DNA from: Thiomicrorhabdus indica
GTDB taxonomy: Bacteria > Pseudomonadota > Gammaproteobacteria > Thiomicrospirales > Thiomicrospiraceae
Length of the DNA stretch: 64,000 nt
Direction of reading: 5' to 3'
NCBI RefSeq assembly: GCF_004293625.1
Contig: NZ_CP033040.1
Span: forward strand, 1,736,001 to 1,800,000
Each line of letters begins with the position of its first letter. Position 1 is the stretch's first letter. The notes beneath the pieces were generated by a model. It saw nothing but the letters and a program-made list of their open reading frames with translations, did not search any database and was not told where the DNA came from. The position numbers and the translations under genes are program-made. Shown one piece after another: positions 1 through 64,000 of this stretch.

Positions 1-15
1 AAACTGACCGTTTTG

Positions 16-43
16 CCTTCGTTCATCATGTATGAATTGAAGG
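16..43 (+). promoter_or_regulatory. Hairpin that would hide the btuB ribosome binding site
   Basis: CCTTC (16-20) pairs with GAAGG (39-43) and inside it TTCAT (22-26) pairs with ATGAA (32-36) around the loop CATGT. The right arm contains the Shine-Dalgarno sequence of the gene starting at 50. This is the layout of a translational expression platform. A cobalamin riboswitch is usual in front of btuB-type genes, but its aptamer would lie before the first base of the window, so only the platform can be seen. Confidence 0.45.
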
Positions 44-49
44 AATATC

Positions 50-1849
50 ATGAAACTTAACAAGTTGACACTGGCAATAACGACTGCCCTGTTTACAACA
101 ACGTCTTTAGCCAATACCCAATTGAATGACATTGTTGTTTCAGCCAACAAAACAGAGCAATCCCTTAAACAAATTACATCAAATATAAATGTAATCACTG
201 CTGAAGATATTGAAGCAAAGCACTATACAACACTGACTCAGGTTTTAAATACAGTACCTGGTATAAGCTTTACCTCTAATGGCGGCTTAGGAAAAAGCAC
301 CTCACTTTACCTTCGTGGTTTTGATTCAAAAAGAACGCTTGTTGTCATTGATGGCATTCGTTACAACGACCCAAGCTCGTCAAGCGGCGCCCCATTTGAA
401 CATATCATGCTTGCAGACATCGAACGTATCGAAGTCATTAAAGGGCCACAATCTGGTATCTGGGGAGCAGATGCCTCGGCCGGTGTCATTAATATCATCA
501 CTAAAACGGCTAAGAATGGCTTTGCAGGAAATGCGAATGTAGAATCCGGTAGTTACAATACGCAAAAAGCATCAGGAACCATCAAATATGGCTCGAAAGC
601 CTTTGATGCTTCTTTATCCGTATCAAATATTGATAGCGATGGCTATACTGCATACTCACCGGCATTTGACGACATTGATCAGTATGAAGAAGATGGCTAC
701 CGCAACACGACGGTTAACGCAAAACTTGGTGTAAATTTAACCAACAAAGATCGTATCCAAATCATTCATAATGAAGTTAACTCATCTACGGACCTTGATA
801 GCTACCAAGCTCCAGATAGTGATACCACCTATGGTGATAACGAATACAAACAATCAAAAATTGAATACACACACCAAGCTCCAACCTTCGACTTGAGCTT
901 AAGTCACCAAAGAAGCCTTTCCAATTGGGAGTATGGCTCGCCAAGTTATAGCGATCCGTCTACCCTGAGTGTTTCTGAATATGATGGGCAAGTTAATGAG
1001 ACCCAAGGGATAATTAACTGGCAATATTCACCACAACAAATGCTAAGTGCCGGTGCCTCAATAACCCAATTCGAACATAAAAACACCATTGACAAAGATT
1101 ACTCTTCAAAAAGCGTTTTTATGAACCACTCTCATTCATTCGGGAAAACCGTGTTCAATGAAAGCATTCGTCACGATAATTATGATGAATTTAATAACAA
1201 AACCACCTATAAACTGGGTGTCAAACACCCTATTTCGGATGACTTAACCCTATCTGCAAACTACGGTACAGCCTATAACGTTCCAACCTTATCTCAACTC
1301 TATCATCCAAGCTGGGGAAATGCAGATATCCAAGCTGAAACGACCAAAGGTTGGGATATTTCTGCTCAATATCAATCAGTAAGTGTCACCTATTTCAATA
1401 ATAAAATTACAGACATGATTGATTATGACTACTCAACGTACACCTATGGAAATCTAAAGGGAACCACTCGAATTAAGGGTGTTGAAACCGAATGGAAGCA
1501 TTCCTTTAGCGACGTTGACTTAGCGTTAAACCACACCCGTCTCTGGACAGAAGACCCACAAGGTGAAGAACTGGCTCGTCGCCCGAAAGATCAAATCGGT
1601 TTCGATATGACATGGTTTGCCTCATCGCAATGGGGAATCAACCTAAATGGTCAATACATCGGTGAACGTTCAGAAAGCAATGCCACTGATTACTATGCAT
1701 TGTTTAACAGTGCCATTAACTATCAAGCAAACCCTCAGACTCAAATCTACTTGAAAATCAATAACTTATTTGATAAATACTATCAAGTGGTCGATGGCTA
1801 TGCAACGGCAGAGCGTAGTGCTTATCTTGGTCTGAACTACCAATTCTAA
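50..1849 (+). CDS. btuB: TonB-dependent outer-membrane receptor, BtuB-type (vitamin B12/corrinoid)
   Basis: A 599-residue TonB-dependent receptor. Residues 1-21 form a signal peptide. The TonB-box-like stretch DIVVSANK follows at about 27-34. The plug domain spans about 35-150, with the typical LYLRGFDSKRTLVVIDG and IERIEVIKGPQS segments. The rest is the beta barrel, ending in a C-terminal phenylalanine (NYQF) as expected for Omp insertion. The start has the ribosome site GAAGGA six bases upstream. Corrinoid as substrate is inferred from the B12 genes that follow directly; the size matches BtuB of E. coli. It would import corrinoids into the periplasm for the BtuF-like protein at the end of the cluster. 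Confidence 0.85.
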   Translation: MKLNKLTLAITTALFTTTSLANTQLNDIVVSANKTEQSLKQITSNINVITAEDIEAKHYTTLTQVLNTVPGISFTSNGGLGKSTSLYLRGFDSKRTLVVIDGIRYNDPSSSSGAPFEHIMLADIERIEVIKGPQSGIWGADASAGVINIITKTAKNGFAGNANVESGSYNTQKASGTIKYGSKAFDASLSVSNIDSDGYTAYSPAFDDIDQYEEDGYRNTTVNAKLGVNLTNKDRIQIIHNEVNSSTDLDSYQAPDSDTTYGDNEYKQSKIEYTHQAPTFDLSLSHQRSLSNWEYGSPSYSDPSTLSVSEYDGQVNETQGIINWQYSPQQMLSAGASITQFEHKNTIDKDYSSKSVFMNHSHSFGKTVFNESIRHDNYDEFNNKTTYKLGVKHPISDDLTLSANYGTAYNVPTLSQLYHPSWGNADIQAETTKGWDISAQYQSVSVTYFNNKITDMIDYDYSTYTYGNLKGTTRIKGVETEWKHSFSDVDLALNHTRLWTEDPQGEELARRPKDQIGFDMTWFASSQWGINLNGQYIGERSESNATDYYALFNSAINYQANPQTQIYLKINNLFDKYYQVVDGYATAERSAYLGLNYQF

Positions 1850-1870
1850 ACAGGTATTTACCAACCTCTT

Positions 1871-1911
1871 AAAGGAACATTTGCTGAGACAATTTCTGTC
1901 TCAGTCAATGT
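1871..1911 (+). promoter_or_regulatory. Ribosome binding site separated from the cobQ start by a perfect hairpin
   Basis: AAAGGA (1871-1876) is the only good Shine-Dalgarno sequence before cobQ. It is followed by a perfect 8-bp stem, CTGAGACA (1884-1891) and TGTCTCAG (1897-1904), with a five-base loop. The cobQ ATG is at 1912. If the hairpin folds, the effective spacing shortens from about 35 to about 14 bases. The hairpin lacks a T tract, so it does not look like a terminator. Confidence 0.5.
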
Positions 1912-3432
1912 ATGTATCTCATGACCCATGGCTTAATGATTCAAGGCTGTACATCTGATGCGGGGAAAAGCACCGTAGTAGCAGGCTTGTGTCGTGTTTT
2001 GCAACGAAAAGGGATAATCAATGCCCCTTTCAAACCGCAAAACATGGCACTCAATTCTGCTGTCACACAAGACGGCGGTGAAATTGGACGCGCTCAAGCG
2101 CTACAAGCAATGGCTGCAAAAGTACCATTATCGGTTCACATGAACCCTGTGTTACTTAAACCTAATTCAGATACCGGTGCACAGGTCATTTTACAGGGAC
2201 ATTCCATTGGCAATCTTAATGCGATGGACTACCACTCTTACAAACCGAAAGCTGCGCAAGCAGTTTTCGATTCTTTTCAAATTCTCTCGGAGCAATACAA
2301 CAATATTCTGGTTGAGGGAGCTGGTTCACCAGCAGAAATTAATCTTAGAAAAGGTGATATTGCGAACATGGGCTTTGCTGAAGCGGTTGATTGCCCAGTC
2401 ATTCTAGTGGCGGATATTGACAAAGGTGGCGTATTTGCCCACCTCATCGGTACCTTAGAATGTTTGAGTGAATCTGAAAGGAATCGAATTCAAGGCTTTA
2501 TCATCAACCGTTTTCGCGGTGACATTCAACTGCTACAAGATGGGCTGGATTGGCTACAAGAAAAAACCAAAAAACCTGTACTTGGCGTTTTACCTTACTT
2601 GCACGGTTTATATTTAGATGCCGAAGATGCGATTCATAGCGATGTCGTCGCCAAACGCAACGCCCCTTTAAATGTTATTGCTCCGCTTTATCCACATATA
2701 TCCAATCACACAGATTTAGCACCTCTGATACAACATCCTCAAATAAACTTTCAATGGGTAAAACACAAGGCTTCGATTCCACCAGCTGACTTAGTGGTTT
2801 TACCGGGCTCTAAAAGTGTTATGACCGATTTAACTTGGTTGAAAGCGCAAGGTTGGCAAAATTATCTAAAAAAACATCTGCGTTATGGCGGAAAAATCAT
2901 TGGTATTTGCGGTGGATTACAAATGCTTGGTCAACAGTTACTTGATCCAGATGGCTTAGAGTCAGATAAACTGCATACACAAGGGCTCGGTCTAATGCCT
3001 TTTTCCACAGAGTTTTTTCCGGCAAAACAGCTAACAAACCTTACCGGCCGGTTAAATCTGGTAACGGCTTTCCCCCCTCCGCAAGTTAAAGGCTACGAAA
3101 TTCATCAAGGCCGGAGTAATTTCCATGAATTTCCAGAACTTAAGCCAGCAATCACCTTCAGCAACAACCAAACGGATGGCTTAATCAGCGCTGACAATCA
3201 AATCCTTACGACTTATTTGCATGGACTATTTGATGAAACAGAGGCTTTAACCAGTTTGTTGAATTGGGCAGGTTTGGAACAAGCCGACGCTTTTGATTTT
3301 AATTCTTTCCGTGAAGCCCAAATTAACCGTATAAGCGACTGCTTTGAAGAACATTTAGAGATTGAACAGATTGTAAATATTTTACAAAACAGCCACATCA
3401 CCACTTCCCAGTCAGGCTCACATAAATGTTGA
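1912..3432 (+). CDS. cobQ: Cobyric acid synthase (ATP- and glutamine-dependent amidotransferase)
   Basis: CobQ/CbiP amidates the b, d, e and g side chains of adenosyl-cobyrinic acid diamide using glutamine and ATP. The 506-residue length fits the family. The N-terminal dethiobiotin-synthetase-like ATPase shows MIQGCTSDAGKST (P-loop) and the acidic EGAGSPAEINLR segment. The C-terminal class I glutaminase shows the nucleophile cysteine in IIGICGGLQMLG (about residue 333) and the histidine in TTYLHGLFD. It begins 62 bases after the receptor gene and overlaps the next gene by 7 bases. ATG 1921 (MTHGLMIQG) is an equally good start by comparison with relatives. One copy of the ACCGGCCGGT palindrome lies at 3043, read as Thr-Gly-Arg. 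Confidence 0.93.
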   Translation: MYLMTHGLMIQGCTSDAGKSTVVAGLCRVLQRKGIINAPFKPQNMALNSAVTQDGGEIGRAQALQAMAAKVPLSVHMNPVLLKPNSDTGAQVILQGHSIGNLNAMDYHSYKPKAAQAVFDSFQILSEQYNNILVEGAGSPAEINLRKGDIANMGFAEAVDCPVILVADIDKGGVFAHLIGTLECLSESERNRIQGFIINRFRGDIQLLQDGLDWLQEKTKKPVLGVLPYLHGLYLDAEDAIHSDVVAKRNAPLNVIAPLYPHISNHTDLAPLIQHPQINFQWVKHKASIPPADLVVLPGSKSVMTDLTWLKAQGWQNYLKKHLRYGGKIIGICGGLQMLGQQLLDPDGLESDKLHTQGLGLMPFSTEFFPAKQLTNLTGRLNLVTAFPPPQVKGYEIHQGRSNFHEFPELKPAITFSNNQTDGLISADNQILTTYLHGLFDETEALTSLLNWAGLEQADAFDFNSFREAQINRISDCFEEHLEIEQIVNILQNSHITTSQSGSHKC

Positions 3433-4121
3433 AAATTTCACACCAAACCAATCTCCAAAACACTAATCATCAATTTGCTAGCTCTTGGAGCGGCGGTAAA
3501 GACGCTTGCATGGCTTTGTACCTATTAATGCAAGCAGGCCATACTCCAAAAGTGCTTTACACCATGCTTCATGAAGACAGTAAAACTTCCCGTGCACACA
3601 ACTTACCCGTTGCTGTTTTACGTGCTCAAGCTGAAGCGTTGGGCATTCCAAATCATTTTCAATCCTGTGCAAAAGCAAATTACAAAACTAATTACCAAGC
3701 GGTTTTAAAATCACTGAAAGATAAAAATATTGACAGTATTTGTTTAGGTGATATTGATTTACAAGCGCATCGTGACTGGCAAGAAGATGTCACACGAGAA
3801 AGCAGCATCACACCACTTTTTCCCTTGTGGTTACTTGACCACAAAAAATTAGTTGAAGAGTTGATTTGCGTTGGTTTTGAAGCCACCATCATGGCGGTAC
3901 ATCCCGAAAAAGCTCCTGAGTCATTACTCGGAAAACCGTTAAATACGGACACCATTGCCGAATTGGAAGAACTCAACATAGATGTTTGTGCAGAAGGCGG
4001 AGAATTCCACACAGTCATCACCAACGGCCCGATTTTCAACCATCCGGTCAAATTATCCAAACCGACTCTCAGACGCGGTGCAGAATTTGGTTACAGCTTT
4101 TTGGATTACTCAACACCATGA
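3426..4121 (+). CDS. DUF71/Dph6-family ATP-pyrophosphatase, B12-associated type
   Basis: A 231-residue protein with the PP-loop motif SSWSGGKDACMAL (about residues 19-31) and the conserved EGGEFHTVI segment near the C-terminus, which identify the DUF71 (PF01902) family of adenylating amide-forming enzymes. The archetype Dph6 makes diphthamide in eukaryotes and archaea; bacteria lack that pathway. A bacterial DUF71 subgroup is known to travel with cobalamin genes and was proposed to act in B12 amidation or salvage. The position here, overlapping cobQ by 7 bases and cobD by 4, fits that subgroup. The exact substrate is not known. Confidence 0.8.
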   Translation: MLKISHQTNLQNTNHQFASSWSGGKDACMALYLLMQAGHTPKVLYTMLHEDSKTSRAHNLPVAVLRAQAEALGIPNHFQSCAKANYKTNYQAVLKSLKDKNIDSICLGDIDLQAHRDWQEDVTRESSITPLFPLWLLDHKKLVEELICVGFEATIMAVHPEKAPESLLGKPLNTDTIAELEELNIDVCAEGGEFHTVITNGPIFNHPVKLSKPTLRRGAEFGYSFLDYSTP

Positions 4122-5284
4122 ATCACTTAACCATAACGGCAACAAGTCACAATCCTCATGGCGGAGGCATTTTTGAGTTTGCAAAACGTTACGCCCTGTC
4201 TCCTTCAGAGGTCTGTGACTTTTCAGCCAGTATCAATCCGATCACACCCAAAGTTGACTGGATAAAACTCCAACGACAGTCGTCCGTTGAATTGCCGCAT
4301 TATCCTCAAGAATACTCGACCTCCTCAGAATCCGCTTTAAAACCGATCTTAAGCCAAAAATTTTCAGTCGACTGTCGGTTTATATCTTTAACAAAGGGAA
4401 TCAGCGAAAGCATTCATCATATATTTTCAGCTATCCAACCGCCAACTTGCTTACTATTTACTCCGATTTACAGTGAATATCAAAAAGCAGCTCAACAGTT
4501 CTCTCGAAAAACTCTACAAACATGCTTATCTCCAAGCCAATGGTTACAAAATTCTACTAAAGAAACTTTACCGGCCGGTAGCATTGTGGCGCTGGTAAAC
4601 CCGTCGACACCTGAAGGAAAATGTTTAGAAATAACCGAAATAAAGCATTTAGTCGATTATTGCCAACAACATAAGCTCTGGTTGTTACTGGATGAATCTT
4701 TTTTACCCTTTATCAGCCTCAGCCCAGGGGTAAGCGGGCGACAATATTTACATCAATGCGCCAATCTCATTATTCTGCAATCTTTAACAAAATATTTTGC
4801 TTGTCCAGGTATTCGAATCGGTGCAATCTTTGCTCACCTTCACTCTAAAAATAGCTCAACACCAAGTTATCTGGCCGAGACTCTTAATGATTCTCCCCCC
4901 ATAAACCAACTATTGCCTGCAGTTTGGAGCCTTTCAACACTTGATAAATTATGGCTGATGCAGGCACTGCAAGATTCAGAGCATGAATCACAGACAAAAA
5001 ACTGGATTTTAAAGACAAAACCCGACTTCTTAAAACAATTGAAAGCATTAGAGTGCATCTTAAAAATCTATCCAAGTTCTACCAATTTTGTTTTACTGGA
5101 ATTCGACCGGCCGGTAGAAATCATCCAAAACCATCTAGCCACATTTTCGATTCTGATTCGTAATGCGGCGAGTTTTGGTTTTAATGCCCGTACAGCAAGA
5201 ATCGCTATAAAGTCCGACAGTGACAATCAAAAACTGATTCACGCCTTACAACGTTTAGACGCATTTTTAGGCGAATTAACATGA
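4118..5284 (+). CDS. cobD: Threonine-phosphate decarboxylase-like PLP aminotransferase (CobD/CobC)
   Basis: A class I/II PLP enzyme related to histidinol-phosphate aminotransferase that makes (R)-1-amino-2-propanol phosphate, the linker of the B12 nucleotide loop. The start is ATG 4118, which overlaps the previous stop as ATGA. From there the protein has 388 residues and opens with the family-typical HNPHGGGIFEFAKRY and CDFSASINP. The PLP lysine is in LQSLTKYFACPGIRIG. An in-frame ATG at 3986 lies deep inside the preceding gene and is not needed. Two palindrome copies sit in it, at 4570 (Leu-Pro-Ala-Gly) and 5106 (Arg-Pro-Val). Confidence 0.9.
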   Translation: MNHLTITATSHNPHGGGIFEFAKRYALSPSEVCDFSASINPITPKVDWIKLQRQSSVELPHYPQEYSTSSESALKPILSQKFSVDCRFISLTKGISESIHHIFSAIQPPTCLLFTPIYSEYQKAAQQFSRKTLQTCLSPSQWLQNSTKETLPAGSIVALVNPSTPEGKCLEITEIKHLVDYCQQHKLWLLLDESFLPFISLSPGVSGRQYLHQCANLIILQSLTKYFACPGIRIGAIFAHLHSKNSSTPSYLAETLNDSPPINQLLPAVWSLSTLDKLWLMQALQDSEHESQTKNWILKTKPDFLKQLKALECILKIYPSSTNFVLLEFDRPVEIIQNHLATFSILIRNAASFGFNARTARIAIKSDSDNQKLIHALQRLDAFLGELT

Positions 5285-6246
5285 CAACTCACCTATTTGA
5301 CTACATAAATCACTGGGATTTTTGGCTCGCTTTCAATAGCCTTGTTGCCATAGGTGCATTAGCCATCGATAGAATATTCGGCGAATTTCTTAATAAACAC
5401 CACCCCGTCTCTTGGATTGGACGATGGATTACGTGGTTTGAAAAACATTTCTACAAAAACACCGTCATTCGTGGAGTTCAACTTTGGCTAACCATCTCAG
5501 CCCTCACTCTAACTGCCAGCCTGATTATTTTATTGGTAGTCAATTATCTACCTCTTGTTTTTTCTTTAATATTTTTGACCGTAGTTACCTCAACCCTTCT
5601 TGCACACAAGATGCTTCATGACTCAGTTCAAGAAGTCGCCAATTCAGAACACCCACAAAAAATGGTAAAGATGCTCGTCAGCCGTGATTGCCAAAACATG
5701 AAAAAAAACGAGGCCTATAAGGCTGCAGTAGAAACTTATGCTGAGAACCTTTCAGATGGTGTTGTCGCACCATGGTTTTACCTCATCATTTTTGGCATTC
5801 CAGGAATTCTTCTTTACAAAGCTATCAATACAATGGATTCAATGGTCGGCTACCGGAACCAAAAATATGAAAACTTTGGCAAGTGTGCAGCAATTTGCGA
5901 CGATATCGCCAACTATATTCCAGCTCGAATCACTGCAATATTCATTATGTTGGCATTTAAAAAGTACAAATTTTGGCAGTTTTATACAAATGGAAAACAA
6001 CATCTCAGCCCAAATGCCGGTCACCCTATTACCGCAATCGCACTTGGATGCAACTGCCAACTTGGCGGCCCAACAGTCTATGATGGAAAATTGAAAGCGA
6101 AAGCGACTTTTGGCCCCCAAGACGCCACTAAAAATATTTCACCTAAACACATTCACTGTGCATTACAGATACGCAATTTTATTGATATGACACTTTTAAG
6201 CCTTTCTTTAGGCATTTTTATCACAACTTTCTTATGGATTTTATAA
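5281..6246 (+). CDS. cbiB: Adenosylcobinamide-phosphate synthase, membrane protein
   Basis: CbiB joins the aminopropanol phosphate linker to adenosyl-cobyric acid. The 321-residue integral membrane protein shows HPVSWIGRWITWFEKHFY near the N-terminus, hydrophobic segments around 70-105 and 155-185, and the hallmark AVETYAENLSDGVVAPWFY followed by NTMDSMVGYRN. It overlaps the cobD stop as ATGA. Together with CobQ and CobD it covers the steps from cobyrinic acid diamide to cobinamide phosphate. The nucleotide-loop assembly genes (cobU/cobP, cobS, cobT) are not in the window and may lie to the left. Confidence 0.93.
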   Translation: MTTHLFDYINHWDFWLAFNSLVAIGALAIDRIFGEFLNKHHPVSWIGRWITWFEKHFYKNTVIRGVQLWLTISALTLTASLIILLVVNYLPLVFSLIFLTVVTSTLLAHKMLHDSVQEVANSEHPQKMVKMLVSRDCQNMKKNEAYKAAVETYAENLSDGVVAPWFYLIIFGIPGILLYKAINTMDSMVGYRNQKYENFGKCAAICDDIANYIPARITAIFIMLAFKKYKFWQFYTNGKQHLSPNAGHPITAIALGCNCQLGGPTVYDGKLKAKATFGPQDATKNISPKHIHCALQIRNFIDMTLLSLSLGIFITTFLWIL

Positions 6247-7133
6247 TGAGAGCTTTGCACAAGACAATAAAACTATGGTTTGTATTTTTTACCTATTTCA
6301 GTGTCTTATCACTTTTCGTAAACACTGCAAAGGCTTCTCTCGAAGAACTCCCAATCCAAAATGCACAAAGAATCATTTCACTCGCGCCACACCTCACCGA
6401 AATGGTGTATTCAGCCGGTGCTGGAGACAAATTAATTGGCGTTGTCAATTACTCAGATTACCCCGAAAAAGCGCTATCAAAACCTATTATCGGCAGTTAC
6501 AACAGCATTAACATTGAATCGATTATCCAACTAAAACCGGATTTAATTCTCACTTGGCGCTCTGGAAACCGCTCTCAGGATTCAACTCGACTTAAAGAGT
6601 TACAAACCAAACTAGGATTTGTTATTTGGGAATCGGACATTGAAACGCTAGAAGATATTCCGGTTCTCATTCAATCGATCGGAAAAATGGCTGGCACTCA
6701 AGTTCAGGCAAACTCGAATGCAGAAAGCCTTCAAACAAAACTCAAAAGTTTACGGATGAAATACTCAACCAAAAAGCCAATCAAGACTTTTTATCAAATA
6801 TGGAATAATCCATTGATTACAATGGGAAAAAAACAGTTCATCAGCCAAGGAATTGAGGTGTGTGGAGGAAAAAATATTTTTGATGATTTAGGCGGTTTAA
6901 CAGGCCCAGTCTCGATTGAAACCGTTATTTTAAGAAATCCTGACATTCTGCTTATGGGCGGTCGAAAATCTTTTCAACAAGAATGGCTAAAAACTTGGGA
7001 AAAATATCCTCAAATTAATGCCGTCAAACATAACCAGATTCATTTACTTAACAATAATCTTTATCAAAGGCCAACCGCTCGTTTTATCAATGCATTAGAG
7101 CCACTTTGCAAAGTGATTGACTCGGTTCGATAA
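6246..7133 (+). CDS. btuF: Periplasmic cobalamin-binding protein, BtuF-like
   Basis: A class III solute-binding protein of the BtuF/FhuD fold (PF01497). A hydrophobic signal sequence covers residues 1-30 ending at TAKA. Then come the typical RIISLAPHLTEMVYSAGAGDKLIGV and IESIIQLKPDLIL, and later IETVILRNPDILL. ATG 6246 shares its A with the upstream TAA stop; an in-frame ATG at 6234 is possible but would overlap. It should pass corrinoids from the outer membrane to a BtuCD-type permease. No btuC or btuD gene follows, because the next genes are on the other strand, so the permease must be elsewhere. Confidence 0.82.
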   Translation: MRALHKTIKLWFVFFTYFSVLSLFVNTAKASLEELPIQNAQRIISLAPHLTEMVYSAGAGDKLIGVVNYSDYPEKALSKPIIGSYNSINIESIIQLKPDLILTWRSGNRSQDSTRLKELQTKLGFVIWESDIETLEDIPVLIQSIGKMAGTQVQANSNAESLQTKLKSLRMKYSTKKPIKTFYQIWNNPLITMGKKQFISQGIEVCGGKNIFDDLGGLTGPVSIETVILRNPDILLMGGRKSFQQEWLKTWEKYPQINAVKHNQIHLLNNNLYQRPTARFINALEPLCKVIDSVR

Positions 7134-7162
7134 ACAATCCCGTTAGTCTAAAGTTCGCTTTA

Positions 7163-7181
7163 AATACGTTGAGGACGTATT
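7163..7181 (+). repeat. Small inverted repeat after the cobalamin operon
   Basis: AATACGT and ACGTATT (7163-7169, 7175-7181) can form a 7-bp stem with a five-base loop between the convergent btuF and glk genes. It is AT-rich and has no T run, so it is at best a weak terminator. Confidence 0.3.
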
Positions 7182-7203
7182 CAAACGTATCGATACCAGC
7201 ACG

Positions 7204-8190
7204 CTAATTTGCAAGCACCTTTTGAAAAGCATAATACGCAGCACCTAACAAAGGAGCTTCCGGATTATCAACGATTCTAACCGGAATGTTCTCAATCGCA
7301 TGAGTCATTCGGCCTTTGTCTAGAAAACCTTGCATAAATTCACCATTTTGAAGTGCACTGCGGATTTTAGGGGCAATCCCACCGGCAATATAAATGCCAC
7401 CGGCCGGTAAGGTTTTTAAGGCAAAGCTTCCAGCCTCCACACCATAAATTCGACAAAACAAACGCACCACCTCTTGACACAAAACATCCTGCCCCATCAT
7501 CCCTGCTTCGGAAATCACAGCATTACGATCCTGCGATTGCATATCAAATTCGAGCTGTTCATTAAAAGGCGCAAAGTCGATACTTTTCAGAAAATCATAC
7601 AGATGGCCAAAACCATCTCCAGATAAGATACGTTCTAAACTCACGTGCCCGTTAAATCGTTCACGTAAAAAAACTAACAAGCTATCTTCCAAGGCATTTT
7701 GTGGGGCAAACTCAGTATGCCCTCCTTCGGTAGGCATAGCATGATACTGCGCGCCATCAAAAAAAAGTATGGCTTCTCCTAACCCAGTTCCAGCCGCAAT
7801 CACAGCTTTGTGTCCTTGTTTTGACGTTGAATTTGGGTTTAATTCAAAAAACGCATCCAATTGCAAAACACCATAAGCAGCGGATTCAAGATCATTAAGC
7901 AAATAAACATTTTCGATACCAAGTTGCTCACGCAGCGCGCTGGCATCAATCATCCAAGGTAGATTTGTCGTAATACATTTCTGGTCGTTAATCGGGCCTG
8001 CAATCCCGAAAACCGCTGTACTAACTCCCTCTTCACCTTGCAAAAACTCCTCAACTAAATCAACAAACTCAGTATGCTGGCCACTTGGGAAAGTTTGTTT
8101 GCGGTGCTCAATTAACTCACCCGAATCTTGGCTAAAAATTGCAAGGACGGTTTTCGTTCCACCCACATCACCGGCTAATATTTTTTGCAT
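7204..8190 (-). CDS. glk: Glucokinase
   Basis: A 328-residue ROK-independent (Glk-type) glucokinase that phosphorylates glucose with ATP in the cytoplasm. The phosphate-binding AGDVGGTKT is at residues 7-15. The catalytic aspartate lies in LLNDLESAAYG, followed by VIAAGTGLGEA and EGGHTEFAP. The ATG shares its A with the stop of the phosphorylase-kinase-like gene upstream, so the two are co-transcribed and translationally coupled. This points to handling of glucose released from storage polysaccharide. A palindrome copy at 7399 encodes Leu-Pro-Ala-Gly. Confidence 0.93.
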   Translation of the reverse strand: MQKILAGDVGGTKTVLAIFSQDSGELIEHRKQTFPSGQHTEFVDLVEEFLQGEEGVSTAVFGIAGPINDQKCITTNLPWMIDASALREQLGIENVYLLNDLESAAYGVLQLDAFFELNPNSTSKQGHKAVIAAGTGLGEAILFFDGAQYHAMPTEGGHTEFAPQNALEDSLLVFLRERFNGHVSLERILSGDGFGHLYDFLKSIDFAPFNEQLEFDMQSQDRNAVISEAGMMGQDVLCQEVVRLFCRIYGVEAGSFALKTLPAGGIYIAGGIAPKIRSALQNGEFMQGFLDKGRMTHAIENIPVRIVDNPEAPLLGAAYYAFQKVLAN

Positions 8191-11100
8191 TAGGCTTCCC
8201 CTATTCCACTCGTCTTTTGCAAAAATCGGAAGGCACTCACAATCGCATTCGCAACTTCATGAAGCGGACAGTAATAAAACTCTTGCCAAGCCGTCTGACG
8301 ACTTTCATCGTAATTTTGCATATGATTATTTTCTTGGGCAAGCCAGTGTAAACGAACCGCATGCCCCAAGAGAACATCCAACACCATTGTATCCTGTGAG
8401 TGCAAGTTCGGGTTGGCCTCCATAATCAACCCTAAGACTCTAAGCGCTTCGTAATATAAACGGCGAACTTCTGGAATTGGCGTTTTATTTAACAGATGAT
8501 CAACTTTGTCTTGGAAAAGCATTTCACCACGCGTCATATTTGCACTCAAACCATGATCTAATCGACGCTTAGGATTCCACTGATCGCCAATAATTACCCC
8601 AGCTGTCTGATTGACAACATCCCATACACTCTCATAAAACTCTTGAGGATAACGCCCTATGCTGCCATTGATTTTTCGCCACTCATACCAATCCTGAATA
8701 TCTCCCAATTCTGGATCCATTTCAGCACTGAATTGTGGCAGCGCTAAGTCAGATTCAGCATTTACAAAACGCATCATCTCTTGCTGATAAAGCTGCTCTT
8801 GGACATCAGAGTAGTTTTCCAGAACAAATAACAATCCAGTCGCAAACTCGTAGGGGGTTTGTTGCATTAGAATGTCTAAGGCATCATCTGCCGAACCAAT
8901 TTGCTTTGCTTGACGGATATGCCCAGCAAGCAATTGTAAAAGCTGCCCAGTTCGAATCATTGTGACATGCGTGAATAAATCCGGACGCGAACGAATCATC
9001 AACCCTAAATTTAAAATCAGTTCCTGAGTTAAAATCATGGCACGCAAGTCATCGGAATTAAACTCATTGATGACTTTCAAAATCTCAACGGCACCGGCTG
9101 GTTGTCGAAACGTCGAGCGTTTCGAATATTGGCGAGAAACACTCAAGGCAATTTTACGCACTAGAATTTCCGTCATCGCCCCTTCTAAATTAATGTCATG
9201 TTTACCTAGCATCGCAGCGGTCAAGCGTGCAATTTCCCAATCACTATGCTCGCCTGCAAACAGGTAAACCTCTTCCAATAGTTTTGCAACTGAACTGGTT
9301 TGTCCCGAGCTATTTTTTAGACCTGTGTCAAAGTCCTTACCGTGGCGCTTATATAAAACCTGCAGAATGACTAATTCATCCCGCAGATTTGAGGAATGAA
9401 TCAATTGCGCGATTAATGCCTCATCACTCCATTGTTCACATAACTGCTCGTGCAAAGTTGAGCCAGAAACCATCTCTACAGGGCGCAGAACCAAACTCTC
9501 TTTGGTTTGCACCGGTTGATCCAAGTCCGCTTTTGGCGCTTGAGCTAAATAATGCAAGCTCCGTTTCACCGAAGTGGGAAAAAAGTCTTTTAAAGTTCCT
9601 AGTTTGATAGGAATATTTCCAAACCCACCGTATCGACACTCTTCGATAAACTTGATTAATGCACGACTTCCCCCCTTGGATAGCATCGTACTATTCACCA
9701 CCATCACAATTAACGGCCGGCCGGGTAAGTGCCATTCACGATAAATATAGCCCATTTCCATCTTTAAACGACGCACCAGCATTTGATTATCTTGCGTTAG
9801 ATAAAAATCGTGTTTATTTAAAAACTGAGGTTGGAATAAAAAACGCTGGCCTTGATATTCATAGACACAGGAAGTCGTCAATCCTCTTGGATTTCTCTGT
9901 GGTCGCCCCGTCAAACCGAGCCTTTCAGAGCGACCCAGCCATTCAAATGCCTCTGCCAATGCACTGGCTTGCATCACTTGAATAGGCTGAATTTCATCCA
10001 ATGTTTGCGTAACTACACCGTATTCATGCAGCTTTTCTTGCACACGGCTATTCTCAGAAATAAGGGTAAACTGTAATTGCTTGCCTAAGCTCTTACCAAT
10101 GCATTTATGCCGATTAAGCGGATCAATATCTGTTATGTCGAGTAAGCCATCTTGCACCAATGCACCTAGCATAAATAAACTTTGCGCCCAAACTAAGGGG
10201 ATATTTTCATTTGGCTGACGAGCTTGAGAACCGGGAGTCTCTTGTTCGGCTGGAATGTTTTCTAAAGGAACAAAATAGACTTCAGGCAATAATTTTTCAC
10301 CATTTTGCTCGACCAAAAGACCTTCAAGTTTTTGTCGGTACTCCAGAGCTTTTTCAGGCTGGTTGGTAAACAAATAATGCAGCAGAAGATAAGTAAAAAA
10401 CAGTGGCCATTCACACTCGATGTTTTCAAACTGTTTCATCTCTTCAGGTTCATAATGCAAACGATTCGGGTCTTCATTCGCCGCCTGGTGACCATCTCGT
10501 AAGAATCGTTTACATCCATACCGGCCGGCTAACTTTTCAACAACTTCCGTTAATGTTAAATCCACCAGCTCCGAATTTTCTACGGCAAAAGCCGGGTAAC
10601 CAATCACACTTAATGTGGCAGCATCGATTTCTTTCGATAACGATTCTGATGGCAACGCGGTTTCAAGGGTAATTCGAGCGCGAGCAATCTCATCCGGAAT
10701 CACATGAATCACGGTATCGACTCCGCCTTCTGAACCAAAGCAGTTGAATCCATCCATTGCCTCAAGTGCTGCTTTAGCCATTCCTACAGAGCTGCTATTC
10801 ACTTCAGCAATCCCGTGGTTAATTTTATTACCTCTTTCCCAAATACCGTAATCGGGAGTTCGATAAGCACGGCCTATGTAATGCACTAGATTTTGAATGA
10901 AATGAACTTCATCCATCGTGAAGATAATTCGCAATCCTGAAGCTGTCATTTGGGCAAGCATGAGTAAATAAATACTTGTCGCATCCAACTGCAAATGCCC
11001 CCATTCATCATCACCAACTACTGGATCTCCACTATCCGTAGAATATTTTGCATGCAGAGCATCTAATGGGTTCTGGGAATATTTGAACGCTTCAACTTTT

Positions 11101-11393
11101 GAGGATTGTTTCATCATCGAAGTGAGTAGACCGCGCATTAACTTCACAACACTTTGCTCTAATAATGCTGCGTGCCCTTGCGTATCATCGACTTTACGGT
11201 AGGCCAGACCAAGCCCCCAAGCGGCAAGAATGCTGTAGACATTATCTCTTACCCACGCATCAGTGTAATCGCCATGTGCCGTTACAGCAGTACTCGCAGG
11301 CAACAAACCTGTGATTGGATTCTGGCGAGCCAAAATAATTCTTGAAACCTGTTCAAAATAGTCATCCAGAACCTGCAAATTATCGTTTTTCAT
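8190..11393 (-). CDS. Phosphorylase kinase alpha/beta subunit homologue (GH15-related)
   Basis: A 1067-residue protein resembling the regulatory alpha and beta subunits of eukaryotic phosphorylase kinase. The N-terminal 450 residues have the glucoamylase-like (GH15) alpha-toroid, with YTDAWVRDNVYSILAAWGL, DEWGHLQLDATSIYLLMLAQ and YGIWERGNKINHGIAEVNSSS as landmarks. The C-terminal half is helical and lacks any kinase motif. Bacterial homologues are known but poorly studied. The 1-base overlap with glk suggests a role in glycogen or alpha-glucan use, either as a hydrolase or as a sensor of glycogen breakdown. No glycogen phosphorylase gene is nearby. Palindrome cores occur at 9717 and 10521. 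Confidence 0.75.
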   Translation of the reverse strand: MKNDNLQVLDDYFEQVSRIILARQNPITGLLPASTAVTAHGDYTDAWVRDNVYSILAAWGLGLAYRKVDDTQGHAALLEQSVVKLMRGLLTSMMKQSSKVEAFKYSQNPLDALHAKYSTDSGDPVVGDDEWGHLQLDATSIYLLMLAQMTASGLRIIFTMDEVHFIQNLVHYIGRAYRTPDYGIWERGNKINHGIAEVNSSSVGMAKAALEAMDGFNCFGSEGGVDTVIHVIPDEIARARITLETALPSESLSKEIDAATLSVIGYPAFAVENSELVDLTLTEVVEKLAGRYGCKRFLRDGHQAANEDPNRLHYEPEEMKQFENIECEWPLFFTYLLLHYLFTNQPEKALEYRQKLEGLLVEQNGEKLLPEVYFVPLENIPAEQETPGSQARQPNENIPLVWAQSLFMLGALVQDGLLDITDIDPLNRHKCIGKSLGKQLQFTLISENSRVQEKLHEYGVVTQTLDEIQPIQVMQASALAEAFEWLGRSERLGLTGRPQRNPRGLTTSCVYEYQGQRFLFQPQFLNKHDFYLTQDNQMLVRRLKMEMGYIYREWHLPGRPLIVMVVNSTMLSKGGSRALIKFIEECRYGGFGNIPIKLGTLKDFFPTSVKRSLHYLAQAPKADLDQPVQTKESLVLRPVEMVSGSTLHEQLCEQWSDEALIAQLIHSSNLRDELVILQVLYKRHGKDFDTGLKNSSGQTSSVAKLLEEVYLFAGEHSDWEIARLTAAMLGKHDINLEGAMTEILVRKIALSVSRQYSKRSTFRQPAGAVEILKVINEFNSDDLRAMILTQELILNLGLMIRSRPDLFTHVTMIRTGQLLQLLAGHIRQAKQIGSADDALDILMQQTPYEFATGLLFVLENYSDVQEQLYQQEMMRFVNAESDLALPQFSAEMDPELGDIQDWYEWRKINGSIGRYPQEFYESVWDVVNQTAGVIIGDQWNPKRRLDHGLSANMTRGEMLFQDKVDHLLNKTPIPEVRRLYYEALRVLGLIMEANPNLHSQDTMVLDVLLGHAVRLHWLAQENNHMQNYDESRQTAWQEFYYCPLHEVANAIVSAFRFLQKTSGIGEA

Positions 11394-11829
11394 TGATTGC
11401 CTTAAATTTAATGCTTAAAAAACACAAAACCATGCGTTGAGCGTATTAAGAAATGCCAAGCGATTAAGCATAATAAGTGCCGTAACAAAAACAACAGTCT
11501 AAACCGAGAATATTTGTTGTAACGAGCACAACAACTGCGCCAATTTGGTGCGATTGAACCTAATAATCCCAACTACTCTATCTTATACGCTAAAAGCAAT
11601 TCTTCCGCAGTGATTATTCAGTGACAAATAAGACTCTATAAAGTTACATCACCGAGTAAAAAGCTTTTATTTCGTTTTAATCGTTAACTTTAATCTAACT
11701 AGTCGATTCTGAATAACTAATTAATCTCCTATAAAAATATCTTGTTTATAAAGTAATGAATTTTTCTTGACCCAGTTTCATGGGCCACTAAACTAACAAC
11801 TGTTAGTTAATTAATCGGGACTAAAAATT
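11394..11829. promoter_or_regulatory. Divergent intergenic region with three operator-like inverted repeats
   Basis: This 436-base AT-rich gap separates the divergent phosphorylase-kinase-like gene and the small membrane protein gene. It holds TTGTTGT/ACAACAA (11514-11520, 11528-11534; perfect, 7-base spacer). Directly beside it is GCGCCAA-T-TTGGTGC (11537-11551; one mismatch). Next to the rightward gene is AACTAAC/GTTAGTT (11791-11797, 11802-11808). I see no coding region and no clear -35/-10 pair. Confidence 0.5.
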
Positions 11830-12231
11830 ATGTGGAAATTTAATGACAAGGTTTGGACTTACTGGCTTATAACAGATGCCTTATTAATTTTAGATGTATT
11901 CGGCTGGGCGTATGGTTTGATTGCTGCCTCTGTTTTAACCGCTATTCAAGTGATCCATTTTCGGGTCGATACAGGCCGTGCTTCCTCTTTTCCTGTCCAA
12001 GTTCGAATTGCCTACCTTCTGTTATTGATGGCTGCACTATGGCCACCATTGTATTGGCTAATTTACCCGGTCATCCTTGGCACGACTGCGATGGTACTAG
12101 TTGATTATTGTTTTCTAGCTCGTTTTATGTCGATAATGCCTTGGAACCTGAACCAACCTTATTCGTTCAATATGATCTACAAAACCTTTTTCAGCAAGCC
12201 CGTTTCAGGCTCAGTCCAAAAGACACATTAA
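11830..12231 (+). CDS. Small membrane protein of unknown function
   Basis: A 133-residue protein not recognised as a named family. Hydrophobic stretches at about 11-42, 60-78 and 79-100 give three or four membrane segments. The charged HFRVDTGRASSFPVQVR lies between them, and the C-terminal 30 residues are soluble. It is followed 40 bases later by a gene for an exported thioredoxin-fold protein, so the two may act together at the inner membrane. The inverted repeat at 11791-11808 directly before it may regulate it. Confidence 0.7.
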   Translation: MWKFNDKVWTYWLITDALLILDVFGWAYGLIAASVLTAIQVIHFRVDTGRASSFPVQVRIAYLLLLMAALWPPLYWLIYPVILGTTAMVLVDYCFLARFMSIMPWNLNQPYSFNMIYKTFFSKPVSGSVQKTH

Positions 12232-12271
12232 AACCATTTAAATAAACGTGTTGTAAAAAAGTGAATTCACA

Positions 12272-12754
12272 ATGAAATTACATAGAACGCTTTGGTTTGT
12301 TTTAGCAATATTCTGGCAATCGCAAAGCCTTGCTGCCATAGAAATGACAACAGCAACAAACCTGGAAGAAACCGCGAAAACTGCTCAAGTGAAGAATATT
12401 CCGATTGCTCTTTTGATTAGCTTTAAGGGCTTGAACTCAACGCGTGATTTAAAAGAGGAAGCCATTTTTCCGAACTTACTCAGTGGTCAATTTGATGACG
12501 CTGCAATTTTTCAAGAAATACAGGTCAATACCGAAGGAAAAACCATTGATTTTTATGGAGAGGCCTTACCAAATTCAGAATATCAAACGCTGTTTAATGT
12601 GAGTCACTTACCTGTTTTGATATTCGTGGATACCAGCGGTAATCACCTCACCTCTCCCTTGATTGCTGGGAATTATGAATTTTACGGTCATTATCTAAAA
12701 CAAAAATTAAATCAAGCGCTGGATGCGCTTAACAACCCTATGCGCCTAGAGTAA
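12272..12754 (+). CDS. Exported thioredoxin-fold protein lacking the CXXC active site
   Basis: A 160-residue protein with a cleavable signal peptide (about 1-21, ending SLAA). The rest fits the SoxW-like thioredoxin family: IPIALLISF, an acidic helix, a DFYGE segment, the cis-proline strand HLPVLIFVDTSG and GNYEFYGHYLKQKL at the end. Where relatives carry CXXC this protein reads GLNSTRDLKEE, so both catalytic cysteines are absent and the mature protein has no cysteine at all. It cannot be a thiol oxidoreductase and may be a binding or chaperone version. The tandem stop is TAA TAG. Confidence 0.6.
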   Translation: MKLHRTLWFVLAIFWQSQSLAAIEMTTATNLEETAKTAQVKNIPIALLISFKGLNSTRDLKEEAIFPNLLSGQFDDAAIFQEIQVNTEGKTIDFYGEALPNSEYQTLFNVSHLPVLIFVDTSGNHLTSPLIAGNYEFYGHYLKQKLNQALDALNNPMRLE

Positions 12755-13089
12755 TAGCCAACTAAATCAAAAAATGGTCTTCACATGCAGAATTAGGCAA
12801 GAATTTGGCAGTAATAAGTGTTTATTTCACAAATTTTTGTCAGTATCATCTTGTTGTTTACATTATTCAAATATATGTAAACCTTAAATGATTAAATGAG
12901 ATGAAAAATAATTTTGAAGAGCGGCTCGCTGGTACATGCACTTAAAGAGCCACTCTCAAACCTTCCGGCAAACTTTATCGTGTCTTGCCGGTTTGGCGAC
13001 TAAAACTCAAAAAAATTTATTGCTCGACTTTATGGTCACCTTGCGGACGTCTTTCAAAGCGTTTTATTTTTTAAGGATGCACATTTTCT
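12755..13089. other. Gap before the AraC-type regulator gene, with an inverted repeat
   Basis: AT-rich non-coding region of 335 bases. CCGGCAA (12965-12971) and TTGCCGG (12985-12991) form a perfect 7-bp inverted repeat with a 13-base loop. GAGCGGCTC and GAGCCACTC, just before it, form a one-mismatch stem. These could be leader RNA structure or regulator sites. A 78-codon frame starting at 12936 runs into the regulator gene in another frame and is not convincing. Confidence 0.4.
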
Positions 13090-13983
13090 ATGGTTACCCC
13101 AGAATTACTTCAAAAACTCTGCCGCCAACACGACCTGTGCCAACGTCAAGGTTATGCAGACACTGGCCTTGACGAGGTGAAACTCTTCCGCATATCAAAG
13201 CACGAAGAGGTCATGCCAATGCTATACAACCGTGGCATTATTTTTATTGGCACGGGTCGCAAAACGGGTACTATCGGAAGCAAGCAATTTAATAACGGTC
13301 CTGAACACTACTTGATCGTGACCTCGCCACAATTGATTCAATGCGAGTGTTTCGTATCTAATGGACAACTGGTGGGGATTTTTATCCAACTGAACATGAG
13401 TCGTTTACACCGGATGGTTAGCAAACTCCAACAGCTTGACATGACAACGACGCCTACAAAACCAATGCCTTTTAGTGTACTTGCTTCTGAAAAATCAACC
13501 GCCATTGAAGACGCACATCAACGATTGTTAAAAGCCCTACTGGATCCAGTTGAAATCGAAATGCTTGGGGATTCTCTCCTTGATGAACTCTATTTTCGAA
13601 TTTTGCAAGATGAACACGGTTATGCATTACATCAGCTGTGTGAACAAGGTAGTGCTTTTTCACGTGTTTCCAAAGTTATCGAACTGATTCATAATCGACT
13701 TGATGAAAAAATCAGCGTAGAAGAAATGGCGCAAAAAGCCGGCATGAGCATAACGGCTTTTCACCGAGCATTTAAAGAAGCCTTTAACGATACACCGATT
13801 CAATACACCAAAAAAATTCGTCTGAATAAAGCGCGACAGTATATTGTTCACGAGAAAGTAAGAGCCGTCACCGCCGCTGAACGGGTAGGCTATGAGAGTC
13901 AAACGCAGTTTAGTCGTGAATTTAAACGCTATTTTGGTGTCTCCCCAAGTCAGGCGACAAAACTCGGCTATGCAGCTTTTTAA
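13090..13983 (+). CDS. AraC-family transcriptional regulator
   Basis: A 297-residue regulator. The N-terminal 190 residues match the AraC_N-type sensor domain. The C-terminal 100 residues hold two helix-turn-helix units, with ISVEEMAQKAGMSITAFHRAFKEAFNDTPIQYTKKIRLNKARQ (written here only as a location, about residues 213-255) and the closing VGYESQTQFSREFKRYFG. A ribosome site AAGGA lies about 13 bases before ATG 13090. The lpxR-like gene begins 21 bases after the stop, so the regulator may control or be co-transcribed with lipid A remodelling. The effector is unknown. Confidence 0.85.
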   Translation: MVTPELLQKLCRQHDLCQRQGYADTGLDEVKLFRISKHEEVMPMLYNRGIIFIGTGRKTGTIGSKQFNNGPEHYLIVTSPQLIQCECFVSNGQLVGIFIQLNMSRLHRMVSKLQQLDMTTTPTKPMPFSVLASEKSTAIEDAHQRLLKALLDPVEIEMLGDSLLDELYFRILQDEHGYALHQLCEQGSAFSRVSKVIELIHNRLDEKISVEEMAQKAGMSITAFHRAFKEAFNDTPIQYTKKIRLNKARQYIVHEKVRAVTAAERVGYESQTQFSREFKRYFGVSPSQATKLGYAAF

Positions 13984-14004
13984 TCCAACTGTAAAGATAA
14001 TCCA

Positions 14005-15018
14005 ATGCAATGGTTAAACACCCACACCCCCTTTCTTAGCCATCTTTTCTCTTTACTGCTGATCGCATTGTCACAACCAGCATTTTCTGGAAATACAGAG
14101 TCTACCGGCCGGTTGAGTTTTGTATTAGAAAACGATTTTTTTGTCGGTAACGATAGGAATTACACAAATGGTTTGAAATTCATCTGGATTCCAAATGAAG
14201 CAACAAAAACGCCTGAATGGGCAACCAAAGCAGCTAACGCCATCCCCTGGTTTCCAAAAGACGGTACAATTAAACATGGTTATGCCTTTGGCCAGAGCAT
14301 TTTCACACCCGACGACATTACCCTAAAAAATCCTCCCAAAGAAAGCCACCCTTATGCAGGATGGCTTTACGCAACCATGGGAATTGCCTCTGAGAAAAAT
14401 AACCAGCTGGATTTAATGACCTTCACGCTTGGTGTTGTTGGTCCTGCTGCAATGGCTGAAGACTCACAAAAATTTATTCATACGCTAATCAATTCGGATG
14501 ACCCCAAAGGCTGGGATACTCAATTAAAAAATGAGTTGGGATTTATTCTGACGCACAAACACATTTGGCGAGGTGTGAAATCTTTTTCTGTAAATCAGTA
14601 TGAACTGGACATTTCGCCTTATACAGGAGCATCTATTGGCAACATTCACACGAACGCCAGCCTAGGGGCGACGCTTAGATTTGGTAAAAACCTTCCGCAA
14701 GATTTTGGTCCGCCACGTGTTCAGCCAAGTATGCCAAGTGGTACTGATTTTAACCCATCTTCCCAACAAACCAATTGGTATGCGTTTTTAGGATTTGAAG
14801 GTCAAGCGGTTGCCAGAAACATTTTCTTAGATGGAAATACTTTTCGGAACAGTCGAAATGTCGACAAAAAACCATTGGTTGCCGATATCCAATTCGGAGT
14901 GGTGTTTGACTGGAAAGACCTTCGTCTCGGCTACACTCATGTATTTCGAACCAAACAATTCACCACGCAAAATTCCACCGATGGTTTTGGCTCGGTGACT
15001 TTAAATTTTGCTTTTTAA
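14005..15018 (+). CDS. lpxR: LpxR-family lipid A 3'-O-deacylase, outer membrane (DUF2219)
   Basis: A 337-residue outer-membrane beta-barrel protein of the LpxR (DUF2219) family, which removes the 3' acyloxyacyl group of lipid A in a calcium-dependent way. After a signal peptide (about 1-29) come the family signature FVLENDFFVGNDRNYTNGLKF with the Asn-Asp pair and Thr of the active site, the HPYAGWLY strand and the barrel-closing C-terminal phenylalanine. It lies 21 bases after the araC-type gene. The palindrome at 14104 overlaps codons just before the signature (Thr-Gly-Arg). Catalytic activity is inferred from the family. Confidence 0.8.
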   Translation: MQWLNTHTPFLSHLFSLLLIALSQPAFSGNTESTGRLSFVLENDFFVGNDRNYTNGLKFIWIPNEATKTPEWATKAANAIPWFPKDGTIKHGYAFGQSIFTPDDITLKNPPKESHPYAGWLYATMGIASEKNNQLDLMTFTLGVVGPAAMAEDSQKFIHTLINSDDPKGWDTQLKNELGFILTHKHIWRGVKSFSVNQYELDISPYTGASIGNIHTNASLGATLRFGKNLPQDFGPPRVQPSMPSGTDFNPSSQQTNWYAFLGFEGQAVARNIFLDGNTFRNSRNVDKKPLVADIQFGVVFDWKDLRLGYTHVFRTKQFTTQNSTDGFGSVTLNFAF

Positions 15019-15057
15019 GGTTAAGAACAGAAACACTTTCAAAAAACTGCAGTCGTA

Positions 15058-15648
15058 CTACAACCCTTTTATTTCGGTTGCCTTTCGATAAATACGAATA
15101 AAATTATGCAGTTGGTTTTTAATCTCTTTCACAGGAGCATGACGCATAATGCCTGAAAAACCGTAATCCACCAACTGGGCCAACTCATTGGAGTTTATTC
15201 TCTACGACTGTAAATCAATCCTTTGTTCATGGATTCCACGATCCAACTGCTGACGAATAAAATCAACCGTTACTTGAGCTTTTTCCTCAATAATATCATC
15301 AGCGATGTCATATACGGCATCATTCAAATCCCTAAGAACGCGATCATCACTTACCTGTTCGAATACTGTGCGCCCAATCGCCATCAAATACGCTTCGATA
15401 ATTTGCCACGAGTCATTTGGATCAAGTTGTGCAATTTTTTGTTGAGCATCTTCCAAGGAGTTTTGCAAACCTTCCTGAACAACATTTCTAAACAAGAGAG
15501 ATTTATTTTTAAAGTATTTATGAACCGTGACTCTCGAATAACCAGAATGCTCGCTGATCATAGTCATGCTGGTTTTGCTAAATCCGTGTTTTACAAAACA
15601 TTCCAATGCAGTTTCGGTTATCTGTGTTCGAGTCTCTTTATTTGCCAT
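15058..15648 (-). pseudogene. TetR-family regulator interrupted by an in-frame amber codon
   Basis: From ATG 15648 the frame encodes MANKETRTQITETALECF and a clear TetR helix-turn-helix (SMTMISEHSGYSRVTVHKYF). It stops after 148 codons at TAG (15202-15204). The same frame then stays open for 47 codons to a second TAG (15058-15060). The continuation reads like a normal TetR C-terminus (NELAQLVDYGFSGIMRHAPV). With the amber read through, the protein would have about 196 residues, the usual TetR size. A perfect -10 TATAAT at 15730-15735 (minus strand) makes the longer start at 15756 untenable. It faces the RND efflux genes and was presumably their repressor. TAG ends other genes here, so recoding is unlikely. 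Confidence 0.75.
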
Positions 15649-15829
15649 AATTTTTTTAGCTTCGCACAAGGTGTGTGAGGAATTTATGTGGAAAGCAGCC
15701 TTACTGTTTGATTTGAAAAATACGACAGCATTATACGCCACTTCAAGGATTTCCAAAAATTCGCCTACTCACGATGAAACACTAAACGCTTTGCCATTGA
15801 AAATTTTATACGTAAAAATTCTACGCAAA

Positions 15830-15859
15830 AGTTTACATAAAAACATAAACTGTTAACAT
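15830..15859 (+). promoter_or_regulatory. Promoter of the RND operon with overlapping operator-like repeat
   Basis: A -35-like TTTACA (15832-15837) and a -10-like TAACAT (15854-15859) are 16 bases apart. The inverted repeat AGTTTA / TAAACT (15830-15835, 15846-15851) covers the -35 box. That is the expected place for a TetR-family repressor to bind. Confidence 0.45.
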
Positions 15860-15895
15860 GATTCATATTGAAAATAATAGCTATGGGTGTCAACT

Positions 15896-17005
15896 ATGAC
15901 AGCATTTAATTCCATTCAAACTTCACTAAATATAAAGCAATCCATTGCAATAGCGATAATTGCACTTTACGTTGTAATGCTGTCAGCGTGCAATCAAACG
16001 GGTAATGAAACCAACAAATCCGAAACAACCTTAGCAAAGCCCGTCAAACTATTTGAAGTTTTACCGGCCGGTAATTCTCAAACTTATTATTTTCCTGCCA
16101 AAATCGAGGCCTATCGAAAAGTGAATTTAAGCTTTGAAGTAGACGGAAAAATTGAAACACTGCATTTACCGGAAGGCCAAAACTTTAAAAAGGGAGATTT
16201 GCTTGCCAGCCTTAAGCAAGAACCTTTTGAACGACGTCTGCAACAAAGCAAACTCAACCTTAAAGAAGCCAATCTTGAACTTAAACGAATTCAAGCCGTA
16301 GACAATAAAGGATATGCCTCAAAACAAGATGTCACTCGTGCCGAAACGGCTCGTGACCTTGCTCAAGTAGATTACGATGTCAGTCAGGACAATTTAGACA
16401 ACAGTCACCTGTATGCACCATTTGATGGCAAAGTGGCTAAACGACTCTTAGAAGAAAACACCTATATTTCCAGAGGCACGGCCATTGCGGAAATTCTCGA
16501 TACCTCAAAAGTCTACTTTGCCTTTGATGTGTCAGAGCGTTTAATCAATCAGCTTCGTAGTGAAGACATTATTAAAGCCATTGCTATTCTGAAAAATGAA
16601 CAGCAAAGCCAATTTGAAGTGAGCTATGCAGAAAATGAAGCTCAGACTCACCCGATTACCCAGACCTATCGAATTTATTTCAGCATGCCCTATCCAAAAA
16701 ACACAACCATTAACTTAGGTTCGCATGCATCAATTGCGATTACACTGTCAAATTCCAGTGACAATCAGCAATACAAGATTCCATTAAGTGCAATTGTCAC
16801 CGATGCTCAAAACCAATCATTTGTTTGGGTTTATCAGGCCGATACTCACACCGCGGAACGCCGTTCTGTAGAATTAAGCTTCATTGAAAATAATCAAATT
16901 GCGGTCCTTTCAGGATTAAACAGTGGTGACCAAATCGTTTCGGCAGGCGCTTCAAACATCCGCTCCGGTCAAAAACTTAAACCATTCACTGGGGATTTGC
17001 AATGA
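15896..17005 (+). CDS. RND efflux periplasmic adaptor (membrane fusion) lipoprotein
   Basis: Periplasmic adaptor of a tripartite efflux pump. The sequence has a lipobox-like VVMLSAC near residue 32 after a hydrophobic segment, so it is probably lipid-anchored. The barrel-sandwich hybrid halves are around VNLSFEVDGKIETLHLPEGQ and LYAPFDGKVAKRLLEENTYI, separated by a coiled-coil hairpin. ATG 15896 with GGGTG upstream is preferred; an in-frame GTG at 15887 is possible. The stop overlaps the next start as ATGA. A palindrome copy at 16063 encodes Leu-Pro-Ala-Gly just before the first barrel strand. No outer-membrane channel gene follows. Confidence 0.9.
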   Translation: MTAFNSIQTSLNIKQSIAIAIIALYVVMLSACNQTGNETNKSETTLAKPVKLFEVLPAGNSQTYYFPAKIEAYRKVNLSFEVDGKIETLHLPEGQNFKKGDLLASLKQEPFERRLQQSKLNLKEANLELKRIQAVDNKGYASKQDVTRAETARDLAQVDYDVSQDNLDNSHLYAPFDGKVAKRLLEENTYISRGTAIAEILDTSKVYFAFDVSERLINQLRSEDIIKAIAILKNEQQSQFEVSYAENEAQTHPITQTYRIYFSMPYPKNTTINLGSHASIAITLSNSSDNQQYKIPLSAIVTDAQNQSFVWVYQADTHTAERRSVELSFIENNQIAVLSGLNSGDQIVSAGASNIRSGQKLKPFTGDLQ

Positions 17006-20000
17006 ACTTTGATATTGCAAAATCCTCAATTCAAAAACCAGTCAATACTTGGTTGATTGTTCTCCTGCTGGTCGTTGGTGGTATATTCGGCCTAAATTCA
17101 ATTGGTCAGCTTGAAGACCCAGATTTTACGATTAAACAAGTCAAAGTATTCACCAACTACCCAGGCGCAAATGCCGTCCAAGTGGAACAAGAAGTCACCG
17201 AATACCTTGAAACGGTCATTCAACAGATGTCACAACTTAAACGCGTAACCTCTGTCTCGCGCCCCGGTCAGTCTGAAATTACCGTTGAAGTTCAAGACTC
17301 ATTCAAGGGCGACCAACTCACCCAAATCTGGGACGAATTACGAAAAAAAATTCGTGATGCAGAACATGGATTGCCAAACGGCAGTCAGACTCCAGCAGTG
17401 ATCGATGATTTTGGGGATGTTTACGGCCTCTACTTTGCCCTAACGGCTGACGGTTTTTCAACTGAAGAGCTGCGCGAATACGCAAAAAATATCCGCCGTG
17501 AGCTGTTAAGTGTCGAGGGTGTCGCTAAAGTAAAAGTCGAAGGAATTCTTGATCAAGAAGTCGTCGCAGAAATTGACCCGACCAAACTTTACACTCTTGG
17601 TCTGTCTTTTCCTGAAATTAAGCAAGCCATTAGCATCGCCACTCGCCCTTTTTCAGACTCTCGAATTACTATTGACGGTCAAAAAGTCCGAATTCCAGTT
17701 GAACCCAGCGACCACCCTATCGATTCCTTAAAAGATTTGACCTTACCCATTCCTGGGCAAACTGCACAACTAAAACTAGAAGATTTTGCCAGCATTCGTC
17801 TACAAGAAACCCAATACCCAAATTATCGCGTGCGTTTTAATGGTCAAGAAGCGGCAACTTTAGCAATCTCGGTAAACACTAATCAGAATGTGGTCAAGGT
17901 AGCCGCTCAAGTTCGATTCATGATTGATCGGATGCTAGAACAGTTACCGGCCGGTATTGAAATCACCCCGATTTACGACCAAGGGAAAATCGTCGATGAT
18001 TCAATTAACGATTTTTTACTCAACCTAGCTCTCGCCGTCGGAACAGTCTCTATCACATTGTTTCTTTTTATGGGCATACGTCCAGGCATTGTCGTCTCCA
18101 GCATACTGATTATTACGGTCATTGGAGGCATCCTGTTTATGTATCTGCTAGGCATTAAGATGGAACGAGTCTCTCTCGGAGCGATGGTCATCGCTATGGG
18201 AATGTTGGTTGATAATGCAATTGTCATTGCCGAAGGTATGATGATTCGCATGCAGCAAGGACACAATGCAATTGAATCTGCCAGCTATATTGTCAAGCGC
18301 ACAAAATGGCCACTATTAGGCGCAACAATCATTGGGATAGCAGCTTTTTCGGGGATTGGTTTATCTGAAAACTCCACTGGGGAATTCCTGTTTTCATTGT
18401 TTGCGGTTATTTTAATCACGCTTCTGCTCAGCTGGATTTTGGCGATTACACTCGGTCCTCTATTCGGCCATTACTTTCTAAAACAAGCCAGTAGCATGAA
18501 TCAAGACAGCTACCAAGCAGGCACCTATCAAGCTTATAAAAAAGTTTTAATGTTCGCCATTCGTTTCAAATGGCTCACAGCCGCCGCGCTTTTGGGGATT
18601 ACTGTTATCTCCTACATGAGTTTTGGAATGATTAAACAGAGCTTTTTCCCTCCTTCAAATACACCCATTTTTTATATTCATTACTGGGGGCCACAAGCCA
18701 GAGATATAAATACCACCACTGAATTTGTTAAGCAGGCTGAAAAAACGATTCTTGAACACAGTGAAGTTACTAAGCTGACAAGCTTTATCGGCCGAGGAGC
18801 TGAACGATATACCTTAACTTTTGCCAGTGAATCATCCAATGAAAGTTATGCATTTTTTATGGTGGAAACCGAAACAACAGATGTCATTAACGAATTGGCT
18901 GCGAAACTTAAAGCACAACTTTCCGAACAAGACCCTGCGGCAAACATCTATACCAATCGCATTGTGTTCGGGCCATCATCTGGAGCTAAAATTGAAGCTA
19001 GATTTTTAGGACCTGATACAAAGGTATTACGCGAATTGGCAAATCAAGCTGAAACCGTCTTCAATAACGACGGTAAAATTCTTGATGTTCGTCATAATTG
19101 GCGTGATCGTACAACCACTTTCACACCGGTATTTGACGAATACAATGCTGGGGTCGCAGGCATTACTCGCGCTGATTTTTCAGATGCAATCCAATATGCT
19201 ACCGAAGGCTTACAAGTCGGGACTCTGCAAGTTCGCGAAAACCGTTATCCGATTCTTTTGAGAGCAGATTATTCTCAACCTTATAGTCAAATCGATAAGG
19301 TGACAAACGCTCAGGTTTGGAGTCAATACAACAATGCCTATGTACCATTGGCTCAGTTAATTAGTGATTCAGACATTGCTACAGAAGAATCTTTGATTCA
19401 CCGACGAGACCGCGTACGAACCATTTCTGTTTTGGGAGAACCCGCCATTGGAGAAACCGCTGATGAAGCTCGCCAACGTATCAAAACAGGTGTTGAAGCG
19501 ATAAAGTTACCGGCCGGTTACCATTTGGAATGGGGTGGAGAATATGAATCCACCACTGACGCCCAAGCAGCACTCGCAAAAGGGTTACCCCTAGGCTTCT
19601 TAGTTATGTTTATTATCAGTGTGCTACTGTTTGGTAGTGTGCGAGAACCATTAATTATTTGGCTAGTGGTACCGATGGCCATCACGGGTGTCGTCATTGG
19701 ACTACTCGGTACCGGTACGCCATTTGGCTTTATGTCTCTATTAGGTTTCTTAAGCTTATTCGGTATGCTGATTAAAAATGCAATTGTTTTACTTGAAGAA
19801 ATTGAACTACAGAATCACGAGCAGGGCGATCATTATCAAGCTCTCATAGATGCCAGTATTAGTCGTTTGCGCCCCGTTTCACTCGCCGCAATCACCACCA
19901 TATTAGGAATGGCACCTTTGCTATTTGATGCTTTTTTCGCCGGCATGGCCGTCACCATTATGAGTGGACTTGCCTTTGCTACCGTCTTGACACTCATTGC

Positions 20001-20058
20001 TGTACCCGTTCTGTACGCACTGTTACACGGATTAAAAGGTCAAGCTTATCATGCATAA
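17002..20058 (+). CDS. RND-family efflux permease (AcrB/HAE type)
   Basis: A 1018-residue inner-membrane proton-driven pump with the two-fold RND repeat. The first transmembrane segment is near 15-33, the first porter loop follows, and membrane segments occur around 335-490 and 840-1010. The relay motif GMLVDNAIVIAEG carries the conserved aspartate (about residue 405), and FLSLFGMLIKNAIVLLEEI is its second-half counterpart. It is co-transcribed with the adaptor. Substrate is unknown. Palindrome copies at 17946 and 19509 both encode Leu-Pro-Ala-Gly at equivalent places in the two periplasmic repeats, just before the segment leading into the membrane. Confidence 0.93.
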   Translation: MNFDIAKSSIQKPVNTWLIVLLLVVGGIFGLNSIGQLEDPDFTIKQVKVFTNYPGANAVQVEQEVTEYLETVIQQMSQLKRVTSVSRPGQSEITVEVQDSFKGDQLTQIWDELRKKIRDAEHGLPNGSQTPAVIDDFGDVYGLYFALTADGFSTEELREYAKNIRRELLSVEGVAKVKVEGILDQEVVAEIDPTKLYTLGLSFPEIKQAISIATRPFSDSRITIDGQKVRIPVEPSDHPIDSLKDLTLPIPGQTAQLKLEDFASIRLQETQYPNYRVRFNGQEAATLAISVNTNQNVVKVAAQVRFMIDRMLEQLPAGIEITPIYDQGKIVDDSINDFLLNLALAVGTVSITLFLFMGIRPGIVVSSILIITVIGGILFMYLLGIKMERVSLGAMVIAMGMLVDNAIVIAEGMMIRMQQGHNAIESASYIVKRTKWPLLGATIIGIAAFSGIGLSENSTGEFLFSLFAVILITLLLSWILAITLGPLFGHYFLKQASSMNQDSYQAGTYQAYKKVLMFAIRFKWLTAAALLGITVISYMSFGMIKQSFFPPSNTPIFYIHYWGPQARDINTTTEFVKQAEKTILEHSEVTKLTSFIGRGAERYTLTFASESSNESYAFFMVETETTDVINELAAKLKAQLSEQDPAANIYTNRIVFGPSSGAKIEARFLGPDTKVLRELANQAETVFNNDGKILDVRHNWRDRTTTFTPVFDEYNAGVAGITRADFSDAIQYATEGLQVGTLQVRENRYPILLRADYSQPYSQIDKVTNAQVWSQYNNAYVPLAQLISDSDIATEESLIHRRDRVRTISVLGEPAIGETADEARQRIKTGVEAIKLPAGYHLEWGGEYESTTDAQAALAKGLPLGFLVMFIISVLLFGSVREPLIIWLVVPMAITGVVIGLLGTGTPFGFMSLLGFLSLFGMLIKNAIVLLEEIELQNHEQGDHYQALIDASISRLRPVSLAAITTILGMAPLLFDAFFAGMAVTIMSGLAFATVLTLIAVPVLYALLHGLKGQAYHA

Positions 20059-20088
20059 AAAATCTTTATTTTCATATAGTTGAGTTTC

Positions 20089-21273
20089 TCACAGGGTTTT
20101 AACTGCTCGCTCAATCTTAAGCGCTAGAACCCCTGCCAAGAAAATCATACTAGCCGATGCCATTAAACAGGCTTCAAGTCCTGCGGTTTGGTAGATATAG
20201 CCAGACAACACCGTTCCCGCCAAACGACCACCGGCATTGGCCATATAATAAAACCCAACTTGTTTGGAGGTTCCATCCGCATCGGCATAGGATACAATCA
20301 AGTATGAATGAACGGCCGAATTGAGTGCAAAAAGCACACCGAAAATCATTAAGCCGATGATAAGGATTGCCTGTGGATCCTGATTCAATGAGTAGGCCAT
20401 TAACAATGGCACTCCCCCCAAGGTCAATGCCAACCAGAACGCGATTCGCGCGGTAGGGTTACGTTTTTGCCCAACAAACTTGGGGGAGGCAGCCTGCACA
20501 AAACCGTAACCGATAATCCACACCGCCATAAAAGTGCCGATTTGCAAATGTGACCAGCCAAGGACACTGGCAGCAAAAACAGGCAAAGCTACCACAAACC
20601 AAACATCTCGCGCCCCAAACAGAAAGAGACGTGCGGCAGAGAGCCAATTCACGGCTTGAGAATGCGAAAACATTTGAGCAAATTTCGGTTTGTTTTTGGC
20701 TTTGCCCAAAGAGCCGTCGAGCTTAAGCAGAGAAATGATCAACGCAACCGACAGCATGGCCGCCATAATCCACATGGCATTGGCAAATCCGGCGACCTCG
20801 AGTAATAAAGCCCCCATAAAGAACCCAACACCTTTAAGGGCGTTTTTTGATCCAGTTAGTGCAGCAATCCAACGATAGAGTTTGCCATCACCATCACTGG
20901 CCAGTGCTTTGACCGAACTTTTGGCACTCATCTTATTAAGGTCTTTGGCAATACCCGATAGTGCCTGCGCGATCATGACATAGACGACTCCAAGCCATTC
21001 GGTGGGCACCGTCAGCATCAACAGCGCCGCAATCTGAATACTCAAGCCAATATTCATGGTGACATTCAGACCTGCCCGTGCACCGAGCCAGCCACCGAAA
21101 AGATTGGTGACAATTCCAAAGAACTCATAAAAAACAAACAGTAACGCCAATTCAAGCGGGCTATACCCTAGCTGATAAAAATAAAGCAACACCAGCATTC
21201 TCAGCGCCCCATCTGTAAGGGTAAACGCCCAGTAGTTTCCTGTGACAATCGCGTATTGTTGAGTTGGGTTCAT
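20089..21273 (-). CDS. arsJ: Organoarsenical efflux MFS transporter ArsJ
   Basis: A 394-residue major facilitator with 11-12 membrane segments. It matches ArsJ, which exports 1-arseno-3-phosphoglycerate made from arsenate by a dedicated glyceraldehyde-3-phosphate dehydrogenase. Recognisable parts are the N-terminal GNYWAFTLTDGALRMLVLLYFYQLGY, SGIAKDLNKMSAKSSVK and the late QVGFYYMANAGGRLAGT. The GAPDH gene lies directly upstream on the same strand, the conserved ArsJ arrangement. It is convergent with the RND permease gene, with 30 bases between them. Confidence 0.9.
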   Translation of the reverse strand: MNPTQQYAIVTGNYWAFTLTDGALRMLVLLYFYQLGYSPLELALLFVFYEFFGIVTNLFGGWLGARAGLNVTMNIGLSIQIAALLMLTVPTEWLGVVYVMIAQALSGIAKDLNKMSAKSSVKALASDGDGKLYRWIAALTGSKNALKGVGFFMGALLLEVAGFANAMWIMAAMLSVALIISLLKLDGSLGKAKNKPKFAQMFSHSQAVNWLSAARLFLFGARDVWFVVALPVFAASVLGWSHLQIGTFMAVWIIGYGFVQAASPKFVGQKRNPTARIAFWLALTLGGVPLLMAYSLNQDPQAILIIGLMIFGVLFALNSAVHSYLIVSYADADGTSKQVGFYYMANAGGRLAGTVLSGYIYQTAGLEACLMASASMIFLAGVLALKIERAVKTL

Positions 21274-21404
21274 ATTGGCACCTAAAAAGTTATCGCTTGT
21301 TTTTTACAAAATTAAGTCAGCATTTAAAACAGCTATACCGTAAAGCTCTCAAAAAGTGAGCTATTTATAGCCGAATGGGTGCAAGTTCATCGATAAAGGC
21401 TCTG

Positions 21405-21436
21405 CTCAGGCCGTCAGAGGCCTGAGAAGCTTTTTT
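21405..21436 (+). repeat. Strong hairpin between the gapdh and arsJ genes
   Basis: CTCAGGCC (21405-21412) and GGCCTGAG (21419-21426) form a perfect GC-rich 8-bp stem with a six-base loop, followed on the plus strand by six T (21431-21436). On the minus strand, in which the genes are read, the T run is missing, so it would act as a processing or attenuation hairpin. On the plus strand it could stop read-through from the RND operon. Confidence 0.5.
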
Positions 21437-21481
21437 AAGAGCTTCACGATGCTGTAAGTTGTCGATTTAACTAGCTATTTA

Positions 21482-22498
21482 TTATCCTAACGCCTGATTC
21501 GCTTGCCCCACTTTCATAGTCAATTCCATCATGCGTTGCATATAGCCGATTTCATTGTCGTACCACGCCAGCACTTTGACGTGAGTGTCACTCACCACGC
21601 GAGTAGACAAAGCATCAATGACCGAAGAACAGGTTTCTCCTTCATAGTCCACTGAGACCAGAGGCAACTCCTCATAACCTAATATATTTTTTAGATAGGA
21701 CTCTGACGCCTCTTTAAACAAACCATTCACCTCTTCAACCGAAGTTGGGCGTTGCATTTCCATGACCAAATCTGTCAGAGAGGCATTCATAAAAGGCACT
21801 CGTACGGCAATGCCATCTAAGCGACCATTGAGCTCGGGGAAAATGGTGCCGATTGCCGAAGCAGAACCGGTCGAAGTGGGAATTAATGATTCAAAACTGG
21901 AACGCGCTCGGCGGAGGTCTTTGTGACCGTGATCGACAACCTTCTGGGTATTTGTGCGGTCGTGCATAGTGGTAATCGAGCCATGAGAAATACCGATTTT
22001 CTCATGCAAAACCTTAATGACTGGCGCAATACAGTTTGTCGTGCAAGAAGCCGCAGTAATCAACTGGTCTTCACCCGCGACAAAAATATCATCATTGATC
22101 CCCATGACAATATTTTTAACTCCCTTTTTAAAAGGTGCGGCAACAATCACTTGTTTAACGCCTTGAGCAAAGTAAGGCTGTACATCGGCACGCGTTCGAA
22201 ACGCGCCAGTACATTCCAAAACGATGTCGACATCCAAAGCACCCCAGTCAAAATCCTCAATCGCCTTGTGTGAACTGTAACCAATACATTGACCATTAAT
22301 GACAATCTGATTATTTTCAGCGGTCGCTTTATTGTGCCAACGCCCGTGTGCAGAATCGAAATTCAATAGGTGAGCAGAGCCGACCGCATCCGTAGCAATT
22401 TCGTTAATGTGAACAAATTCAATACCTTCCCAATCAAATGCTTGACGTAATCCTAAACGCCCCATACGCCCGAAACCATTAATTGCAACACGAATCAT
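21482..22498 (-). CDS. ArsJ-associated glyceraldehyde-3-phosphate dehydrogenase
   Basis: A 338-residue GAPDH. The NAD-binding start is [19 protein letters not shown], the catalytic cysteine is in [12 protein letters not shown] (about residue 151), and the closing [12 protein letters not shown] is typical. In ArsJ systems this enzyme uses arsenate instead of phosphate to form 1-arseno-3-phosphoglycerate, which ArsJ expels. The assignment to arsenic rather than central metabolism comes from the arsJ gene downstream and the arsR gene divergent upstream. Confidence 0.88.
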
Positions 22499-22553
22499 TC
22501 TGACCCCTTATAATTTACTAAAGTAAGAAACTAAACCACTTAACCAATATATT

Positions 22554-22571
22554 CGTCTATACGGATAGATG
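22554..22571. promoter_or_regulatory. ArsR operator-like inverted repeat
   Basis: CGTCTAT-ACGG-ATAGATG (one mismatch between arms) lies between the divergent gapdh and arsR genes and overlaps -10-like sequences (TATTAT just to its right). Its minus-strand core TATCCGTATA recurs with one change (TATCCGCATA, 25676-25685) at the promoter of the second arsenic-type operon. Confidence 0.5.
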
Positions 22572-22609
22572 TATTATACGAAAATTATTCAAAATTCAAT
22601 CAAATTTTT

Positions 22610-22978
22610 ATGACAAATAATAATGATTTAAAAGCTTTAGAAACCTATGCTCAATTTCACAAAGCCCTTGCAGAGCCCGTTAGATTAAGAGTATTAGCAT
22701 TACTAGGAACTAGAGATTCACTATGCGTGTGTGACTTAGTGACCGTTCTGGAACTTTCTCAAAGTACGGTTTCTCGGCATCTTTCGTATCTAAAAAATCA
22801 GGGAATTGTGGACTCATGGCGTGAGGGAACGTGGATACACTACACTTTGAATAAAAAGCACCCTGCCTCAGAAGTGTTATTACCAAGTTTGGAGTTTTTA
22901 GCGACTTTAGAGCAAGTAAAAAACGACTGTTTAGCATTACAGAAATATGAAAGCTTGCCAAGACAATGTAATTTGTAA
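22610..22978 (+). CDS. arsR: ArsR-family arsenic-responsive repressor
   Basis: A 122-residue winged-helix repressor of the ArsR/SmtB family. The helix-turn-helix region is around LELSQSTVSRHLSYLKNQGIV. The As(III) site CVCDL (about residues 41-45) at the start of the DNA-recognition segment matches E. coli ArsR. Two further cysteines lie near the C-terminus. It is divergent from gapdh-arsJ and should repress both directions until arsenite or antimonite binds. Confidence 0.93.
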   Translation: MTNNNDLKALETYAQFHKALAEPVRLRVLALLGTRDSLCVCDLVTVLELSQSTVSRHLSYLKNQGIVDSWREGTWIHYTLNKKHPASEVLLPSLEFLATLEQVKNDCLALQKYESLPRQCNL

Positions 22979-22986
22979 GACGTTAC

Positions 22987-23016
22987 AAACTGCCAATTTA
23001 AAGAAATTGGCAGTTT
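22987..23016. terminator. Bidirectional terminator between arsR and the MBL-fold gene
   Basis: A perfect 13-bp stem, AAACTGCCAATTT (22987-22999) and AAATTGGCAGTTT (23004-23016), with the loop AAAG. The AT-rich ends give a T run on either strand. It sits between two convergent genes. Confidence 0.85.
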
Positions 23017-23041
23017 TAAGCTGTTTTAATGAGTGATCGAT

Positions 23042-23977
23042 TTACATCGAAGATTCCAGTTTTAAATAAGTTCGGTTTAGGTTTTGTTTATGCCATGAAT
23101 CGTAGTGTTTAAGATGTTTAAACTCAGGCCAGTCAACGTTTTCTGAAACCGCAGAATCAACGCCAGCAAAATCTTCCGCTTGAACCGTCATCTTTTCAAC
23201 TAACTTCTTCAAATAGTCGCCGGTTTCCGCATCCGCTTGTTTCCAATCAGAGACTCTTCCATGGCCCGGCACAATGTAACCGGCCGGTAATTGTCGCATT
23301 TTTTGATAAGCCTGATGCCAAGTGACTGGATTTGACCAAGGATGCACACCTAACATGCGATCTAGATAAACGATATCACCGGTAAATAGCACTTTTTGTT
23401 TTGGTAGCCAAAGCACGGAATCGCCAGGAAAATGCGCATCGCCATAATAGTTTAATTGCATTTCAACCCCGCCAATGGTGAGAGCATTTTCAGCGTTTTC
23501 AAATACCGAATCTGCCGTTTTCATTTGCACGCCTTTGGTACTAGGAATCGCTTTTGCCATGCGTTCAACTACTTGGTTAAACATGGATTTTTGCGTTTTT
23601 ACCGTGCCTTGATAGGCATAAATTTTCGCCCCCTGCTTGGCAAAATAAGAATTTCCCAACCAACGGTGATCTTGGCTTCCCAAATTAATCACCGCCGCAA
23701 TCGGCTGGTTTTTAATGCTTTTTGCCATGTCTTCGAGCTTTTTCGTCCCCAGATCACCCGACCCTGAATCCACTAATACCCAGCCTTCCGAGGTATCAAT
23801 AAAGCCAATATTATTGTTAAGCCCTAAGTTTTCTGGCGTTCTATCGGTAATCGGCCCAATATAAGCATAAACGCCCTCAGTGACTTTTTGAGCGGTAAAC
23901 TCGACCGCCTGAACGCTAAACGAAAACATCGACACAGAGGCTGCAGCCAGTGCTCCTAAAAATGTTCTTCTTCTCAT
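23042..23977 (-). CDS. Tat-exported MBL-fold protein with a reduced metal site
   Basis: A metallo-beta-lactamase-fold protein of 311 residues from ATG 23977, which has a strong GGAGG six to eight bases upstream. The N-terminus MRRRTFLGALAAASVSMF resembles a Tat signal. The usual HxHxDH metal motif reads LGSQDH, keeping Asp and the last His but lacking the first two His. GDAHFPGDSV, FTGDIVYLDR and PGHGRVSD keep later ligands. Related proteins with a QDHRWLGN motif exist, so this is probably a subfamily trait and not decay. It is the last gene of the arsenic-type permease operon. The palindrome at 23279 encodes Leu-Pro-Ala-Gly, and another copy (24044) lies just upstream of the gene. Confidence 0.75.
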   Translation of the reverse strand: MRRRTFLGALAAASVSMFSFSVQAVEFTAQKVTEGVYAYIGPITDRTPENLGLNNNIGFIDTSEGWVLVDSGSGDLGTKKLEDMAKSIKNQPIAAVINLGSQDHRWLGNSYFAKQGAKIYAYQGTVKTQKSMFNQVVERMAKAIPSTKGVQMKTADSVFENAENALTIGGVEMQLNYYGDAHFPGDSVLWLPKQKVLFTGDIVYLDRMLGVHPWSNPVTWHQAYQKMRQLPAGYIVPGHGRVSDWKQADAETGDYLKKLVEKMTVQAEDFAGVDSAVSENVDWPEFKHLKHYDSWHKQNLNRTYLKLESSM

Positions 23978-24081
23978 TAGTTTTCCTCCAAAGGTCTTTT
24001 GACAATTCAGACCCTTACATTGAGTTTTATATTTGACCTTTTTACCGGCCGGTAAGAATTTCATTACGATTGTCAACAGAC

Positions 24082-24648
24082 TTAAGCTGATAACCACTGA
24101 GCAATCATTTTTTTATTCGGCATACTGCCAGAGTGCACGACTTGATCATGAATGACAATTCCCGGTGTACTCATTACGCCATAAGTTGCAATGTCAGAAA
24201 TATCTTCAACTTTGGTCACTATTACTGACACGCCCAATTCTTCGGCTGTGGTTTCGATTAACTTCACGGTATTAACACAAGTAGCACAACCGGTTCCTAA
24301 CACTTTGATTTCAAACTGCTCACTTCTCTGTTCATTACAACAGGATGAAACCTGCGTTTCTTGCTCTCCACAACAAGGCGTTGACTTTTCAATTGTCGCA
24401 CCTTCTTTTGCCTTAGATGACATTCCACAGCTTCCGTCAGGACAACACGCACCTGTTTTAGAAAACTTGCCTAGCATTTCGGCTGGACACCAGCCGGTAA
24501 AAGTCGCTTGTAATCCCATAAGCGCAGGCATAATGGCTAACCACAACCAGTTCAAACCCATTAAATCCGTCTGTTCTGAAAAATGTGCCAAACCAATCGC
24601 GATTAGAATTAACGTCGTCGTCAGCCGTACCATTAAATTTCCTTTCAT
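24082..24648 (-). CDS. DUF2892-type membrane segment fused to a thioredoxin-like domain through a cysteine-rich linker
   Basis: A 188-residue protein in three parts. Residues 1-60 have two hydrophobic segments ending in TFTGWCPAE, like the DUF2892 (YgaP-type) membrane domain. Residues 60-108 form a linker with paired cysteines (ACCPDGSCG, TPCCGE, SSCCNE). Residues 112-188 are a small thioredoxin-like domain with the motif GTGCATCVN and the proline segment MSTPGIVI. Small thioredoxins of this last type usually accompany the permease encoded upstream. The paired cysteines suggest binding of arsenite or another thiophilic ion; that is inference. Confidence 0.75.
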   Translation of the reverse strand: MKGNLMVRLTTTLILIAIGLAHFSEQTDLMGLNWLWLAIMPALMGLQATFTGWCPAEMLGKFSKTGACCPDGSCGMSSKAKEGATIEKSTPCCGEQETQVSSCCNEQRSEQFEIKVLGTGCATCVNTVKLIETTAEELGVSVIVTKVEDISDIATYGVMSTPGIVIHDQVVHSGSMPNKKMIAQWLSA

Positions 24649-24667
24649 GAGTTAAACTCCTTATGCA

Positions 24668-25636
24668 TCAAGCATATAAAAAATTAAATAGATAACCTAC
24701 TAGAATAAAAGCCACTACCAATACACCCACAAACACGGCTAACGCAGGCCAGCGAATGACTTTGCGTAAAATCAAAAGCTCTGGTAATGACAAAGCAGCG
24801 ATACTCATCATTAAAGCGAGGCTGGTTCCTATCGGCACACCTTTTCCAAGCATCGCTTCTATAAATGGAATCACACCGGTCGCATTGGAATACAAAGGAA
24901 CCCCAACCAAAACAGCTACCGGAACACTCCACCAACTTACCGCATCACTCAAATAGGTCGTTACCCACGCTTCTGGTACATAGCCATGAAAAGCCGCACC
25001 GAGTGCAATCCCAATGAAAACCCAATGCCAAATACGTTTCACAATGACTTTGACTTCGTTCCAAGCAAAATCATGGCGTTGCAGCATCCCACCGGAGTGT
25101 GCTTTTGTTTCTTGTTGTTGACGCATCTTAATATCCCAAACATAAGACTCTACCCAACGTTCAGGTTTAAACCGTTCAATCACCATCGAGCCAATATAGG
25201 CCACTGTAATACCGGCCAACACATAAAGCAGAGCCACCTCCCAACCTAAAATTGTAATCAGCAAAACCACTGCGACTTCATTAATCATTGGGCTGGCAAT
25301 TAAAAACGCAAACGTAATTCCCAATGGAATTCGTGCCTCCACAAATCCAATAAACAGTGGTACTGAAGAGCAAGAACAAAACGGTGTCACACTGCCCAAA
25401 GTAATGGCCAAAGCGCGTGCCTGCCATTTTGGCCGTCCCGCAACCAATTGCCGGACGCGTTCAGTAGAAACAAACGCTCGTAACAGTCCCATCAAATAAA
25501 TAATGACCACCAATAAGAAAAAAATCTTTAGCGTATCCATTACAAAAAATTGCACTGCCGCGCCTAATTGCGACTCGATACTTAAAGATAAAAGTTCAAA
25601 TGCAACCCAGTTACCAATTTGTTCAAACATAGACAC
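24668..25636 (-). CDS. Permease of the ArsP/DUF318 family
   Basis: A 322-residue integral membrane permease with eight or so membrane segments. The conserved TPFCSCSSVPLFIGF (about residues 80-95) and SPMINEVAV, then GVPLYSNATGVIPFIEAMLGKG, identify the DUF318/ArsP family. ArsP members export trivalent organoarsenicals; others are uncharacterised. It opens an operon with the thioredoxin-like fusion and the MBL-fold protein. An ArsR-like operator core overlaps its promoter, so arsenic control is likely, though the exact substrate is unknown. Confidence 0.8.
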   Translation of the reverse strand: MSMFEQIGNWVAFELLSLSIESQLGAAVQFFVMDTLKIFFLLVVIIYLMGLLRAFVSTERVRQLVAGRPKWQARALAITLGSVTPFCSCSSVPLFIGFVEARIPLGITFAFLIASPMINEVAVVLLITILGWEVALLYVLAGITVAYIGSMVIERFKPERWVESYVWDIKMRQQQETKAHSGGMLQRHDFAWNEVKVIVKRIWHWVFIGIALGAAFHGYVPEAWVTTYLSDAVSWWSVPVAVLVGVPLYSNATGVIPFIEAMLGKGVPIGTSLALMMSIAALSLPELLILRKVIRWPALAVFVGVLVVAFILVGYLFNFLYA

Positions 25637-25671
25637 ACCTAAAACTAACTTCTGGCTGAAAGCATAAAATC

Positions 25672-25685
25672 ATTATATCCGCATA
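25672..25685 (-). promoter_or_regulatory. Promoter -10 and shared ars operator core of the permease operon
   Basis: On the minus strand a perfect TATAAT lies at 25672-25677. It overlaps the plus-strand decamer TATCCGCATA (25676-25685), which differs by one base from the core between gapdh and arsR. No good -35 is visible, which would suit an activator- or repressor-governed promoter. Confidence 0.45.
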
Positions 25686-25837
25686 AGCAGATTAAAGGAA
25701 ATACTTTTCACTGATGAGATTCAATCGAACAAAAAATTATGGGGTTGAGTGTCGTGACCAGTAAATCCCGAAAAATAGCAAGGGATTGCTAAAGGTGTAA
25801 AAACCAGACAGATTATTTAAAAATTAAGGTTATTCCC

Positions 25838-26716
25838 TTATACAGTGTTTATACCGCGAGATTTAAAGTTGTCTAAATCAGCTAAAAAAGATTCTATGAG
25901 TGAGAAATTCTGCTCTATTAAATCAATCGAGTCATGATCTGCATCTGCGATCTCGGCGCATTGAACATTGGAATTTTTCGATGATTTGCAAATTAAATGG
26001 AAATCTTCAATGGGGATAACACTATCTCGATTTCCATGCAAACAAAGAACAGGTTTACTGATTTGCTGAATGGTATTCACAGGAGCAATCTCATCAAAAC
26101 GGTGTCCAATCACTTTTTGAACATAAGCACTTAACAACCAAGTTAATAAAGGGATTTTACTCAGCTTACCCAAGTGTCTTTTCATCATTAGTTTTGGATG
26201 AGCAAAACTGGAAATTGCAATGTATGCATCCGCATGAGAGGTTTTTGAAGCAGATAAAAGCGTTGCCGCCGCTCCGACAGAGTGCCCAACGGCTAAAACT
26301 TTTTGACTGTGTTCTGGACGATTAGACCGACACCAAGCAATGGCTGAATCCAAGTCTTCAGAAAACTTAGGCATAGTCGCCACCCCTCTGGATTGGCTAT
26401 CACCATGGTTGTGTGCATCAATCATCAACACATGACAGTGGATGTTGTGAAATGCCTTCGCTAAAGTCAAAAGTAGGCTTTTGTTCGCACCCCATCCATG
26501 TAACAGCACCACAGTGGTTTCAAAATTGTCACCGGCCGGTAACCACCATCCATGCAGCAATGTTTTCTGCTTGCCTTCAAATTCAACGACGTCAAAAACG
26601 ACGCCTTTGGAAGGTTCCTCGTTGGCTAATCTTGGGGCTCTAAATCCTATATGAATGGCCATAATTGCCATCAAAAAAACGCAGGTGACAATAGCGGATA
26701 GGAGCCCTATTGACAT
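25838..26716 (-). CDS. Alpha/beta hydrolase with N-terminal membrane anchor
   Basis: A 292-residue serine hydrolase. A hydrophobic anchor covers residues 2-25. The nucleophile elbow is GHSVGA, the oxyanion strand VVLLHGWGANKS, the acid GNRDSVIP and the histidine DADHDS, so the triad is complete. ATG 26716 is preferred; a GTG at 26734 lacks a spaced ribosome site. It overlaps the end of the lipocalin gene, so the two are co-translated. Substrate is unknown; pairing with a lipocalin suggests lipid or membrane-ester metabolism. Palindrome copy at 26531 encodes Leu-Pro-Ala-Gly. Confidence 0.82.
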   Translation of the reverse strand: MSIGLLSAIVTCVFLMAIMAIHIGFRAPRLANEEPSKGVVFDVVEFEGKQKTLLHGWWLPAGDNFETTVVLLHGWGANKSLLLTLAKAFHNIHCHVLMIDAHNHGDSQSRGVATMPKFSEDLDSAIAWCRSNRPEHSQKVLAVGHSVGAAATLLSASKTSHADAYIAISSFAHPKLMMKRHLGKLSKIPLLTWLLSAYVQKVIGHRFDEIAPVNTIQQISKPVLCLHGNRDSVIPIEDFHLICKSSKNSNVQCAEIADADHDSIDLIEQNFSLIESFLADLDNFKSRGINTV

Positions 26717-27231
26717 GAACCAATCCAAATCCACTCCGAGGTATCCACGCCAATCTCTTGAGCTTTTTGCGAGTAGGCTTCACACTGTCTTTTGCTTGGG
26801 TTTGGGTTTCTAGCAAGAATCCAAGCATAATTAGTCGTCGGACCAATCACTAAGCTCATCGTGTAATTGTCATCTAATTTAGCAACATTGTAACCACCAT
26901 AAAAAGGTCCAAAAAACGAGACCTTTAAAGCCGCCACATTTTCATCTCCGGTAAAGTACGCCTTACCCTCGGCAATGCTTTCCTCACCCTGTTCATCAAT
27001 CCCACGGTTAATAACGCGAACACCGCCATCTTCACGCATCGAATAGGTTGCGGTAACATCTCTTAAACCACGCTCAAAAGAGTGATCTAGGCGAGCAATT
27101 TCGTACCACTGCCCAAGATACTTTTCCAAAACAAAAGGCGACACGGGTTCAACTTTTTCTGGAATCGACGTGCAACCTGTTAATACAATGATTAAGCTTG
27201 CCAAAAGAAATCCATTTCGCCAATTTTTCAT
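26707..27231 (-). CDS. blc: Outer-membrane lipocalin lipoprotein
   Basis: A 174-residue bacterial lipocalin. The lipobox IVLTGC places the lipidated cysteine at residue 20. The lipocalin signature YLGQWYEIARLDHSFERG is followed by VTATYSMREDG and closes with WIGSCQ. Blc binds lysophospholipids in the outer membrane and is linked to envelope stress. The start has AGAGGA seven bases before ATG. The 3' end overlaps the alpha/beta hydrolase gene. Confidence 0.92.
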   Translation of the reverse strand: MKNWRNGFLLASLIIVLTGCTSIPEKVEPVSPFVLEKYLGQWYEIARLDHSFERGLRDVTATYSMREDGGVRVINRGIDEQGEESIAEGKAYFTGDENVAALKVSFFGPFYGGYNVAKLDDNYTMSLVIGPTTNYAWILARNPNPSKRQCEAYSQKAQEIGVDTSEWIWIGSCQ

Positions 27232-27371
27232 TTGTTTTCCTCTCTAGAAAATAAGGATGAGAGTTTACTGACTTAGCTAAAAGATAAGATGGCGAAACAC
27301 TGAATCCACAGGCAGAGAGCTCTTTCCAAAGGTCAGAACTTTGATAAATCACCCGATTTCATTGGCATTCA

Positions 27372-28196
27372 TCAGAATGCCAACTGAGTCCCAGCCTGAA
27401 AAACAAACGCCTGTTCGGGATAGCGGCTTAAAAATCGAGCTGTCACTTTTGGTCCAGTACAATGGGACAACCCAATCATTGGCACCGATTTCAATACCCT
27501 CTCCGTCGCCAATAATCGTTCTTCATCCGCTTTGGCTAGATGTGTCCCCCCCATTACGGCATAAATTTCTTCATCTGGGAATTGCTTCTGAACCAGATTG
27601 AGCGTATTGATTACCCCAGCGTGACAACATCCAAATAAAACCACTAGACCTTGAGTTGTCTTTAGTACTAAACTCATATCGTCCTTGATCGGGTCTTTTA
27701 TGAGGTTTTGGCTATTTTCAGCATAAACTTTTAATCGCTCATCTCCTTGATTTTCAAGAGGTTCAAACTTGGGAACTTCACCTGTAGTAAAAATATTCGG
27801 TAATATTTCCACAGGTTCAGACGTTAACTGCCAAAAAGGTTCTTTCATAAACTTCAAAGGAGTGGAGACGATTTTTAACTTCCCATTCGGAGTTTCACTA
27901 AAACGTTCAGAAAACATTGCTGGGTGTCCATAGACGGGTCGTTCACTAATTTTTTCAAACAGTTTTTTCAACCCACCGGTGTGATCATAGTGACCATGAC
28001 TGAGTACGACCTTGTCAATTTTGGAAGCATCAATATTTAAAACCTCTAAATTATGAAGCAAAACATCTCCCGACTGCCCTGTGTCAAATAACACAACGCC
28101 CTCAGAAGTTTCAATCAACATCGAAATGCCATGCTCCCCCCAAAGTTTAGAACTCAATTGCACAGAATTTTCAACGAGACAGGTCACCTTAATCAT
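27372..28196 (-). CDS. MBL-fold hydrolase, dihydropterin aminobenzene-phosphate synthase-like
   Basis: A 274-residue metallo-beta-lactamase-fold protein with the intact metal motif SHGHYDHTGGL (about residues 65-75), DDMSLVLKT, VVLFGCCHAGVINT and GLSHCTGPK. These match the family annotated as 7,8-dihydropterin-6-methyl-4-(beta-D-ribofuranosyl)-aminobenzene-5'-phosphate synthase in archaea. The bacterial members have no proven role. It is not clearly in an operon with blc, which starts 140 bases downstream. Confidence 0.8.
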   Translation of the reverse strand: MIKVTCLVENSVQLSSKLWGEHGISMLIETSEGVVLFDTGQSGDVLLHNLEVLNIDASKIDKVVLSHGHYDHTGGLKKLFEKISERPVYGHPAMFSERFSETPNGKLKIVSTPLKFMKEPFWQLTSEPVEILPNIFTTGEVPKFEPLENQGDERLKVYAENSQNLIKDPIKDDMSLVLKTTQGLVVLFGCCHAGVINTLNLVQKQFPDEEIYAVMGGTHLAKADEERLLATERVLKSVPMIGLSHCTGPKVTARFLSRYPEQAFVFQAGTQLAF

Positions 28197-28334
28197 AAAA
28201 AACCTCCATCAAAAAACATCCCAAAATTAGATAAGAATTTAATTATAGGCTTCACGAAAAAATTTATGGCGAACTGTAAGATGGATTGATTTTGAATAAC
28301 TAGAAACTGAAATTTATCCGTTGCAATGGATATA

Positions 28335-28356
28335 GAAGCGCTGATTTCAGCACTTC
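28335..28356. repeat. Hairpin after the signalling operon
   Basis: GAAGCGCTGA and TCAGCACTTC form a ten-base stem with one mismatch and a two-base loop, 35 bases beyond the stop of the orphan sensor gene. No T run follows, so terminator function is uncertain. Confidence 0.35.
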
Positions 28357-28391
28357 TCTAGGAATGGCTTAATGAATGGTTAGTGGCATGA

Positions 28392-29846
28392 TCATTGGTC
28401 ATTTTCTGAGGTTAAGAGCATGACAAACGAATCTTTTGAACCAAAGACATTAACACAAACTGTATTCTCCTTAGAATCAGCCGCTTGAAGAATGACATTT
28501 GTTTTTATATGGTGTTTTTTGTCTAGGTATTTTATCGCTTGGATTAAACTTTCCCGATTTTTAATGGTAACAATTTCTTTTAAACGGACACTTTGTAAAG
28601 GTTTAGAACCCAACCATTCAAATGCTAAAGGGTTATATTCAGAAACTTTTCCACCCTCAAATACCAACATAGCCTGGTTCCCTTCGTCCACAAAATAGTT
28701 CAAGGCTTCTTGACGACCAAATTCAGTGCTTTTATTTGTCTCTATCTCTTCTGATAAATCCGATGGCTGACTTTTTATAACTGATCTCTGTTTTTGGTGT
28801 GAAAGTCGAATAGCTAAAAAACCTATTAATAAGATCGCAACAACACTTGACACTGTAAGCCAAAACAAAAGCGCTTGACTGTGTTCATATACCCGAGAAT
28901 TTTTTAGGTTATGACGACTAATTAAAATCCAACGGTAATCTTTGTGTGTCTGCATAGCCGTTTCTTCAAACTTACCAGTACTTCCAAGCTTAACTGTTCT
29001 AAGAGGATAGACTTTTTTGAAAACCCAGACATCATTAGCTGCTTCAATTGTACCGGCTTCTTGATTGTCCAATTGTTGCCAAATTTCAGGGTGCTTGTTC
29101 GAAAAACGGTTATGAAGAGCATCGAACATGAATCCCCAATTATTCTCTTCATTAGACGAATGAAGCCAGTAACCTTTGGAGTTTAACAATGCCATGTTGG
29201 TCGACGAAAACGACTTCAGCTTATCTATCAAATAATTAGCATCATAGTTCAGTACAATCATACCGATTAAATGCTGATTCTGGTCGTAGAGGCCTTTAAC
29301 CATGCGAAGAGTTGGCTGCAAAGGTTGAATAATCTGATTACCTTGACGATTTAAGTCTAACGGCGATAAATAGATTTGCTCTTGTTGCAGCTGTTTTCCT
29401 TCAATGACATAGTATCGGTCTTTTTTACTTTGAAGTTCCGAGAGTGGAATTTGATTAACTTGGTTATCACGCCCCTTTTCTAAACGATAAAGCTCCAAGC
29501 CATTTTTATCTAGAATTTGAATTTGGAAGTATTTTTTTCGGGTTTTAGCCCATTGCAGCATATTTTCAGAGACTTGTTGTCTATAGGCTTTTGGGGTTTG
29601 AATAAACTCATTCAATACCGAGACCTTCGACAAACTCCGAATGTCTTCAGTAATATGTGTAATTTCTGAATCTATGGATTTTGCAACACTATTTATCGCT
29701 TCAGTCGCATGACGCGTTTTTTGAGCACAATGGGTTTCATTGAGCAATTGCAAAGATTGGAAATACCCTACTAAAAGAGTAAAAATGGCAAGAATCGCAA
29801 TCAATATATTTTGGTTACGCTGCGAGTTAGTCATCATGTGTAGCAT
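28392..29846 (-). CDS. Membrane sensor with Cache-like and PAS domains but no output domain
   Basis: A 484-residue protein with a membrane segment at about 13-33, a periplasmic double-Cache-like region (35-320) and a second membrane segment at about 325-347. A cytoplasmic PAS-like domain lies at about 375-480 (YFVDEGNQAMLVFEGGKVSEYNPLAFEWLG). No kinase, GGDEF, EAL, HD-GYP or methyl-accepting domain is present. The gene starts 13 bases after the hybrid kinase stop and so belongs to its operon. It may hand a signal to that kinase by direct contact. Ligand unknown. Confidence 0.75.
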   Translation of the reverse strand: MLHMMTNSQRNQNILIAILAIFTLLVGYFQSLQLLNETHCAQKTRHATEAINSVAKSIDSEITHITEDIRSLSKVSVLNEFIQTPKAYRQQVSENMLQWAKTRKKYFQIQILDKNGLELYRLEKGRDNQVNQIPLSELQSKKDRYYVIEGKQLQQEQIYLSPLDLNRQGNQIIQPLQPTLRMVKGLYDQNQHLIGMIVLNYDANYLIDKLKSFSSTNMALLNSKGYWLHSSNEENNWGFMFDALHNRFSNKHPEIWQQLDNQEAGTIEAANDVWVFKKVYPLRTVKLGSTGKFEETAMQTHKDYRWILISRHNLKNSRVYEHSQALLFWLTVSSVVAILLIGFLAIRLSHQKQRSVIKSQPSDLSEEIETNKSTEFGRQEALNYFVDEGNQAMLVFEGGKVSEYNPLAFEWLGSKPLQSVRLKEIVTIKNRESLIQAIKYLDKKHHIKTNVILQAADSKENTVCVNVFGSKDSFVMLLTSENDQ

Positions 29847-29858
29847 TTTTTATCTTCA

Positions 29859-32504
29859 TTAATTTTTTTGTTTTATAGAGTTAATCAGCGAAGCCAATTT
29901 TTCAATATCAATTGGCTTGGTGTAATAGTCTTCAAAGCCGGCGGACATTGCTAATGAAACTTGTTCTTCTAGTACATTTGCTGAAATCGCAAAAAAACGA
30001 GTTTCTGCTTCAATTAGCTCCGGAAGCGCTTTATAAAAAGGTAAAGCTTCGTGACCATCCATTCCAGGCAAGTTAATATCCATCAAAATAATTTTAGGTC
30101 TGACTTTCTGGGCAAGTTTCAACCCTTCTTCTGCAGTCAATGCAAGTGTTAGCTGTACTCCACCGAAAGAGTCCATAATATCGCTCATAAGTAAGCGATT
30201 ATCCTGATTATCTTCAACATAAAGCACTTTTAAGTCATTTGTATCCTGAGTTGGAATCGGTTGGATTTCGATACTTGACTGTTCATTCTCATCATCGGTA
30301 TTTTGGATGCTTTTTGTTTCGGTCATCGGTAGAAAAACCTTAAAGGTGGAACCCATATTTTCGTTAGACTCAACTTCCATCCAACCATTCATTTTTTCTA
30401 CCAAGGAACGAGTAATATTTAAGCCAATCCCTGTTCCTTCAATATTCGAATTTTCATGTCCTAAACGTTGGAAAGGTTCAAATAGGTATTTTAGGTTTTC
30501 CTCAGAAATCCCTACGCCATTATCTTTGACACATAATCTTAAATACGATTTATTTTGACGATTGATTTCATCGAAATGAATATTTACAAAACCACCCGGC
30601 CGGTTATATTTGATACCGTTGGTAACAAGGTTTAATAAAACTTGTTTGAGACGAACTAAATCACCAATCAATAAATAATCTATATCAGAGTGGCTTACTT
30701 CTACGCGCACTTGATAGTCTTTCGATTGAGGTTCAGTTATTTGAATCACCTCGTCTAAAACAGGCATTAATGCGATAGGCTCAAGTGATAACGATAATTT
30801 GCCTGCATCCAACTTCGCAAATTCAAGTATGTCATTGATTAATTGCAACAAGTGTTGACTACTAGACAAAATATTGCCCACTTGTTTAGACTGTTTTTCA
30901 CCTAACTGCGAAATTTGTAGCAATTGACCAAAGCCAATAATTGCATTTAAAGGTGTTCGCAGTTCATGACTCATAGAGGATAAAAACTCGCTTTTCGCCA
31001 AGTTGGCTTTTTCTGCGGCCCGTTTCTCTTTTCGTTCGCTGTCTCTTGATTTCTTCAACGATTCTCGAAGATGAACCATCATTGTTATGTCTTCACGAAT
31101 GGACATAAATTCAATTATTTCATTATTCTTATTGAGGATCGGAATAATATGAGAGTGAACAAAATAATCACTACCGTCTTTTTTACGATTTTGTATCTCT
31201 CCCGACCAAGTTTTTTTAGCTAGTATCGTTTGCCAAACTTCTCTAAAAGTAGAGGGCGGCATATTAGGGTGGCGAACAATATTATGCGGTTGGCCAACCA
31301 ACTCGTCTTGAGTATAGCCACTAATATTACAAAACTGCTGGTTCACATAGATAATGGTGCCGTAAGGATCAGTTCTTGATACGATCAGCGTACTGTCAAT
31401 GGCTTCCTGTTGATATTTCAACTTATAAAGCAAGCCTTCCGTATTATTAATTAAATGATTAAAGTAATCTGATAGACGGCCAAACTCATCATCCATCTGT
31501 AAATGCATTCGTTTTGAATAATCTTCAGTATGAATAATTTCATCAATGGTATCCGTCATAGTTTTCAAAGGAGATGAGACATTGCTTTGTAACCGCTTTA
31601 AATAAATAGCTCCTGTCAACATTACTGAAGCAAACGCCAAAAAAATAACAAATAAAAACTGTTTTTGCTGTTGCCAAAGACTTTCGTTAAAGTTCTCTTT
31701 AGTCACGCTGATCGCGTGAAACGCTAATGGAAGGCCGTCATCTCTCTTTACCGTATGCAGAAACACATAGTGACTATTCTCTTTAAGATAGTTTTTTTCA
31801 GCATCAGACGGGTATAGAACCAAATCTTTGAGCGGGTTGTTTCTGAAGTAATCCCGTTTATCCAATGAATAAACAGGATCTTTTTTTAAGTTTTTATCCA
31901 ATGGGAAAAAACCATAATTAAAACCATGACTGCCCAGAGAAATAATTAATCGCCTAATTCCTTGCGAGACTGCTATAAAACCTATAAGTTCTTCCTCTTC
32001 CCATATAGGTTCAATGGTAATCAAGCGATAAAAGGTGCCAAAACCTCCGACATCCATTCCTTGCACGGAAGCACGGGTTTCCATCGCCTGTCTAACAAGG
32101 TGGTGCCCAGTTAAATCTTGCCCAAATACTTCCTTATCATAAGAGCGATATAAAGAACGGCCATCATGGGTAATAAAATGAAAAGAGTATCGTTTGTAAG
32201 GAGATAGCCTTGCAAAAGTTGCTTGCATGGGATCGATGATTTTTGCCAATGCTTGTCGGTCTTCATAAGCGACTGCTTGACGCACCTCTTCTGAATAAGC
32301 GTACGTAATAGAGACCGCATGAATGACATCATATTTTTTTTTAATTTCTTCTTTTAAGAGCGCTAGACTCTGCTCTTTGAAATTAAAGACGAGTTTTTCA
32401 CGGTAGGATTCTGATAATGCCCAGAACACGAAACTGCCGACGATTACCATTAAAATTAAACTGTATTGATAGAATCTGAAGGTTTTTTTGAAAATTGTGT
32501 TCAA
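29859..32504 (-). CDS. Hybrid sensor histidine kinase (Cache-HAMP-PAS-HisKA-HATPase-REC)
   Basis: An 881-residue transmembrane hybrid kinase. Membrane segments at about 12-30 and 283-303 flank a periplasmic Cache-like domain. A HAMP region (about 305-355) and a PAS domain (about 370-475) follow; the PAS has YVNQQFCNISGYTQDEL and HNIVRHPNMP, as in Aer-type PAS domains. The H-box is FLSSMSHELRTPLNAIIGFG. The ATPase has NGIKYNRPGG, DNGVGIS and GTGIGLNI. A receiver domain (about 758-878) carries the phospho-acceptor in ILMDINLPGMDG. It stands between the HD-GYP regulator gene upstream and the orphan sensor gene downstream. A palindrome core at 30596 falls within NRPGG. Confidence 0.92.
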   Translation of the reverse strand: MNTIFKKTFRFYQYSLILMVIVGSFVFWALSESYREKLVFNFKEQSLALLKEEIKKKYDVIHAVSITYAYSEEVRQAVAYEDRQALAKIIDPMQATFARLSPYKRYSFHFITHDGRSLYRSYDKEVFGQDLTGHHLVRQAMETRASVQGMDVGGFGTFYRLITIEPIWEEEELIGFIAVSQGIRRLIISLGSHGFNYGFFPLDKNLKKDPVYSLDKRDYFRNNPLKDLVLYPSDAEKNYLKENSHYVFLHTVKRDDGLPLAFHAISVTKENFNESLWQQQKQFLFVIFLAFASVMLTGAIYLKRLQSNVSSPLKTMTDTIDEIIHTEDYSKRMHLQMDDEFGRLSDYFNHLINNTEGLLYKLKYQQEAIDSTLIVSRTDPYGTIIYVNQQFCNISGYTQDELVGQPHNIVRHPNMPPSTFREVWQTILAKKTWSGEIQNRKKDGSDYFVHSHIIPILNKNNEIIEFMSIREDITMMVHLRESLKKSRDSERKEKRAAEKANLAKSEFLSSMSHELRTPLNAIIGFGQLLQISQLGEKQSKQVGNILSSSQHLLQLINDILEFAKLDAGKLSLSLEPIALMPVLDEVIQITEPQSKDYQVRVEVSHSDIDYLLIGDLVRLKQVLLNLVTNGIKYNRPGGFVNIHFDEINRQNKSYLRLCVKDNGVGISEENLKYLFEPFQRLGHENSNIEGTGIGLNITRSLVEKMNGWMEVESNENMGSTFKVFLPMTETKSIQNTDDENEQSSIEIQPIPTQDTNDLKVLYVEDNQDNRLLMSDIMDSFGGVQLTLALTAEEGLKLAQKVRPKIILMDINLPGMDGHEALPFYKALPELIEAETRFFAISANVLEEQVSLAMSAGFEDYYTKPIDIEKLASLINSIKQKN

Positions 32505-32530
32505 AGTAATATCCTAGGGAGGCTCAGCAT

Positions 32531-33610
32531 TCAATCAGAATAGCGTTTAATTTTTTCTAGGATCACATCTTTAATTCGAACAAATCTATCGACAAGATCT
32601 GGATCAAAGTGTTGCCCTTTCTCACGAAGAATCAGTTCAATGGCTTTTTCAACAGACCAAGCTTCTTTATAAGGTCTACTGGAAGTCAGTGCATCAAACA
32701 CGTCAGCAATTGCAACAATTCGACCACTCAAGGGAATATCATAACCAGATAAGCCATTTGGGTAGCCTTTTCCATTGAATTTTTCATGGTGAGTCATGGC
32801 AATTTCATAAGCCATTTCTAAAATTTCTGAATCAGAATTTGCTAGGATTTCACCACCTATCTGAACATGAGTTTTCATTACCTCAAACTCTTCATCCGAT
32901 AATTTCCCTGGCTTGAGCATAATCGTGTCAGAGATGCCGATTTTCCCTACATCATGTAAAGGCGATGCAAGATATATCAAAGAGCAGTAATGATCACTAC
33001 ACTCTGCCTCTTTAGCAATCGCCTCAGAAATAATCGCTACTCGCTTTACATGATTACCTGTTTCATTATCTCGGTATTCAGCGGCTTGTCCTAAACGGTT
33101 AATTACTTCAAGTTGGGACTTACGAATTTGTTTTGTCCGTTCCTGAACTTTCTGCTCCAATGAAGCTCGTTCTTGCGATAATTGTTGTGTAAGTAACCAG
33201 TTCGTAAGATGAATATTGACGCGTTGTAACAACTCTTTACGGTTAAAAGGCTTGGTAATATAGTCACTTGCACCCGCATCGAACGCTTTGTTAATGCTTT
33301 CTTGGTCATTAAGTGCGGTCAACATGATTACAGGAGGACATTTCTCTTTTAGCTGCTGTTGTAAAAAAGACAACACTGCAAACCCATTTAATATTGGCAT
33401 ATTGATATCAAGCAGCACCAAATCGAAAGTATTCTCAACAAGAATTTTTGTCAACGAAAGCGGATCTTTTACCTTTTCAAAATTCAGATATCCTCCAGAG
33501 ACTAGAGCTCCCTCAATGACTTCTAAATTCATTGGGTTATCATCAACAAGTAAAAAATTTACGTCGGTGACATTGTAGGGAACTAAATTTGAGAACGATT
33601 GATGTTGCAT
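32531..33610 (-). CDS. Response regulator with HD-GYP c-di-GMP phosphodiesterase domain
   Basis: A 359-residue regulator. The receiver domain (about 18-140) has FLLVDDNPMN, the phospho-acceptor in DLVLLDINMPILNGF and the lysine in YITKPFNRKE. A coiled linker (about 145-170) leads to an HD-GYP domain with SPLHDVGKIGISD and HHEKFNGKGYPNGLSG. HD-GYP proteins hydrolyse c-di-GMP to GMP. The neighbouring hybrid kinase, starting 26 bases after its stop, is the likely phosphodonor. The GGDEF protein upstream supplies the opposite activity. Confidence 0.93.
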   Translation of the reverse strand: MQHQSFSNLVPYNVTDVNFLLVDDNPMNLEVIEGALVSGGYLNFEKVKDPLSLTKILVENTFDLVLLDINMPILNGFAVLSFLQQQLKEKCPPVIMLTALNDQESINKAFDAGASDYITKPFNRKELLQRVNIHLTNWLLTQQLSQERASLEQKVQERTKQIRKSQLEVINRLGQAAEYRDNETGNHVKRVAIISEAIAKEAECSDHYCSLIYLASPLHDVGKIGISDTIMLKPGKLSDEEFEVMKTHVQIGGEILANSDSEILEMAYEIAMTHHEKFNGKGYPNGLSGYDIPLSGRIVAIADVFDALTSSRPYKEAWSVEKAIELILREKGQHFDPDLVDRFVRIKDVILEKIKRYSD

Positions 33611-33858
33611 TTCGTCACTTTGAAGTATCTGTCATAAAATTAATGGTAAGTTTCAGAATAGACATTTGAGGTTCCATTTTAAACAAAAAGTAACGATTAG
33701 AGTTGACTATAAATAAGTACCTCTAAAACAGCTTGCCTATCACTAAATATATAGTATTGACCCCGAATTATTTCAGTCCTATCAATAGTTTTCAATTAGT
33801 AATGTTTACACAATAAAGAATTTATATGCTCTGAGCAGTCTTTTTATTACAGAACCAA
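33611..33858. other. Short gap between the GGDEF and HD-GYP genes
   Basis: These 248 AT-rich bases separate the cyclase gene from the HD-GYP regulator gene on the same strand. The promoter of the three-gene kinase operon should be here. I see no hairpin with a T run and no clear promoter boxes. Confidence 0.3.
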
Positions 33859-35973
33859 CTAAAATAGCTCAGGAAGATGCTCTTCAACCATCATTACACG
33901 GTTTCTACCTGCATCCTTCGCTCTATACAAAGCTTCATCTGCATATTTGTATATTTCTTCTTCAACATAATTATTCAAAGGATCCATCAACATAACACCA
34001 ATTGATACGGTCAAACGCATCCAAGGTGCATTCCCCGAGTGCTCAATCGCTTGATCATAAATGGCTTTACAAACCTCTTCTGCCATAATTTCACCATCTT
34101 TTTGATGCTCCACTTCAAATAAAACAGCGAACTCTTCTCCCCCAAGCCTGAAACAGTAATCTCCTGCCCGCCTAAAGACTTTTTTTAAAACCATCGCCAA
34201 CGTCTTAAGCACTTCGTCTCCAGCCTGATGGCCATATGTATCGTTGTATTTTTTGAAATTATCCGCATCAAGCATCATAAAACACAACCAAAGTCCCTGG
34301 CGCTTAGCTCGCCGAATTTCTTGATGAATATTTTGGTTATAGAATCGACGATTATAAAGTCCGGTCATTTCATCTCGAATAGCAATTTCTTCAAGAGATT
34401 TTTGAGCTGTAATATCGATACTAATTGACACATAGCCGATATGGTTGCCTAAATGGTCGTACTCAGGTGAAATTCTGGTTTCAATCCAATAGTAAGATCC
34501 ATCTTTGCGCAAATTCTTAAGTTCACCTTCCCAAGTTTCTGTTCGTTTAATAATTGTCCATAAGTCAGAAAAAACTTCTGTTGTCATTTCCGGGTGGCGC
34601 ACAATATTGTGACACTGTCCAATCAGCTCTTCCCGACGGTAACCTGAAATCTCACAAAAGAAGTCGCTTACTTCGACAATTTTTCCTGTTAAATCTGTAC
34701 GAGACATAATCAACTGGCGGTTAATCAGTTCAACATAACTAGCAATCTGAAAATCTTTTTTATGCTGCTCCGTGACATCATTAATCGTTCCTACTGAACG
34801 TTTAATCTGCCCCTTCTCATCAAAATCGTGAAATCCTCTCTCCAACATAAATCGTGTCTCACCATTTTTCCTGAGAATACGATGCTTAAACGTATATTCA
34901 CGCCTTTCCTGAATCGATTGAGAGAACTCGTCCATTAAAGCTTGACGTTCATCAAGAGGAACAAAGCTCAGAAAGGTTTTATAGGTTATTTGAAAACTTT
35001 GAGGCAATTCACCAAGGATCCGAAACACCTCATCCGACCAAATCAACTTCTTTGAAGGCCACTCCAAAATCCAATGCCCTACACTTGCAATCTTCTGAGC
35101 TTGCTCAAAACTCCTGGAAAGCGTGTTCAGCTTGTCAGATTTTTCCTGCAATAAACGGTTCGTTTTTTGAAGTTTATTTTCAGTATTCCTGAGACTTGTC
35201 ACATCAGTGAACGTTGAAATCACTGCCGCAGACTGCAGCCCTTCATTTTTAAGTGGTAACGAATTAATTTGAATCCAACTAATTGAATTATCTGGTTTAT
35301 AAACACCCATTTCTTGTTTGTAAACAGGCTGTCCCGTTTTTAAAACCTTGGTTGAAGGATGTTCTTCACTTGGATAATCCGAACCATCACGGTGAATTGT
35401 TTTCCAGCTTGGATCTAAGAGAGGTTTATCAACCAATTCAGACAGAGATAACCCAAGTATCTCCTGTGATGCAGGATTCGCCTCAAGAACTTCCCCCTTG
35501 GAATTTTTCACAAGAAGACCGTCGTTTATGGATGAACTAATGATTTCAAGCTCTTTCTTCTTGCTTTTCAGAGAATATTCCAGCTGTTCGAGCTGAGTTA
35601 CATCTTGATGAAAACCAACATAAAGCCTCAAACGGTCTTTTTCATCAAACACGGGAGTCAGGCTGAGTTGAACTTTGTAAGCTTGCGAATTCTTGGTGTA
35701 ATTAGTTAATGTAACTTGGCAAGACTGTTTGTTTTGAATGGCATTGCGCATCTTTTCAACAGCAGAAGACTCTGTATCCATTCCATGCAAAAAACGACAG
35801 TTTTTTCCTCTCACCTCGTCTAAAGCATAGCCGGTGATTTCACAAAAAACCTGATTGACATAAATAAGCGGCATATCGACTTGCGTCGCGTCAGCAATTG
35901 AAATCGCATAACCAGCTTCGGTCATCGCATCAATAAGATTTTCTGCCGTTAAAAGATCATTTAATAAAGGCAT
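33859..35973 (-). CDS. Multi-PAS diguanylate cyclase with LOV-like N-terminal domain
   Basis: A 704-residue soluble protein with four PAS-type domains (about 15-130, 140-255, 290-400, 405-520) and a C-terminal GGDEF domain (about 535-700). The active site is FRLGGEEFAVLFE and the entry motif DEMTGLYNRRF, so it should make c-di-GMP. The first domain carries GKNCRFLHG with the cysteine at residue 59, matching the LOV photoreceptor core GXNCRFLQ, and NYTKNSQAYKV and GFHQDVT in the later strands. Two flavin-contacting positions, the second Asn and the Gln, are changed. There is no inhibitory RxxD motif directly before GGEEF. Confidence 0.88.
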   Translation of the reverse strand: MPLLNDLLTAENLIDAMTEAGYAISIADATQVDMPLIYVNQVFCEITGYALDEVRGKNCRFLHGMDTESSAVEKMRNAIQNKQSCQVTLTNYTKNSQAYKVQLSLTPVFDEKDRLRLYVGFHQDVTQLEQLEYSLKSKKKELEIISSSINDGLLVKNSKGEVLEANPASQEILGLSLSELVDKPLLDPSWKTIHRDGSDYPSEEHPSTKVLKTGQPVYKQEMGVYKPDNSISWIQINSLPLKNEGLQSAAVISTFTDVTSLRNTENKLQKTNRLLQEKSDKLNTLSRSFEQAQKIASVGHWILEWPSKKLIWSDEVFRILGELPQSFQITYKTFLSFVPLDERQALMDEFSQSIQERREYTFKHRILRKNGETRFMLERGFHDFDEKGQIKRSVGTINDVTEQHKKDFQIASYVELINRQLIMSRTDLTGKIVEVSDFFCEISGYRREELIGQCHNIVRHPEMTTEVFSDLWTIIKRTETWEGELKNLRKDGSYYWIETRISPEYDHLGNHIGYVSISIDITAQKSLEEIAIRDEMTGLYNRRFYNQNIHQEIRRAKRQGLWLCFMMLDADNFKKYNDTYGHQAGDEVLKTLAMVLKKVFRRAGDYCFRLGGEEFAVLFEVEHQKDGEIMAEEVCKAIYDQAIEHSGNAPWMRLTVSIGVMLMDPLNNYVEEEIYKYADEALYRAKDAGRNRVMMVEEHLPELF

Positions 35974-36093
35974 TTCGTCCTCAGCGTGCTAAAAGGCTTT
36001 ATGGAATCACTTTTCATTAAAGAAATTTCGAAAACAAGAGTTCTACATCATTTATTCAGCAGAAGAAGTAACTGGGAGAAGACATAAAGAAAA

Positions 36094-36170
36094 TGGTCGG
36101 AGTAGAGGGATTTGAACCCCCGACCACCTGTACCCAAAACAGGTGCGCTACCAGGCTGCGCTATACTCCG
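36094..36170 (-). tRNA. tRNA-Pro (TGG), copy 1
   Basis: A 77-nucleotide tRNA with CCA encoded. The anticodon loop TTTTGGG gives anticodon TGG. Acceptor ends CGGAGTA and TACTCCG pair. It is identical to the copy at 36474-36550. A terminator-like hairpin (36200-36224) separates it from the three tRNA genes upstream. Confidence 0.97.
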
Positions 36171-36199
36171 AAATAGATTTCAAACCACACGGTTCTAAT

Positions 36200-36224
36200 A
36201 AAAAAGCCTTGAGAGAATCAAGGC
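36200..36224 (-). terminator. Rho-independent terminator inside the tRNA cluster
   Basis: On the minus strand GCCTTGA and TCAAGGC (36224-36218, 36212-36206) form a perfect 7-bp stem with a five-base loop, followed by six T (36205-36200). It lies after tRNA-His and before the last tRNA-Pro, which would therefore depend on read-through or its own promoter. Confidence 0.75.
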
Positions 36225-36233
36225 CTTAGAATA

Positions 36234-36310
36234 TGGGGCGATTGACGGGGATCGAACCCGCGACAACAGGAATCACAATCCTGGGCTCTACCAACTGAGC
36301 TACAACCGCC
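36234..36310 (-). tRNA. tRNA-His (GTG)
   Basis: A 77-nucleotide tRNA with CCA encoded. The anticodon loop TTGTGAT gives GTG. The acceptor stem has eight pairs (GGCGGTTG with CAATCGCC), including the extra G-1:C73 pair that is diagnostic for tRNA-His. Confidence 0.98.
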
Positions 36311-36341
36311 ATAATAAAAATTTTGTGACACACCATTTAAA

Positions 36342-36418
36342 TGGCACGCCCAGTAGGATTCGAACCCACAACCCTCGCCTTAGAAGGGCGATGCACTATC
36401 CAGTTGTGCTATGGGCGC
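36342..36418 (-). tRNA. tRNA-Arg (TCT)
   Basis: A 77-nucleotide tRNA with CCA encoded. The anticodon loop CTTCTAA gives TCT, reading AGA/AGG codons as E. coli ArgU does. The sequence begins GCGCCCATAGC and has the normal TTCGAAT T loop. Confidence 0.97.
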
Positions 36419-36473
36419 ATAATTGAACCACATACTATCTTGATCTTTTATTCGAATCTTAAAAAGACTTGAA

Positions 36474-36550
36474 TGGTCGGAGTAGAGGGATTTGAACCCC
36501 CGACCACCTGTACCCAAAACAGGTGCGCTACCAGGCTGCGCTATACTCCG
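36474..36550 (-). tRNA. tRNA-Pro (TGG), copy 2
   Basis: First gene of the tRNA operon, read leftward. It is identical over all 77 bases to the copy at 36094-36170, while the flanks differ, so the duplication is confined to the tRNA itself. Confidence 0.97.
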
Positions 36551-36568
36551 CTGCTCAAGATGGGGCGT

Positions 36569-36597
36569 ATTTTATAGACGGCTCTATAAGCTGTCAA
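36569..36597 (-). promoter_or_regulatory. Strong sigma-70 promoter of the tRNA operon
   Basis: On the minus strand TTGACA (36597-36592), a 17-base spacer and TAAAAT (36574-36569) are followed by the GC-rich stretch CGCCCC. That is a discriminator typical of stringently controlled stable-RNA promoters. It stands about 19 bases before the first tRNA. Confidence 0.85.
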
Positions 36598-36618
36598 CTG
36601 GGAATTTCAAAATTTGTC

Positions 36619-36648
36619 ATTAATTTTGACCGGCCGGTCAAAATTAAT
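36619..36648. repeat. Perfect 30-bp palindrome centred on an ACCGGCCGGT copy
   Basis: The decamer at 36629 is extended on both sides without mismatch: ATTAATTTTG on the left and CAAAATTAAT on the right. It lies between the end of the lytic transglycosylase gene and the tRNA promoter. As RNA it would form a 13-15-bp hairpin with A and T tracts, so it could end transcription in either direction. Confidence 0.85.
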
Positions 36649-36669
36649 ATTTAAACCCTCTTCTAAAAA

Positions 36670-37278
36670 CTAACGGCAAGTTTGATATTGCTTCATAAAT
36701 TTGACGGCACGTTTCTGAACAACGCGAGCCGTTCGCATTAACCATGGCTTTTTGGTATAAGTTCTTCGATTATAGCCACCATGACCTTCATGATAAGCTA
36801 AATAAATTTGATAGGCATTTCGTTTCGATACATTACTACGAACTGCTGATTGATGGTTGTACCAGCCGATAAAATCCAAGGCATCATAAATATCATCTCT
36901 ATCAGCCCAGGAATTTCCAGTTTTCCGCTTATATTCTTCCCAAGTTCCATCCACTGCTTGTGCATAGCCATATGCGGACGTTGGACGGCCTGTTGGAATA
37001 AATAAAAAATAGTCCATATCAGGACGCGCATTATGCTGAAAAGTCGATTCCTGATAAACAATAGCAAGTAGCGTCCACGGTGGCGTTCCCCATTTTCTGT
37101 AAGACTTTTCTGCGGCTTCTCGCCAATCGGAATCATGTGCGAAAATTTCACAGATATTGTCCATAGAGCTTTTCGGGACAGGGCTTGATGAACAACTGAC
37201 AAGAAAAAGGCTCGCAATAAGTAACAGCATAAAATGCAGCATTCGTTTCCAATTTACTAGGATCTGTTGACACTTCAT
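36670..37278 (-). CDS. Lytic transglycosylase-like lipoprotein
   Basis: A 202-residue exported protein. A signal sequence ends in the lipobox SLFLVSC (about residue 29). The SLT-like domain shows LLAIVYQESTF, with the probable catalytic glutamate, SAYGYAQAVDGTWEEYKRKTG and YLAYHEGHGGY, as in the SLT_3 type of transglycosylase. It would cleave peptidoglycan strands at the outer membrane. ATG 37278 has AGGA eight bases upstream. It follows the phosphatase gene after 9 bases. Confidence 0.82.
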   Translation of the reverse strand: MKCQQILVNWKRMLHFMLLLIASLFLVSCSSSPVPKSSMDNICEIFAHDSDWREAAEKSYRKWGTPPWTLLAIVYQESTFQHNARPDMDYFLFIPTGRPTSAYGYAQAVDGTWEEYKRKTGNSWADRDDIYDALDFIGWYNHQSAVRSNVSKRNAYQIYLAYHEGHGGYNRRTYTKKPWLMRTARVVQKRAVKFMKQYQTCR

Positions 37279-37287
37279 AATTCAATC

Positions 37288-37761
37288 CTAAAGACTTTGC
37301 AGAAATTCTCTCTGCAAATCACAAACAGGTACTTGATCGCTACGTTTTTCAGAAGCTAAATTGACTGCATCAGTTAACTTATAACCACTTTTAACCATCA
37401 CGCTAATCGCCAGCGTACCAGCTCGGCCTCGACCACCATGACAATGAAAACTGTAATAAGCCCCATTAAGAATAATAGGGAGATGTTCATCCATAAAAGC
37501 TTCAAACGCTTTTCTGTCTGGAACATCCATGTCTTTAATTGGAAACGAGATGAATTCAATGCCTTCTTCAGCAGCAAAACTTGCTTCTTGTTGCAGCTGT
37601 AAAGCTTCAACTTCCTGAGCTCTTAAAAGACTGACAATATGTGAAATGCCCTCTTTTGAATAATCGTCCATTGCTTGAGCAAGATTATCAGAATCCGGTT
37701 TGGGCATAATCGCAATTTTGCCTTTACCAATAGAACAAATTGGATAAATTTGCGTGGTCAC
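37288..37761 (-). CDS. Dual-specificity/tyrosine protein phosphatase-like protein
   Basis: A 157-residue protein with the cysteine-phosphatase P-loop HCHGGRGRAG and an upstream general-acid-like aspartate in FPIKDMDVPD. The fold fits the CDKN3-like/DSP group. GTG 37761 has a well-placed AAAGGA; a TTG 17 codons further upstream lacks one. Substrate unknown. It is close to, and probably co-transcribed with, the transglycosylase gene. Confidence 0.8.
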   Translation of the reverse strand: MTTQIYPICSIGKGKIAIMPKPDSDNLAQAMDDYSKEGISHIVSLLRAQEVEALQLQQEASFAAEEGIEFISFPIKDMDVPDRKAFEAFMDEHLPIILNGAYYSFHCHGGRGRAGTLAISVMVKSGYKLTDAVNLASEKRSDQVPVCDLQREFLQSL

Positions 37762-37837
37762 TTTTATTCCTTTGTAGTTTGCGCAGAGTTTTTCAGGATA
37801 AATAAACTTCAAAAACCATTATCGATTTAAGATATTT

Positions 37838-39661
37838 TTATCGATATAAGGTGTGATATGTTCCACCCTGCTCCATCAACTCTTCATGACTTCCCGATTC
37901 AATGATGTGCCCATCTTCAAACACCATAATTCGGTCAGCTTGACGTATCGAACTCAAGCGATGTGCAACAATCAAGGTCGTTCTACCCGCCAAAAATGGC
38001 GCTAAATCCTCGTATAACTGACGCTCTGTTTGCATATCTAACGCAGAAGTCGCTTCATCCATGATCACAACTTTTGGATCTTGCAAAATCATACGGGCAA
38101 TGGCTAAGCGCTGACGCTGTCCCCCAGAAAGTTTAATACCATTTCGTCCGACTTCAGTCTCCAAACCTTGTTCTAAGTTTTCAATTGCTTCTTTCATTTG
38201 GGCCATTTCCAATGCCGACCAAAGCTGTTCGTCGGTTAAATCCCGTCCAAGTGTTAGGTTAAAACGAATCGACTGATTAAATAGCATCGGCGTTTGTAAT
38301 ACGGTTGCAACATGTTCTCGCACAGTTTCCTGACCAACCTTCTCAATCGGCTCTCCACCATAAAAAACCTGCCCCGATTTTGCCTCATAAAAACCTAATA
38401 GAATTTGCACTAAAGTCGTTTTACCACCACCGCTAGCTCCAACCAAAGCTAGTTTCTCACCCGGTTTAATTTCAAAATTCAAATGGTCAAGCACATTTAC
38501 AGACTTTCCCGGATAGTTAAAACAGATATCTTTAACGCTCACCGAAGTCGCTTCAGAACGAGTAAAAGGATTCACACTTGATGGATTTGTTGGCTCCTGC
38601 TTTAAATCCAAAACTTCGTTAATTCTTTGCAGTGCACCACTTCCAGCACTGTAGCCATATTGAATTGCAAGAATTTCTTGCACAGGCCCCATCATGTACC
38701 AAAGATAGCCAAAGACAGCAATCATTTGCCCGATGGTCAAATCGGAAAACACCACCATTAACATGCCCATCGCACGGAAAATATCAAACCCTACAAGGAA
38801 AATCGTAAAAGAGAAACGGCTGGCGGCGTCGGACTTCCAAGTAAATGCCTCTGAGTGGCTTTTGATGTTATAGGCTGAACCGCGGACTCGTTCAAAGAAA
38901 CTTCTGTCTTGATTCGCCGCACGGACTTGCTGCAGAGCATCAAGCGTTTCAGTCAACGATTGTTGAAACACATCAACCGCTGAGTTTTCGGCTTTTTTCA
39001 GAACTTTGACTTTTTTCCCCATCTTCATAGTGAAGAAAATTACCAATGGATTCAAAAAGATAATAAACAATGCTAACTGCCAATTGAGCCAAAACAGTAC
39101 GGCACTCACACCAATCAACGAAAACACTGCAATAATGAGTTTACTGACAGTGGTTCCCAAAAAACTGTCAATGGTATTGACGTCATTCATCATAGTCGCA
39201 GTCACGCTACCGGAACCCAAGGTTTCGTACTGCGCCATAGAAACACCGCGAACTCGGTTTAACAAATCATTGCGGATTTTATAAGTCACATCTTTGGCAA
39301 TAACCGTAAATTGCTGCATTTGCCACACACCTAACCCTAAACCGATGAGGCGTAAGAGAATAGTGACAATCGTAATGGCAACGATGTAGTAGAACGCGGC
39401 GTGCCATTCGGCCGGAAGTATTTGATTAAGACCACCTACAACCCAGCCAGGCTGGTTAAGCAATACCTCATCGACCAGAATCGGTAATAGTAATGGAAGG
39501 GGAACGGTCGCTAGCATCGCAAAAAACGCAATGATATGCGCTTTCACTAACTGCGGCTTATGTTGCAACGTCAATTCATAAATTCGCCGCCACGTGTATG
39601 AACGCTCGGACGTAGCAGTCACTTTAACCTTTTTCGGGGCTTCCATTCCCATTCCACGCAT
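37838..39661 (-). CDS. ABC exporter, fused membrane and ATPase domains (MsbA-like)
   Basis: A 607-residue half-transporter. Six membrane segments occupy about 40-320. The ATPase domain has Walker A LVGASGGGKTTL, signature LSGGQRQR, Walker B VVIMDEATSALD and the H-loop VAHRLSS. The family exports lipids, drugs or peptides as a homodimer. It lies 21 bases after tatD's neighbour region and on the same strand as the tatD-holB-tmk genes, but the substrate cannot be read from the sequence. Confidence 0.92.
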   Translation of the reverse strand: MRGMGMEAPKKVKVTATSERSYTWRRIYELTLQHKPQLVKAHIIAFFAMLATVPLPLLLPILVDEVLLNQPGWVVGGLNQILPAEWHAAFYYIVAITIVTILLRLIGLGLGVWQMQQFTVIAKDVTYKIRNDLLNRVRGVSMAQYETLGSGSVTATMMNDVNTIDSFLGTTVSKLIIAVFSLIGVSAVLFWLNWQLALFIIFLNPLVIFFTMKMGKKVKVLKKAENSAVDVFQQSLTETLDALQQVRAANQDRSFFERVRGSAYNIKSHSEAFTWKSDAASRFSFTIFLVGFDIFRAMGMLMVVFSDLTIGQMIAVFGYLWYMMGPVQEILAIQYGYSAGSGALQRINEVLDLKQEPTNPSSVNPFTRSEATSVSVKDICFNYPGKSVNVLDHLNFEIKPGEKLALVGASGGGKTTLVQILLGFYEAKSGQVFYGGEPIEKVGQETVREHVATVLQTPMLFNQSIRFNLTLGRDLTDEQLWSALEMAQMKEAIENLEQGLETEVGRNGIKLSGGQRQRLAIARMILQDPKVVIMDEATSALDMQTERQLYEDLAPFLAGRTTLIVAHRLSSIRQADRIMVFEDGHIIESGSHEELMEQGGTYHTLYR

Positions 39662-39682
39662 AATGTTTTACCTTTGTAGGGA

Positions 39683-40465
39683 TTAAATGCTATTCAACTG
39701 AAATAAACGTTTGAAATTTTCAGTGGTAGCATCTGAAACTGCTTGCACCGAAGTATCGCGCAAACGTGCGATCTCCTCTACGACATATCGAGTATAGCCA
39801 GGTTGATTGGTTTTCCCTCGGTATGGCATAGGTGCAAGATAAGGAGAATCAGTTTCAACCAAAATCTTGTCTAGAGGAACTTGCTTGGCGACTTCCTTCA
39901 GCTCTTTTGCATTCTTAAACGTCACAATGCCAGAAAAAGAGATGTAGAAATTCAAATCCATTGCTTGTTGTGCCGTATCCATATCTTCAACAAAACAATG
40001 CATAATTCCCCCCACTTCTTCCGCGCCTTCTTCCGTTAAAATTTGCATACAATCAGGAGTGGAATTTCGAGTATGAATCACAATAGGTTTATTAAGTTGC
40101 TTGGCAATGCGGATCTGCTGGCGGAACCGCTCGTGCTGCCACTCCATACTTTCCTGTTCAGCATCAAAATGGAAGTAATCCAGACCAATTTCTCCAATCG
40201 CCAAAACTTTTGGATGCGATGCAGCGTTTAAAAGCGCTTCATCTGTTGTGGTCACCTCTTTCGGTTCACAAGGATGAATACCGATTGCCGCATAGACTTC
40301 TTCGTACTGATCAGCAATTGAGAGTACTTCTTGCCATTTGTCAGGACCAATGGCAATACACATCATGCGTTCCACACCCAGTTCACGAGCATTTGCAATT
40401 AGCTCTTCAATATTACTTAGCTCTTCGGGCATAATATTTAAATGACAATGTGAATCGATAATCAT
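39683..40465 (-). CDS. tatD: TatD-family metal-dependent hydrolase/DNase
   Basis: A 260-residue TIM-barrel hydrolase, YcfH type. Metal motifs are DSHCHLNI at the N-terminus, the glutamate in IGEIGLDYF, HTRNS, MHCFVED and ETDSPYLAP. ATG 40465 with AAGG upstream puts the metal motif at the very N-terminus as in the family; an upstream in-frame ATG would add 28 unrelated residues. Its place after holB is the same as in E. coli. Confidence 0.92.
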   Translation of the reverse strand: MIIDSHCHLNIMPEELSNIEELIANARELGVERMMCIAIGPDKWQEVLSIADQYEEVYAAIGIHPCEPKEVTTTDEALLNAASHPKVLAIGEIGLDYFHFDAEQESMEWQHERFRQQIRIAKQLNKPIVIHTRNSTPDCMQILTEEGAEEVGGIMHCFVEDMDTAQQAMDLNFYISFSGIVTFKNAKELKEVAKQVPLDKILVETDSPYLAPMPYRGKTNQPGYTRYVVEEIARLRDTSVQAVSDATTENFKRLFQLNSI

Positions 40466-40601
40466 AGGTTTACCTTTTAAATAAATGTACACACCCTTGA
40501 TGCATGTTTTAGCAACGACTAAAACCCGTCCATGATGAATTAGACCCAATAAGTTTTAAGCGTCTCGTCTCGTATCAAGGTTTCTCAGAAAATTCGATGT
40601 T

Positions 40602-41687
40602 TTAAAAAATCCCACGGTTTAAGTTTGACTGAAAGGCACTTTTAGAGGGAATTTGACCAAATGAGTTTGAACCTTCCTGCTGAATTAAATCAATCCATTC
40701 CATCAGCAAATTTTCAAACACCAATTCTTTGTTTGCATTGGACTGCCAATCGTTTTTAGCAAGACTAACGGATTGTTGAAAACCCAACCAAGCCTGCATT
40801 TGCCGTTGTGCATTTAAAACATCACCGGCCGGTATTGTTTGCAAACCATAACCCAGTTTTCGAATTTTAGCTAAAACCCAAGCGTAAAAATAATCAAAAA
40901 CGACTTCTGGTTGAGACCATTTCATCCATTCACTGACCACTTTGGAGAGGTTTTTTTGGCCATTGGCCATGGCATTAATCGCTTGTTGCCATTCCCGTTC
41001 TTCCTTAAAACGCCCTTGAACAATCCAATCATACGCAGAAACCGGAGCACTCCATTTCAAGCGCAATGCCTTTTTTATCATGGCCTCGTCATGCTGAGGT
41101 AAAAGTGATTGTAACCATGCCACAGAATCATTCAGACTCGGTTGAGGAACCATGACTTTTTGGCAACGACTGCGAATCGTTGCTGGTAATGAGGCCGACT
41201 GAGCAGAAGTTAATAAAAACAGTGTGTTTGCCCCTGGTTCTTCAAGTGACTTTAGCAAAGCATTGAATGCAGAGATGCTTAAACGTTCAACCTCTTGAAT
41301 CCAAATCACCTTATAACCGCCTTGGTGCGCAGTTTGATTTTGCTTCTCGATTAATTCACGGATTTGGGCAATTGAAATCTCTTTTTTATCTTCAAGACAT
41401 TTGACATGATAAAAGTCAGGATGTTGATTTTGAGCAAACAGATGACACCCTGAACATTGACCGCAAGCAATTAATCCTTGCTCTGAAGTTATCGGTGATT
41501 GGCACAGTTGCAATTGAGCCGCTTGACGAACCAATACTTCCACCGCTAAACCTTTAACGGCTTTAATTAGATACGCATGCCCCAAGCGATTTTGAGCACG
41601 ATGCTCACACCACTCGTGCCAAGCGGTTCTTAACCAAGGAACTTGCGAGCAGTCGAGTTTCTGAAGCAAGTTTTGTACATTATCCAC
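40602..41687 (-). CDS. holB: DNA polymerase III delta' subunit
   Basis: Clamp-loader subunit of the replicative polymerase, about 361 residues. The N-terminal AAA-like domain has LGHAYLIKAV in place of an active P-loop, the zinc-binding CGQCSGCHLF, and LSISAFNALLKSLEEPGANTLFLL followed by IRSRCQ. A GTG at 41687 fits the AGGAG site; a GTG at 41693 overlaps it. Palindrome copy at 40824 encodes Ile-Pro-Ala-Gly in the less conserved C-terminal domain. Confidence 0.93.
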   Translation of the reverse strand: MDNVQNLLQKLDCSQVPWLRTAWHEWCEHRAQNRLGHAYLIKAVKGLAVEVLVRQAAQLQLCQSPITSEQGLIACGQCSGCHLFAQNQHPDFYHVKCLEDKKEISIAQIRELIEKQNQTAHQGGYKVIWIQEVERLSISAFNALLKSLEEPGANTLFLLTSAQSASLPATIRSRCQKVMVPQPSLNDSVAWLQSLLPQHDEAMIKKALRLKWSAPVSAYDWIVQGRFKEEREWQQAINAMANGQKNLSKVVSEWMKWSQPEVVFDYFYAWVLAKIRKLGYGLQTIPAGDVLNAQRQMQAWLGFQQSVSLAKNDWQSNANKELVFENLLMEWIDLIQQEGSNSFGQIPSKSAFQSNLNRGIF

Positions 41688-41826
41688 ATTCACTCCTAAC
41701 TTCTCCGATAGGTGCTAGCAAAAATTCGCAAGCCACGAGTGGCTAACGCAAAACCTTCAAGTAAGGTCTCTACTGGGCTCAAAAAACATTGGTAATTGTC
41801 TTTTACCGACGACGTAAGTAAATCTA

Positions 41827-42447
41827 TCAAAGCGCTGCCAAGGCTTTCACTAATTGCGCTTGCACATTATCCAAGGTCTGAGAGGCATCAATCACCGCAT
41901 AGCGTTCCGGTGCAAGTTCTGCTCGATGCAAATAGGCATTGCGAACGGTTTCAAAAAAAGCTTTTTGTTCATCTTCGAAACGGTCACCGTCTCCACCTCG
42001 ACTTTTCACACGTTGCATACCTATCTCAACGGGTAAATCCAGTACAAAGGTGCAATCTGGCTGAAAGCCTTGTTGCACCCAATTTTCAATTTCTGCAATG
42101 CGTTCAAAGCCCATACCGCGAGCAGCTCCCTGATACGCATAAGAAGCATCGGTGAATCTGTCAGAGATTACCCACTTACCTTGTTCAAGTGCCGGAAGAA
42201 TTTTTTCTCGGATATGCTGAGCACGAGCGGCAAACATTAACAATAATTCTGTATCTTCGTGCATGGCCGTATTGGCCTTATTGAGCAAAATCTTACGAAT
42301 TTGTTCACCAATTTCAGTTCCACCTGGCTCGCGAGTTACAAGCACATCAATGCCTTTGGATTGTAAATAGTCGGAAATAAACGCGATATTTGTCGATTTT
42401 CCAGCTCCCTCACTTCCTTCAAGGGTAATAAATTTGCCATTAGACAT
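41827..42447 (-). CDS. tmk: Thymidylate kinase
   Basis: Phosphorylates dTMP to dTDP. The 206-residue protein has the P-loop LEGSEGAGKST, the substrate motif TREPGGTEIGE, SDRFTDASYAYQGAARG and the lid segment RGGDGDRFE. ATG 42447 is preceded by GGAG at good spacing. The 139 bases between it and holB hold only a 6-bp hairpin (41731-41744) and no gene; a pilZ gene seen near here in some relatives is absent. Confidence 0.95.
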   Translation of the reverse strand: MSNGKFITLEGSEGAGKSTNIAFISDYLQSKGIDVLVTREPGGTEIGEQIRKILLNKANTAMHEDTELLLMFAARAQHIREKILPALEQGKWVISDRFTDASYAYQGAARGMGFERIAEIENWVQQGFQPDCTFVLDLPVEIGMQRVKSRGGDGDRFEDEQKAFFETVRNAYLHRAELAPERYAVIDASQTLDNVQAQLVKALAAL

Positions 42448-42546
42448 AGTGCTTTTCTCCATAATGGAAAACCATAGATGACACTAAAGAACGCAAAGAT
42501 AGAATGAACAATTTAGCAATTCATTAGTGAAGTTAAGACTTACAAA

Positions 42547-43602
42547 TCATTTCGTTAGCAAATACTTCCGAACTGCACGATTGTGCTCTTCCAGAGTTTT
42601 TGAAAAATAGTGCTGCCCCCCACCTTTTGCAACGAAAAACAGTGCGTCGGTTTTTTCAGGTTGCGCCACGGCCCAAATTGCTGCTTTGGATGGCAGTGCA
42701 ATTGGCGTGGGCGGAAGTCCATCAATTTGATAGGTGTTATAGTCGGTTTTTTCTCGAATATCTTTTTTTCGTATATTTCCTTTATAACGCGCTTCCATGC
42801 CATAAATAATGGTGGGATCAGTTTGTAAACGCATTTTTTTCTTTAACCTGTTTTCAAAAACCCCAGCAATTTTAGCTCTCTCTGGTGCATGCCCCGTCTC
42901 TTTTTCTACAATAGACGCCAATATCAATACTTCATAAGGCGTGCTGAGAGGAAGGTCTTTACTCCGTTGCTTCCAGGCCGCGTCCAGTTCACTTTGCATC
43001 GCACGGTAAGCACGCAACAAAATCTGTTTGTCGCTGTCGCCTTGCTGATAGTGGTAAGTTTCGGGTAAAAGCAGACCTTCCAGATTGGCGTAAGGATACT
43101 TTTTCGAAATAGGTTTATCTACCCCAAATAACGCCTGAAGAGCTTCTACATCCGAAAAATCTAATTCACGCTGTATCTTCGGCAATGCCTCAAGAGTGGA
43201 TAATGTTTGCTTAAATGTTTGACCCGCAATCAGAGTTACAGGATATTGAACCGTTTTGCCAGTTAATAACTCATCAACTAGTCGAGCCGGTTTCCAAGTA
43301 GGAGAAATTGAAAACTCACCGGCTTTGAGCAAATGATGCTTTTCAACATAACGCAGATACCAAACAAAATAATCCGGTTTATCCAAAACACCAGCCTGCT
43401 CAAGCCTCTGTGCCACTTTTGACGCATTATCCCCTTTCTGGATTACCACCACTTTTGGCTCTTCCCCTTGAGCAATAGGAGCTTCTACAAAATTGTGCCA
43501 AGTTCGAAACACGAAAATCAAGAAGAAAACCACGGCAAGAGCCAAGGTAGAAATTCCCCAAGTCCACTTAGAAAAATTCGCTGATATTTTTGATTCACTC
43601 AT
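42547..43602 (-). CDS. mltG: Endolytic murein transglycosylase MltG
   Basis: A 351-residue inner-membrane enzyme that cuts nascent peptidoglycan. One membrane segment lies at about 15-33, a LysM-like region (VVIQKGDNASKVAQRLEQAG) follows, and the YceG domain carries the catalytic glutamate in ASIVEKETGHAPER and the RLQTDPTIIYGM signature. Placed between pabC and tmk as in E. coli. Confidence 0.95.
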   Translation of the reverse strand: MSESKISANFSKWTWGISTLALAVVFFLIFVFRTWHNFVEAPIAQGEEPKVVVIQKGDNASKVAQRLEQAGVLDKPDYFVWYLRYVEKHHLLKAGEFSISPTWKPARLVDELLTGKTVQYPVTLIAGQTFKQTLSTLEALPKIQRELDFSDVEALQALFGVDKPISKKYPYANLEGLLLPETYHYQQGDSDKQILLRAYRAMQSELDAAWKQRSKDLPLSTPYEVLILASIVEKETGHAPERAKIAGVFENRLKKKMRLQTDPTIIYGMEARYKGNIRKKDIREKTDYNTYQIDGLPPTPIALPSKAAIWAVAQPEKTDALFFVAKGGGQHYFSKTLEEHNRAVRKYLLTK

Positions 43603-43610
43603 ATTTGGGT

Positions 43611-44564
43611 TCAGTTTAGTTTCAAAGCGTTTTGATACTGATGATGCAAAAACGCTTGTTGCACTTTTTCAAGCAGAGGACTTTTCGTTTCAAACGTTTT
43701 CATAATTTCACTCTTTTCGTCACCAACAACCTTAGGAAAACAAATACCGGCCGGTAAATCTTGTAATTGCGATAGGCCAAATTGCAAAAATTTACGCTGA
43801 AGATTGCTCCAATTGTTTAAATTCAGGTTATTAATAACTTGAACACCTCGAACGGCATTGGTAAAAAACAGTGTATCGGCATTCAAAACATCATCCATCG
43901 TCAAAACCTGCTCTTTTGCCAAAGTAAGTAAACAGCTTCTAGCAGTGCCTTCAACACCGCTTAGATTCACCCTTGGCGTTATGATCTGATGGTCTTTGAT
44001 AACAAAGATATTTGACTGAGTAGCACATTGAACCTGACCGAATGCATTAAGCATAACTGCCTCATCAAATCCTACATTCATGGTTTTCCGAGCCAACACA
44101 TTACTCAGTCGATTCAAATGTTTGACGCCAGAAGTCTCTGGCGAAATTTCTAAAATAATCGGTGACACCTGCGCTACATTATCGGGTTGATGTTTAAAAT
44201 CAGGTACTGGCATCAACATTGATAACACTTGTACATCTGGAGTCTCAGGTGGCAAGTATCCGCGCCCACCAACACCGCGTGTCACCATAATTTTGCACAC
44301 GCAGTCAGTTTGACCATAAGTGATAAATTGATTTCGAAGGCTTTGTTCAAGTGTTTCAAAATCAAGTTCTGGAAACCTTAAGCGCTTGGCACTCATCTGC
44401 AAACGCGCTTTATGTGCAGACCAATTTAATAATTGACTCTGTTTAATCAGAGCAGTGGTGAAAAAGCCATCTCCGTACTGAAAACCACGCTCAAACACTG
44501 AAATGCAATATTCAGCATTCTCCACTGGGTGGAAATTTTTCCAAACCAGAACTTCACCAGACAT
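43611..44564 (-). CDS. pabC: Aminodeoxychorismate lyase
   Basis: PLP enzyme releasing p-aminobenzoate and pyruvate from aminodeoxychorismate, for folate. The 317-residue protein has FERGFQYGDGFFTT, VTRGVGGRGY and the PLP lysine in GVKHLNRLSNVLARK. Its ATG shares one base with the pabB stop region. About 30 residues at the C-terminus extend beyond the usual length of the family, and the Leu-Pro-Ala-Gly made by the palindrome at 43746 lies at the start of that extension. Confidence 0.92.
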   Translation of the reverse strand: MSGEVLVWKNFHPVENAEYCISVFERGFQYGDGFFTTALIKQSQLLNWSAHKARLQMSAKRLRFPELDFETLEQSLRNQFITYGQTDCVCKIMVTRGVGGRGYLPPETPDVQVLSMLMPVPDFKHQPDNVAQVSPIILEISPETSGVKHLNRLSNVLARKTMNVGFDEAVMLNAFGQVQCATQSNIFVIKDHQIITPRVNLSGVEGTARSCLLTLAKEQVLTMDDVLNADTLFFTNAVRGVQVINNLNLNNWSNLQRKFLQFGLSQLQDLPAGICFPKVVGDEKSEIMKTFETKSPLLEKVQQAFLHHQYQNALKLN

Positions 44565-46051
44565 TAAGCGTCACTGTCTCCTAATGCACGTAGCAATCCA
44601 CGCGCTTTATGACGAGTTTCCACCAGTTCAAATTCAGGATCAGAATCGGCAACAATCCCAGCCCCTGCTCGAAACTGTAGTTGTGTATTTTGACCGGCCG
44701 GTTGATTGGCAATCATGGTACGAATCAAAATATTCAAATCCATAGTGCCATCTAAATTGATATAACCCAATGAACCTGTGTAGGCCTCGCGAGGCATCTG
44801 TTCAAGTTCCGCGACAATTTCCATACAACGAATTTTAGGGCAACCGGTGATGGTTCCACCTGGAAATAATGCATGCACCATATCTAAAGGACTAAAACCA
44901 TCACGTAGTTTTCCGCGTACATTGGAAACAATATGATGAACATGCTCATAGGATTCAATCACCATCAATTCATTCACCTCGACCGTACCCGGCTGGCAAA
45001 TTCGACCCAAGTCATTCCGTTCTAAATCAATCAACATTATGTGTTCAGCACGTTCTTTTGGATGGGCGATTAGCTCTGCCATTAAGGCTTGATCTGCTGC
45101 CTCATCCTTACTACGACGACGAGTACCGGCTATTGGTCGAGTATCTACCCAAGTTCCATCAAACTTTGCTAAACGCTCAGGCGATGAGCTCAAAATTTGC
45201 CAAGGCTCCCCCTGTTCGTCGTGTAAACAACATAAAGCGGCGAAAGGGGCAGGATTATGCTGACACAATGCTCGATAGGCTGAAAGATAATTTTCATGCT
45301 CTGCAATCGCCACTTTCCATAAGCGAGATAGATTGACCTGAAAAACATCGCCAGCCAAAATATATTCTTTAATCGCTTTTACACCATTCAAATACTTCTC
45401 TTCCGGCTCCTCTATTTGAGAAACAATTGGAACCGTCGCAGCTTTTTCTGGCTCAGTAACCAAGGAACGTTCTATATCAGCAAGGAGTTTAGGGAAAACG
45501 AGAGGATTATCTTTGGAAAACTGCGATTCTACTAATGCCCAAACCACTTGGTTTTGATGATCGACAACAATACCGGCCGGTGTACGTGTTAAATTCGCCA
45601 AAGGAAATTTCGATGTGGGTAATCTTAAAACAGGTTCAATAACTTGCGCATAGTCATAGCTAAAGTAAGCAAACCAACCACCTTTAAAGGGTATATGAGC
45701 CAAGCTTTTCATCACACGTGAAAGCTGACCGGCCGGTAAAGTTTCAAGCGCTTGCGGTTCAATCACTTGTTGTATTTTCTCGACGCCAAACGCTGCCTGA
45801 GCTTGTTCAACAAAATGTTGCGTATCCTCATTAGGATTGAGCTGAATCGATTCCTGAGGATACCCCAAAGCTATTGAAAACTGACCAAGCCCACCCTCTT
45901 CGGTTTTGGCAACGCTTTCTAAAATAAACGGGTAGTCTTTAGGGCTGAATTGATGAAGAGAAGTCAAATCAATATCTTGACCATCCAATAGTAAAACAGG
46001 CTGTGCAAGCACAGCCTGTACACATGACTTCTGAAAAGCTGAGTCTGTCAT
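44564..46051 (-). CDS. pabB: Aminodeoxychorismate synthase component I
   Basis: Converts chorismate and ammonia to aminodeoxychorismate. The 495-residue protein has the chorismate-binding domain with WQILSSSPERLAKF, RPIAGTRRR, LIDLERNDLGRICQPG and PGGTITGCPKIRCMEI. It is directly coupled to pabC and sits 12 bases after fabF, whereas E. coli keeps pabB elsewhere. Three palindrome copies (44693, 45572, 45728) all encode Pro-Ala-Gly, the highest density in the window. Confidence 0.94.
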   Translation of the reverse strand: MTDSAFQKSCVQAVLAQPVLLLDGQDIDLTSLHQFSPKDYPFILESVAKTEEGGLGQFSIALGYPQESIQLNPNEDTQHFVEQAQAAFGVEKIQQVIEPQALETLPAGQLSRVMKSLAHIPFKGGWFAYFSYDYAQVIEPVLRLPTSKFPLANLTRTPAGIVVDHQNQVVWALVESQFSKDNPLVFPKLLADIERSLVTEPEKAATVPIVSQIEEPEEKYLNGVKAIKEYILAGDVFQVNLSRLWKVAIAEHENYLSAYRALCQHNPAPFAALCCLHDEQGEPWQILSSSPERLAKFDGTWVDTRPIAGTRRRSKDEAADQALMAELIAHPKERAEHIMLIDLERNDLGRICQPGTVEVNELMVIESYEHVHHIVSNVRGKLRDGFSPLDMVHALFPGGTITGCPKIRCMEIVAELEQMPREAYTGSLGYINLDGTMDLNILIRTMIANQPAGQNTQLQFRAGAGIVADSDPEFELVETRHKARGLLRALGDSDA

Positions 46052-46063
46052 TTTTACATTAAC

Positions 46064-47302
46064 TCACACTTTTCTCAGAACAATAGAAGCATTCGTGCCG
46101 CCAAACCCAAACGAATTCGATAAGGCATATTCAAAACTAGCATCTCGGGCTTCATTGGCCACATAATCTAAATCACAGCCTTCTTCAGCATTATCGTGAT
46201 TAATCGTTGGCGGCAATTTCTGTTCATGCAATGCCAAAGCCGTAAACACCGCTTCCATAGCTCCTGCCGCACCTAACGCGTGACCGGTCATTGATTTCGT
46301 TGAACTCATTGCCAATTTATAAGCATGATCACCAAAAATCGTTTTGACCGCAGAAGTTTCACACACATCGCCAGCCGGTGTTGAAGTTCCATGCGCATTG
46401 ATATAACCAATCTGTTCAGGGTTTACACCCGAGTTTTGCAAAGTCGTTGCCATACAACGTGCGGCTCCTTCTCCACCTGCAGCTGGCAATGTCATGTGAT
46501 AAGCATCACCACTCATACCAAAGCCTAAAACTTCAGCATAAATCTTCGCACCTCGAGCCTTAGCATGTTCATACTCTTCAAGCATCACTGCTCCGGCACC
46601 ATCAGCCAAAACAAAACCATCACGATCTTTGTCCCATGGTCGTGAGGCCGCTTGAGGGTCATCGTTCCGTGTGGAAAGTGCGCGAGCTGCCGCAAAACCT
46701 GCTAATCCTAATTCAGTCGTTGCATATTCTGCACCACCGGCTACCATCGCATCGACATCACCATATTGAATCATACGAGCCGCATCACCAATCGAATGAG
46801 TTCCTGTGGCACAAGCGGTACCAATCGCCATATTTGGACCTTTTAACCCAAACATAATCGACAGATTTCCAGAAATCATATTAATGATTGAACTTGGAAC
46901 AAAAAAGGGAGATACACGACGCGGCCCAGACTTCAGATAGGTGCTGTGTTGAGTTTCAATAGAACCAATGCCACCAATACCTGAACCAATTGACACACCA
47001 ATACGAGCTGCATTTGCATCTGTAATCTCTAGACCTGAATCTTTAATGGCTTGCGCCCCGGCCGCAATTCCATAATGAATAAACGGATCCATTTTCTTGG
47101 CTTCTTTTTTTGGAATGTAATCCTCAACATTGAACCCTTTGAGCTCCCCACCAAAGCTCACTGAAAATGGTGAAGTATCAAACTTGGTAATTGGCGCTAT
47201 GCCACTTTTACCAGCCAACACTCCTTGCCAAGATGATTCAACATCTAAACCAACTGAAGATAAAACCCCTAGTCCTGTAATCACAACACGTCTTTTGGTC
47301 AC
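46064..47302 (-). CDS. fabF: 3-oxoacyl-ACP synthase II
   Basis: KAS II elongates acyl-ACP and governs unsaturated fatty acid length. The 412-residue protein begins [16 protein letters not shown]. It has the active cysteine in [15 protein letters not shown] (about 164) and the histidines in [11 protein letters not shown] and [10 protein letters not shown]. The start is GTG with AGAGGA upstream. A terminator separates it from acpP, so it may also be transcribed from its own promoter. Confidence 0.96.
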
Positions 47303-47423
47303 GCCTTGTTCCTCTCATTCATTAAATTTCATGCATACCTGCTATGGGCTAGCGAGTTTTGCAAGAGCCTATTATTTATAACTGACCGCTCATTTTATGC
47401 AGAGCAAGACCCAGTGTCTAGAC

Positions 47424-47450
47424 AAAAAAAAAGCCGTATAAAACGGCTTT
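47424..47450 (-). terminator. Terminator after acpP
   Basis: AAGCCGT and ACGGCTT (47431-47437, 47443-47449) form a 7-bp stem with a five-base loop. On the minus strand it is followed by a run of about ten T. It lies 26 bases beyond the acpP stop and would set acpP apart as its own highly expressed unit. Confidence 0.88.
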
Positions 47451-47475
47451 TCAATCTCAAGAGATTTTCTTGAAA

Positions 47476-47709
47476 TTATAGATTTTCGTTGATGTAAGCA
47501 GTTGCTTGCGCCAAAGTAGCAATCTTTTCTGCTTCTTCATCTGGAATTTCGCAATCGAATTCTTCTTCTAGCGCCATTACCAACTCAACTGTATCTAGAG
47601 AGTCTGCACCTAAATCGTCAACGAAAGATGCATCTGCAGTCACTTGAGACTCTTCAACACCTAATTGTTCAACTACGATTTTTTTAACGCGTTCTTGAAT
47701 ATCGCTCAT
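47476..47709 (-). CDS. acpP: Acyl carrier protein
   Basis: A 77-residue acidic carrier of growing acyl chains. The phosphopantetheine serine is Ser37 in [21 protein letters not shown] 47709 (MSDIQERV) has GGGTGGA eight bases upstream; a GTG four codons earlier overlaps that site and is rejected. Confidence 0.98.
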
Positions 47710-47860
47710 GGAATTATCCACCCTTGTTTGTCATGATTAAAATTAAATTTGGGGTATTTTCCCTGCACCCAAGCTTTTTTTCAAGCATTGATTGCAAATT
47801 TTCGCACAAAAGCCTTTTATCCAATTGAACAAAAACCTTTTGCAAAAAGTGTTTTGGCTT

Positions 47861-48601
47861 TTAAACCATATACATACCACCATTTACATTCAGAGTTTGG
47901 CCAGTAATATAAGCACCACCATCTCCGGCTAAAAAGCTAACCGACTTAGCAATATCTTCAGGCTGTCCAAGACAATTAAGAGGTATTTGAGACTTCAATG
48001 TTTCTCGTTGCTCCTCCGGCAAGGCTTTGGTCATATCGGTATCAATAAAACCAGGAGCAATCGTATTCACGGTAATATTACGAGCACCCACTTCACGAGC
48101 TAGTGACTTCGAGAAGCCAATGATACCGGCTTTTGCAGCCGCGTAATTTGTCTGACCAGCATTCCCCATGACACCCACAACTGATGCGATATTAATAATT
48201 CGACCACCCTTAGCTTTCATCATGCCACGCAAACATGCTTTTGACATGCGATAGACAGAGCTTAGGTTAGTTTGAATAATGTCATCCCACTCTTCATCTT
48301 TCATTCGCATTAAAAGATTATCTCGGGTGATTCCCGCATTATTCACAAGGATAGTAGGAACACCAAAGTCTTTCGTGACAGACGCAAGTACTTCGGTAAT
48401 CATTTCTGGCTCGGTCACATTTAGTGCAAAACCTTTCCCCGTTACGCCTGCTTCGGCTAAATAGTCAGAAATTGCTTGGGCGCCATTTTCTGAAGTTGCA
48501 GTACCAATCACTGTTGCGCCCTGTGAGGCCAACTCTAATGCAATCGCTTTACCAATCCCACGGCTAGCCCCCGTCACAAAAGCAATTTTTCCTTCTAACA
48601 T
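47861..48601 (-). CDS. fabG: 3-oxoacyl-ACP reductase
   Basis: A 246-residue short-chain dehydrogenase reducing 3-oxoacyl-ACP with NADPH. It has TGASRGIGKAIA, NNAGITRDNLLMRM, the catalytic YAAAKAG and INVNGG-type ending (LNVNGGMYMV). It is the fourth gene of the fab cluster, with 151 bases before acpP. Confidence 0.97.
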   Translation of the reverse strand: MLEGKIAFVTGASRGIGKAIALELASQGATVIGTATSENGAQAISDYLAEAGVTGKGFALNVTEPEMITEVLASVTKDFGVPTILVNNAGITRDNLLMRMKDEEWDDIIQTNLSSVYRMSKACLRGMMKAKGGRIINIASVVGVMGNAGQTNYAAAKAGIIGFSKSLAREVGARNITVNTIAPGFIDTDMTKALPEEQRETLKSQIPLNCLGQPEDIAKSVSFLAGDGGAYITGQTLNVNGGMYMV

Positions 48602-48673
48602 TTTCTCTCACCTTTCATTGTCTATCTCTGAAATTGCGCAGCATCTAATGCTTTACAAAAATATGAATTTATT

Positions 48674-49597
48674 CTAAAGAGTCACCATCGCTTTTTCTAG
48701 CGTTGCCCCATCAAATACTGGCTGAACTTTCATTTTACGGTCTATTCGGCGATTCAAGCCCATTAAAACTTTTCCAGGTCCAAGCTCATACAAAGACTCA
48801 ACACCCGCTTGCTGCATGGCACCAATAGTTTTCACCCACTGAACCGGTTGGTAAAGTTGCTGGACCAACAAGGCTTTTATCTCTTCTGAATCTTGGGCTG
48901 GAGCATAATGGACATTGTGTAAAACAGGCACTCTTGGCATAACCAAATCCATATTAGCCAGCTTTTCAGCTAATTGCTCTGCTGCCCCTTGCATCAAGGA
49001 ACAGTGAGAAGGCACGCTCACCGGTAACGGTACGACCTTTGATGCTCCTGCATCCGATGCAGCCTCAACAGCTAAATCCACTGCTGACTTAGCTCCAGCA
49101 ATAACCACTTGACCGGGGGAATTAAAGTTGACAGCTTCCACAATACCGTCAACAGACTCACAAACCTCAATCACTTTTTCGTCATCCAACCCCAAAACGG
49201 CTGCCATTGCACCTTCGCCAGCTGGTACCGACGATTGCATTAAACGACCACGCTCCGAGACCAACTCTATTCCTTGAGCTAATGTCATTGCACCAGCTGC
49301 AACTAAAGCCGTGTACTCGCCCAATGAATGACCCGCCATAAACTCTGGTGCTAGGTCTTTTTGAGATTCCAGCGCTCTATAGACAGCAATACCAGCAGCC
49401 AGCATTGCCGGCTGCGTAATATCAGTCTGATTGATTTTGCCTTCGGTATCGTTTTGCACCAAATTCCAAAGGTCATAACCTAAAACTTCAGAAGCCTCTG
49501 AAAAGACTTCATTTACCGCTGAACTTTGTTCTGCAAGATCTGCAAGCATGCCGACCGACTGAGAACCTTGTCCCGGGAAAACAAATGCATAAGACAT
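48674..49597 (-). CDS. fabD: Malonyl-CoA:ACP transacylase
   Basis: Loads malonyl groups onto ACP. The 307-residue protein starts MSYAFVFPGQGSQSVGM at ATG 49597 with AGGA upstream; an in-frame start 18 codons earlier adds unrelated residues. The nucleophile is Ser92 in GHSLGEYTA, with the histidine in PSHCSLM. Confidence 0.96.
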   Translation of the reverse strand: MSYAFVFPGQGSQSVGMLADLAEQSSAVNEVFSEASEVLGYDLWNLVQNDTEGKINQTDITQPAMLAAGIAVYRALESQKDLAPEFMAGHSLGEYTALVAAGAMTLAQGIELVSERGRLMQSSVPAGEGAMAAVLGLDDEKVIEVCESVDGIVEAVNFNSPGQVVIAGAKSAVDLAVEAASDAGASKVVPLPVSVPSHCSLMQGAAEQLAEKLANMDLVMPRVPVLHNVHYAPAQDSEEIKALLVQQLYQPVQWVKTIGAMQQAGVESLYELGPGKVLMGLNRRIDRKMKVQPVFDGATLEKAMVTL

Positions 49598-49756
49598 GAA
49601 AAATTTCCTACTGATTATTTGCTCATGAGTTGTTAAATCGATGATTAACAACCTGAGCTTGTATTTAATGAGTGACTTACTTTAAGTAAGCTTTAGTACT
49701 CTGTTTTTATATTTTTATGATGATTTTTAGAACGTTGAAATATTTTTTTCAATCGC

Positions 49757-50734
49757 TCAAAACTTCATTAATGCAGACCCCCAAGTAAATCCGCCACCAA
49801 AAGCCTCCATTAAGACCAATTGGCCTCTCTGAATACGGCCGTCACGAACAGCCTCGTCAAATGCAAGCGGAATAGAGGCACTGGAAGTGTTTGCATGTTT
49901 ATTAACTGTGACAACTGTTTGATCAGGCGTCAGCTTTAATTTTCGTGCTGTTGCATTAATGATTCTTAAATTTGCTTGGTGCGGAACTAACCAGTCAAGA
50001 TCTTCTTTTTGTATTTGGTTAGCTTCAAGCGTTTCAGAGGCAATTTTTGATAGAGTGTTAACCGCTACCTTAAATACTTCATTGCCTTTCATCGACATCG
50101 TACGTTCAGCAATTTCATCAGTCTTCGGCAACTTTGAAGGCCCTGACGGTACATGTAAAAGTTCTTCATATTCACCATCTGCATGAATATGCGTCGACAA
50201 AATACCCGCCTTATTAGATGCTTCTAGAATGACCGCTCCTGCACCATCACCAAATAAAACACATGTATTGCGATCTTCCCAATTGGTAATGCGAGATAAC
50301 GTTTCTGCCCCAACCACTAATGCACGCTTTGACATGCCCGTTTTAATAAACTGATCTGCCACACTCAATGCATAGACAAACCCTGAACAAACAGCCTGAA
50401 CATCGAACGCAGGGCATCCTTTGATTCCGAGACGCTGCTGCAACAAACAGGCTGTACTTGGAAAAATCTTATCAGGCGTAGTCGTTGCAACAATAATCAA
50501 GTCAATGGATTTTGCATCAATTTGTGCCATTTCAAGTGCTTTTTTCGAAGCCTCAACACCTAAATCACAAGTCGTTTGTCCATCCTGCGCAATATGTCTC
50601 CGTTCAATTCCAGTGCGCTCACGAATCCATTCATCACTGGTATCTACTATTTTTTCCAGATCAATATTTGTCAAAATTTTCTCAGGCAGATAACCACCTG
50701 TGCCGATTACACGGCTATAAACGGTTTGTGTCAT
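49757..50734 (-). CDS. fabH: 3-oxoacyl-ACP synthase III
   Basis: KAS III starts fatty acid synthesis from acetyl-CoA and malonyl-ACP. The 325-residue protein has the active cysteine in [13 protein letters not shown] (about 113), the histidine in VPHQANLRI and the asparagine in [14 protein letters not shown] terminator lies between it and plsX upstream. Confidence 0.96.
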
Positions 50735-50822
50735 AGTTTTATCTTTTTTGGTTAAACCCGTATTTTTTCACTGAATCAGGCTGACATGGTAAAACTCGCG
50801 TTTTTTCATACCCTAAATACTC

Positions 50823-50857
50823 AAAAACACCCAAGCATTACACTTCCGGGTGTTTTT
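50823..50857. terminator. Terminator between plsX and fabH
   Basis: AAAAACACCC (50823-50832) and GGGTGTTTTT (50848-50857) form a perfect 10-bp stem with a 15-base loop and T tracts on both strands. It lies 30 bases after the plsX stop, splitting rpmF-plsX from the fab genes. Confidence 0.85.
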
Positions 50858-50886
50858 TCTACAAAAATCAACAAGTTAATTCAACG

Positions 50887-51927
50887 CTAACCTCTGTCAG
50901 TATTTTCAATAACCTTTGATTGTTGATCCATAATTTTTGAAACCTCAGCAGTGATACGCTCAGGAACGTTTTTCTGAACTTCAAGCCTAGCTTCTGCTAT
51001 CGCATGCAAAAAAGAGAATTGATCCGCACCGCCATGACTTTTAATCACAATTTTACGCAATCCCAATAATGACGCTCCATTATAGCGCCTCGGATCCACT
51101 TTATTTTTGAACGATTTTAAGACTGGTAAACAGATTAAACCCGCTATTTTCGTTAAGATATTTCGATTAAAGGCTTCTTTCAAATAGAAAGAAATCATCT
51201 TTGCAACACCCTCGCTGGCCTTTAATGCAATATTGCCATCAAAACCATCACAGCTCACGACATCTGTATCACCTTTATAGATATCATCGCCTTCAACATA
51301 ACCACAATAGTTAATTGACGAGTCAACCAACAGCTGATGAGCATCTTTAATGCGCTGGTGCCCTTTAATTTCCTCTTCACCAATATTTAACAAGCCAACT
51401 CTCGGACTGTGATTATCATCAACAGCTTTCGCCAAAACAGATCCCATAATGGCAAACTGTGCAAGGTTTTCTCCGCTACAACCAACATTCGCACCCAAAT
51501 CCAAAACGTGAACATGACCTTTCATGGTAGGCATAGACGTACAGATTGCAGGACGATCAATTCCAGGAAGTGTTTTAAGCACAAATTTGGCAACAGCCAT
51601 TAGGGCACCAGTATTTCCAGCACTCACGCAGGCTTGAGCCTCATCCTCTTTGACTAAATTCAAAGCGATGCGCATGGAAGATTGACGTTTATTGCGAAGA
51701 GCTTTAGAGGGAAGCTCATCCATATCCACAACTTGTTCAGCATGAACAACTGTCACTCTTTCTGCATTATAAGAATGATTTAGCAATTCATTTTCGATGG
51801 CATCTTTTTGACCCACCAACAGGATATGAATATCAGAGAATTTTTGAAGTGCTTCGAGAGCGGCTGGAACAGTGACCACTAGACCGTGATCACCGCCCAT
51901 CGCATCAATTGCGATACGAATAGCCAA
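50887..51927 (-). CDS. plsX: Phosphate acyltransferase PlsX
   Basis: Makes acyl-phosphate from acyl-ACP for phospholipid synthesis. The 346-residue protein opens [13 protein letters not shown] and has [28 protein letters not shown] and [14 protein letters not shown]. The start codon is TTG, six bases after the rpmF stop, so translation may depend on coupling to rpmF. Confidence 0.95.
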
Positions 51928-51933
51928 GGTAAA

Positions 51934-52110
51934 TTACGCCTTGTCTTGAACGACTTTTTTACCTTTGTAGTAACCATCAGCGGTTACGTGGTGACGACGG
52001 TGAACTTCACCAGTTGTCGCATCAGTTGTTAATGAAGTCGCAGTTAGTGCATCATGAGAACGACGCATGCCACGCTTTGAAGGTGTTTTACGGTTTTGTT
52101 GTACTGCCAT
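51934..52110 (-). CDS. rpmF: 50S ribosomal protein L32
   Basis: A 58-residue basic ribosomal protein beginning [20 protein letters not shown] and containing [17 protein letters not shown]. It sits between yceD and plsX, as in most gammaproteobacteria. Its small size makes it easy to miss. Confidence 0.97.
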
Positions 52111-52133
52111 GTCAGTCTCCTAAAATCAAAATA

Positions 52134-52676
52134 CTATTTTTTGAGTGCTTGCAAAGCGGCAAAGGGATTAGGCTTTGATTCCGCTTCGTTTAAATCTTCT
52201 TGAAGCTGTGGCTCCTCAAGAGCCTCACCTTCATCCATACCAAAAGCCAACTCAGCACTTTCATCTACCGGAATCATTGGAATTGCTAAAAGCAACTCTT
52301 CCTCGACCAGTTCAAACAATGAAATACGCTCATCATCAGGATCTAATTCAAACACTTCATAATCTTTAGGCAATTCCTCAACAAGAGACATTGACTCAGT
52401 AAAAACACCTTTCGTAGAAGTTTTAACCGGACATGAAAAAGTTTGCAATGAACGCTGACATTCAAGCTGAAGCTGTGCCTCGACTGCCATCTCAAACGCG
52501 GGAAATTTCACCGCCTTGTCATAATAAAACGTAATATCTACTAAAACGTCACCCGAAGCCTTAACAACCACCTCTTTAAGACGATGAAGTTTAGACTGGT
52601 TGACCCTTCCAGAGAAACGTTTATCATGATTGACCGCAGCGATTGGATCAATAAAATCAGGTAGCTTGTCAAACAT
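52134..52676 (-). CDS. yceD: YceD family (DUF177), 23S rRNA accumulation protein
   Basis: A 180-residue acidic protein matching YceD/DUF177. It has the CQRSLQTF segment with a cysteine and an acidic C-terminal half (YEVFELDPDDERISLFELVEEELLLAIPM, described here by position about 118-146). It is always beside rpmF and is linked to 23S rRNA accumulation in E. coli. It is the promoter-proximal gene of the yceD-rpmF-plsX unit. Confidence 0.9.
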   Translation of the reverse strand: MFDKLPDFIDPIAAVNHDKRFSGRVNQSKLHRLKEVVVKASGDVLVDITFYYDKAVKFPAFEMAVEAQLQLECQRSLQTFSCPVKTSTKGVFTESMSLVEELPKDYEVFELDPDDERISLFELVEEELLLAIPMIPVDESAELAFGMDEGEALEEPQLQEDLNEAESKPNPFAALQALKK

Positions 52677-53015
52677 AGGCGCGAATCATACCGGCAAGTG
52701 CCAAACAAGTCAAAATTTTCAGACGCTTATTTTAAAGATTGATGACAACTTTCGCTAAGCACGAAATTCTGATGAGATTTTATTGGATTTTTCTAAAAAA
52801 AACGCAAAACCTTAACAAGGGTGACAAACTATATTTTTACTTTTATACCGGCCAGTAAACAACTTAACCACATGATTTTTAATAAAATTCCGTAATAAAA
52901 ACAAAAATAAAACTGTAACACGCTTCACTAAACCAGCTTGCACGGCTTCAAACTCACGATTAAGCCACCGCGAGAAAAAAACTTTCTTACAAACGCTTAA
53001 AACCTCGACAAAACC
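52677..53015. other. Gap between the divergent yceD and maf genes
   Basis: An AT-rich 339-base region with a one-mismatch palindrome copy (52847, ACCGGCCAGT). A 72-codon minus-strand frame (52812-53030) crosses it but has no ribosome site or recognisable product. The yceD promoter must be here, though no clean pair of boxes stands out. Confidence 0.4.
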
Positions 53016-53666
53016 ATGACAAACACTCACAACTTATCCACAAATGATTCACAGAGTTCTTCAAACCAACCATTCCCTAAAGTTTTACTCGGAAGTAGCT
53101 CACCATTTCGCGCAACACTGTTAAAGAAACTACACATAGATTTCGAACAAGACAGCCCTGATATTGATGAAACCCCTCTCCAAAATGAAAAGCCACAAGC
53201 CATGGTTGAGCGTTTAACGCGACTTAAGGCAGAAGCACTCAAAGCATCTTATCCCAATCACATTATTATCAGCTCAGATCAAACTGCTTGCCTTGACAAC
53301 CAACCTCTCGGTAAACCGCACACATTTGAAAACGCTGTTAAACAATTACAAAGCTTTTCAGGCAAAACAGTTGTGTTCTATACAGGATTAGGCGTTATAG
53401 ATACAATTGGTCGGTACCATCAAGCAATGGATATTACCAAAGTCAGATTTCGAGAACTTTCAAATGAAATGATTGAGAACTACATTGAAATTGAACAGCC
53501 GCTTAACTGTGCTGGGAGCTTTAAATCTGAGGGATTAGGGATCACATTATTTGAGAAAGTAGAAAGTTGCGATCCAAATGCACTGATTGGTTTACCTTTA
53601 ATTGAACTCACTTCAATCTTTCACAAGCTAGGCTTGTACCTTCCTCAAAAACCATCAGCATTTTGA
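53016..53666 (+). CDS. maf: Maf-family nucleotide pyrophosphatase
   Basis: Hydrolyses non-canonical or methylated nucleoside triphosphates. The protein has LLGSSSPFRATLLKKL, SSDQTACLDNQPLGKP, FYTGLGVID and the CAGSFKSEGLG motif. It is 216 residues long, about 20 more than usual at the N-terminus (MTNTHNLSTNDSQSSSNQPF), and no internal start fits better. A perfect DnaA-box nonamer TTATCCACA is embedded in codons 7-9. In E. coli the homologue YceF also stands next to yceD. Confidence 0.92.
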   Translation: MTNTHNLSTNDSQSSSNQPFPKVLLGSSSPFRATLLKKLHIDFEQDSPDIDETPLQNEKPQAMVERLTRLKAEALKASYPNHIIISSDQTACLDNQPLGKPHTFENAVKQLQSFSGKTVVFYTGLGVIDTIGRYHQAMDITKVRFRELSNEMIENYIEIEQPLNCAGSFKSEGLGITLFEKVESCDPNALIGLPLIELTSIFHKLGLYLPQKPSAF

Positions 53667-53708
53667 AAAAATCTAAGGAAGGAGCCGTATAAGATGCAAA
53701 ATCAAGAA

Positions 53709-54374
53709 TTAGACTCTCGGAGCATGAGTCATTAAAAATTGCATCAATTCACCGAGTGAGTCGACTTTTGCAACAGGATCAAACGCTTCCAATTGATGCA
53801 TATGGTGCACTCCGTGACTGATGGCAATACGATCCATACCGCAATTTTGAGCCATTTCCATATCAAAAGTAGTATCGCCAATCATTACCGCTTCCTCAAC
53901 TGGAACATCAAGCTGTTCCAAAATTTGATGCAACATCAACGGGTCAGGCTTTGAAGCCGACTCAACGGGTGTTCTTGTCATATCAAAATAAACACCAAAC
54001 CCACATTCTTTCAATACTTGATTTAAACCTTTTCGGCTTTTCCCTGTTGCTATCGCTAACTTAAACCCTGATTGGCGCAAACCGTATAACAATGCCTCCG
54101 CACCGTCAAAAGGCACCATATGGACATCACTATCTTCTAAAAATGATCGGGTATATGCCTCTGCCATTTTGACCACCATCTCTTGAGACAAGTCTGGATA
54201 TAAACCGAGAATCGCTTTATCCAAACTTAGACCAATAATTTGCTTATTGACCTCGTCTGGAAGAATGTTTAAACCGCACTCTCTCGCTGCCATTTTTATG
54301 GCATCAACAATTCGTGCTTCAGAGTTCATGATTGTGCCGTCCCAATCAAAAATCGCCAATCGATAACTCTTCAC
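53709..54374 (-). CDS. HAD-superfamily phosphatase, Gph-like
   Basis: A 221-residue haloacid dehalogenase-type phosphatase. Motif I is FDWDGTIMNS, motif II IATGKSRKG, motif III the lysine in ASKPDPLML and motif IV MIGDTTFDMEMA. The GTG start has GGAG upstream. A Gph-like gene next to rluC is also seen in Pseudomonas. The substrate could be phosphoglycolate or another small phosphate ester. Confidence 0.88.
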   Translation of the reverse strand: MKSYRLAIFDWDGTIMNSEARIVDAIKMAARECGLNILPDEVNKQIIGLSLDKAILGLYPDLSQEMVVKMAEAYTRSFLEDSDVHMVPFDGAEALLYGLRQSGFKLAIATGKSRKGLNQVLKECGFGVYFDMTRTPVESASKPDPLMLHQILEQLDVPVEEAVMIGDTTFDMEMAQNCGMDRIAISHGVHHMHQLEAFDPVAKVDSLGELMQFLMTHAPRV

Positions 54375-54404
54375 TTTATCACTCCATTCATTAAATCTAT
54401 CCAG

Positions 54405-55541
54405 CTATTGTATCGACAATTCTTGAATAATTCTTTCAAAATCCGACCATAAAGGCGCTTCGAATAAAAGCCTCTCTTCCGTGGCCGGATGCACAAAACC
54501 TAAAAATTGAGCATGAAGCGCCAAACGTTTCATTCCTAACTTTCGATAGCGCTTGTTCAACTCCCGATCACCATACTTATCATCCCCAAGCAAAGCACAA
54601 CCTTGCGACAGAGCATGAACACGAATTTGATGGGTACGCCCTGTTTTCAACTTCACCTCTACCAAACTCATGTCTTTTAATGACTGTTTAACACGAAAAA
54701 AACTCAGAGCCTCTTTTCCCTCATTCGACACTTTGACATGCCAGCCGCCATCTTGAAGATGAATCTTTTGCAATGGCACATCAACACGTTTGACACCTTC
54801 AGGCCATGGATGACTTGTTATCGCCAAATAACGCTTTTCAAACTTATCCTCACGCATCTGTTGATGAAGCGCTTTTAAAACAGATGCTTTTTTAGCGACC
54901 AATAAACAACCAGATGTATCACGATCAATACGGTGAACTAATTCCAAACGTTTTGCCAAAGGACGCAAAGCCCGCAATACTTCAATCAAGCCGTAGCGAA
55001 CACCACTTCCGCCATGTACAGCAACACCACTTGGTTTATTAATCACCATTAAATCTTTATCTTCAAACAAAATACAGCGTTCAATCAGATTCAACTCTTC
55101 TTGCGGAATTCCAGTTTCATCTACCGTTGTACTTTCTGCCAATCTTACTGGCGGCACTCTAACCATATCTCCAACTTCCAAACGCTGATTCGCTTTGGCG
55201 CGCTTTTTATTCACCCGCACCTCTCCTTTTCGAACAATTCGATACACGAATGTTTTTGGAGCACGTCGCAAAAATCGCATTAAAAAGTTATCTAATCGTT
55301 GACCTTGATCTTCCTCCGTCACCTCAAAAAACTGTACTTTTTGGAAAGCGGCATCTAATACAACAGAATCACTTTTAGATTCAGTAAACTGTGCCTGCTT
55401 TGACAGGTTAATATTATTTTTATTTTTTACCGGCCGGTGAGCCTTTACTTTTGAGCCATCACTCATTCTTCCGCTCTTGCCGGAACGACCGCTCTGTTCC
55501 GAGCGGCGATTTACATTTTTTTTAGGAGCACGTCTACTCAT
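54405..55541 (-). CDS. rluC: 23S rRNA pseudouridine synthase RluC
   Basis: Modifies U955, U2504 and U2580 of 23S rRNA in E. coli. The 378-residue protein has an S4 domain (FVYRIVRKGEVRVNKKRAKA) and the catalytic aspartate in LVHRIDRDTSGCLLVAKK. An N-terminal extension of about 70 residues, rich in Lys, Arg, Ser and Gly, is absent from E. coli RluC. The palindrome at 55429 lies in that extension (Arg-Pro-Val). It is divergent from rne, as in E. coli. Confidence 0.93.
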   Translation of the reverse strand: MSRRAPKKNVNRRSEQSGRSGKSGRMSDGSKVKAHRPVKNKNNINLSKQAQFTESKSDSVVLDAAFQKVQFFEVTEEDQGQRLDNFLMRFLRRAPKTFVYRIVRKGEVRVNKKRAKANQRLEVGDMVRVPPVRLAESTTVDETGIPQEELNLIERCILFEDKDLMVINKPSGVAVHGGSGVRYGLIEVLRALRPLAKRLELVHRIDRDTSGCLLVAKKASVLKALHQQMREDKFEKRYLAITSHPWPEGVKRVDVPLQKIHLQDGGWHVKVSNEGKEALSFFRVKQSLKDMSLVEVKLKTGRTHQIRVHALSQGCALLGDDKYGDRELNKRYRKLGMKRLALHAQFLGFVHPATEERLLFEAPLWSDFERIIQELSIQ

Positions 55542-56849
55542 AAATCACTCTAAAACTTAATCCTATTTATCAAAACCAACATGAACTTTTACCAAGACCT
55601 GAAACCTTCCAGAAAAACTTAAAAAAGCTCATTTTGAGCTGAATTCGCGCCAAGGCTACCACAGAAAACCTAACCATAAAAAAATACCGGCCGGTAATAT
55701 TTAATTTTTGAGCAAATACAAAATCTATGCAAATGAAATCACAGATTACCTTACAGACGCCTCCAATGTGAATCTTATGGATAACTTTGTGGATAACCCT
55801 GTTTACAAACCCGGAATAAATCACATAGTAACAACCTAATATTATCACCCAGTACACATGACTAAAGTTTTAAACAATAGAAAAAATAAAGCTTTAAATA
55901 CAATACATCACAGCAAACATAAAACCATTATTAACTTTAATTTCAACAATTTAAAAATTAAATTTAACAATTTAAATAAACTTCAACCTCATATAAACAT
56001 ACGGGTCTGAACAAAGTTTATTAGAAAAATAATTACGGTAATATTCGGACAGATTCAATTTTGTGGTATATTTCACCTCGTTTTGAAACTTCTTCAAACA
56101 AAAACGTTTTGACTGCTGAGAATTTTTCAGCAGAATCGACGAACAGAATTCAACAAAAGGTTTGTTTTAAATGCCCAGAATCCTACGTTTTTCTGCGCAT
56201 ACCGTTTAAAACAAGTTTTAGTAACCCTGAACGTCAAAGACTTAATTATCCAGCTTAAATTCCCGTTTGGAATTTGAAGCCGAAAAAAGTCATTTCGCTT
56301 TCCAAACTCATGCCTTATCCGCATTTGAGATTGGCAGCTAGAGCAAAGACCAATATAAGTATCAGAAAGTAGTCTTTGCTCGATACGAATGTTACGCAAA
56401 CGCCATTGCACAAAAATGGCGACAACTTGGAAAATTGAATATTTGGTGTGCACAACTATTTACTCTTGTGCTCAAACAAAGCCAAGCTCAAAAAATGAGA
56501 TAAGTGGTCGAAAGAATTCCCACGGCTTGCAACAAAATTACAAGTCGTGCTACGACTCATACATAGAAAGCCAATCAAGCGATTCCGAACTATCAAGCTG
56601 AATCTGCCTAAGCGAGACTGAAATTTCATTCTCTTCGCCAAAAAGATTGGTCAAAGCTTCCACTTTTCGATGTGTACGAAAACACCAATTCAATCACTCA
56701 TGCAGCTCTTGCAAATGCCCTTAAGTTACTTAAAGGCGTTTGAAATTACTTTTTTGAGCTACAGACTCCAAGTCCTCCAAGACGTAACAATTGCTCGTGC
56801 GACCAGACCTTTCAAAGTCTTGATGTTCTTTTGAAAAAAAGAGACTAGC
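55542..56849 (+). promoter_or_regulatory. Long hairpin-rich intergenic/leader region of rne
   Basis: The 1308 bases between rluC and rne hold no convincing gene. The left part is very AT-rich (about 55860-56010). The right part has several hairpins: CTGCTGA/TCAGCAG (56113-56133), GAGCAAAGAC/GTCTTTGCTC (56341-56350, 56372-56381; perfect 10 bp), CGCCATT/AATGGCG (56401-56421) and AAATGCC/GGCGTTT (56713-56741). The rne mRNA of E. coli has a structured 361-base leader through which RNase E controls its own synthesis; this region is its likely counterpart. A palindrome copy is at 55686. Confidence 0.65.
55776..55796 (-). other. Two tandem DnaA-box-like nonamers
   Basis: On the minus strand TTATCCACA (55796-55788) and TTATCCATA (55784-55776) lie in the same orientation with three bases between them. 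An AT-rich stretch follows on the plus side. They may bind DnaA as a regulator; nothing else suggests a replication origin. Confidence 0.4.
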
Positions 56850-59702
56850 ATGAAAAGAATGCTTATTAATGCCACACAGCCAGAAGAGGTACGTATTGCT
56901 CTGGTTGATGGCCAATCCCTGTACGACTTAGATGTCGAAACCCCGCATCACCAAAAGAAAAAAGCTAATATCTACAAAGGGCGCGTAACTCGTATTGAAC
57001 CGAGTCTTGAAGCTGCCTTTGTCGATTATGGTTCAGAAAGACATGGCTTTTTACCTTTTAAAGAAATTGCACAAGAATACTACCCTGATGAAAAACCTGA
57101 ATCCGGTCGTTTTTCAATCCGCGATGTACTCAAAGAAGGCCAAGAAATTATTGTCCAAGTTCAAAAAGAAGAACGTGGAAATAAAGGTGCCGCACTAAGT
57201 ACGCAAATCACCCTTGCAGGACCTTATGTGGTCATGATGCCAAACAACCCAAAGGCGGGAGGCATTTCACGCCGTATTGAAGGTGACGAACGCAGCGATA
57301 TTCGCGACACTCTTAGCAGCCTAGACATTCCAGAAGGCATGGGATTAATTATCCGTACCGCTGGTGTTGGTAAAAATACTGAAGAGTTGCAATGGGGTGT
57401 GAACTACCTTGTTCAACTTTGGGAAGCGATTCAAAAAGCGTCCAATGAGAAACAGGCACCTTTCCTAATTCATCAAGAATCCGACATTGTGATTCTTGCG
57501 ATTCGCGACTATCTTCGCCAGGATATCGGTGAAATCATTATTGATGACATGCCAACCTTCCATAAAGCAAGAGACTTTATTCAGCATGTCATGCCACAGC
57601 AAGTCTATAAGGTTAAACCTTATCAAGACACTGTACCGCTATTTACACGTTTCCAAATTGAATCTCAAATAGAATCCGCTTACCTGCGCGAAGTCACTCT
57701 GCCATCAGGTGGCGCCATTGTAATTGATAGCACAGAAGCTTTAACAGCAATAGATATCAACTCAAGCCGCTCAACGAAAGGCGGAGACATTGAAGAGACC
57801 GCTTTCCATACAAATATGGAAGCTGCGGTTGAAATTGCACGTCAACTTCGCTTGCGTGACCTTGGAGGTTTAGTGGTTATCGATTTTATCGATATGCACT
57901 CCAATCGCCACCAGCGCGACGTAGAAAACAAACTTCGAGAAGCGGTGAAAACAGATCGTGCTCGCATCCAAGTCGGCAAAATTTCTCGATTCGGTTTATT
58001 GGAAATGTCACGCCAACGATTACGTCCTTCTATTGAAGAATCGACTCAGATTGTCTGCCCGCGCTGTAAAGGTGTCGGAGTTATTCGTGGCGTTGCCTCA
58101 CTAGGACTCTCTCTACTCCGTCTTCTAGAAGAAGAGAGCATGAAGGAAAACACTCGTCGCGTAACGGTGCAGTTGCCAGTTGATGTTGCCACGTTCTTAT
58201 TGAACGAAAAACGTGCGGAAATTACTCGCATTGAAGATCGTCACAACCTACACCTCATGATTGTGCCTAACGAATCTTTGCAAACACCACAATATATTAT
58301 TGAACGTACACGTCACAACGACGAAGTTTCTCAGTCACCAAGCTATGAAGTCAAAGAAATGCTAGTTGCGGAGCCTGAACAAGAAACCTTGCCGACTCAA
58401 GTTCAAGTCAAAGAAGAACCAGCAGTTAAAGCGCTGCAACCAACACCTCCGCCAACGCCACAACAAGCACCAAAACCTGGCTTGTTCTCGCGGGTCTGGA
58501 AAGCTTTATTTGGTTCCGATGACGCAGCAAAGGAACAGGAAGAAGACAAACCTAAGTCCAACGACAAACGTTCAAATAATCAGCGTAGCAATAATCGACG
58601 CAATAACAAACGTCGTCGTCCGCGTGAAGAAGAATCAAATAACGAAAACACCAATAACAATGGTCGTCGTAACAACCGTCGACGCAATAATCGTCGTCGT
58701 CCTCCAGAAAATGCTGAAGATGTTTCAGTCAGTCAAAACAATGAGGAGACGTCACAAGAAGAGACCGCATCCCCTTCTAATGAAAAGCCGAACAATGACC
58801 GTAACAGTCGTCGTCGCGGCCGTAACCGTAATCGCCAAAACGAGAACTCACCGAGCGGTGAAACCTCAATGTCGATAGAGAGTGATTTAGGAGAAGACTC
58901 AACTGAAACACCAGAACCTGAGGCAACTCAAGCCAAAGAAGAGACTGCGCCAAAACAAGAACGCGACAACAACCGTCCTCGTAACAAACGTCGTCGTGGC
59001 CGTTACAGTACTCGGTTCAATAGCCGTCGTCGTGCCCCTGCTGATGCGCAAAGCCGCTCGATTCACTCACCTGCACCACATATTGGTCCAGTTTCTGAGG
59101 TTCAAGCGGAAACGAAACCTGATGCATCAGAATCACATGATTCAGTAGAAAAAACACAAAAGGTGAAAACGACTGATTCGACTGAGCGTTCTGAACCAAC
59201 CCACTCAGACTCTATCGCTGAGAATTCTGAGAATGGCGTTCAATCAGAAACGAAGTCTGAAATGACAACAGAAACCGTTGAAAATATGGCATCAACAAAT
59301 GCAAAAGAAAATGAACTAAAGGCTGCACCCACAAAAGCGGATTCAGATAACTCACAGGAAACGTCTATTTCTTCAGAAGTCCAAAACGCTAATACACCTT
59401 CCGACGTTCAAATTCAAATGGAATTGTCACCGGCCGGTAACGAGGCGGATGAAATGGAAAAAGTGGAGCACTCCTCAGACGTTGTTCAATCAGAAACAAC
59501 TGAAAAGCCTGCTATGAGCGAAAAAAGCGCTTCAACTGAGAACGCTTCAGTAGAGGACGCGCAAACAACACTGTTAGAAACGACTGAAAAAAGCGACTCA
59601 ACTCCTGAAAAACAGGATTCTTCAGAGCCCTTTCAACCGTCTAATAATGACAGTATGAATGACGATTCCAGCAAAAAAACTGAAGACGTCAAAAAAGATT
59701 AA
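56850..59702 (+). CDS. rne: Ribonuclease E
   Basis: Main endoribonuclease for mRNA decay and rRNA/tRNA processing. The first 70 residues are close to E. coli RNase E ([21 protein letters not shown]). The S1 domain spans about 36-120. The catalytic aspartates are in TAIDINSSR and [12 protein letters not shown]. The zinc link is CPRCKGVG (about 405). The C-terminal 430 residues are low-complexity: several Arg/Asn-rich RNA-binding blocks (such as [15 protein letters not shown]) and then an acidic Glu/Ser/Thr-rich tail, which normally scaffolds the degradosome. A palindrome copy (59429) lies in the tail. Total length 950 residues. Confidence 0.96.
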
Positions 59703-59735
59703 TATTATTAATCTTTAAAATATCATCAAATAAAT

Positions 59736-59763
59736 AAAAAGCCGAAGTTATCTTCGGCTTTTT
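59736..59763. terminator. Terminator after rne
   Basis: AAAAAGCCGAAG and CTTCGGCTTTTT (59736-59747, 59752-59763) form a perfect 12-bp stem with the loop TTAT. A and T tracts on both sides make it usable in both directions. Confidence 0.92.
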
Positions 59764-59805
59764 ATTTTCAACAAACCCCAAATTTTGTTTAAAATTCTCA
59801 TAATT

Positions 59806-60195
59806 ATGAATACAACACTTAACAAACATCTATTTAAAACTTTGAGCGGTTTACTCATAGGAAGCTTAGCAATTTTTCTAAGCGGCTGTTCATGCACCCC
59901 AAAATCATCTTCTAATGAACTAGAGAAAAACCACGCCTCCATTGGTAAACTTCAAGGCACGCCTATGCGTGGGCAAATGCCAACCATTAAGGTGAACCAA
60001 GAATTAATTTTAAGTCGTTCACTGAATCTACCGGCCGGTAAGAATCATATTGAAGTGAAATATTACGTTGACTCGGCTAAACCTGTTGTCAAAACATTAA
60101 GCTTCCATGCAAAATCGGGCTACTGTTACGAACTTGAATATGCCAACAAAGATTATCGAATCAAATCATTAGGCAAATGCTCAAAATGTGAATAA
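59806..60195 (+). CDS. Small cysteine-containing lipoprotein of unknown function
   Basis: A 129-residue protein with a lipoprotein signal (AIFLSGC, lipidated cysteine about residue 27). The mature part has a second cysteine two residues on (CSC), one in GYCYELEY and a C-terminal CSKCE pair. The segment SRSLNLPAGKNHIEVKYYVDS and the late YELEYANKDYRI suggest a small beta-sandwich like those that read carbohydrate or envelope signals. The Leu-Pro-Ala-Gly is made by the palindrome at 60030. ATG 59806 lacks a good ribosome site. It sits between two terminators, so it is a single-gene unit. Confidence 0.75.
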   Translation: MNTTLNKHLFKTLSGLLIGSLAIFLSGCSCTPKSSSNELEKNHASIGKLQGTPMRGQMPTIKVNQELILSRSLNLPAGKNHIEVKYYVDSAKPVVKTLSFHAKSGYCYELEYANKDYRIKSLGKCSKCE

Positions 60196-60218
60196 ACGCA
60201 TTTCGCATACCAAAAACA

Positions 60219-60258
60219 AAAAAACGCCCACAACCATAATCGGTTGCAGGCGTTTTTT
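60219..60258. terminator. Bidirectional terminator between the lipoprotein and phosphatase genes
   Basis: An A tract and ACGCC...CAACC pair with GGTTG...GGCGT and a seven-T tract, with a small internal mismatch and the loop ATAATC. It lies between convergent genes, 25 bases after the lipoprotein stop and about 20 bases beyond the phosphatase stop. Confidence 0.88.
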
Positions 60259-60279
60259 TCATCAAGTGTCACAAGACTG

Positions 60280-60759
60280 TTAAAGCTTTTGCTTAATCTC
60301 TTCTAATAACCCTCGAGAAGCCGAACCAACCATATCAAACACATAATCAAATCCTTCAGGCCCTCCATAATAAGGGTCTGGCACTTCGGTTTCTTGAAAC
60401 TCATCACTAAAGCTCAAAAACATATGTAACTTTTCTCGATGTTCCGGCAAAGCCATTTCATACAAGTTGCTGTAGTTTGAGTGATCCATTGCCAGAATGT
60501 AATCATATTGGTAAAAATCACCAAAATCGACCTGTCGCGCACGTAAGTCTCGCATTTGAATACCTTTACCTTCAGCTACTTGAGTCGCACGTTTATCTGG
60601 AGGATTACCCACATGCCATGCACCGGTTCCAGCAGAATCAATCTCAATTTTGTCCTGCAAACCTTCAGCTTTTACCAACTGACGAAACACTGCGTGCGCT
60701 GTGGGCGAGCGACAAATATTACCTAAACAGACAAACAACACTGAAACTTTTTGACCCAT
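60280..60759 (-). CDS. Low-molecular-weight protein-tyrosine phosphatase
   Basis: A 159-residue cysteine phosphatase with the N-terminal P-loop VCLGNICRSPTA and the general acid in EVPDPYYGG. ATG 60759 has GGGAG nine bases upstream and places the P-loop at its normal position; earlier in-frame codons add 43 unrelated residues. Such enzymes act on tyrosine kinases of polysaccharide export or on arsenate, but no wzc- or arsC-context is present, so the role is open. Confidence 0.9.
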   Translation of the reverse strand: MGQKVSVLFVCLGNICRSPTAHAVFRQLVKAEGLQDKIEIDSAGTGAWHVGNPPDKRATQVAEGKGIQMRDLRARQVDFGDFYQYDYILAMDHSNYSNLYEMALPEHREKLHMFLSFSDEFQETEVPDPYYGGPEGFDYVFDMVGSASRGLLEEIKQKL

Positions 60760-60862
60760 CTCTGTAAACTCCCAATCACCATCGATTAAAATAAGTGCAT
60801 AGTTTACCGCATCACTCTCGACAGTGATAATGAGCCACACCAAATCTACACAATTGATTATT

Positions 60863-61594
60863 ATGCAGCCCATCTTAAAAAAACCCATCCTAACATCCAG
60901 AGTCCACAGCCCAGCTGGGATTATTCGTCAAACCCCTCCACCAGAACTAAAAACTTTCAAGTTTGATGAAAACTGGATTTTATTTGAAGATCGCTCAATG
61001 ATCGTTGTCAATAAACCGAGTGGGCTCCTCTCTGTGCCAGGTCGTGGCGAAGACAAGCAGCACTCCATGCAAACTTTGCTACAACAAAACTGCGCTAATG
61101 AAGAAATTCATGTCATACATCGTTTGGATATGGACACCTCAGGTCTAATGGTCTTTGCAAAAAACAAAGAAGCTCATCGACATTTAAGCCGTCAGTTTCA
61201 GGAACGACAAACGCAAAAGCGCTATGAAGCAGTATGTACCGGCCGGTTAGAAATCCCTCAAGGTGAATGCAAACTGCCTATTCGTTGTGATTGGGAATTT
61301 CGCCCTTTACAAATGGTCGATTTTCTTTATGGCAAACCTTCCCATACTCAGTGGCAGCTTTTACAGCAAGCCCAAAACCACTTTGTCGTTGAACTAACCC
61401 CTATTACCGGCCGCTCCCATCAACTACGCTTGCATATGAAAATGCTTGGACATCCTATTTTAGGGGATAACCTTTACGCCGATAATGACACGCTTAATGC
61501 CAGCACAAGACTAATGCTCCACGCCAAGATGCTTGGGCTCACTCACCCTGAATCACTGAATTGGTTGAGCTTTAATTCTCCCAGCCATTTTTAA
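60863..61594 (+). CDS. rluA: RNA pseudouridine synthase RluA
   Basis: Modifies U746 of 23S rRNA and U32 of some tRNAs in E. coli. The 243-residue protein has MIVVNKPSGLLSVPGRGED, the catalytic aspartate in VIHRLDMDTSGLMVF, the RluA-specific LPIRCDWEFRP and ITGRSHQLRLHM. Starts at GTG 60824 and ATG 60830 are also open; the N-terminus is longer than that of E. coli even from 60863. The palindrome at 61238 encodes Thr-Gly-Arg, and a one-mismatch copy (61406) underlies the conserved ITGR. Confidence 0.92.
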   Translation: MQPILKKPILTSRVHSPAGIIRQTPPPELKTFKFDENWILFEDRSMIVVNKPSGLLSVPGRGEDKQHSMQTLLQQNCANEEIHVIHRLDMDTSGLMVFAKNKEAHRHLSRQFQERQTQKRYEAVCTGRLEIPQGECKLPIRCDWEFRPLQMVDFLYGKPSHTQWQLLQQAQNHFVVELTPITGRSHQLRLHMKMLGHPILGDNLYADNDTLNASTRLMLHAKMLGLTHPESLNWLSFNSPSHF

Positions 61595-61897
61595 CAACAA
61601 TTCACCGAACATCTAACATTTTGAGTAATTTATTGATTTCAGTTCCAACAAATCGCTAACCATTCGGTACACTCGGATAAGATGATATTTTTTCTTGAAA
61701 CACCACTTTTCAGACATTGATAAACCTTCCCTCATGACGAATGGATTATTAACCACGTAAAAAACCGTAAAAGATGACTAAAGCAAAAACAACCACTATC
61801 TAGATGGCATAAAGCCTGCTTAAGCGTTTGCAACTCATAGGATTCTTAGAAAAAATGACAAAAGAATTCTTCTAATATTGCAGACAAGGAGAAACCC
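61595..61897 (+). promoter_or_regulatory. Gap with a sigma-54-like promoter for the acidic/coiled-coil genes
   Basis: No gene is visible in these 303 bases. TGGCATAAAGCCTGCT (61805-61820) fits the sigma-54 consensus TGGCAYRNNNNTTGCW at every defined position but one, with the GG and GC elements ten bases apart. Transcription would start near 61832, giving a leader of about 66 bases. Close to the gene, AAGGAG (61888 region) is a strong ribosome site. Confidence 0.5.
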
Positions 61898-63172
61898 ATG
61901 TCAAACATTGACCTCGAAAAAGATGAACTCGCCACTCAAGAAATGTTGGCGATGCTTGATGACGGCGTTGAAAAATCAGATGACAATACCGCCTCCGACA
62001 CAGATCAAACCTCTGAAGACGGAATCGATATGGATGACATACTCAACTCTATCGAAGCAGTTGAAAATGAATCGGAATCTGAAGAAATTGAAGACATACA
62101 AAGTGCTTCAGACGATGCATTAGATTTAGTAACTGAAGATGCAAACACTGACGACTTAGATGCTCTAGATGAATTGGCTGAAATTGATGCACTCGCTCAA
62201 GAATCCGTGGCAGAAACACCTGATGAAGCAGAGGATTTAATGGCTGCCATGCAACAAGCGGAGCCAACCACAATTGAATCACAGGAATTTGACAGCGAAT
62301 TGGATGAAGAGCTTCACGACAATCTTCTAAGCGAAGAATCGACGGAATCGCCTGAAAATTTCGAAATGCAATCCAACAATTCGGAAGAAACAACCGAAAA
62401 TCCTACGGCTGAAATGGATGACCTAAATCTGGAATTACCGGACGATTTAATCACAGAACAACAAACAGATGTGGAAGAAGCTGCTTTTCAGGAAGAGGAA
62501 GACATAGATTTCCCTGAGCAAGAAACTATGGAAACGAGTGAATCAGAACCATTCACCGAAGAGAACGAAACCATCGTTGAAGATATTCCAGAAGAAACGG
62601 ATTTAACGGCTGAAATTCAGACAGAAGCAGAAACCGAAGCTGGAGATTCTGACATTATTGATGAGGCTTTATCAGTTGAAGAAAGCATTGATGCCATTGA
62701 GTCCCCTTCAGGCGAAACGGCGCATAATGAAATGCCTTCTACTGAAGAAATGCCTGCACCGGCCGGTAACAATTATGAGAATACCGCAGAGGCAAATACC
62801 CAACTGCAAAGCGCACTTGATCAGATGATGGAGGCGATTCAAATGAATGAAAAAATGCAACAATACGCCAAACAAGTTGAAGCGACCACCATCAAAGCGA
62901 CGCAAATGGCCTTAGCCACTGCACAAAAGGCACAGTCTCAAGCCCTGCAAACACAAGAAACCATTGAGGCAAATTTTGCCGCTGCGGAAAATGCATTTGA
63001 AACCGCTCAAGACTCCGGCTACCAACTCGAGTCTCAAGAGCTAGAGAAATTTGCTGATACCACATCAACCGAGATGGAAGCATTCCTCTCTGAAATTCGC
63101 GAGAAGAACCGTAGTTTGAATGAAACGAACCAGCGCCTAGCGGAACGCTTAGCTTCCATTCAAACCCAATAA
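61898..63172 (+). CDS. Acidic low-complexity protein with C-terminal coiled coil, unknown function
   Basis: A 424-residue protein of no recognised family. Residues 1-290 are dominated by Asp and Glu (for instance DDLDALDELAEIDALAQE and EEEDIDFPEQETMET) and are probably disordered. Residues 295-424 are Ala/Gln/Glu-rich with heptad spacing (LQSALDQMMEAIQMNEKMQQ; then ATQMALATAQKAQSQALQTQ) and should form a long coiled coil. There is no signal peptide or membrane segment. The palindrome at 62758 (Ala-Pro-Ala-Gly) lies exactly at the border between the two regions. The next gene follows after 29 bases and shares the short TA.QEAAT/TAQKAQSQ type of helix, so the two probably work together. Confidence 0.8.
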   Translation: MSNIDLEKDELATQEMLAMLDDGVEKSDDNTASDTDQTSEDGIDMDDILNSIEAVENESESEEIEDIQSASDDALDLVTEDANTDDLDALDELAEIDALAQESVAETPDEAEDLMAAMQQAEPTTIESQEFDSELDEELHDNLLSEESTESPENFEMQSNNSEETTENPTAEMDDLNLELPDDLITEQQTDVEEAAFQEEEDIDFPEQETMETSESEPFTEENETIVEDIPEETDLTAEIQTEAETEAGDSDIIDEALSVEESIDAIESPSGETAHNEMPSTEEMPAPAGNNYENTAEANTQLQSALDQMMEAIQMNEKMQQYAKQVEATTIKATQMALATAQKAQSQALQTQETIEANFAAAENAFETAQDSGYQLESQELEKFADTTSTEMEAFLSEIREKNRSLNETNQRLAERLASIQTQ

Positions 63173-63201
63173 ATTTCTCAAATGACGAAAAGGATAGAGT
63201 A

Positions 63202-64000
63202 ATGACTGACGATTTTGATGACCTATTGGATGACGTTTCCGAATTTGAACCTGAAATTGAGACCAATACAGCTCCTAAAAAAACCGAATCGAAAACTCAA
63301 AAGCTTGATGACCAAGACGGTATGTCAGTTGTATTAGAAACGGCAAAAACTGCTCAAGAAGCGGCAACGAAAAGCCAAGAAGTTGCTGAAGCCAACTTGA
63401 AGTTAGCAGAAGACTTAAAAGCGCAAGAACGCGAACTGTCAGAGGCCAATTTTAACTGGCGCCAATCTTTTCGAAGTGCTGTCGCTACTCTAAACAAAAC
63501 CAAAGGTCAATTTGTTGTCATGATGGCAATCACTCTCATCACATGCATGATTGCCATTGGGGTCATGAGCTTTTTGTTTTACTCTATCCAACAAAAAGAA
63601 CAAACCATGAAAGGTGAAATTCTTGACCTTCTTCAAAATGAGCAAGCGCTCTTCAATAAAGACATGAATATTAAGGTCGACCAAATCACAGCCATGATGG
63701 AAATGGTTCAATATCAAGTTGAACAAGCCTTAATGAAAAATGCAGTAATTCATGAAAAGTTTAACGAAAACCAAGCACCGCAAGCAGAAAACACAGCCGA
63801 TAATACAACGCTACCGGCCGGTGACAAAATTGACGATGCTCCGTTAATCAATCTAGCCTCAGAATCAACCAAGAAGGTCGAAACTTCTAACGAATCGGTG
63901 GCGGCAATACAGGCTGATGAAAAAGCAGTTCAAGCAACGTCAGTTAAGTTGAGCGAGGAAAATGTCCATTCAATTAAACAAGCGATTTCTCACGAAGTTC
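63202..64000 (+). CDS. Single-pass membrane coiled-coil protein, partial at window end
   Basis: Open from ATG 63202 (AAGGATAGAG upstream) to the last base, at least 266 residues, without a stop. It begins MTDDFDDLLDDVSEFEPE and has an Ala/Glu/Lys-rich helix (LETAKTAQEAATKSQEVAEANLKLAEDL). A single membrane segment lies at about 107-132 (VVMMAITLITCMIAIGVMSF), followed by a second helical region and a Ser/Glu-rich stretch. Topology is probably N-terminus inside. The palindrome at 63813 encodes Leu-Pro-Ala-Gly. No named family is recognised. Confidence 0.8.
   Translation, partial: MTDDFDDLLDDVSEFEPEIETNTAPKKTESKTQKLDDQDGMSVVLETAKTAQEAATKSQEVAEANLKLAEDLKAQERELSEANFNWRQSFRSAVATLNKTKGQFVVMMAITLITCMIAIGVMSFLFYSIQQKEQTMKGEILDLLQNEQALFNKDMNIKVDQITAMMEMVQYQVEQALMKNAVIHEKFNENQAPQAENTADNTTLPAGDKIDDAPLINLASESTKKVETSNESVAAIQADEKAVQATSVKLSEENVHSIKQAISHEV

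Follow-up and report, generated by a model that had tools for sequence, protein, structure and literature searches.

A palindrome iterated across the chromosome of a sulfur-oxidising Thiomicrorhabdus looks like a species-specific mark of self-DNA

The palindrome ACCGGCCGGT is present in roughly a thousand copies on the chromosome of this sulfur-oxidising bacterium and, judged from sequence, looks like a species-specific mark of self-DNA. Our analysis favours, with modest confidence, reading the copies as uptake-sequence-like self-marks that biased natural transformation would have spread and a symmetric receptor would recognise. The initial annotation had listed such a mark beside a methylase target and a binding site for a nucleoid, segregation or repair protein; among these roles it is the one that we rate best. 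The observations in its favour are a whole-chromosome density of sites, dialects centred on GGCC, AT flanks, an excess between genes, hairpin pairs, a frame preference, scarcity in mobile DNA, the presence of ComEC and the lack of a PF00145 or PF01555 methylase. Against it stand a ComEC distribution that is independent of the word, the non-palindromic nature of the described DUS and USS, the small number of one-mismatch copies, the deviating flanks in genome G078 and the lack of a PF12019 match in this genome.

Abundance and placement of the word

In the window (the whole stretch of 64,000 nucleotides that was analysed), ACCGGCCGGT occurs 24 times between positions 3043 (first start) and 63822 (last end), and the CCGGCCGG core is found alone three more times (Table 1), as had been counted in the initial annotation. 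Its estimate of chance rarity is likewise upheld, with a mean of 0.01 and a maximum of 1 copy per window in 100 dinucleotide-preserving shuffles. Most sites had been placed inside genes, and 21 of the 24 do lie within a listed ORF; 200 within-gene synonymous shuffles of the 51 window ORFs yield a mean of 0.38 and a maximum of 3 copies. A 464-kb sample of the genome, composed of the window and twenty 20-kb stretches, holds 175 copies, whereas Markov models built with the sites masked predict 0.24, 0.25 and 0.47 (orders 2, 3 and 4) or 1.9 (order 5). The whole-genome count that had been proposed as a check returns 1025 copies in 2.83 Mb, or one per 2.8 kb across the chromosome, and a single copy of the reversed control word. 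The excess is therefore neither limited to the window, given the genome-wide count, nor the product of chance or codon use, both of which are ruled out by the dinucleotide and synonymous shuffles and the Markov models. Such strong over-representation in the own genome is a property of DUS and USS.

Table 1. Copies of the palindrome and of its core in the window
Feature	Position	Context
Site 1, ACCGGCCGGT	3043..3052	Inside ORF 1912-3432 (cobyric acid synthase)
Site 2, ACCGGCCGGT	4570..4579	ORF 3986-5284, frame xxA-CCG-GCC-GGT
Site 3, ACCGGCCGGT	5106..5115	ORF 3986-5284, other frame than site 2
Site 4, ACCGGCCGGT	7399..7408	ORF 7204-8190 (-)
CCGGCCGG core alone	9717..9724	Flanks G..G
CCGGCCGG core alone	10521..10528	Flanks A..C
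Site 5, ACCGGCCGGT	14104..14113	ORF 14005-15018
Site 6, ACCGGCCGGT	16063..16072	ORF 15887-17005; 14-bp perfect palindrome
Site 7, ACCGGCCGGT	17946..17955	ORF 17002-20058 (RND-type efflux permease)
Site 8, ACCGGCCGGT	19509..19518	ORF 17002-20058 (RND-type efflux permease)
Site 9, ACCGGCCGGT	23279..23288	ORF 23042-24097 (-)
Site 10, ACCGGCCGGT	24044..24053	ORF 23042-24097 (-); 14-bp perfect palindrome
Site 11, ACCGGCCGGT	26531..26540	ORF 25838-26734 (-)
CCGGCCGG core alone	30596..30603	Flanks C..T
Site 12, ACCGGCCGGT	36629..36638	Between ORFs, directly upstream of four-tRNA cluster; 30-bp perfect palindrome
Site 13, ACCGGCCGGT	40824..40833	ORF 40602-41693 (-)
Site 14, ACCGGCCGGT	43746..43755	ORF 43611-44564 (-)
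Site 15, ACCGGCCGGT	44693..44702	ORF 44564-46051 (-)
Site 16, ACCGGCCGGT	45572..45581	ORF 44564-46051 (-); gapless alignment to relatives
Site 17, ACCGGCCGGT	45728..45737	ORF 44564-46051 (-)
Site 18, ACCGGCCGGT	55429..55438	ORF 54405-55541 (-)
Site 19, ACCGGCCGGT	55686..55695	Between ORFs
Site 20, ACCGGCCGGT	59429..59438	ORF 56850-59702
Site 21, ACCGGCCGGT	60030..60039	ORF 59785-60195
Site 22, ACCGGCCGGT	61238..61247	ORF 60824-61594; gapless alignment to relatives
Site 23, ACCGGCCGGT	62758..62767	ORF 61898-63172
Site 24, ACCGGCCGGT	63813..63822	In no listed ORF; ORF running past window end possible

In the 464-kb sample, 111 of the 175 copies reside inside ORFs, which is not the extragenic placement of REP or BIME elements, and 64 lie outside, compared with 11% of non-coding DNA. 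One reading frame accounts for 73 of the 111 ORF-internal copies. Nine pairs of copies spaced by 18–29 bp form hairpins with folding energies of −21 to −33 kcal/mol, and a T-run follows one of them (L007); inverted hairpin pairs together with enrichment between genes are also found with DUS and USS. Nineteen of 20 evenly spaced 20-kb stretches contain 4–13 copies, the exception being a mobile element, and the spacing of the copies is near-random but even (CV 0.94; variance 5.4 at a mean of 7.9). Two mobile regions, delimited after the sites had been seen, hold 2 copies in 61 kb compared with 22.1 expected. Across the 20 stretches we find neither restriction to nor absence from a terminus half or macrodomain, as would be the case for sites of the Noc, SlmA or MatP type, and the even presence of copies makes the previously suggested segregation role unlikely where it is tied to oriC or the terminus; a dispersed role in the nucleoid would be compatible with this distribution.

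A 24-bp dyad and its dialects

ACCGGCCGGT forms the core of a 24-bp dyad, aaawttt-ACCGGCCGGT-aaawttt, in coding and non-coding copies alike. Among 111 coding and 45 non-coding sites, the AT flanks occupy bases 6–12 from the dyad, with a stronger signal in the non-coding sites, and the composition returns to background beyond base 12. The flanks had been described as unrelated, which we have to correct: a symmetric A-then-T pattern is common to them out to base 12.

The 31 other genomes of the genus Thiomicrorhabdus contain only 0–15 copies of ACCGGCCGGT each, which rules out a genus-wide word and confines it to this genome. ACCAGGCCTGGT, in turn, is present at 84–718 copies in 27 of 62 family genomes from four genera (the reversed control has 0 copies in all 62) and at no more than 5 copies in 365 members of the class outside the family. 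A weaker excess of the ACAGGCCTGT type is seen in a few family genomes, and other family genomes carry none of the palindromic words. As in DUS and USS, we thus find dialects with a common core in one family: ACCGGCCGGT, ACCAGGCCTGGT and ACAGGCCTGT are built around GGCC, with the spacings ACC-GGCC-GGT, ACC-A-GGCC-T-GGT and AC-A-GGCC-T-GT. A T-tract is located at bases 10–12 from the dyad in all three word forms of the genus; outside the genus, G078 of genus g5 has other flank letters and a T-tract at bases 9–10. A mild excess of ACCGGCCGGT itself is observed in G024 and G013 (15 copies each, compared with 3.9 and 5.4 expected).

Nucleotide alignments to relatives reach ∼70–75% identity and are too poor at most sites. 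The sites at 45572 and 61238 align without gaps, a one-residue gap lies beside 44693, and the sites at 40824, 43746, 45728 and 62758 fall into variable, gapped segments compatible with either substitution or insertion. Positions may turn over between species: two sites of relatives are located in aligned coding sequence, and neither is shared.

We also put forward, tentatively and with slightly less than even confidence, that the words may be family-wide symmetric 24-bp self-marks with a new kind of dimeric reader, spacings that switch, an AT tract 10–12 bases from the centre within the genus, and a drive that requires neither cytosine methylation nor insertion.

The uptake reading and its rivals

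In the mechanism that we propose, a predicted symmetric DNA receptor at the cell surface or in the periplasm (a dimer or two pilin subunits) would bind the dyad and read its core through the grooves; bending of the DNA would be eased by the AT tracts, which lie one helical turn away from the centre. Word-bearing DNA would be taken up preferentially, and homologous recombination of the imported DNA, mostly by in-place allele replacement, would spread the word in the population. The word would accumulate in long-resident DNA wherever the gene product or the intergenic DNA tolerates it. A change in receptor specificity would change the word and give rise to dialects, and with loss of specificity the word would decay.

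ComEC is encoded in this genome, as in 56 of the 62 family genomes overall, and does not track the word because it occurs in carriers and non-carriers alike; one carrier, G006 (82% complete), gave no ComEC match. Our search with the PF12019 and PF07963 profiles returned neither a candidate receptor nor a complete competence pilus in this genome (G000). PF12019 has no match here and matches in three of the 62 family genomes, all without the word; the one of these loci that was read, L131, resembles, judged from its ORFs, an operon of type II secretion pseudopilins. PF07963 identifies 12 pilin-like stretches in G000, with one cluster in L166; PilB/PilT-like ATPases encoded in L168 fall short of the cut-offs and sit in a mobile element.

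The main rival to the uptake reading, which we consider unlikely, is a predicted dimeric intracellular DNA-binding protein (nucleoid-associated, condensin-loading or repair), the sites of which would be kept by selection on chromosome function and would co-evolve with it into dialects. The exact dyad symmetry, the T-tract fixed 10–12 bases from the centre across dialects, the near-random but even spacing and the scarcity in mobile DNA fit such a protein equally well. However, about a thousand near-exact copies, mostly in ORFs, demand very strong selection per site, and the word is not essential, because many close relatives lack any such word. Hairpin-pair enrichment and patchy loss are, moreover, typical of uptake sequences.

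Less probable still is a drive of the HIP kind sensu Elhai (2015), in which cytosine methylation and methylation-guided repair create and fix a palindrome. ACCGGCCGGT shares with HIP the GC-rich palindromic make-up and the very high frequency, and HIP1 and the alternate HIPs of cyanobacteria are described as GC-rich, species-specific palindromes that are iterated in genes, swapped between species and paired with a cognate methylase (PMC4390886). The comparison with HIP1 drawn in the initial annotation thus captures the iterated palindrome but not the conserved unit, which spans 24 bp here and has AT flanks out to base 12 that methylation does not predict. This genome has no match to the cytosine methylase family PF00145 in a search of 32 genus genomes, nor to PF01555 in a search of 62 family genomes, and so provides no word-specific methyltransferase from these two families; four of the ten ACCAGGCCTGGT carriers of the genus (G027, G015, G010 and G022) lack both. 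Methylase-driven HIP is disfavoured because of these missing matches, a cytosine methylase of these two families is rejected as driver, and the suggested methylase target of this kind finds no support. GGCC is also a phosphorothioation site, and, unexpectedly, G000 is one of the two family genomes among 62 that contain DndC. The decamer occurs 3 times in the other, G004, none of the 27 ACCAGGCCTGGT carriers has DndC, and the dnd genes of G000 lie in an AT-rich region without any ACCGGCCGGT site, which leads us to reject phosphorothioation as driver.

Self-copying of a mobile or inserting repeat, of REP, BIME or MITE-like type, to about a thousand copies is very improbable. It would account for the high copy number, the genus-restricted word and the paired, hairpin-forming copies, but the word length of 10 bp is not divisible by three and most copies nonetheless lie inside open ORFs, the alignments at 45572 and 61238 are gapless, 44693 has the one-residue gap beside it, and flanks are unrelated outside base 12; the earlier statement that the word is not a mobile repeat is thus supported. 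We give the least credence to transcription terminators or other RNA elements as the main role, for which the copies outside ORFs and the nine stable hairpins speak, since the majority of copies stand singly within ORFs, a decamer palindrome by itself is unable to form a looped hairpin, and the flanks are T-ended on both sides rather than one.

Comparison with known uptake systems

To our knowledge, uptake sequences have been proven in two families only, and none is palindromic. If the uptake reading is true, these free-living sulfur oxidisers would represent a third family, whose words are symmetric, form dialects and have often been lost secondarily, offering an independent test of how uptake words arise and change and suggesting that the reader is a dimer. 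Should something other than uptake drive the word, a genome-wide site and its reader would have been overlooked. Under either reading the words distinguish DNA of long residence from recent acquisitions, and, as a practical handle, adding a site might make these species transformable. Our literature search found no paper on uptake or transformation in these genera, and no description of ACCGGCCGGT or of the dialect words.

In Campylobacter jejuni, uptake is governed by methylation at the palindromic RAATTY (CtsM). The likeness lies in a palindromic word that governs uptake; unlike ACCGGCCGGT, RAATTY acts in a methylation-dependent manner and is not an over-represented long word.

The USS of Pasteurellaceae (Hin and Apl types) resemble our sites in their short iterated core, in A's-then-T's segments about one helical turn away and in dialects by subclade, and an origin by substitution rather than insertion is reported for them (PMC1626085). 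They differ in having a non-palindromic core, both AT segments on one side and an uptake bias that is proven, whereas for the word here it is predicted. The DUS of Neisseriaceae (PMC3630211) form dialects with a common short core, occur about once per 1–3 kb and are found as inverted hairpin pairs, in their case at terminators; for overlapping simDUS/kingDUS pairs with dyad symmetry, the authors suggested dimer-based recognition. In contrast to the word here, DUS are 10–12-mers without dyad symmetry of their own, and their receptor is ComP. One-mismatch copies outnumber perfect DUS in two Neisseria (1.15–1.45 per perfect copy, PMC3630211), whereas in our 464-kb sample they are rarer than perfect copies (50 compared with 175).

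A palindrome iterated throughout the genome

The iteration of ACCGGCCGGT is a real, striking and genome-wide feature of Thiomicrorhabdus indica (genome G000), with dialects across its family. The initial annotation had reported 24 perfect copies of this decamer and three additional cores (CCGGCCGG) in the window, and we confirm both counts (0.01 decamers are expected from dinucleotide shuffles). The genome, a single contig of 2,829,883 bases in which the window spans G000:C1:1736001-1800000, contains 1025 copies, compared with one copy of the reversed word. A 464-kb sample, made up of the window and twenty 20-kb stretches at even spacing, holds 175, where masked Markov models predict 0.24 to 0.47 (order 2 to 4) or 1.9 (order 5), and the 51 window ORFs hold 21, where synonymous shuffles yield a mean of 0.38. 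Of the palindromic decamers that occur 8 or more times in the sample, ACCGGCCGGT reaches an observed/expected ratio of 521, and the runner-up 2.4.

The conserved unit is aaawtttACCGGCCGGTaaawttt. On both sides of the word, A is preferred at the three bases after GGT and T at +5 to +7 (sites used: 111 in coding and 45 in non-coding DNA, after 19 of the 175 were set aside as paired or near an end), and beyond 12 bases from the dyad the flanks have background composition. This AT pattern is not a by-product of the encoded peptide, because it is stronger at non-coding copies (A at +1, for example, occurs in 78% of non-coding and 45% of coding copies). Core substitutions are uncommon: compared with the 175 perfect sites there are 50 with one mismatch. 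The changed base is the outermost A/T in 27 of these, and the central GC is intact in all 50.

Related palindromes in the family

ACCGGCCGGT is the own word of G000 within its genus (g1), as the 31 congeners, several of them incomplete, carry 0 to 15 copies each. The whole genomes of G024 and G013 have 15 each, where 3.9 and 5.4 would be expected, and these copies may be left over from the same dialect. ACCAGGCCTGGT, with 0 copies in the whole genome of G000, reaches 84 to 718 copies in 27 of the 62 family genomes (ten in g1, seven of 11 in genus g6, nine of nine in g5 and the one genome of g3) and 16 to 38 in four more; its reversed control has 0 copies in all 62, and 365 genomes of the class outside the family have at most five ACCAGGCCTGGT each. 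Counts of the ACNGGCCNGT pattern and its reversed control are 282/63 in G018, 209/57 in G005, 165/65 in G025 and 146/12 in G002, and ACAGGCCTGT, then TCA, is seen in stretches of G018, G005 and G025.

In three words, ACCGGCCGGT, ACCAGGCCTGGT (78 sites of g1) and ACAGGCCTGT (23 sites), a T-tract lies at bases 10-12 from the dyad, its distance unchanged between core halves of 5 bp (two of these words) and 6 bp (one). This constancy speaks for a symmetric protein as the putative reader. In G078, a g5 genome, the ACCAGGCCTGGT T-tract is found at 9-10, with G-rich letters preceding it.

Placement of the sites and scarcity in mobile DNA

Within ORFs of at least 90 aa we located 111 of the 175 sites; 64 lie outside or span an ORF end, compared with 11% of the sampled DNA outside such ORFs. 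ACCAGGCCTGGT is likewise enriched outside ORFs in G078 (18 of 66 sites, 8.6% of DNA) and G030 (26 of 55, 11.6%). The frame xxA-CCG-GCC-GGT is used by 73 of the 111 ORF copies (16 of 21 in the window), and LPAG is the commonest peptide (35).

Random spacing describes the sites in the main (CV 0.94) but fails at short range, where close pairs are in excess: 12 of 154 intervals are <100 bp, where 6.5 are expected, and nine of the 12 measure 18 to 29 bp. Hairpins of -21 to -33 kcal/mol are predicted for each of these nine pairs. Of the window sites aligned to relatives, two are in register, one adjoins a gap and four fall in variable segments, so that an origin by substitution may be favoured, on few cases.

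A plasmid-like or conjugative element lies beside a tRNA-Ser gene. As far as position 1885000 it carries 3 copies of ACCGGCCGGT, compared with ~25 at genome mean density; one of these lies in its stretch L014, which encodes ParA, a TrfA-type replication protein, a resolvase and a TraG-like protein. An AT-rich region with DndB, a DndC match, an SMC-like ATPase, an integrase and HipA has 0 copies, compared with 9.4 expected. Together, L014, L168 (another stretch of the element) and the AT-rich region hold 2 copies in 61 kb versus 22.1 expected (Poisson 7e-8, a flattering value, as the regions were picked after counting).

Coordinates of sites, regions and neighboring features
Feature	Position	Remark
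Perfect 30-bp palindrome	window 36629	directly upstream of the tRNA row
Four consecutive tRNA genes	window 36097-36550, minus strand	two members score equally
Decamer-free gap, ~10 kb	window 26541-36628	lower G+C (0.36-0.37 at 28-34 kb); sensor kinase and GGDEF genes
Decamer-free gap, ~10 kb	window 45738-55428	
Aligned site	window 45572	in register
Aligned site	window 61238	in register
Aligned site	window 44693	adjoins a gap
Hairpin pair	L007:3584	terminates in a T run
Element adjoining tRNA-Ser (at 1816111)	G000:C1:1816111-1885000 (L260, L014, L259, L168, L261)	1885000 is the end of the sequence examined; also encodes PilB/PilT-like ATPases and a reverse transcriptase
AT-rich region	G000:C1:2034001-2060000	
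DndC match	G000:C1:2036757-2038127 (L256)	in the AT-rich region
Longer unrelated repeat around CTGACTCGGATT	G024:C1:1745001-1825000 (L051-L054)	~14 copies/80 kb

Likeness to uptake sequences and rival explanations

The overall pattern is that described for uptake sequences (PMC1626085, PMC3630211): density, dialects around a shared center, loss in many relatives, A-then-T tracts about one helical turn out, hairpin pairs, intergenic enrichment and scarcity in mobile DNA. The half-site CCGGT-AAAWTTT resembles the Haemophilus influenzae USS as described there (GCGGT, then an A-then-T segment), a likeness that is suggestive only. The palindromic form sets the G000 word apart from described uptake sequences, and Frye and others suggested dimer recognition for DUS pairs overlapping with dyad symmetry (PMC3630211). 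Given the uptake-like pattern, the palindromic form and this earlier suggestion, we propose that a putative symmetric receptor would read the dyad and that biased transformation may have driven the spread of the word. G000 encodes ComEC (930 aa), but most non-carriers also have the protein.

The main rival is an intracellular dimeric protein binding the sites, which would explain the dyad equally well. In all features that sequence alone can show, the word seems to work like an uptake sequence, but from sequence it can be called only a candidate member of that class.

The defining feature of highly iterated palindromes (HIP), according to Elhai (PMC4390886), is a cognate methylase, and G000 differs from them in that profile searches of its genome returned no match to PF00145 or PF01555. 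Neither family is found in four of the ten g1 carriers of ACCAGGCCTGGT (G027, G015, G010, G022), nor in G025 and G018, which have a weaker dialect. One coincidence counts against the present reading: GGCC is one known phosphorothioation site and G000 is one of two family genomes (of 62) with DndC. However, DndC is missing from all 27 ACCAGGCCTGGT carriers, G004 has DndC yet only 3 decamers, and the dnd region of G000 is site-free, like a late arrival.
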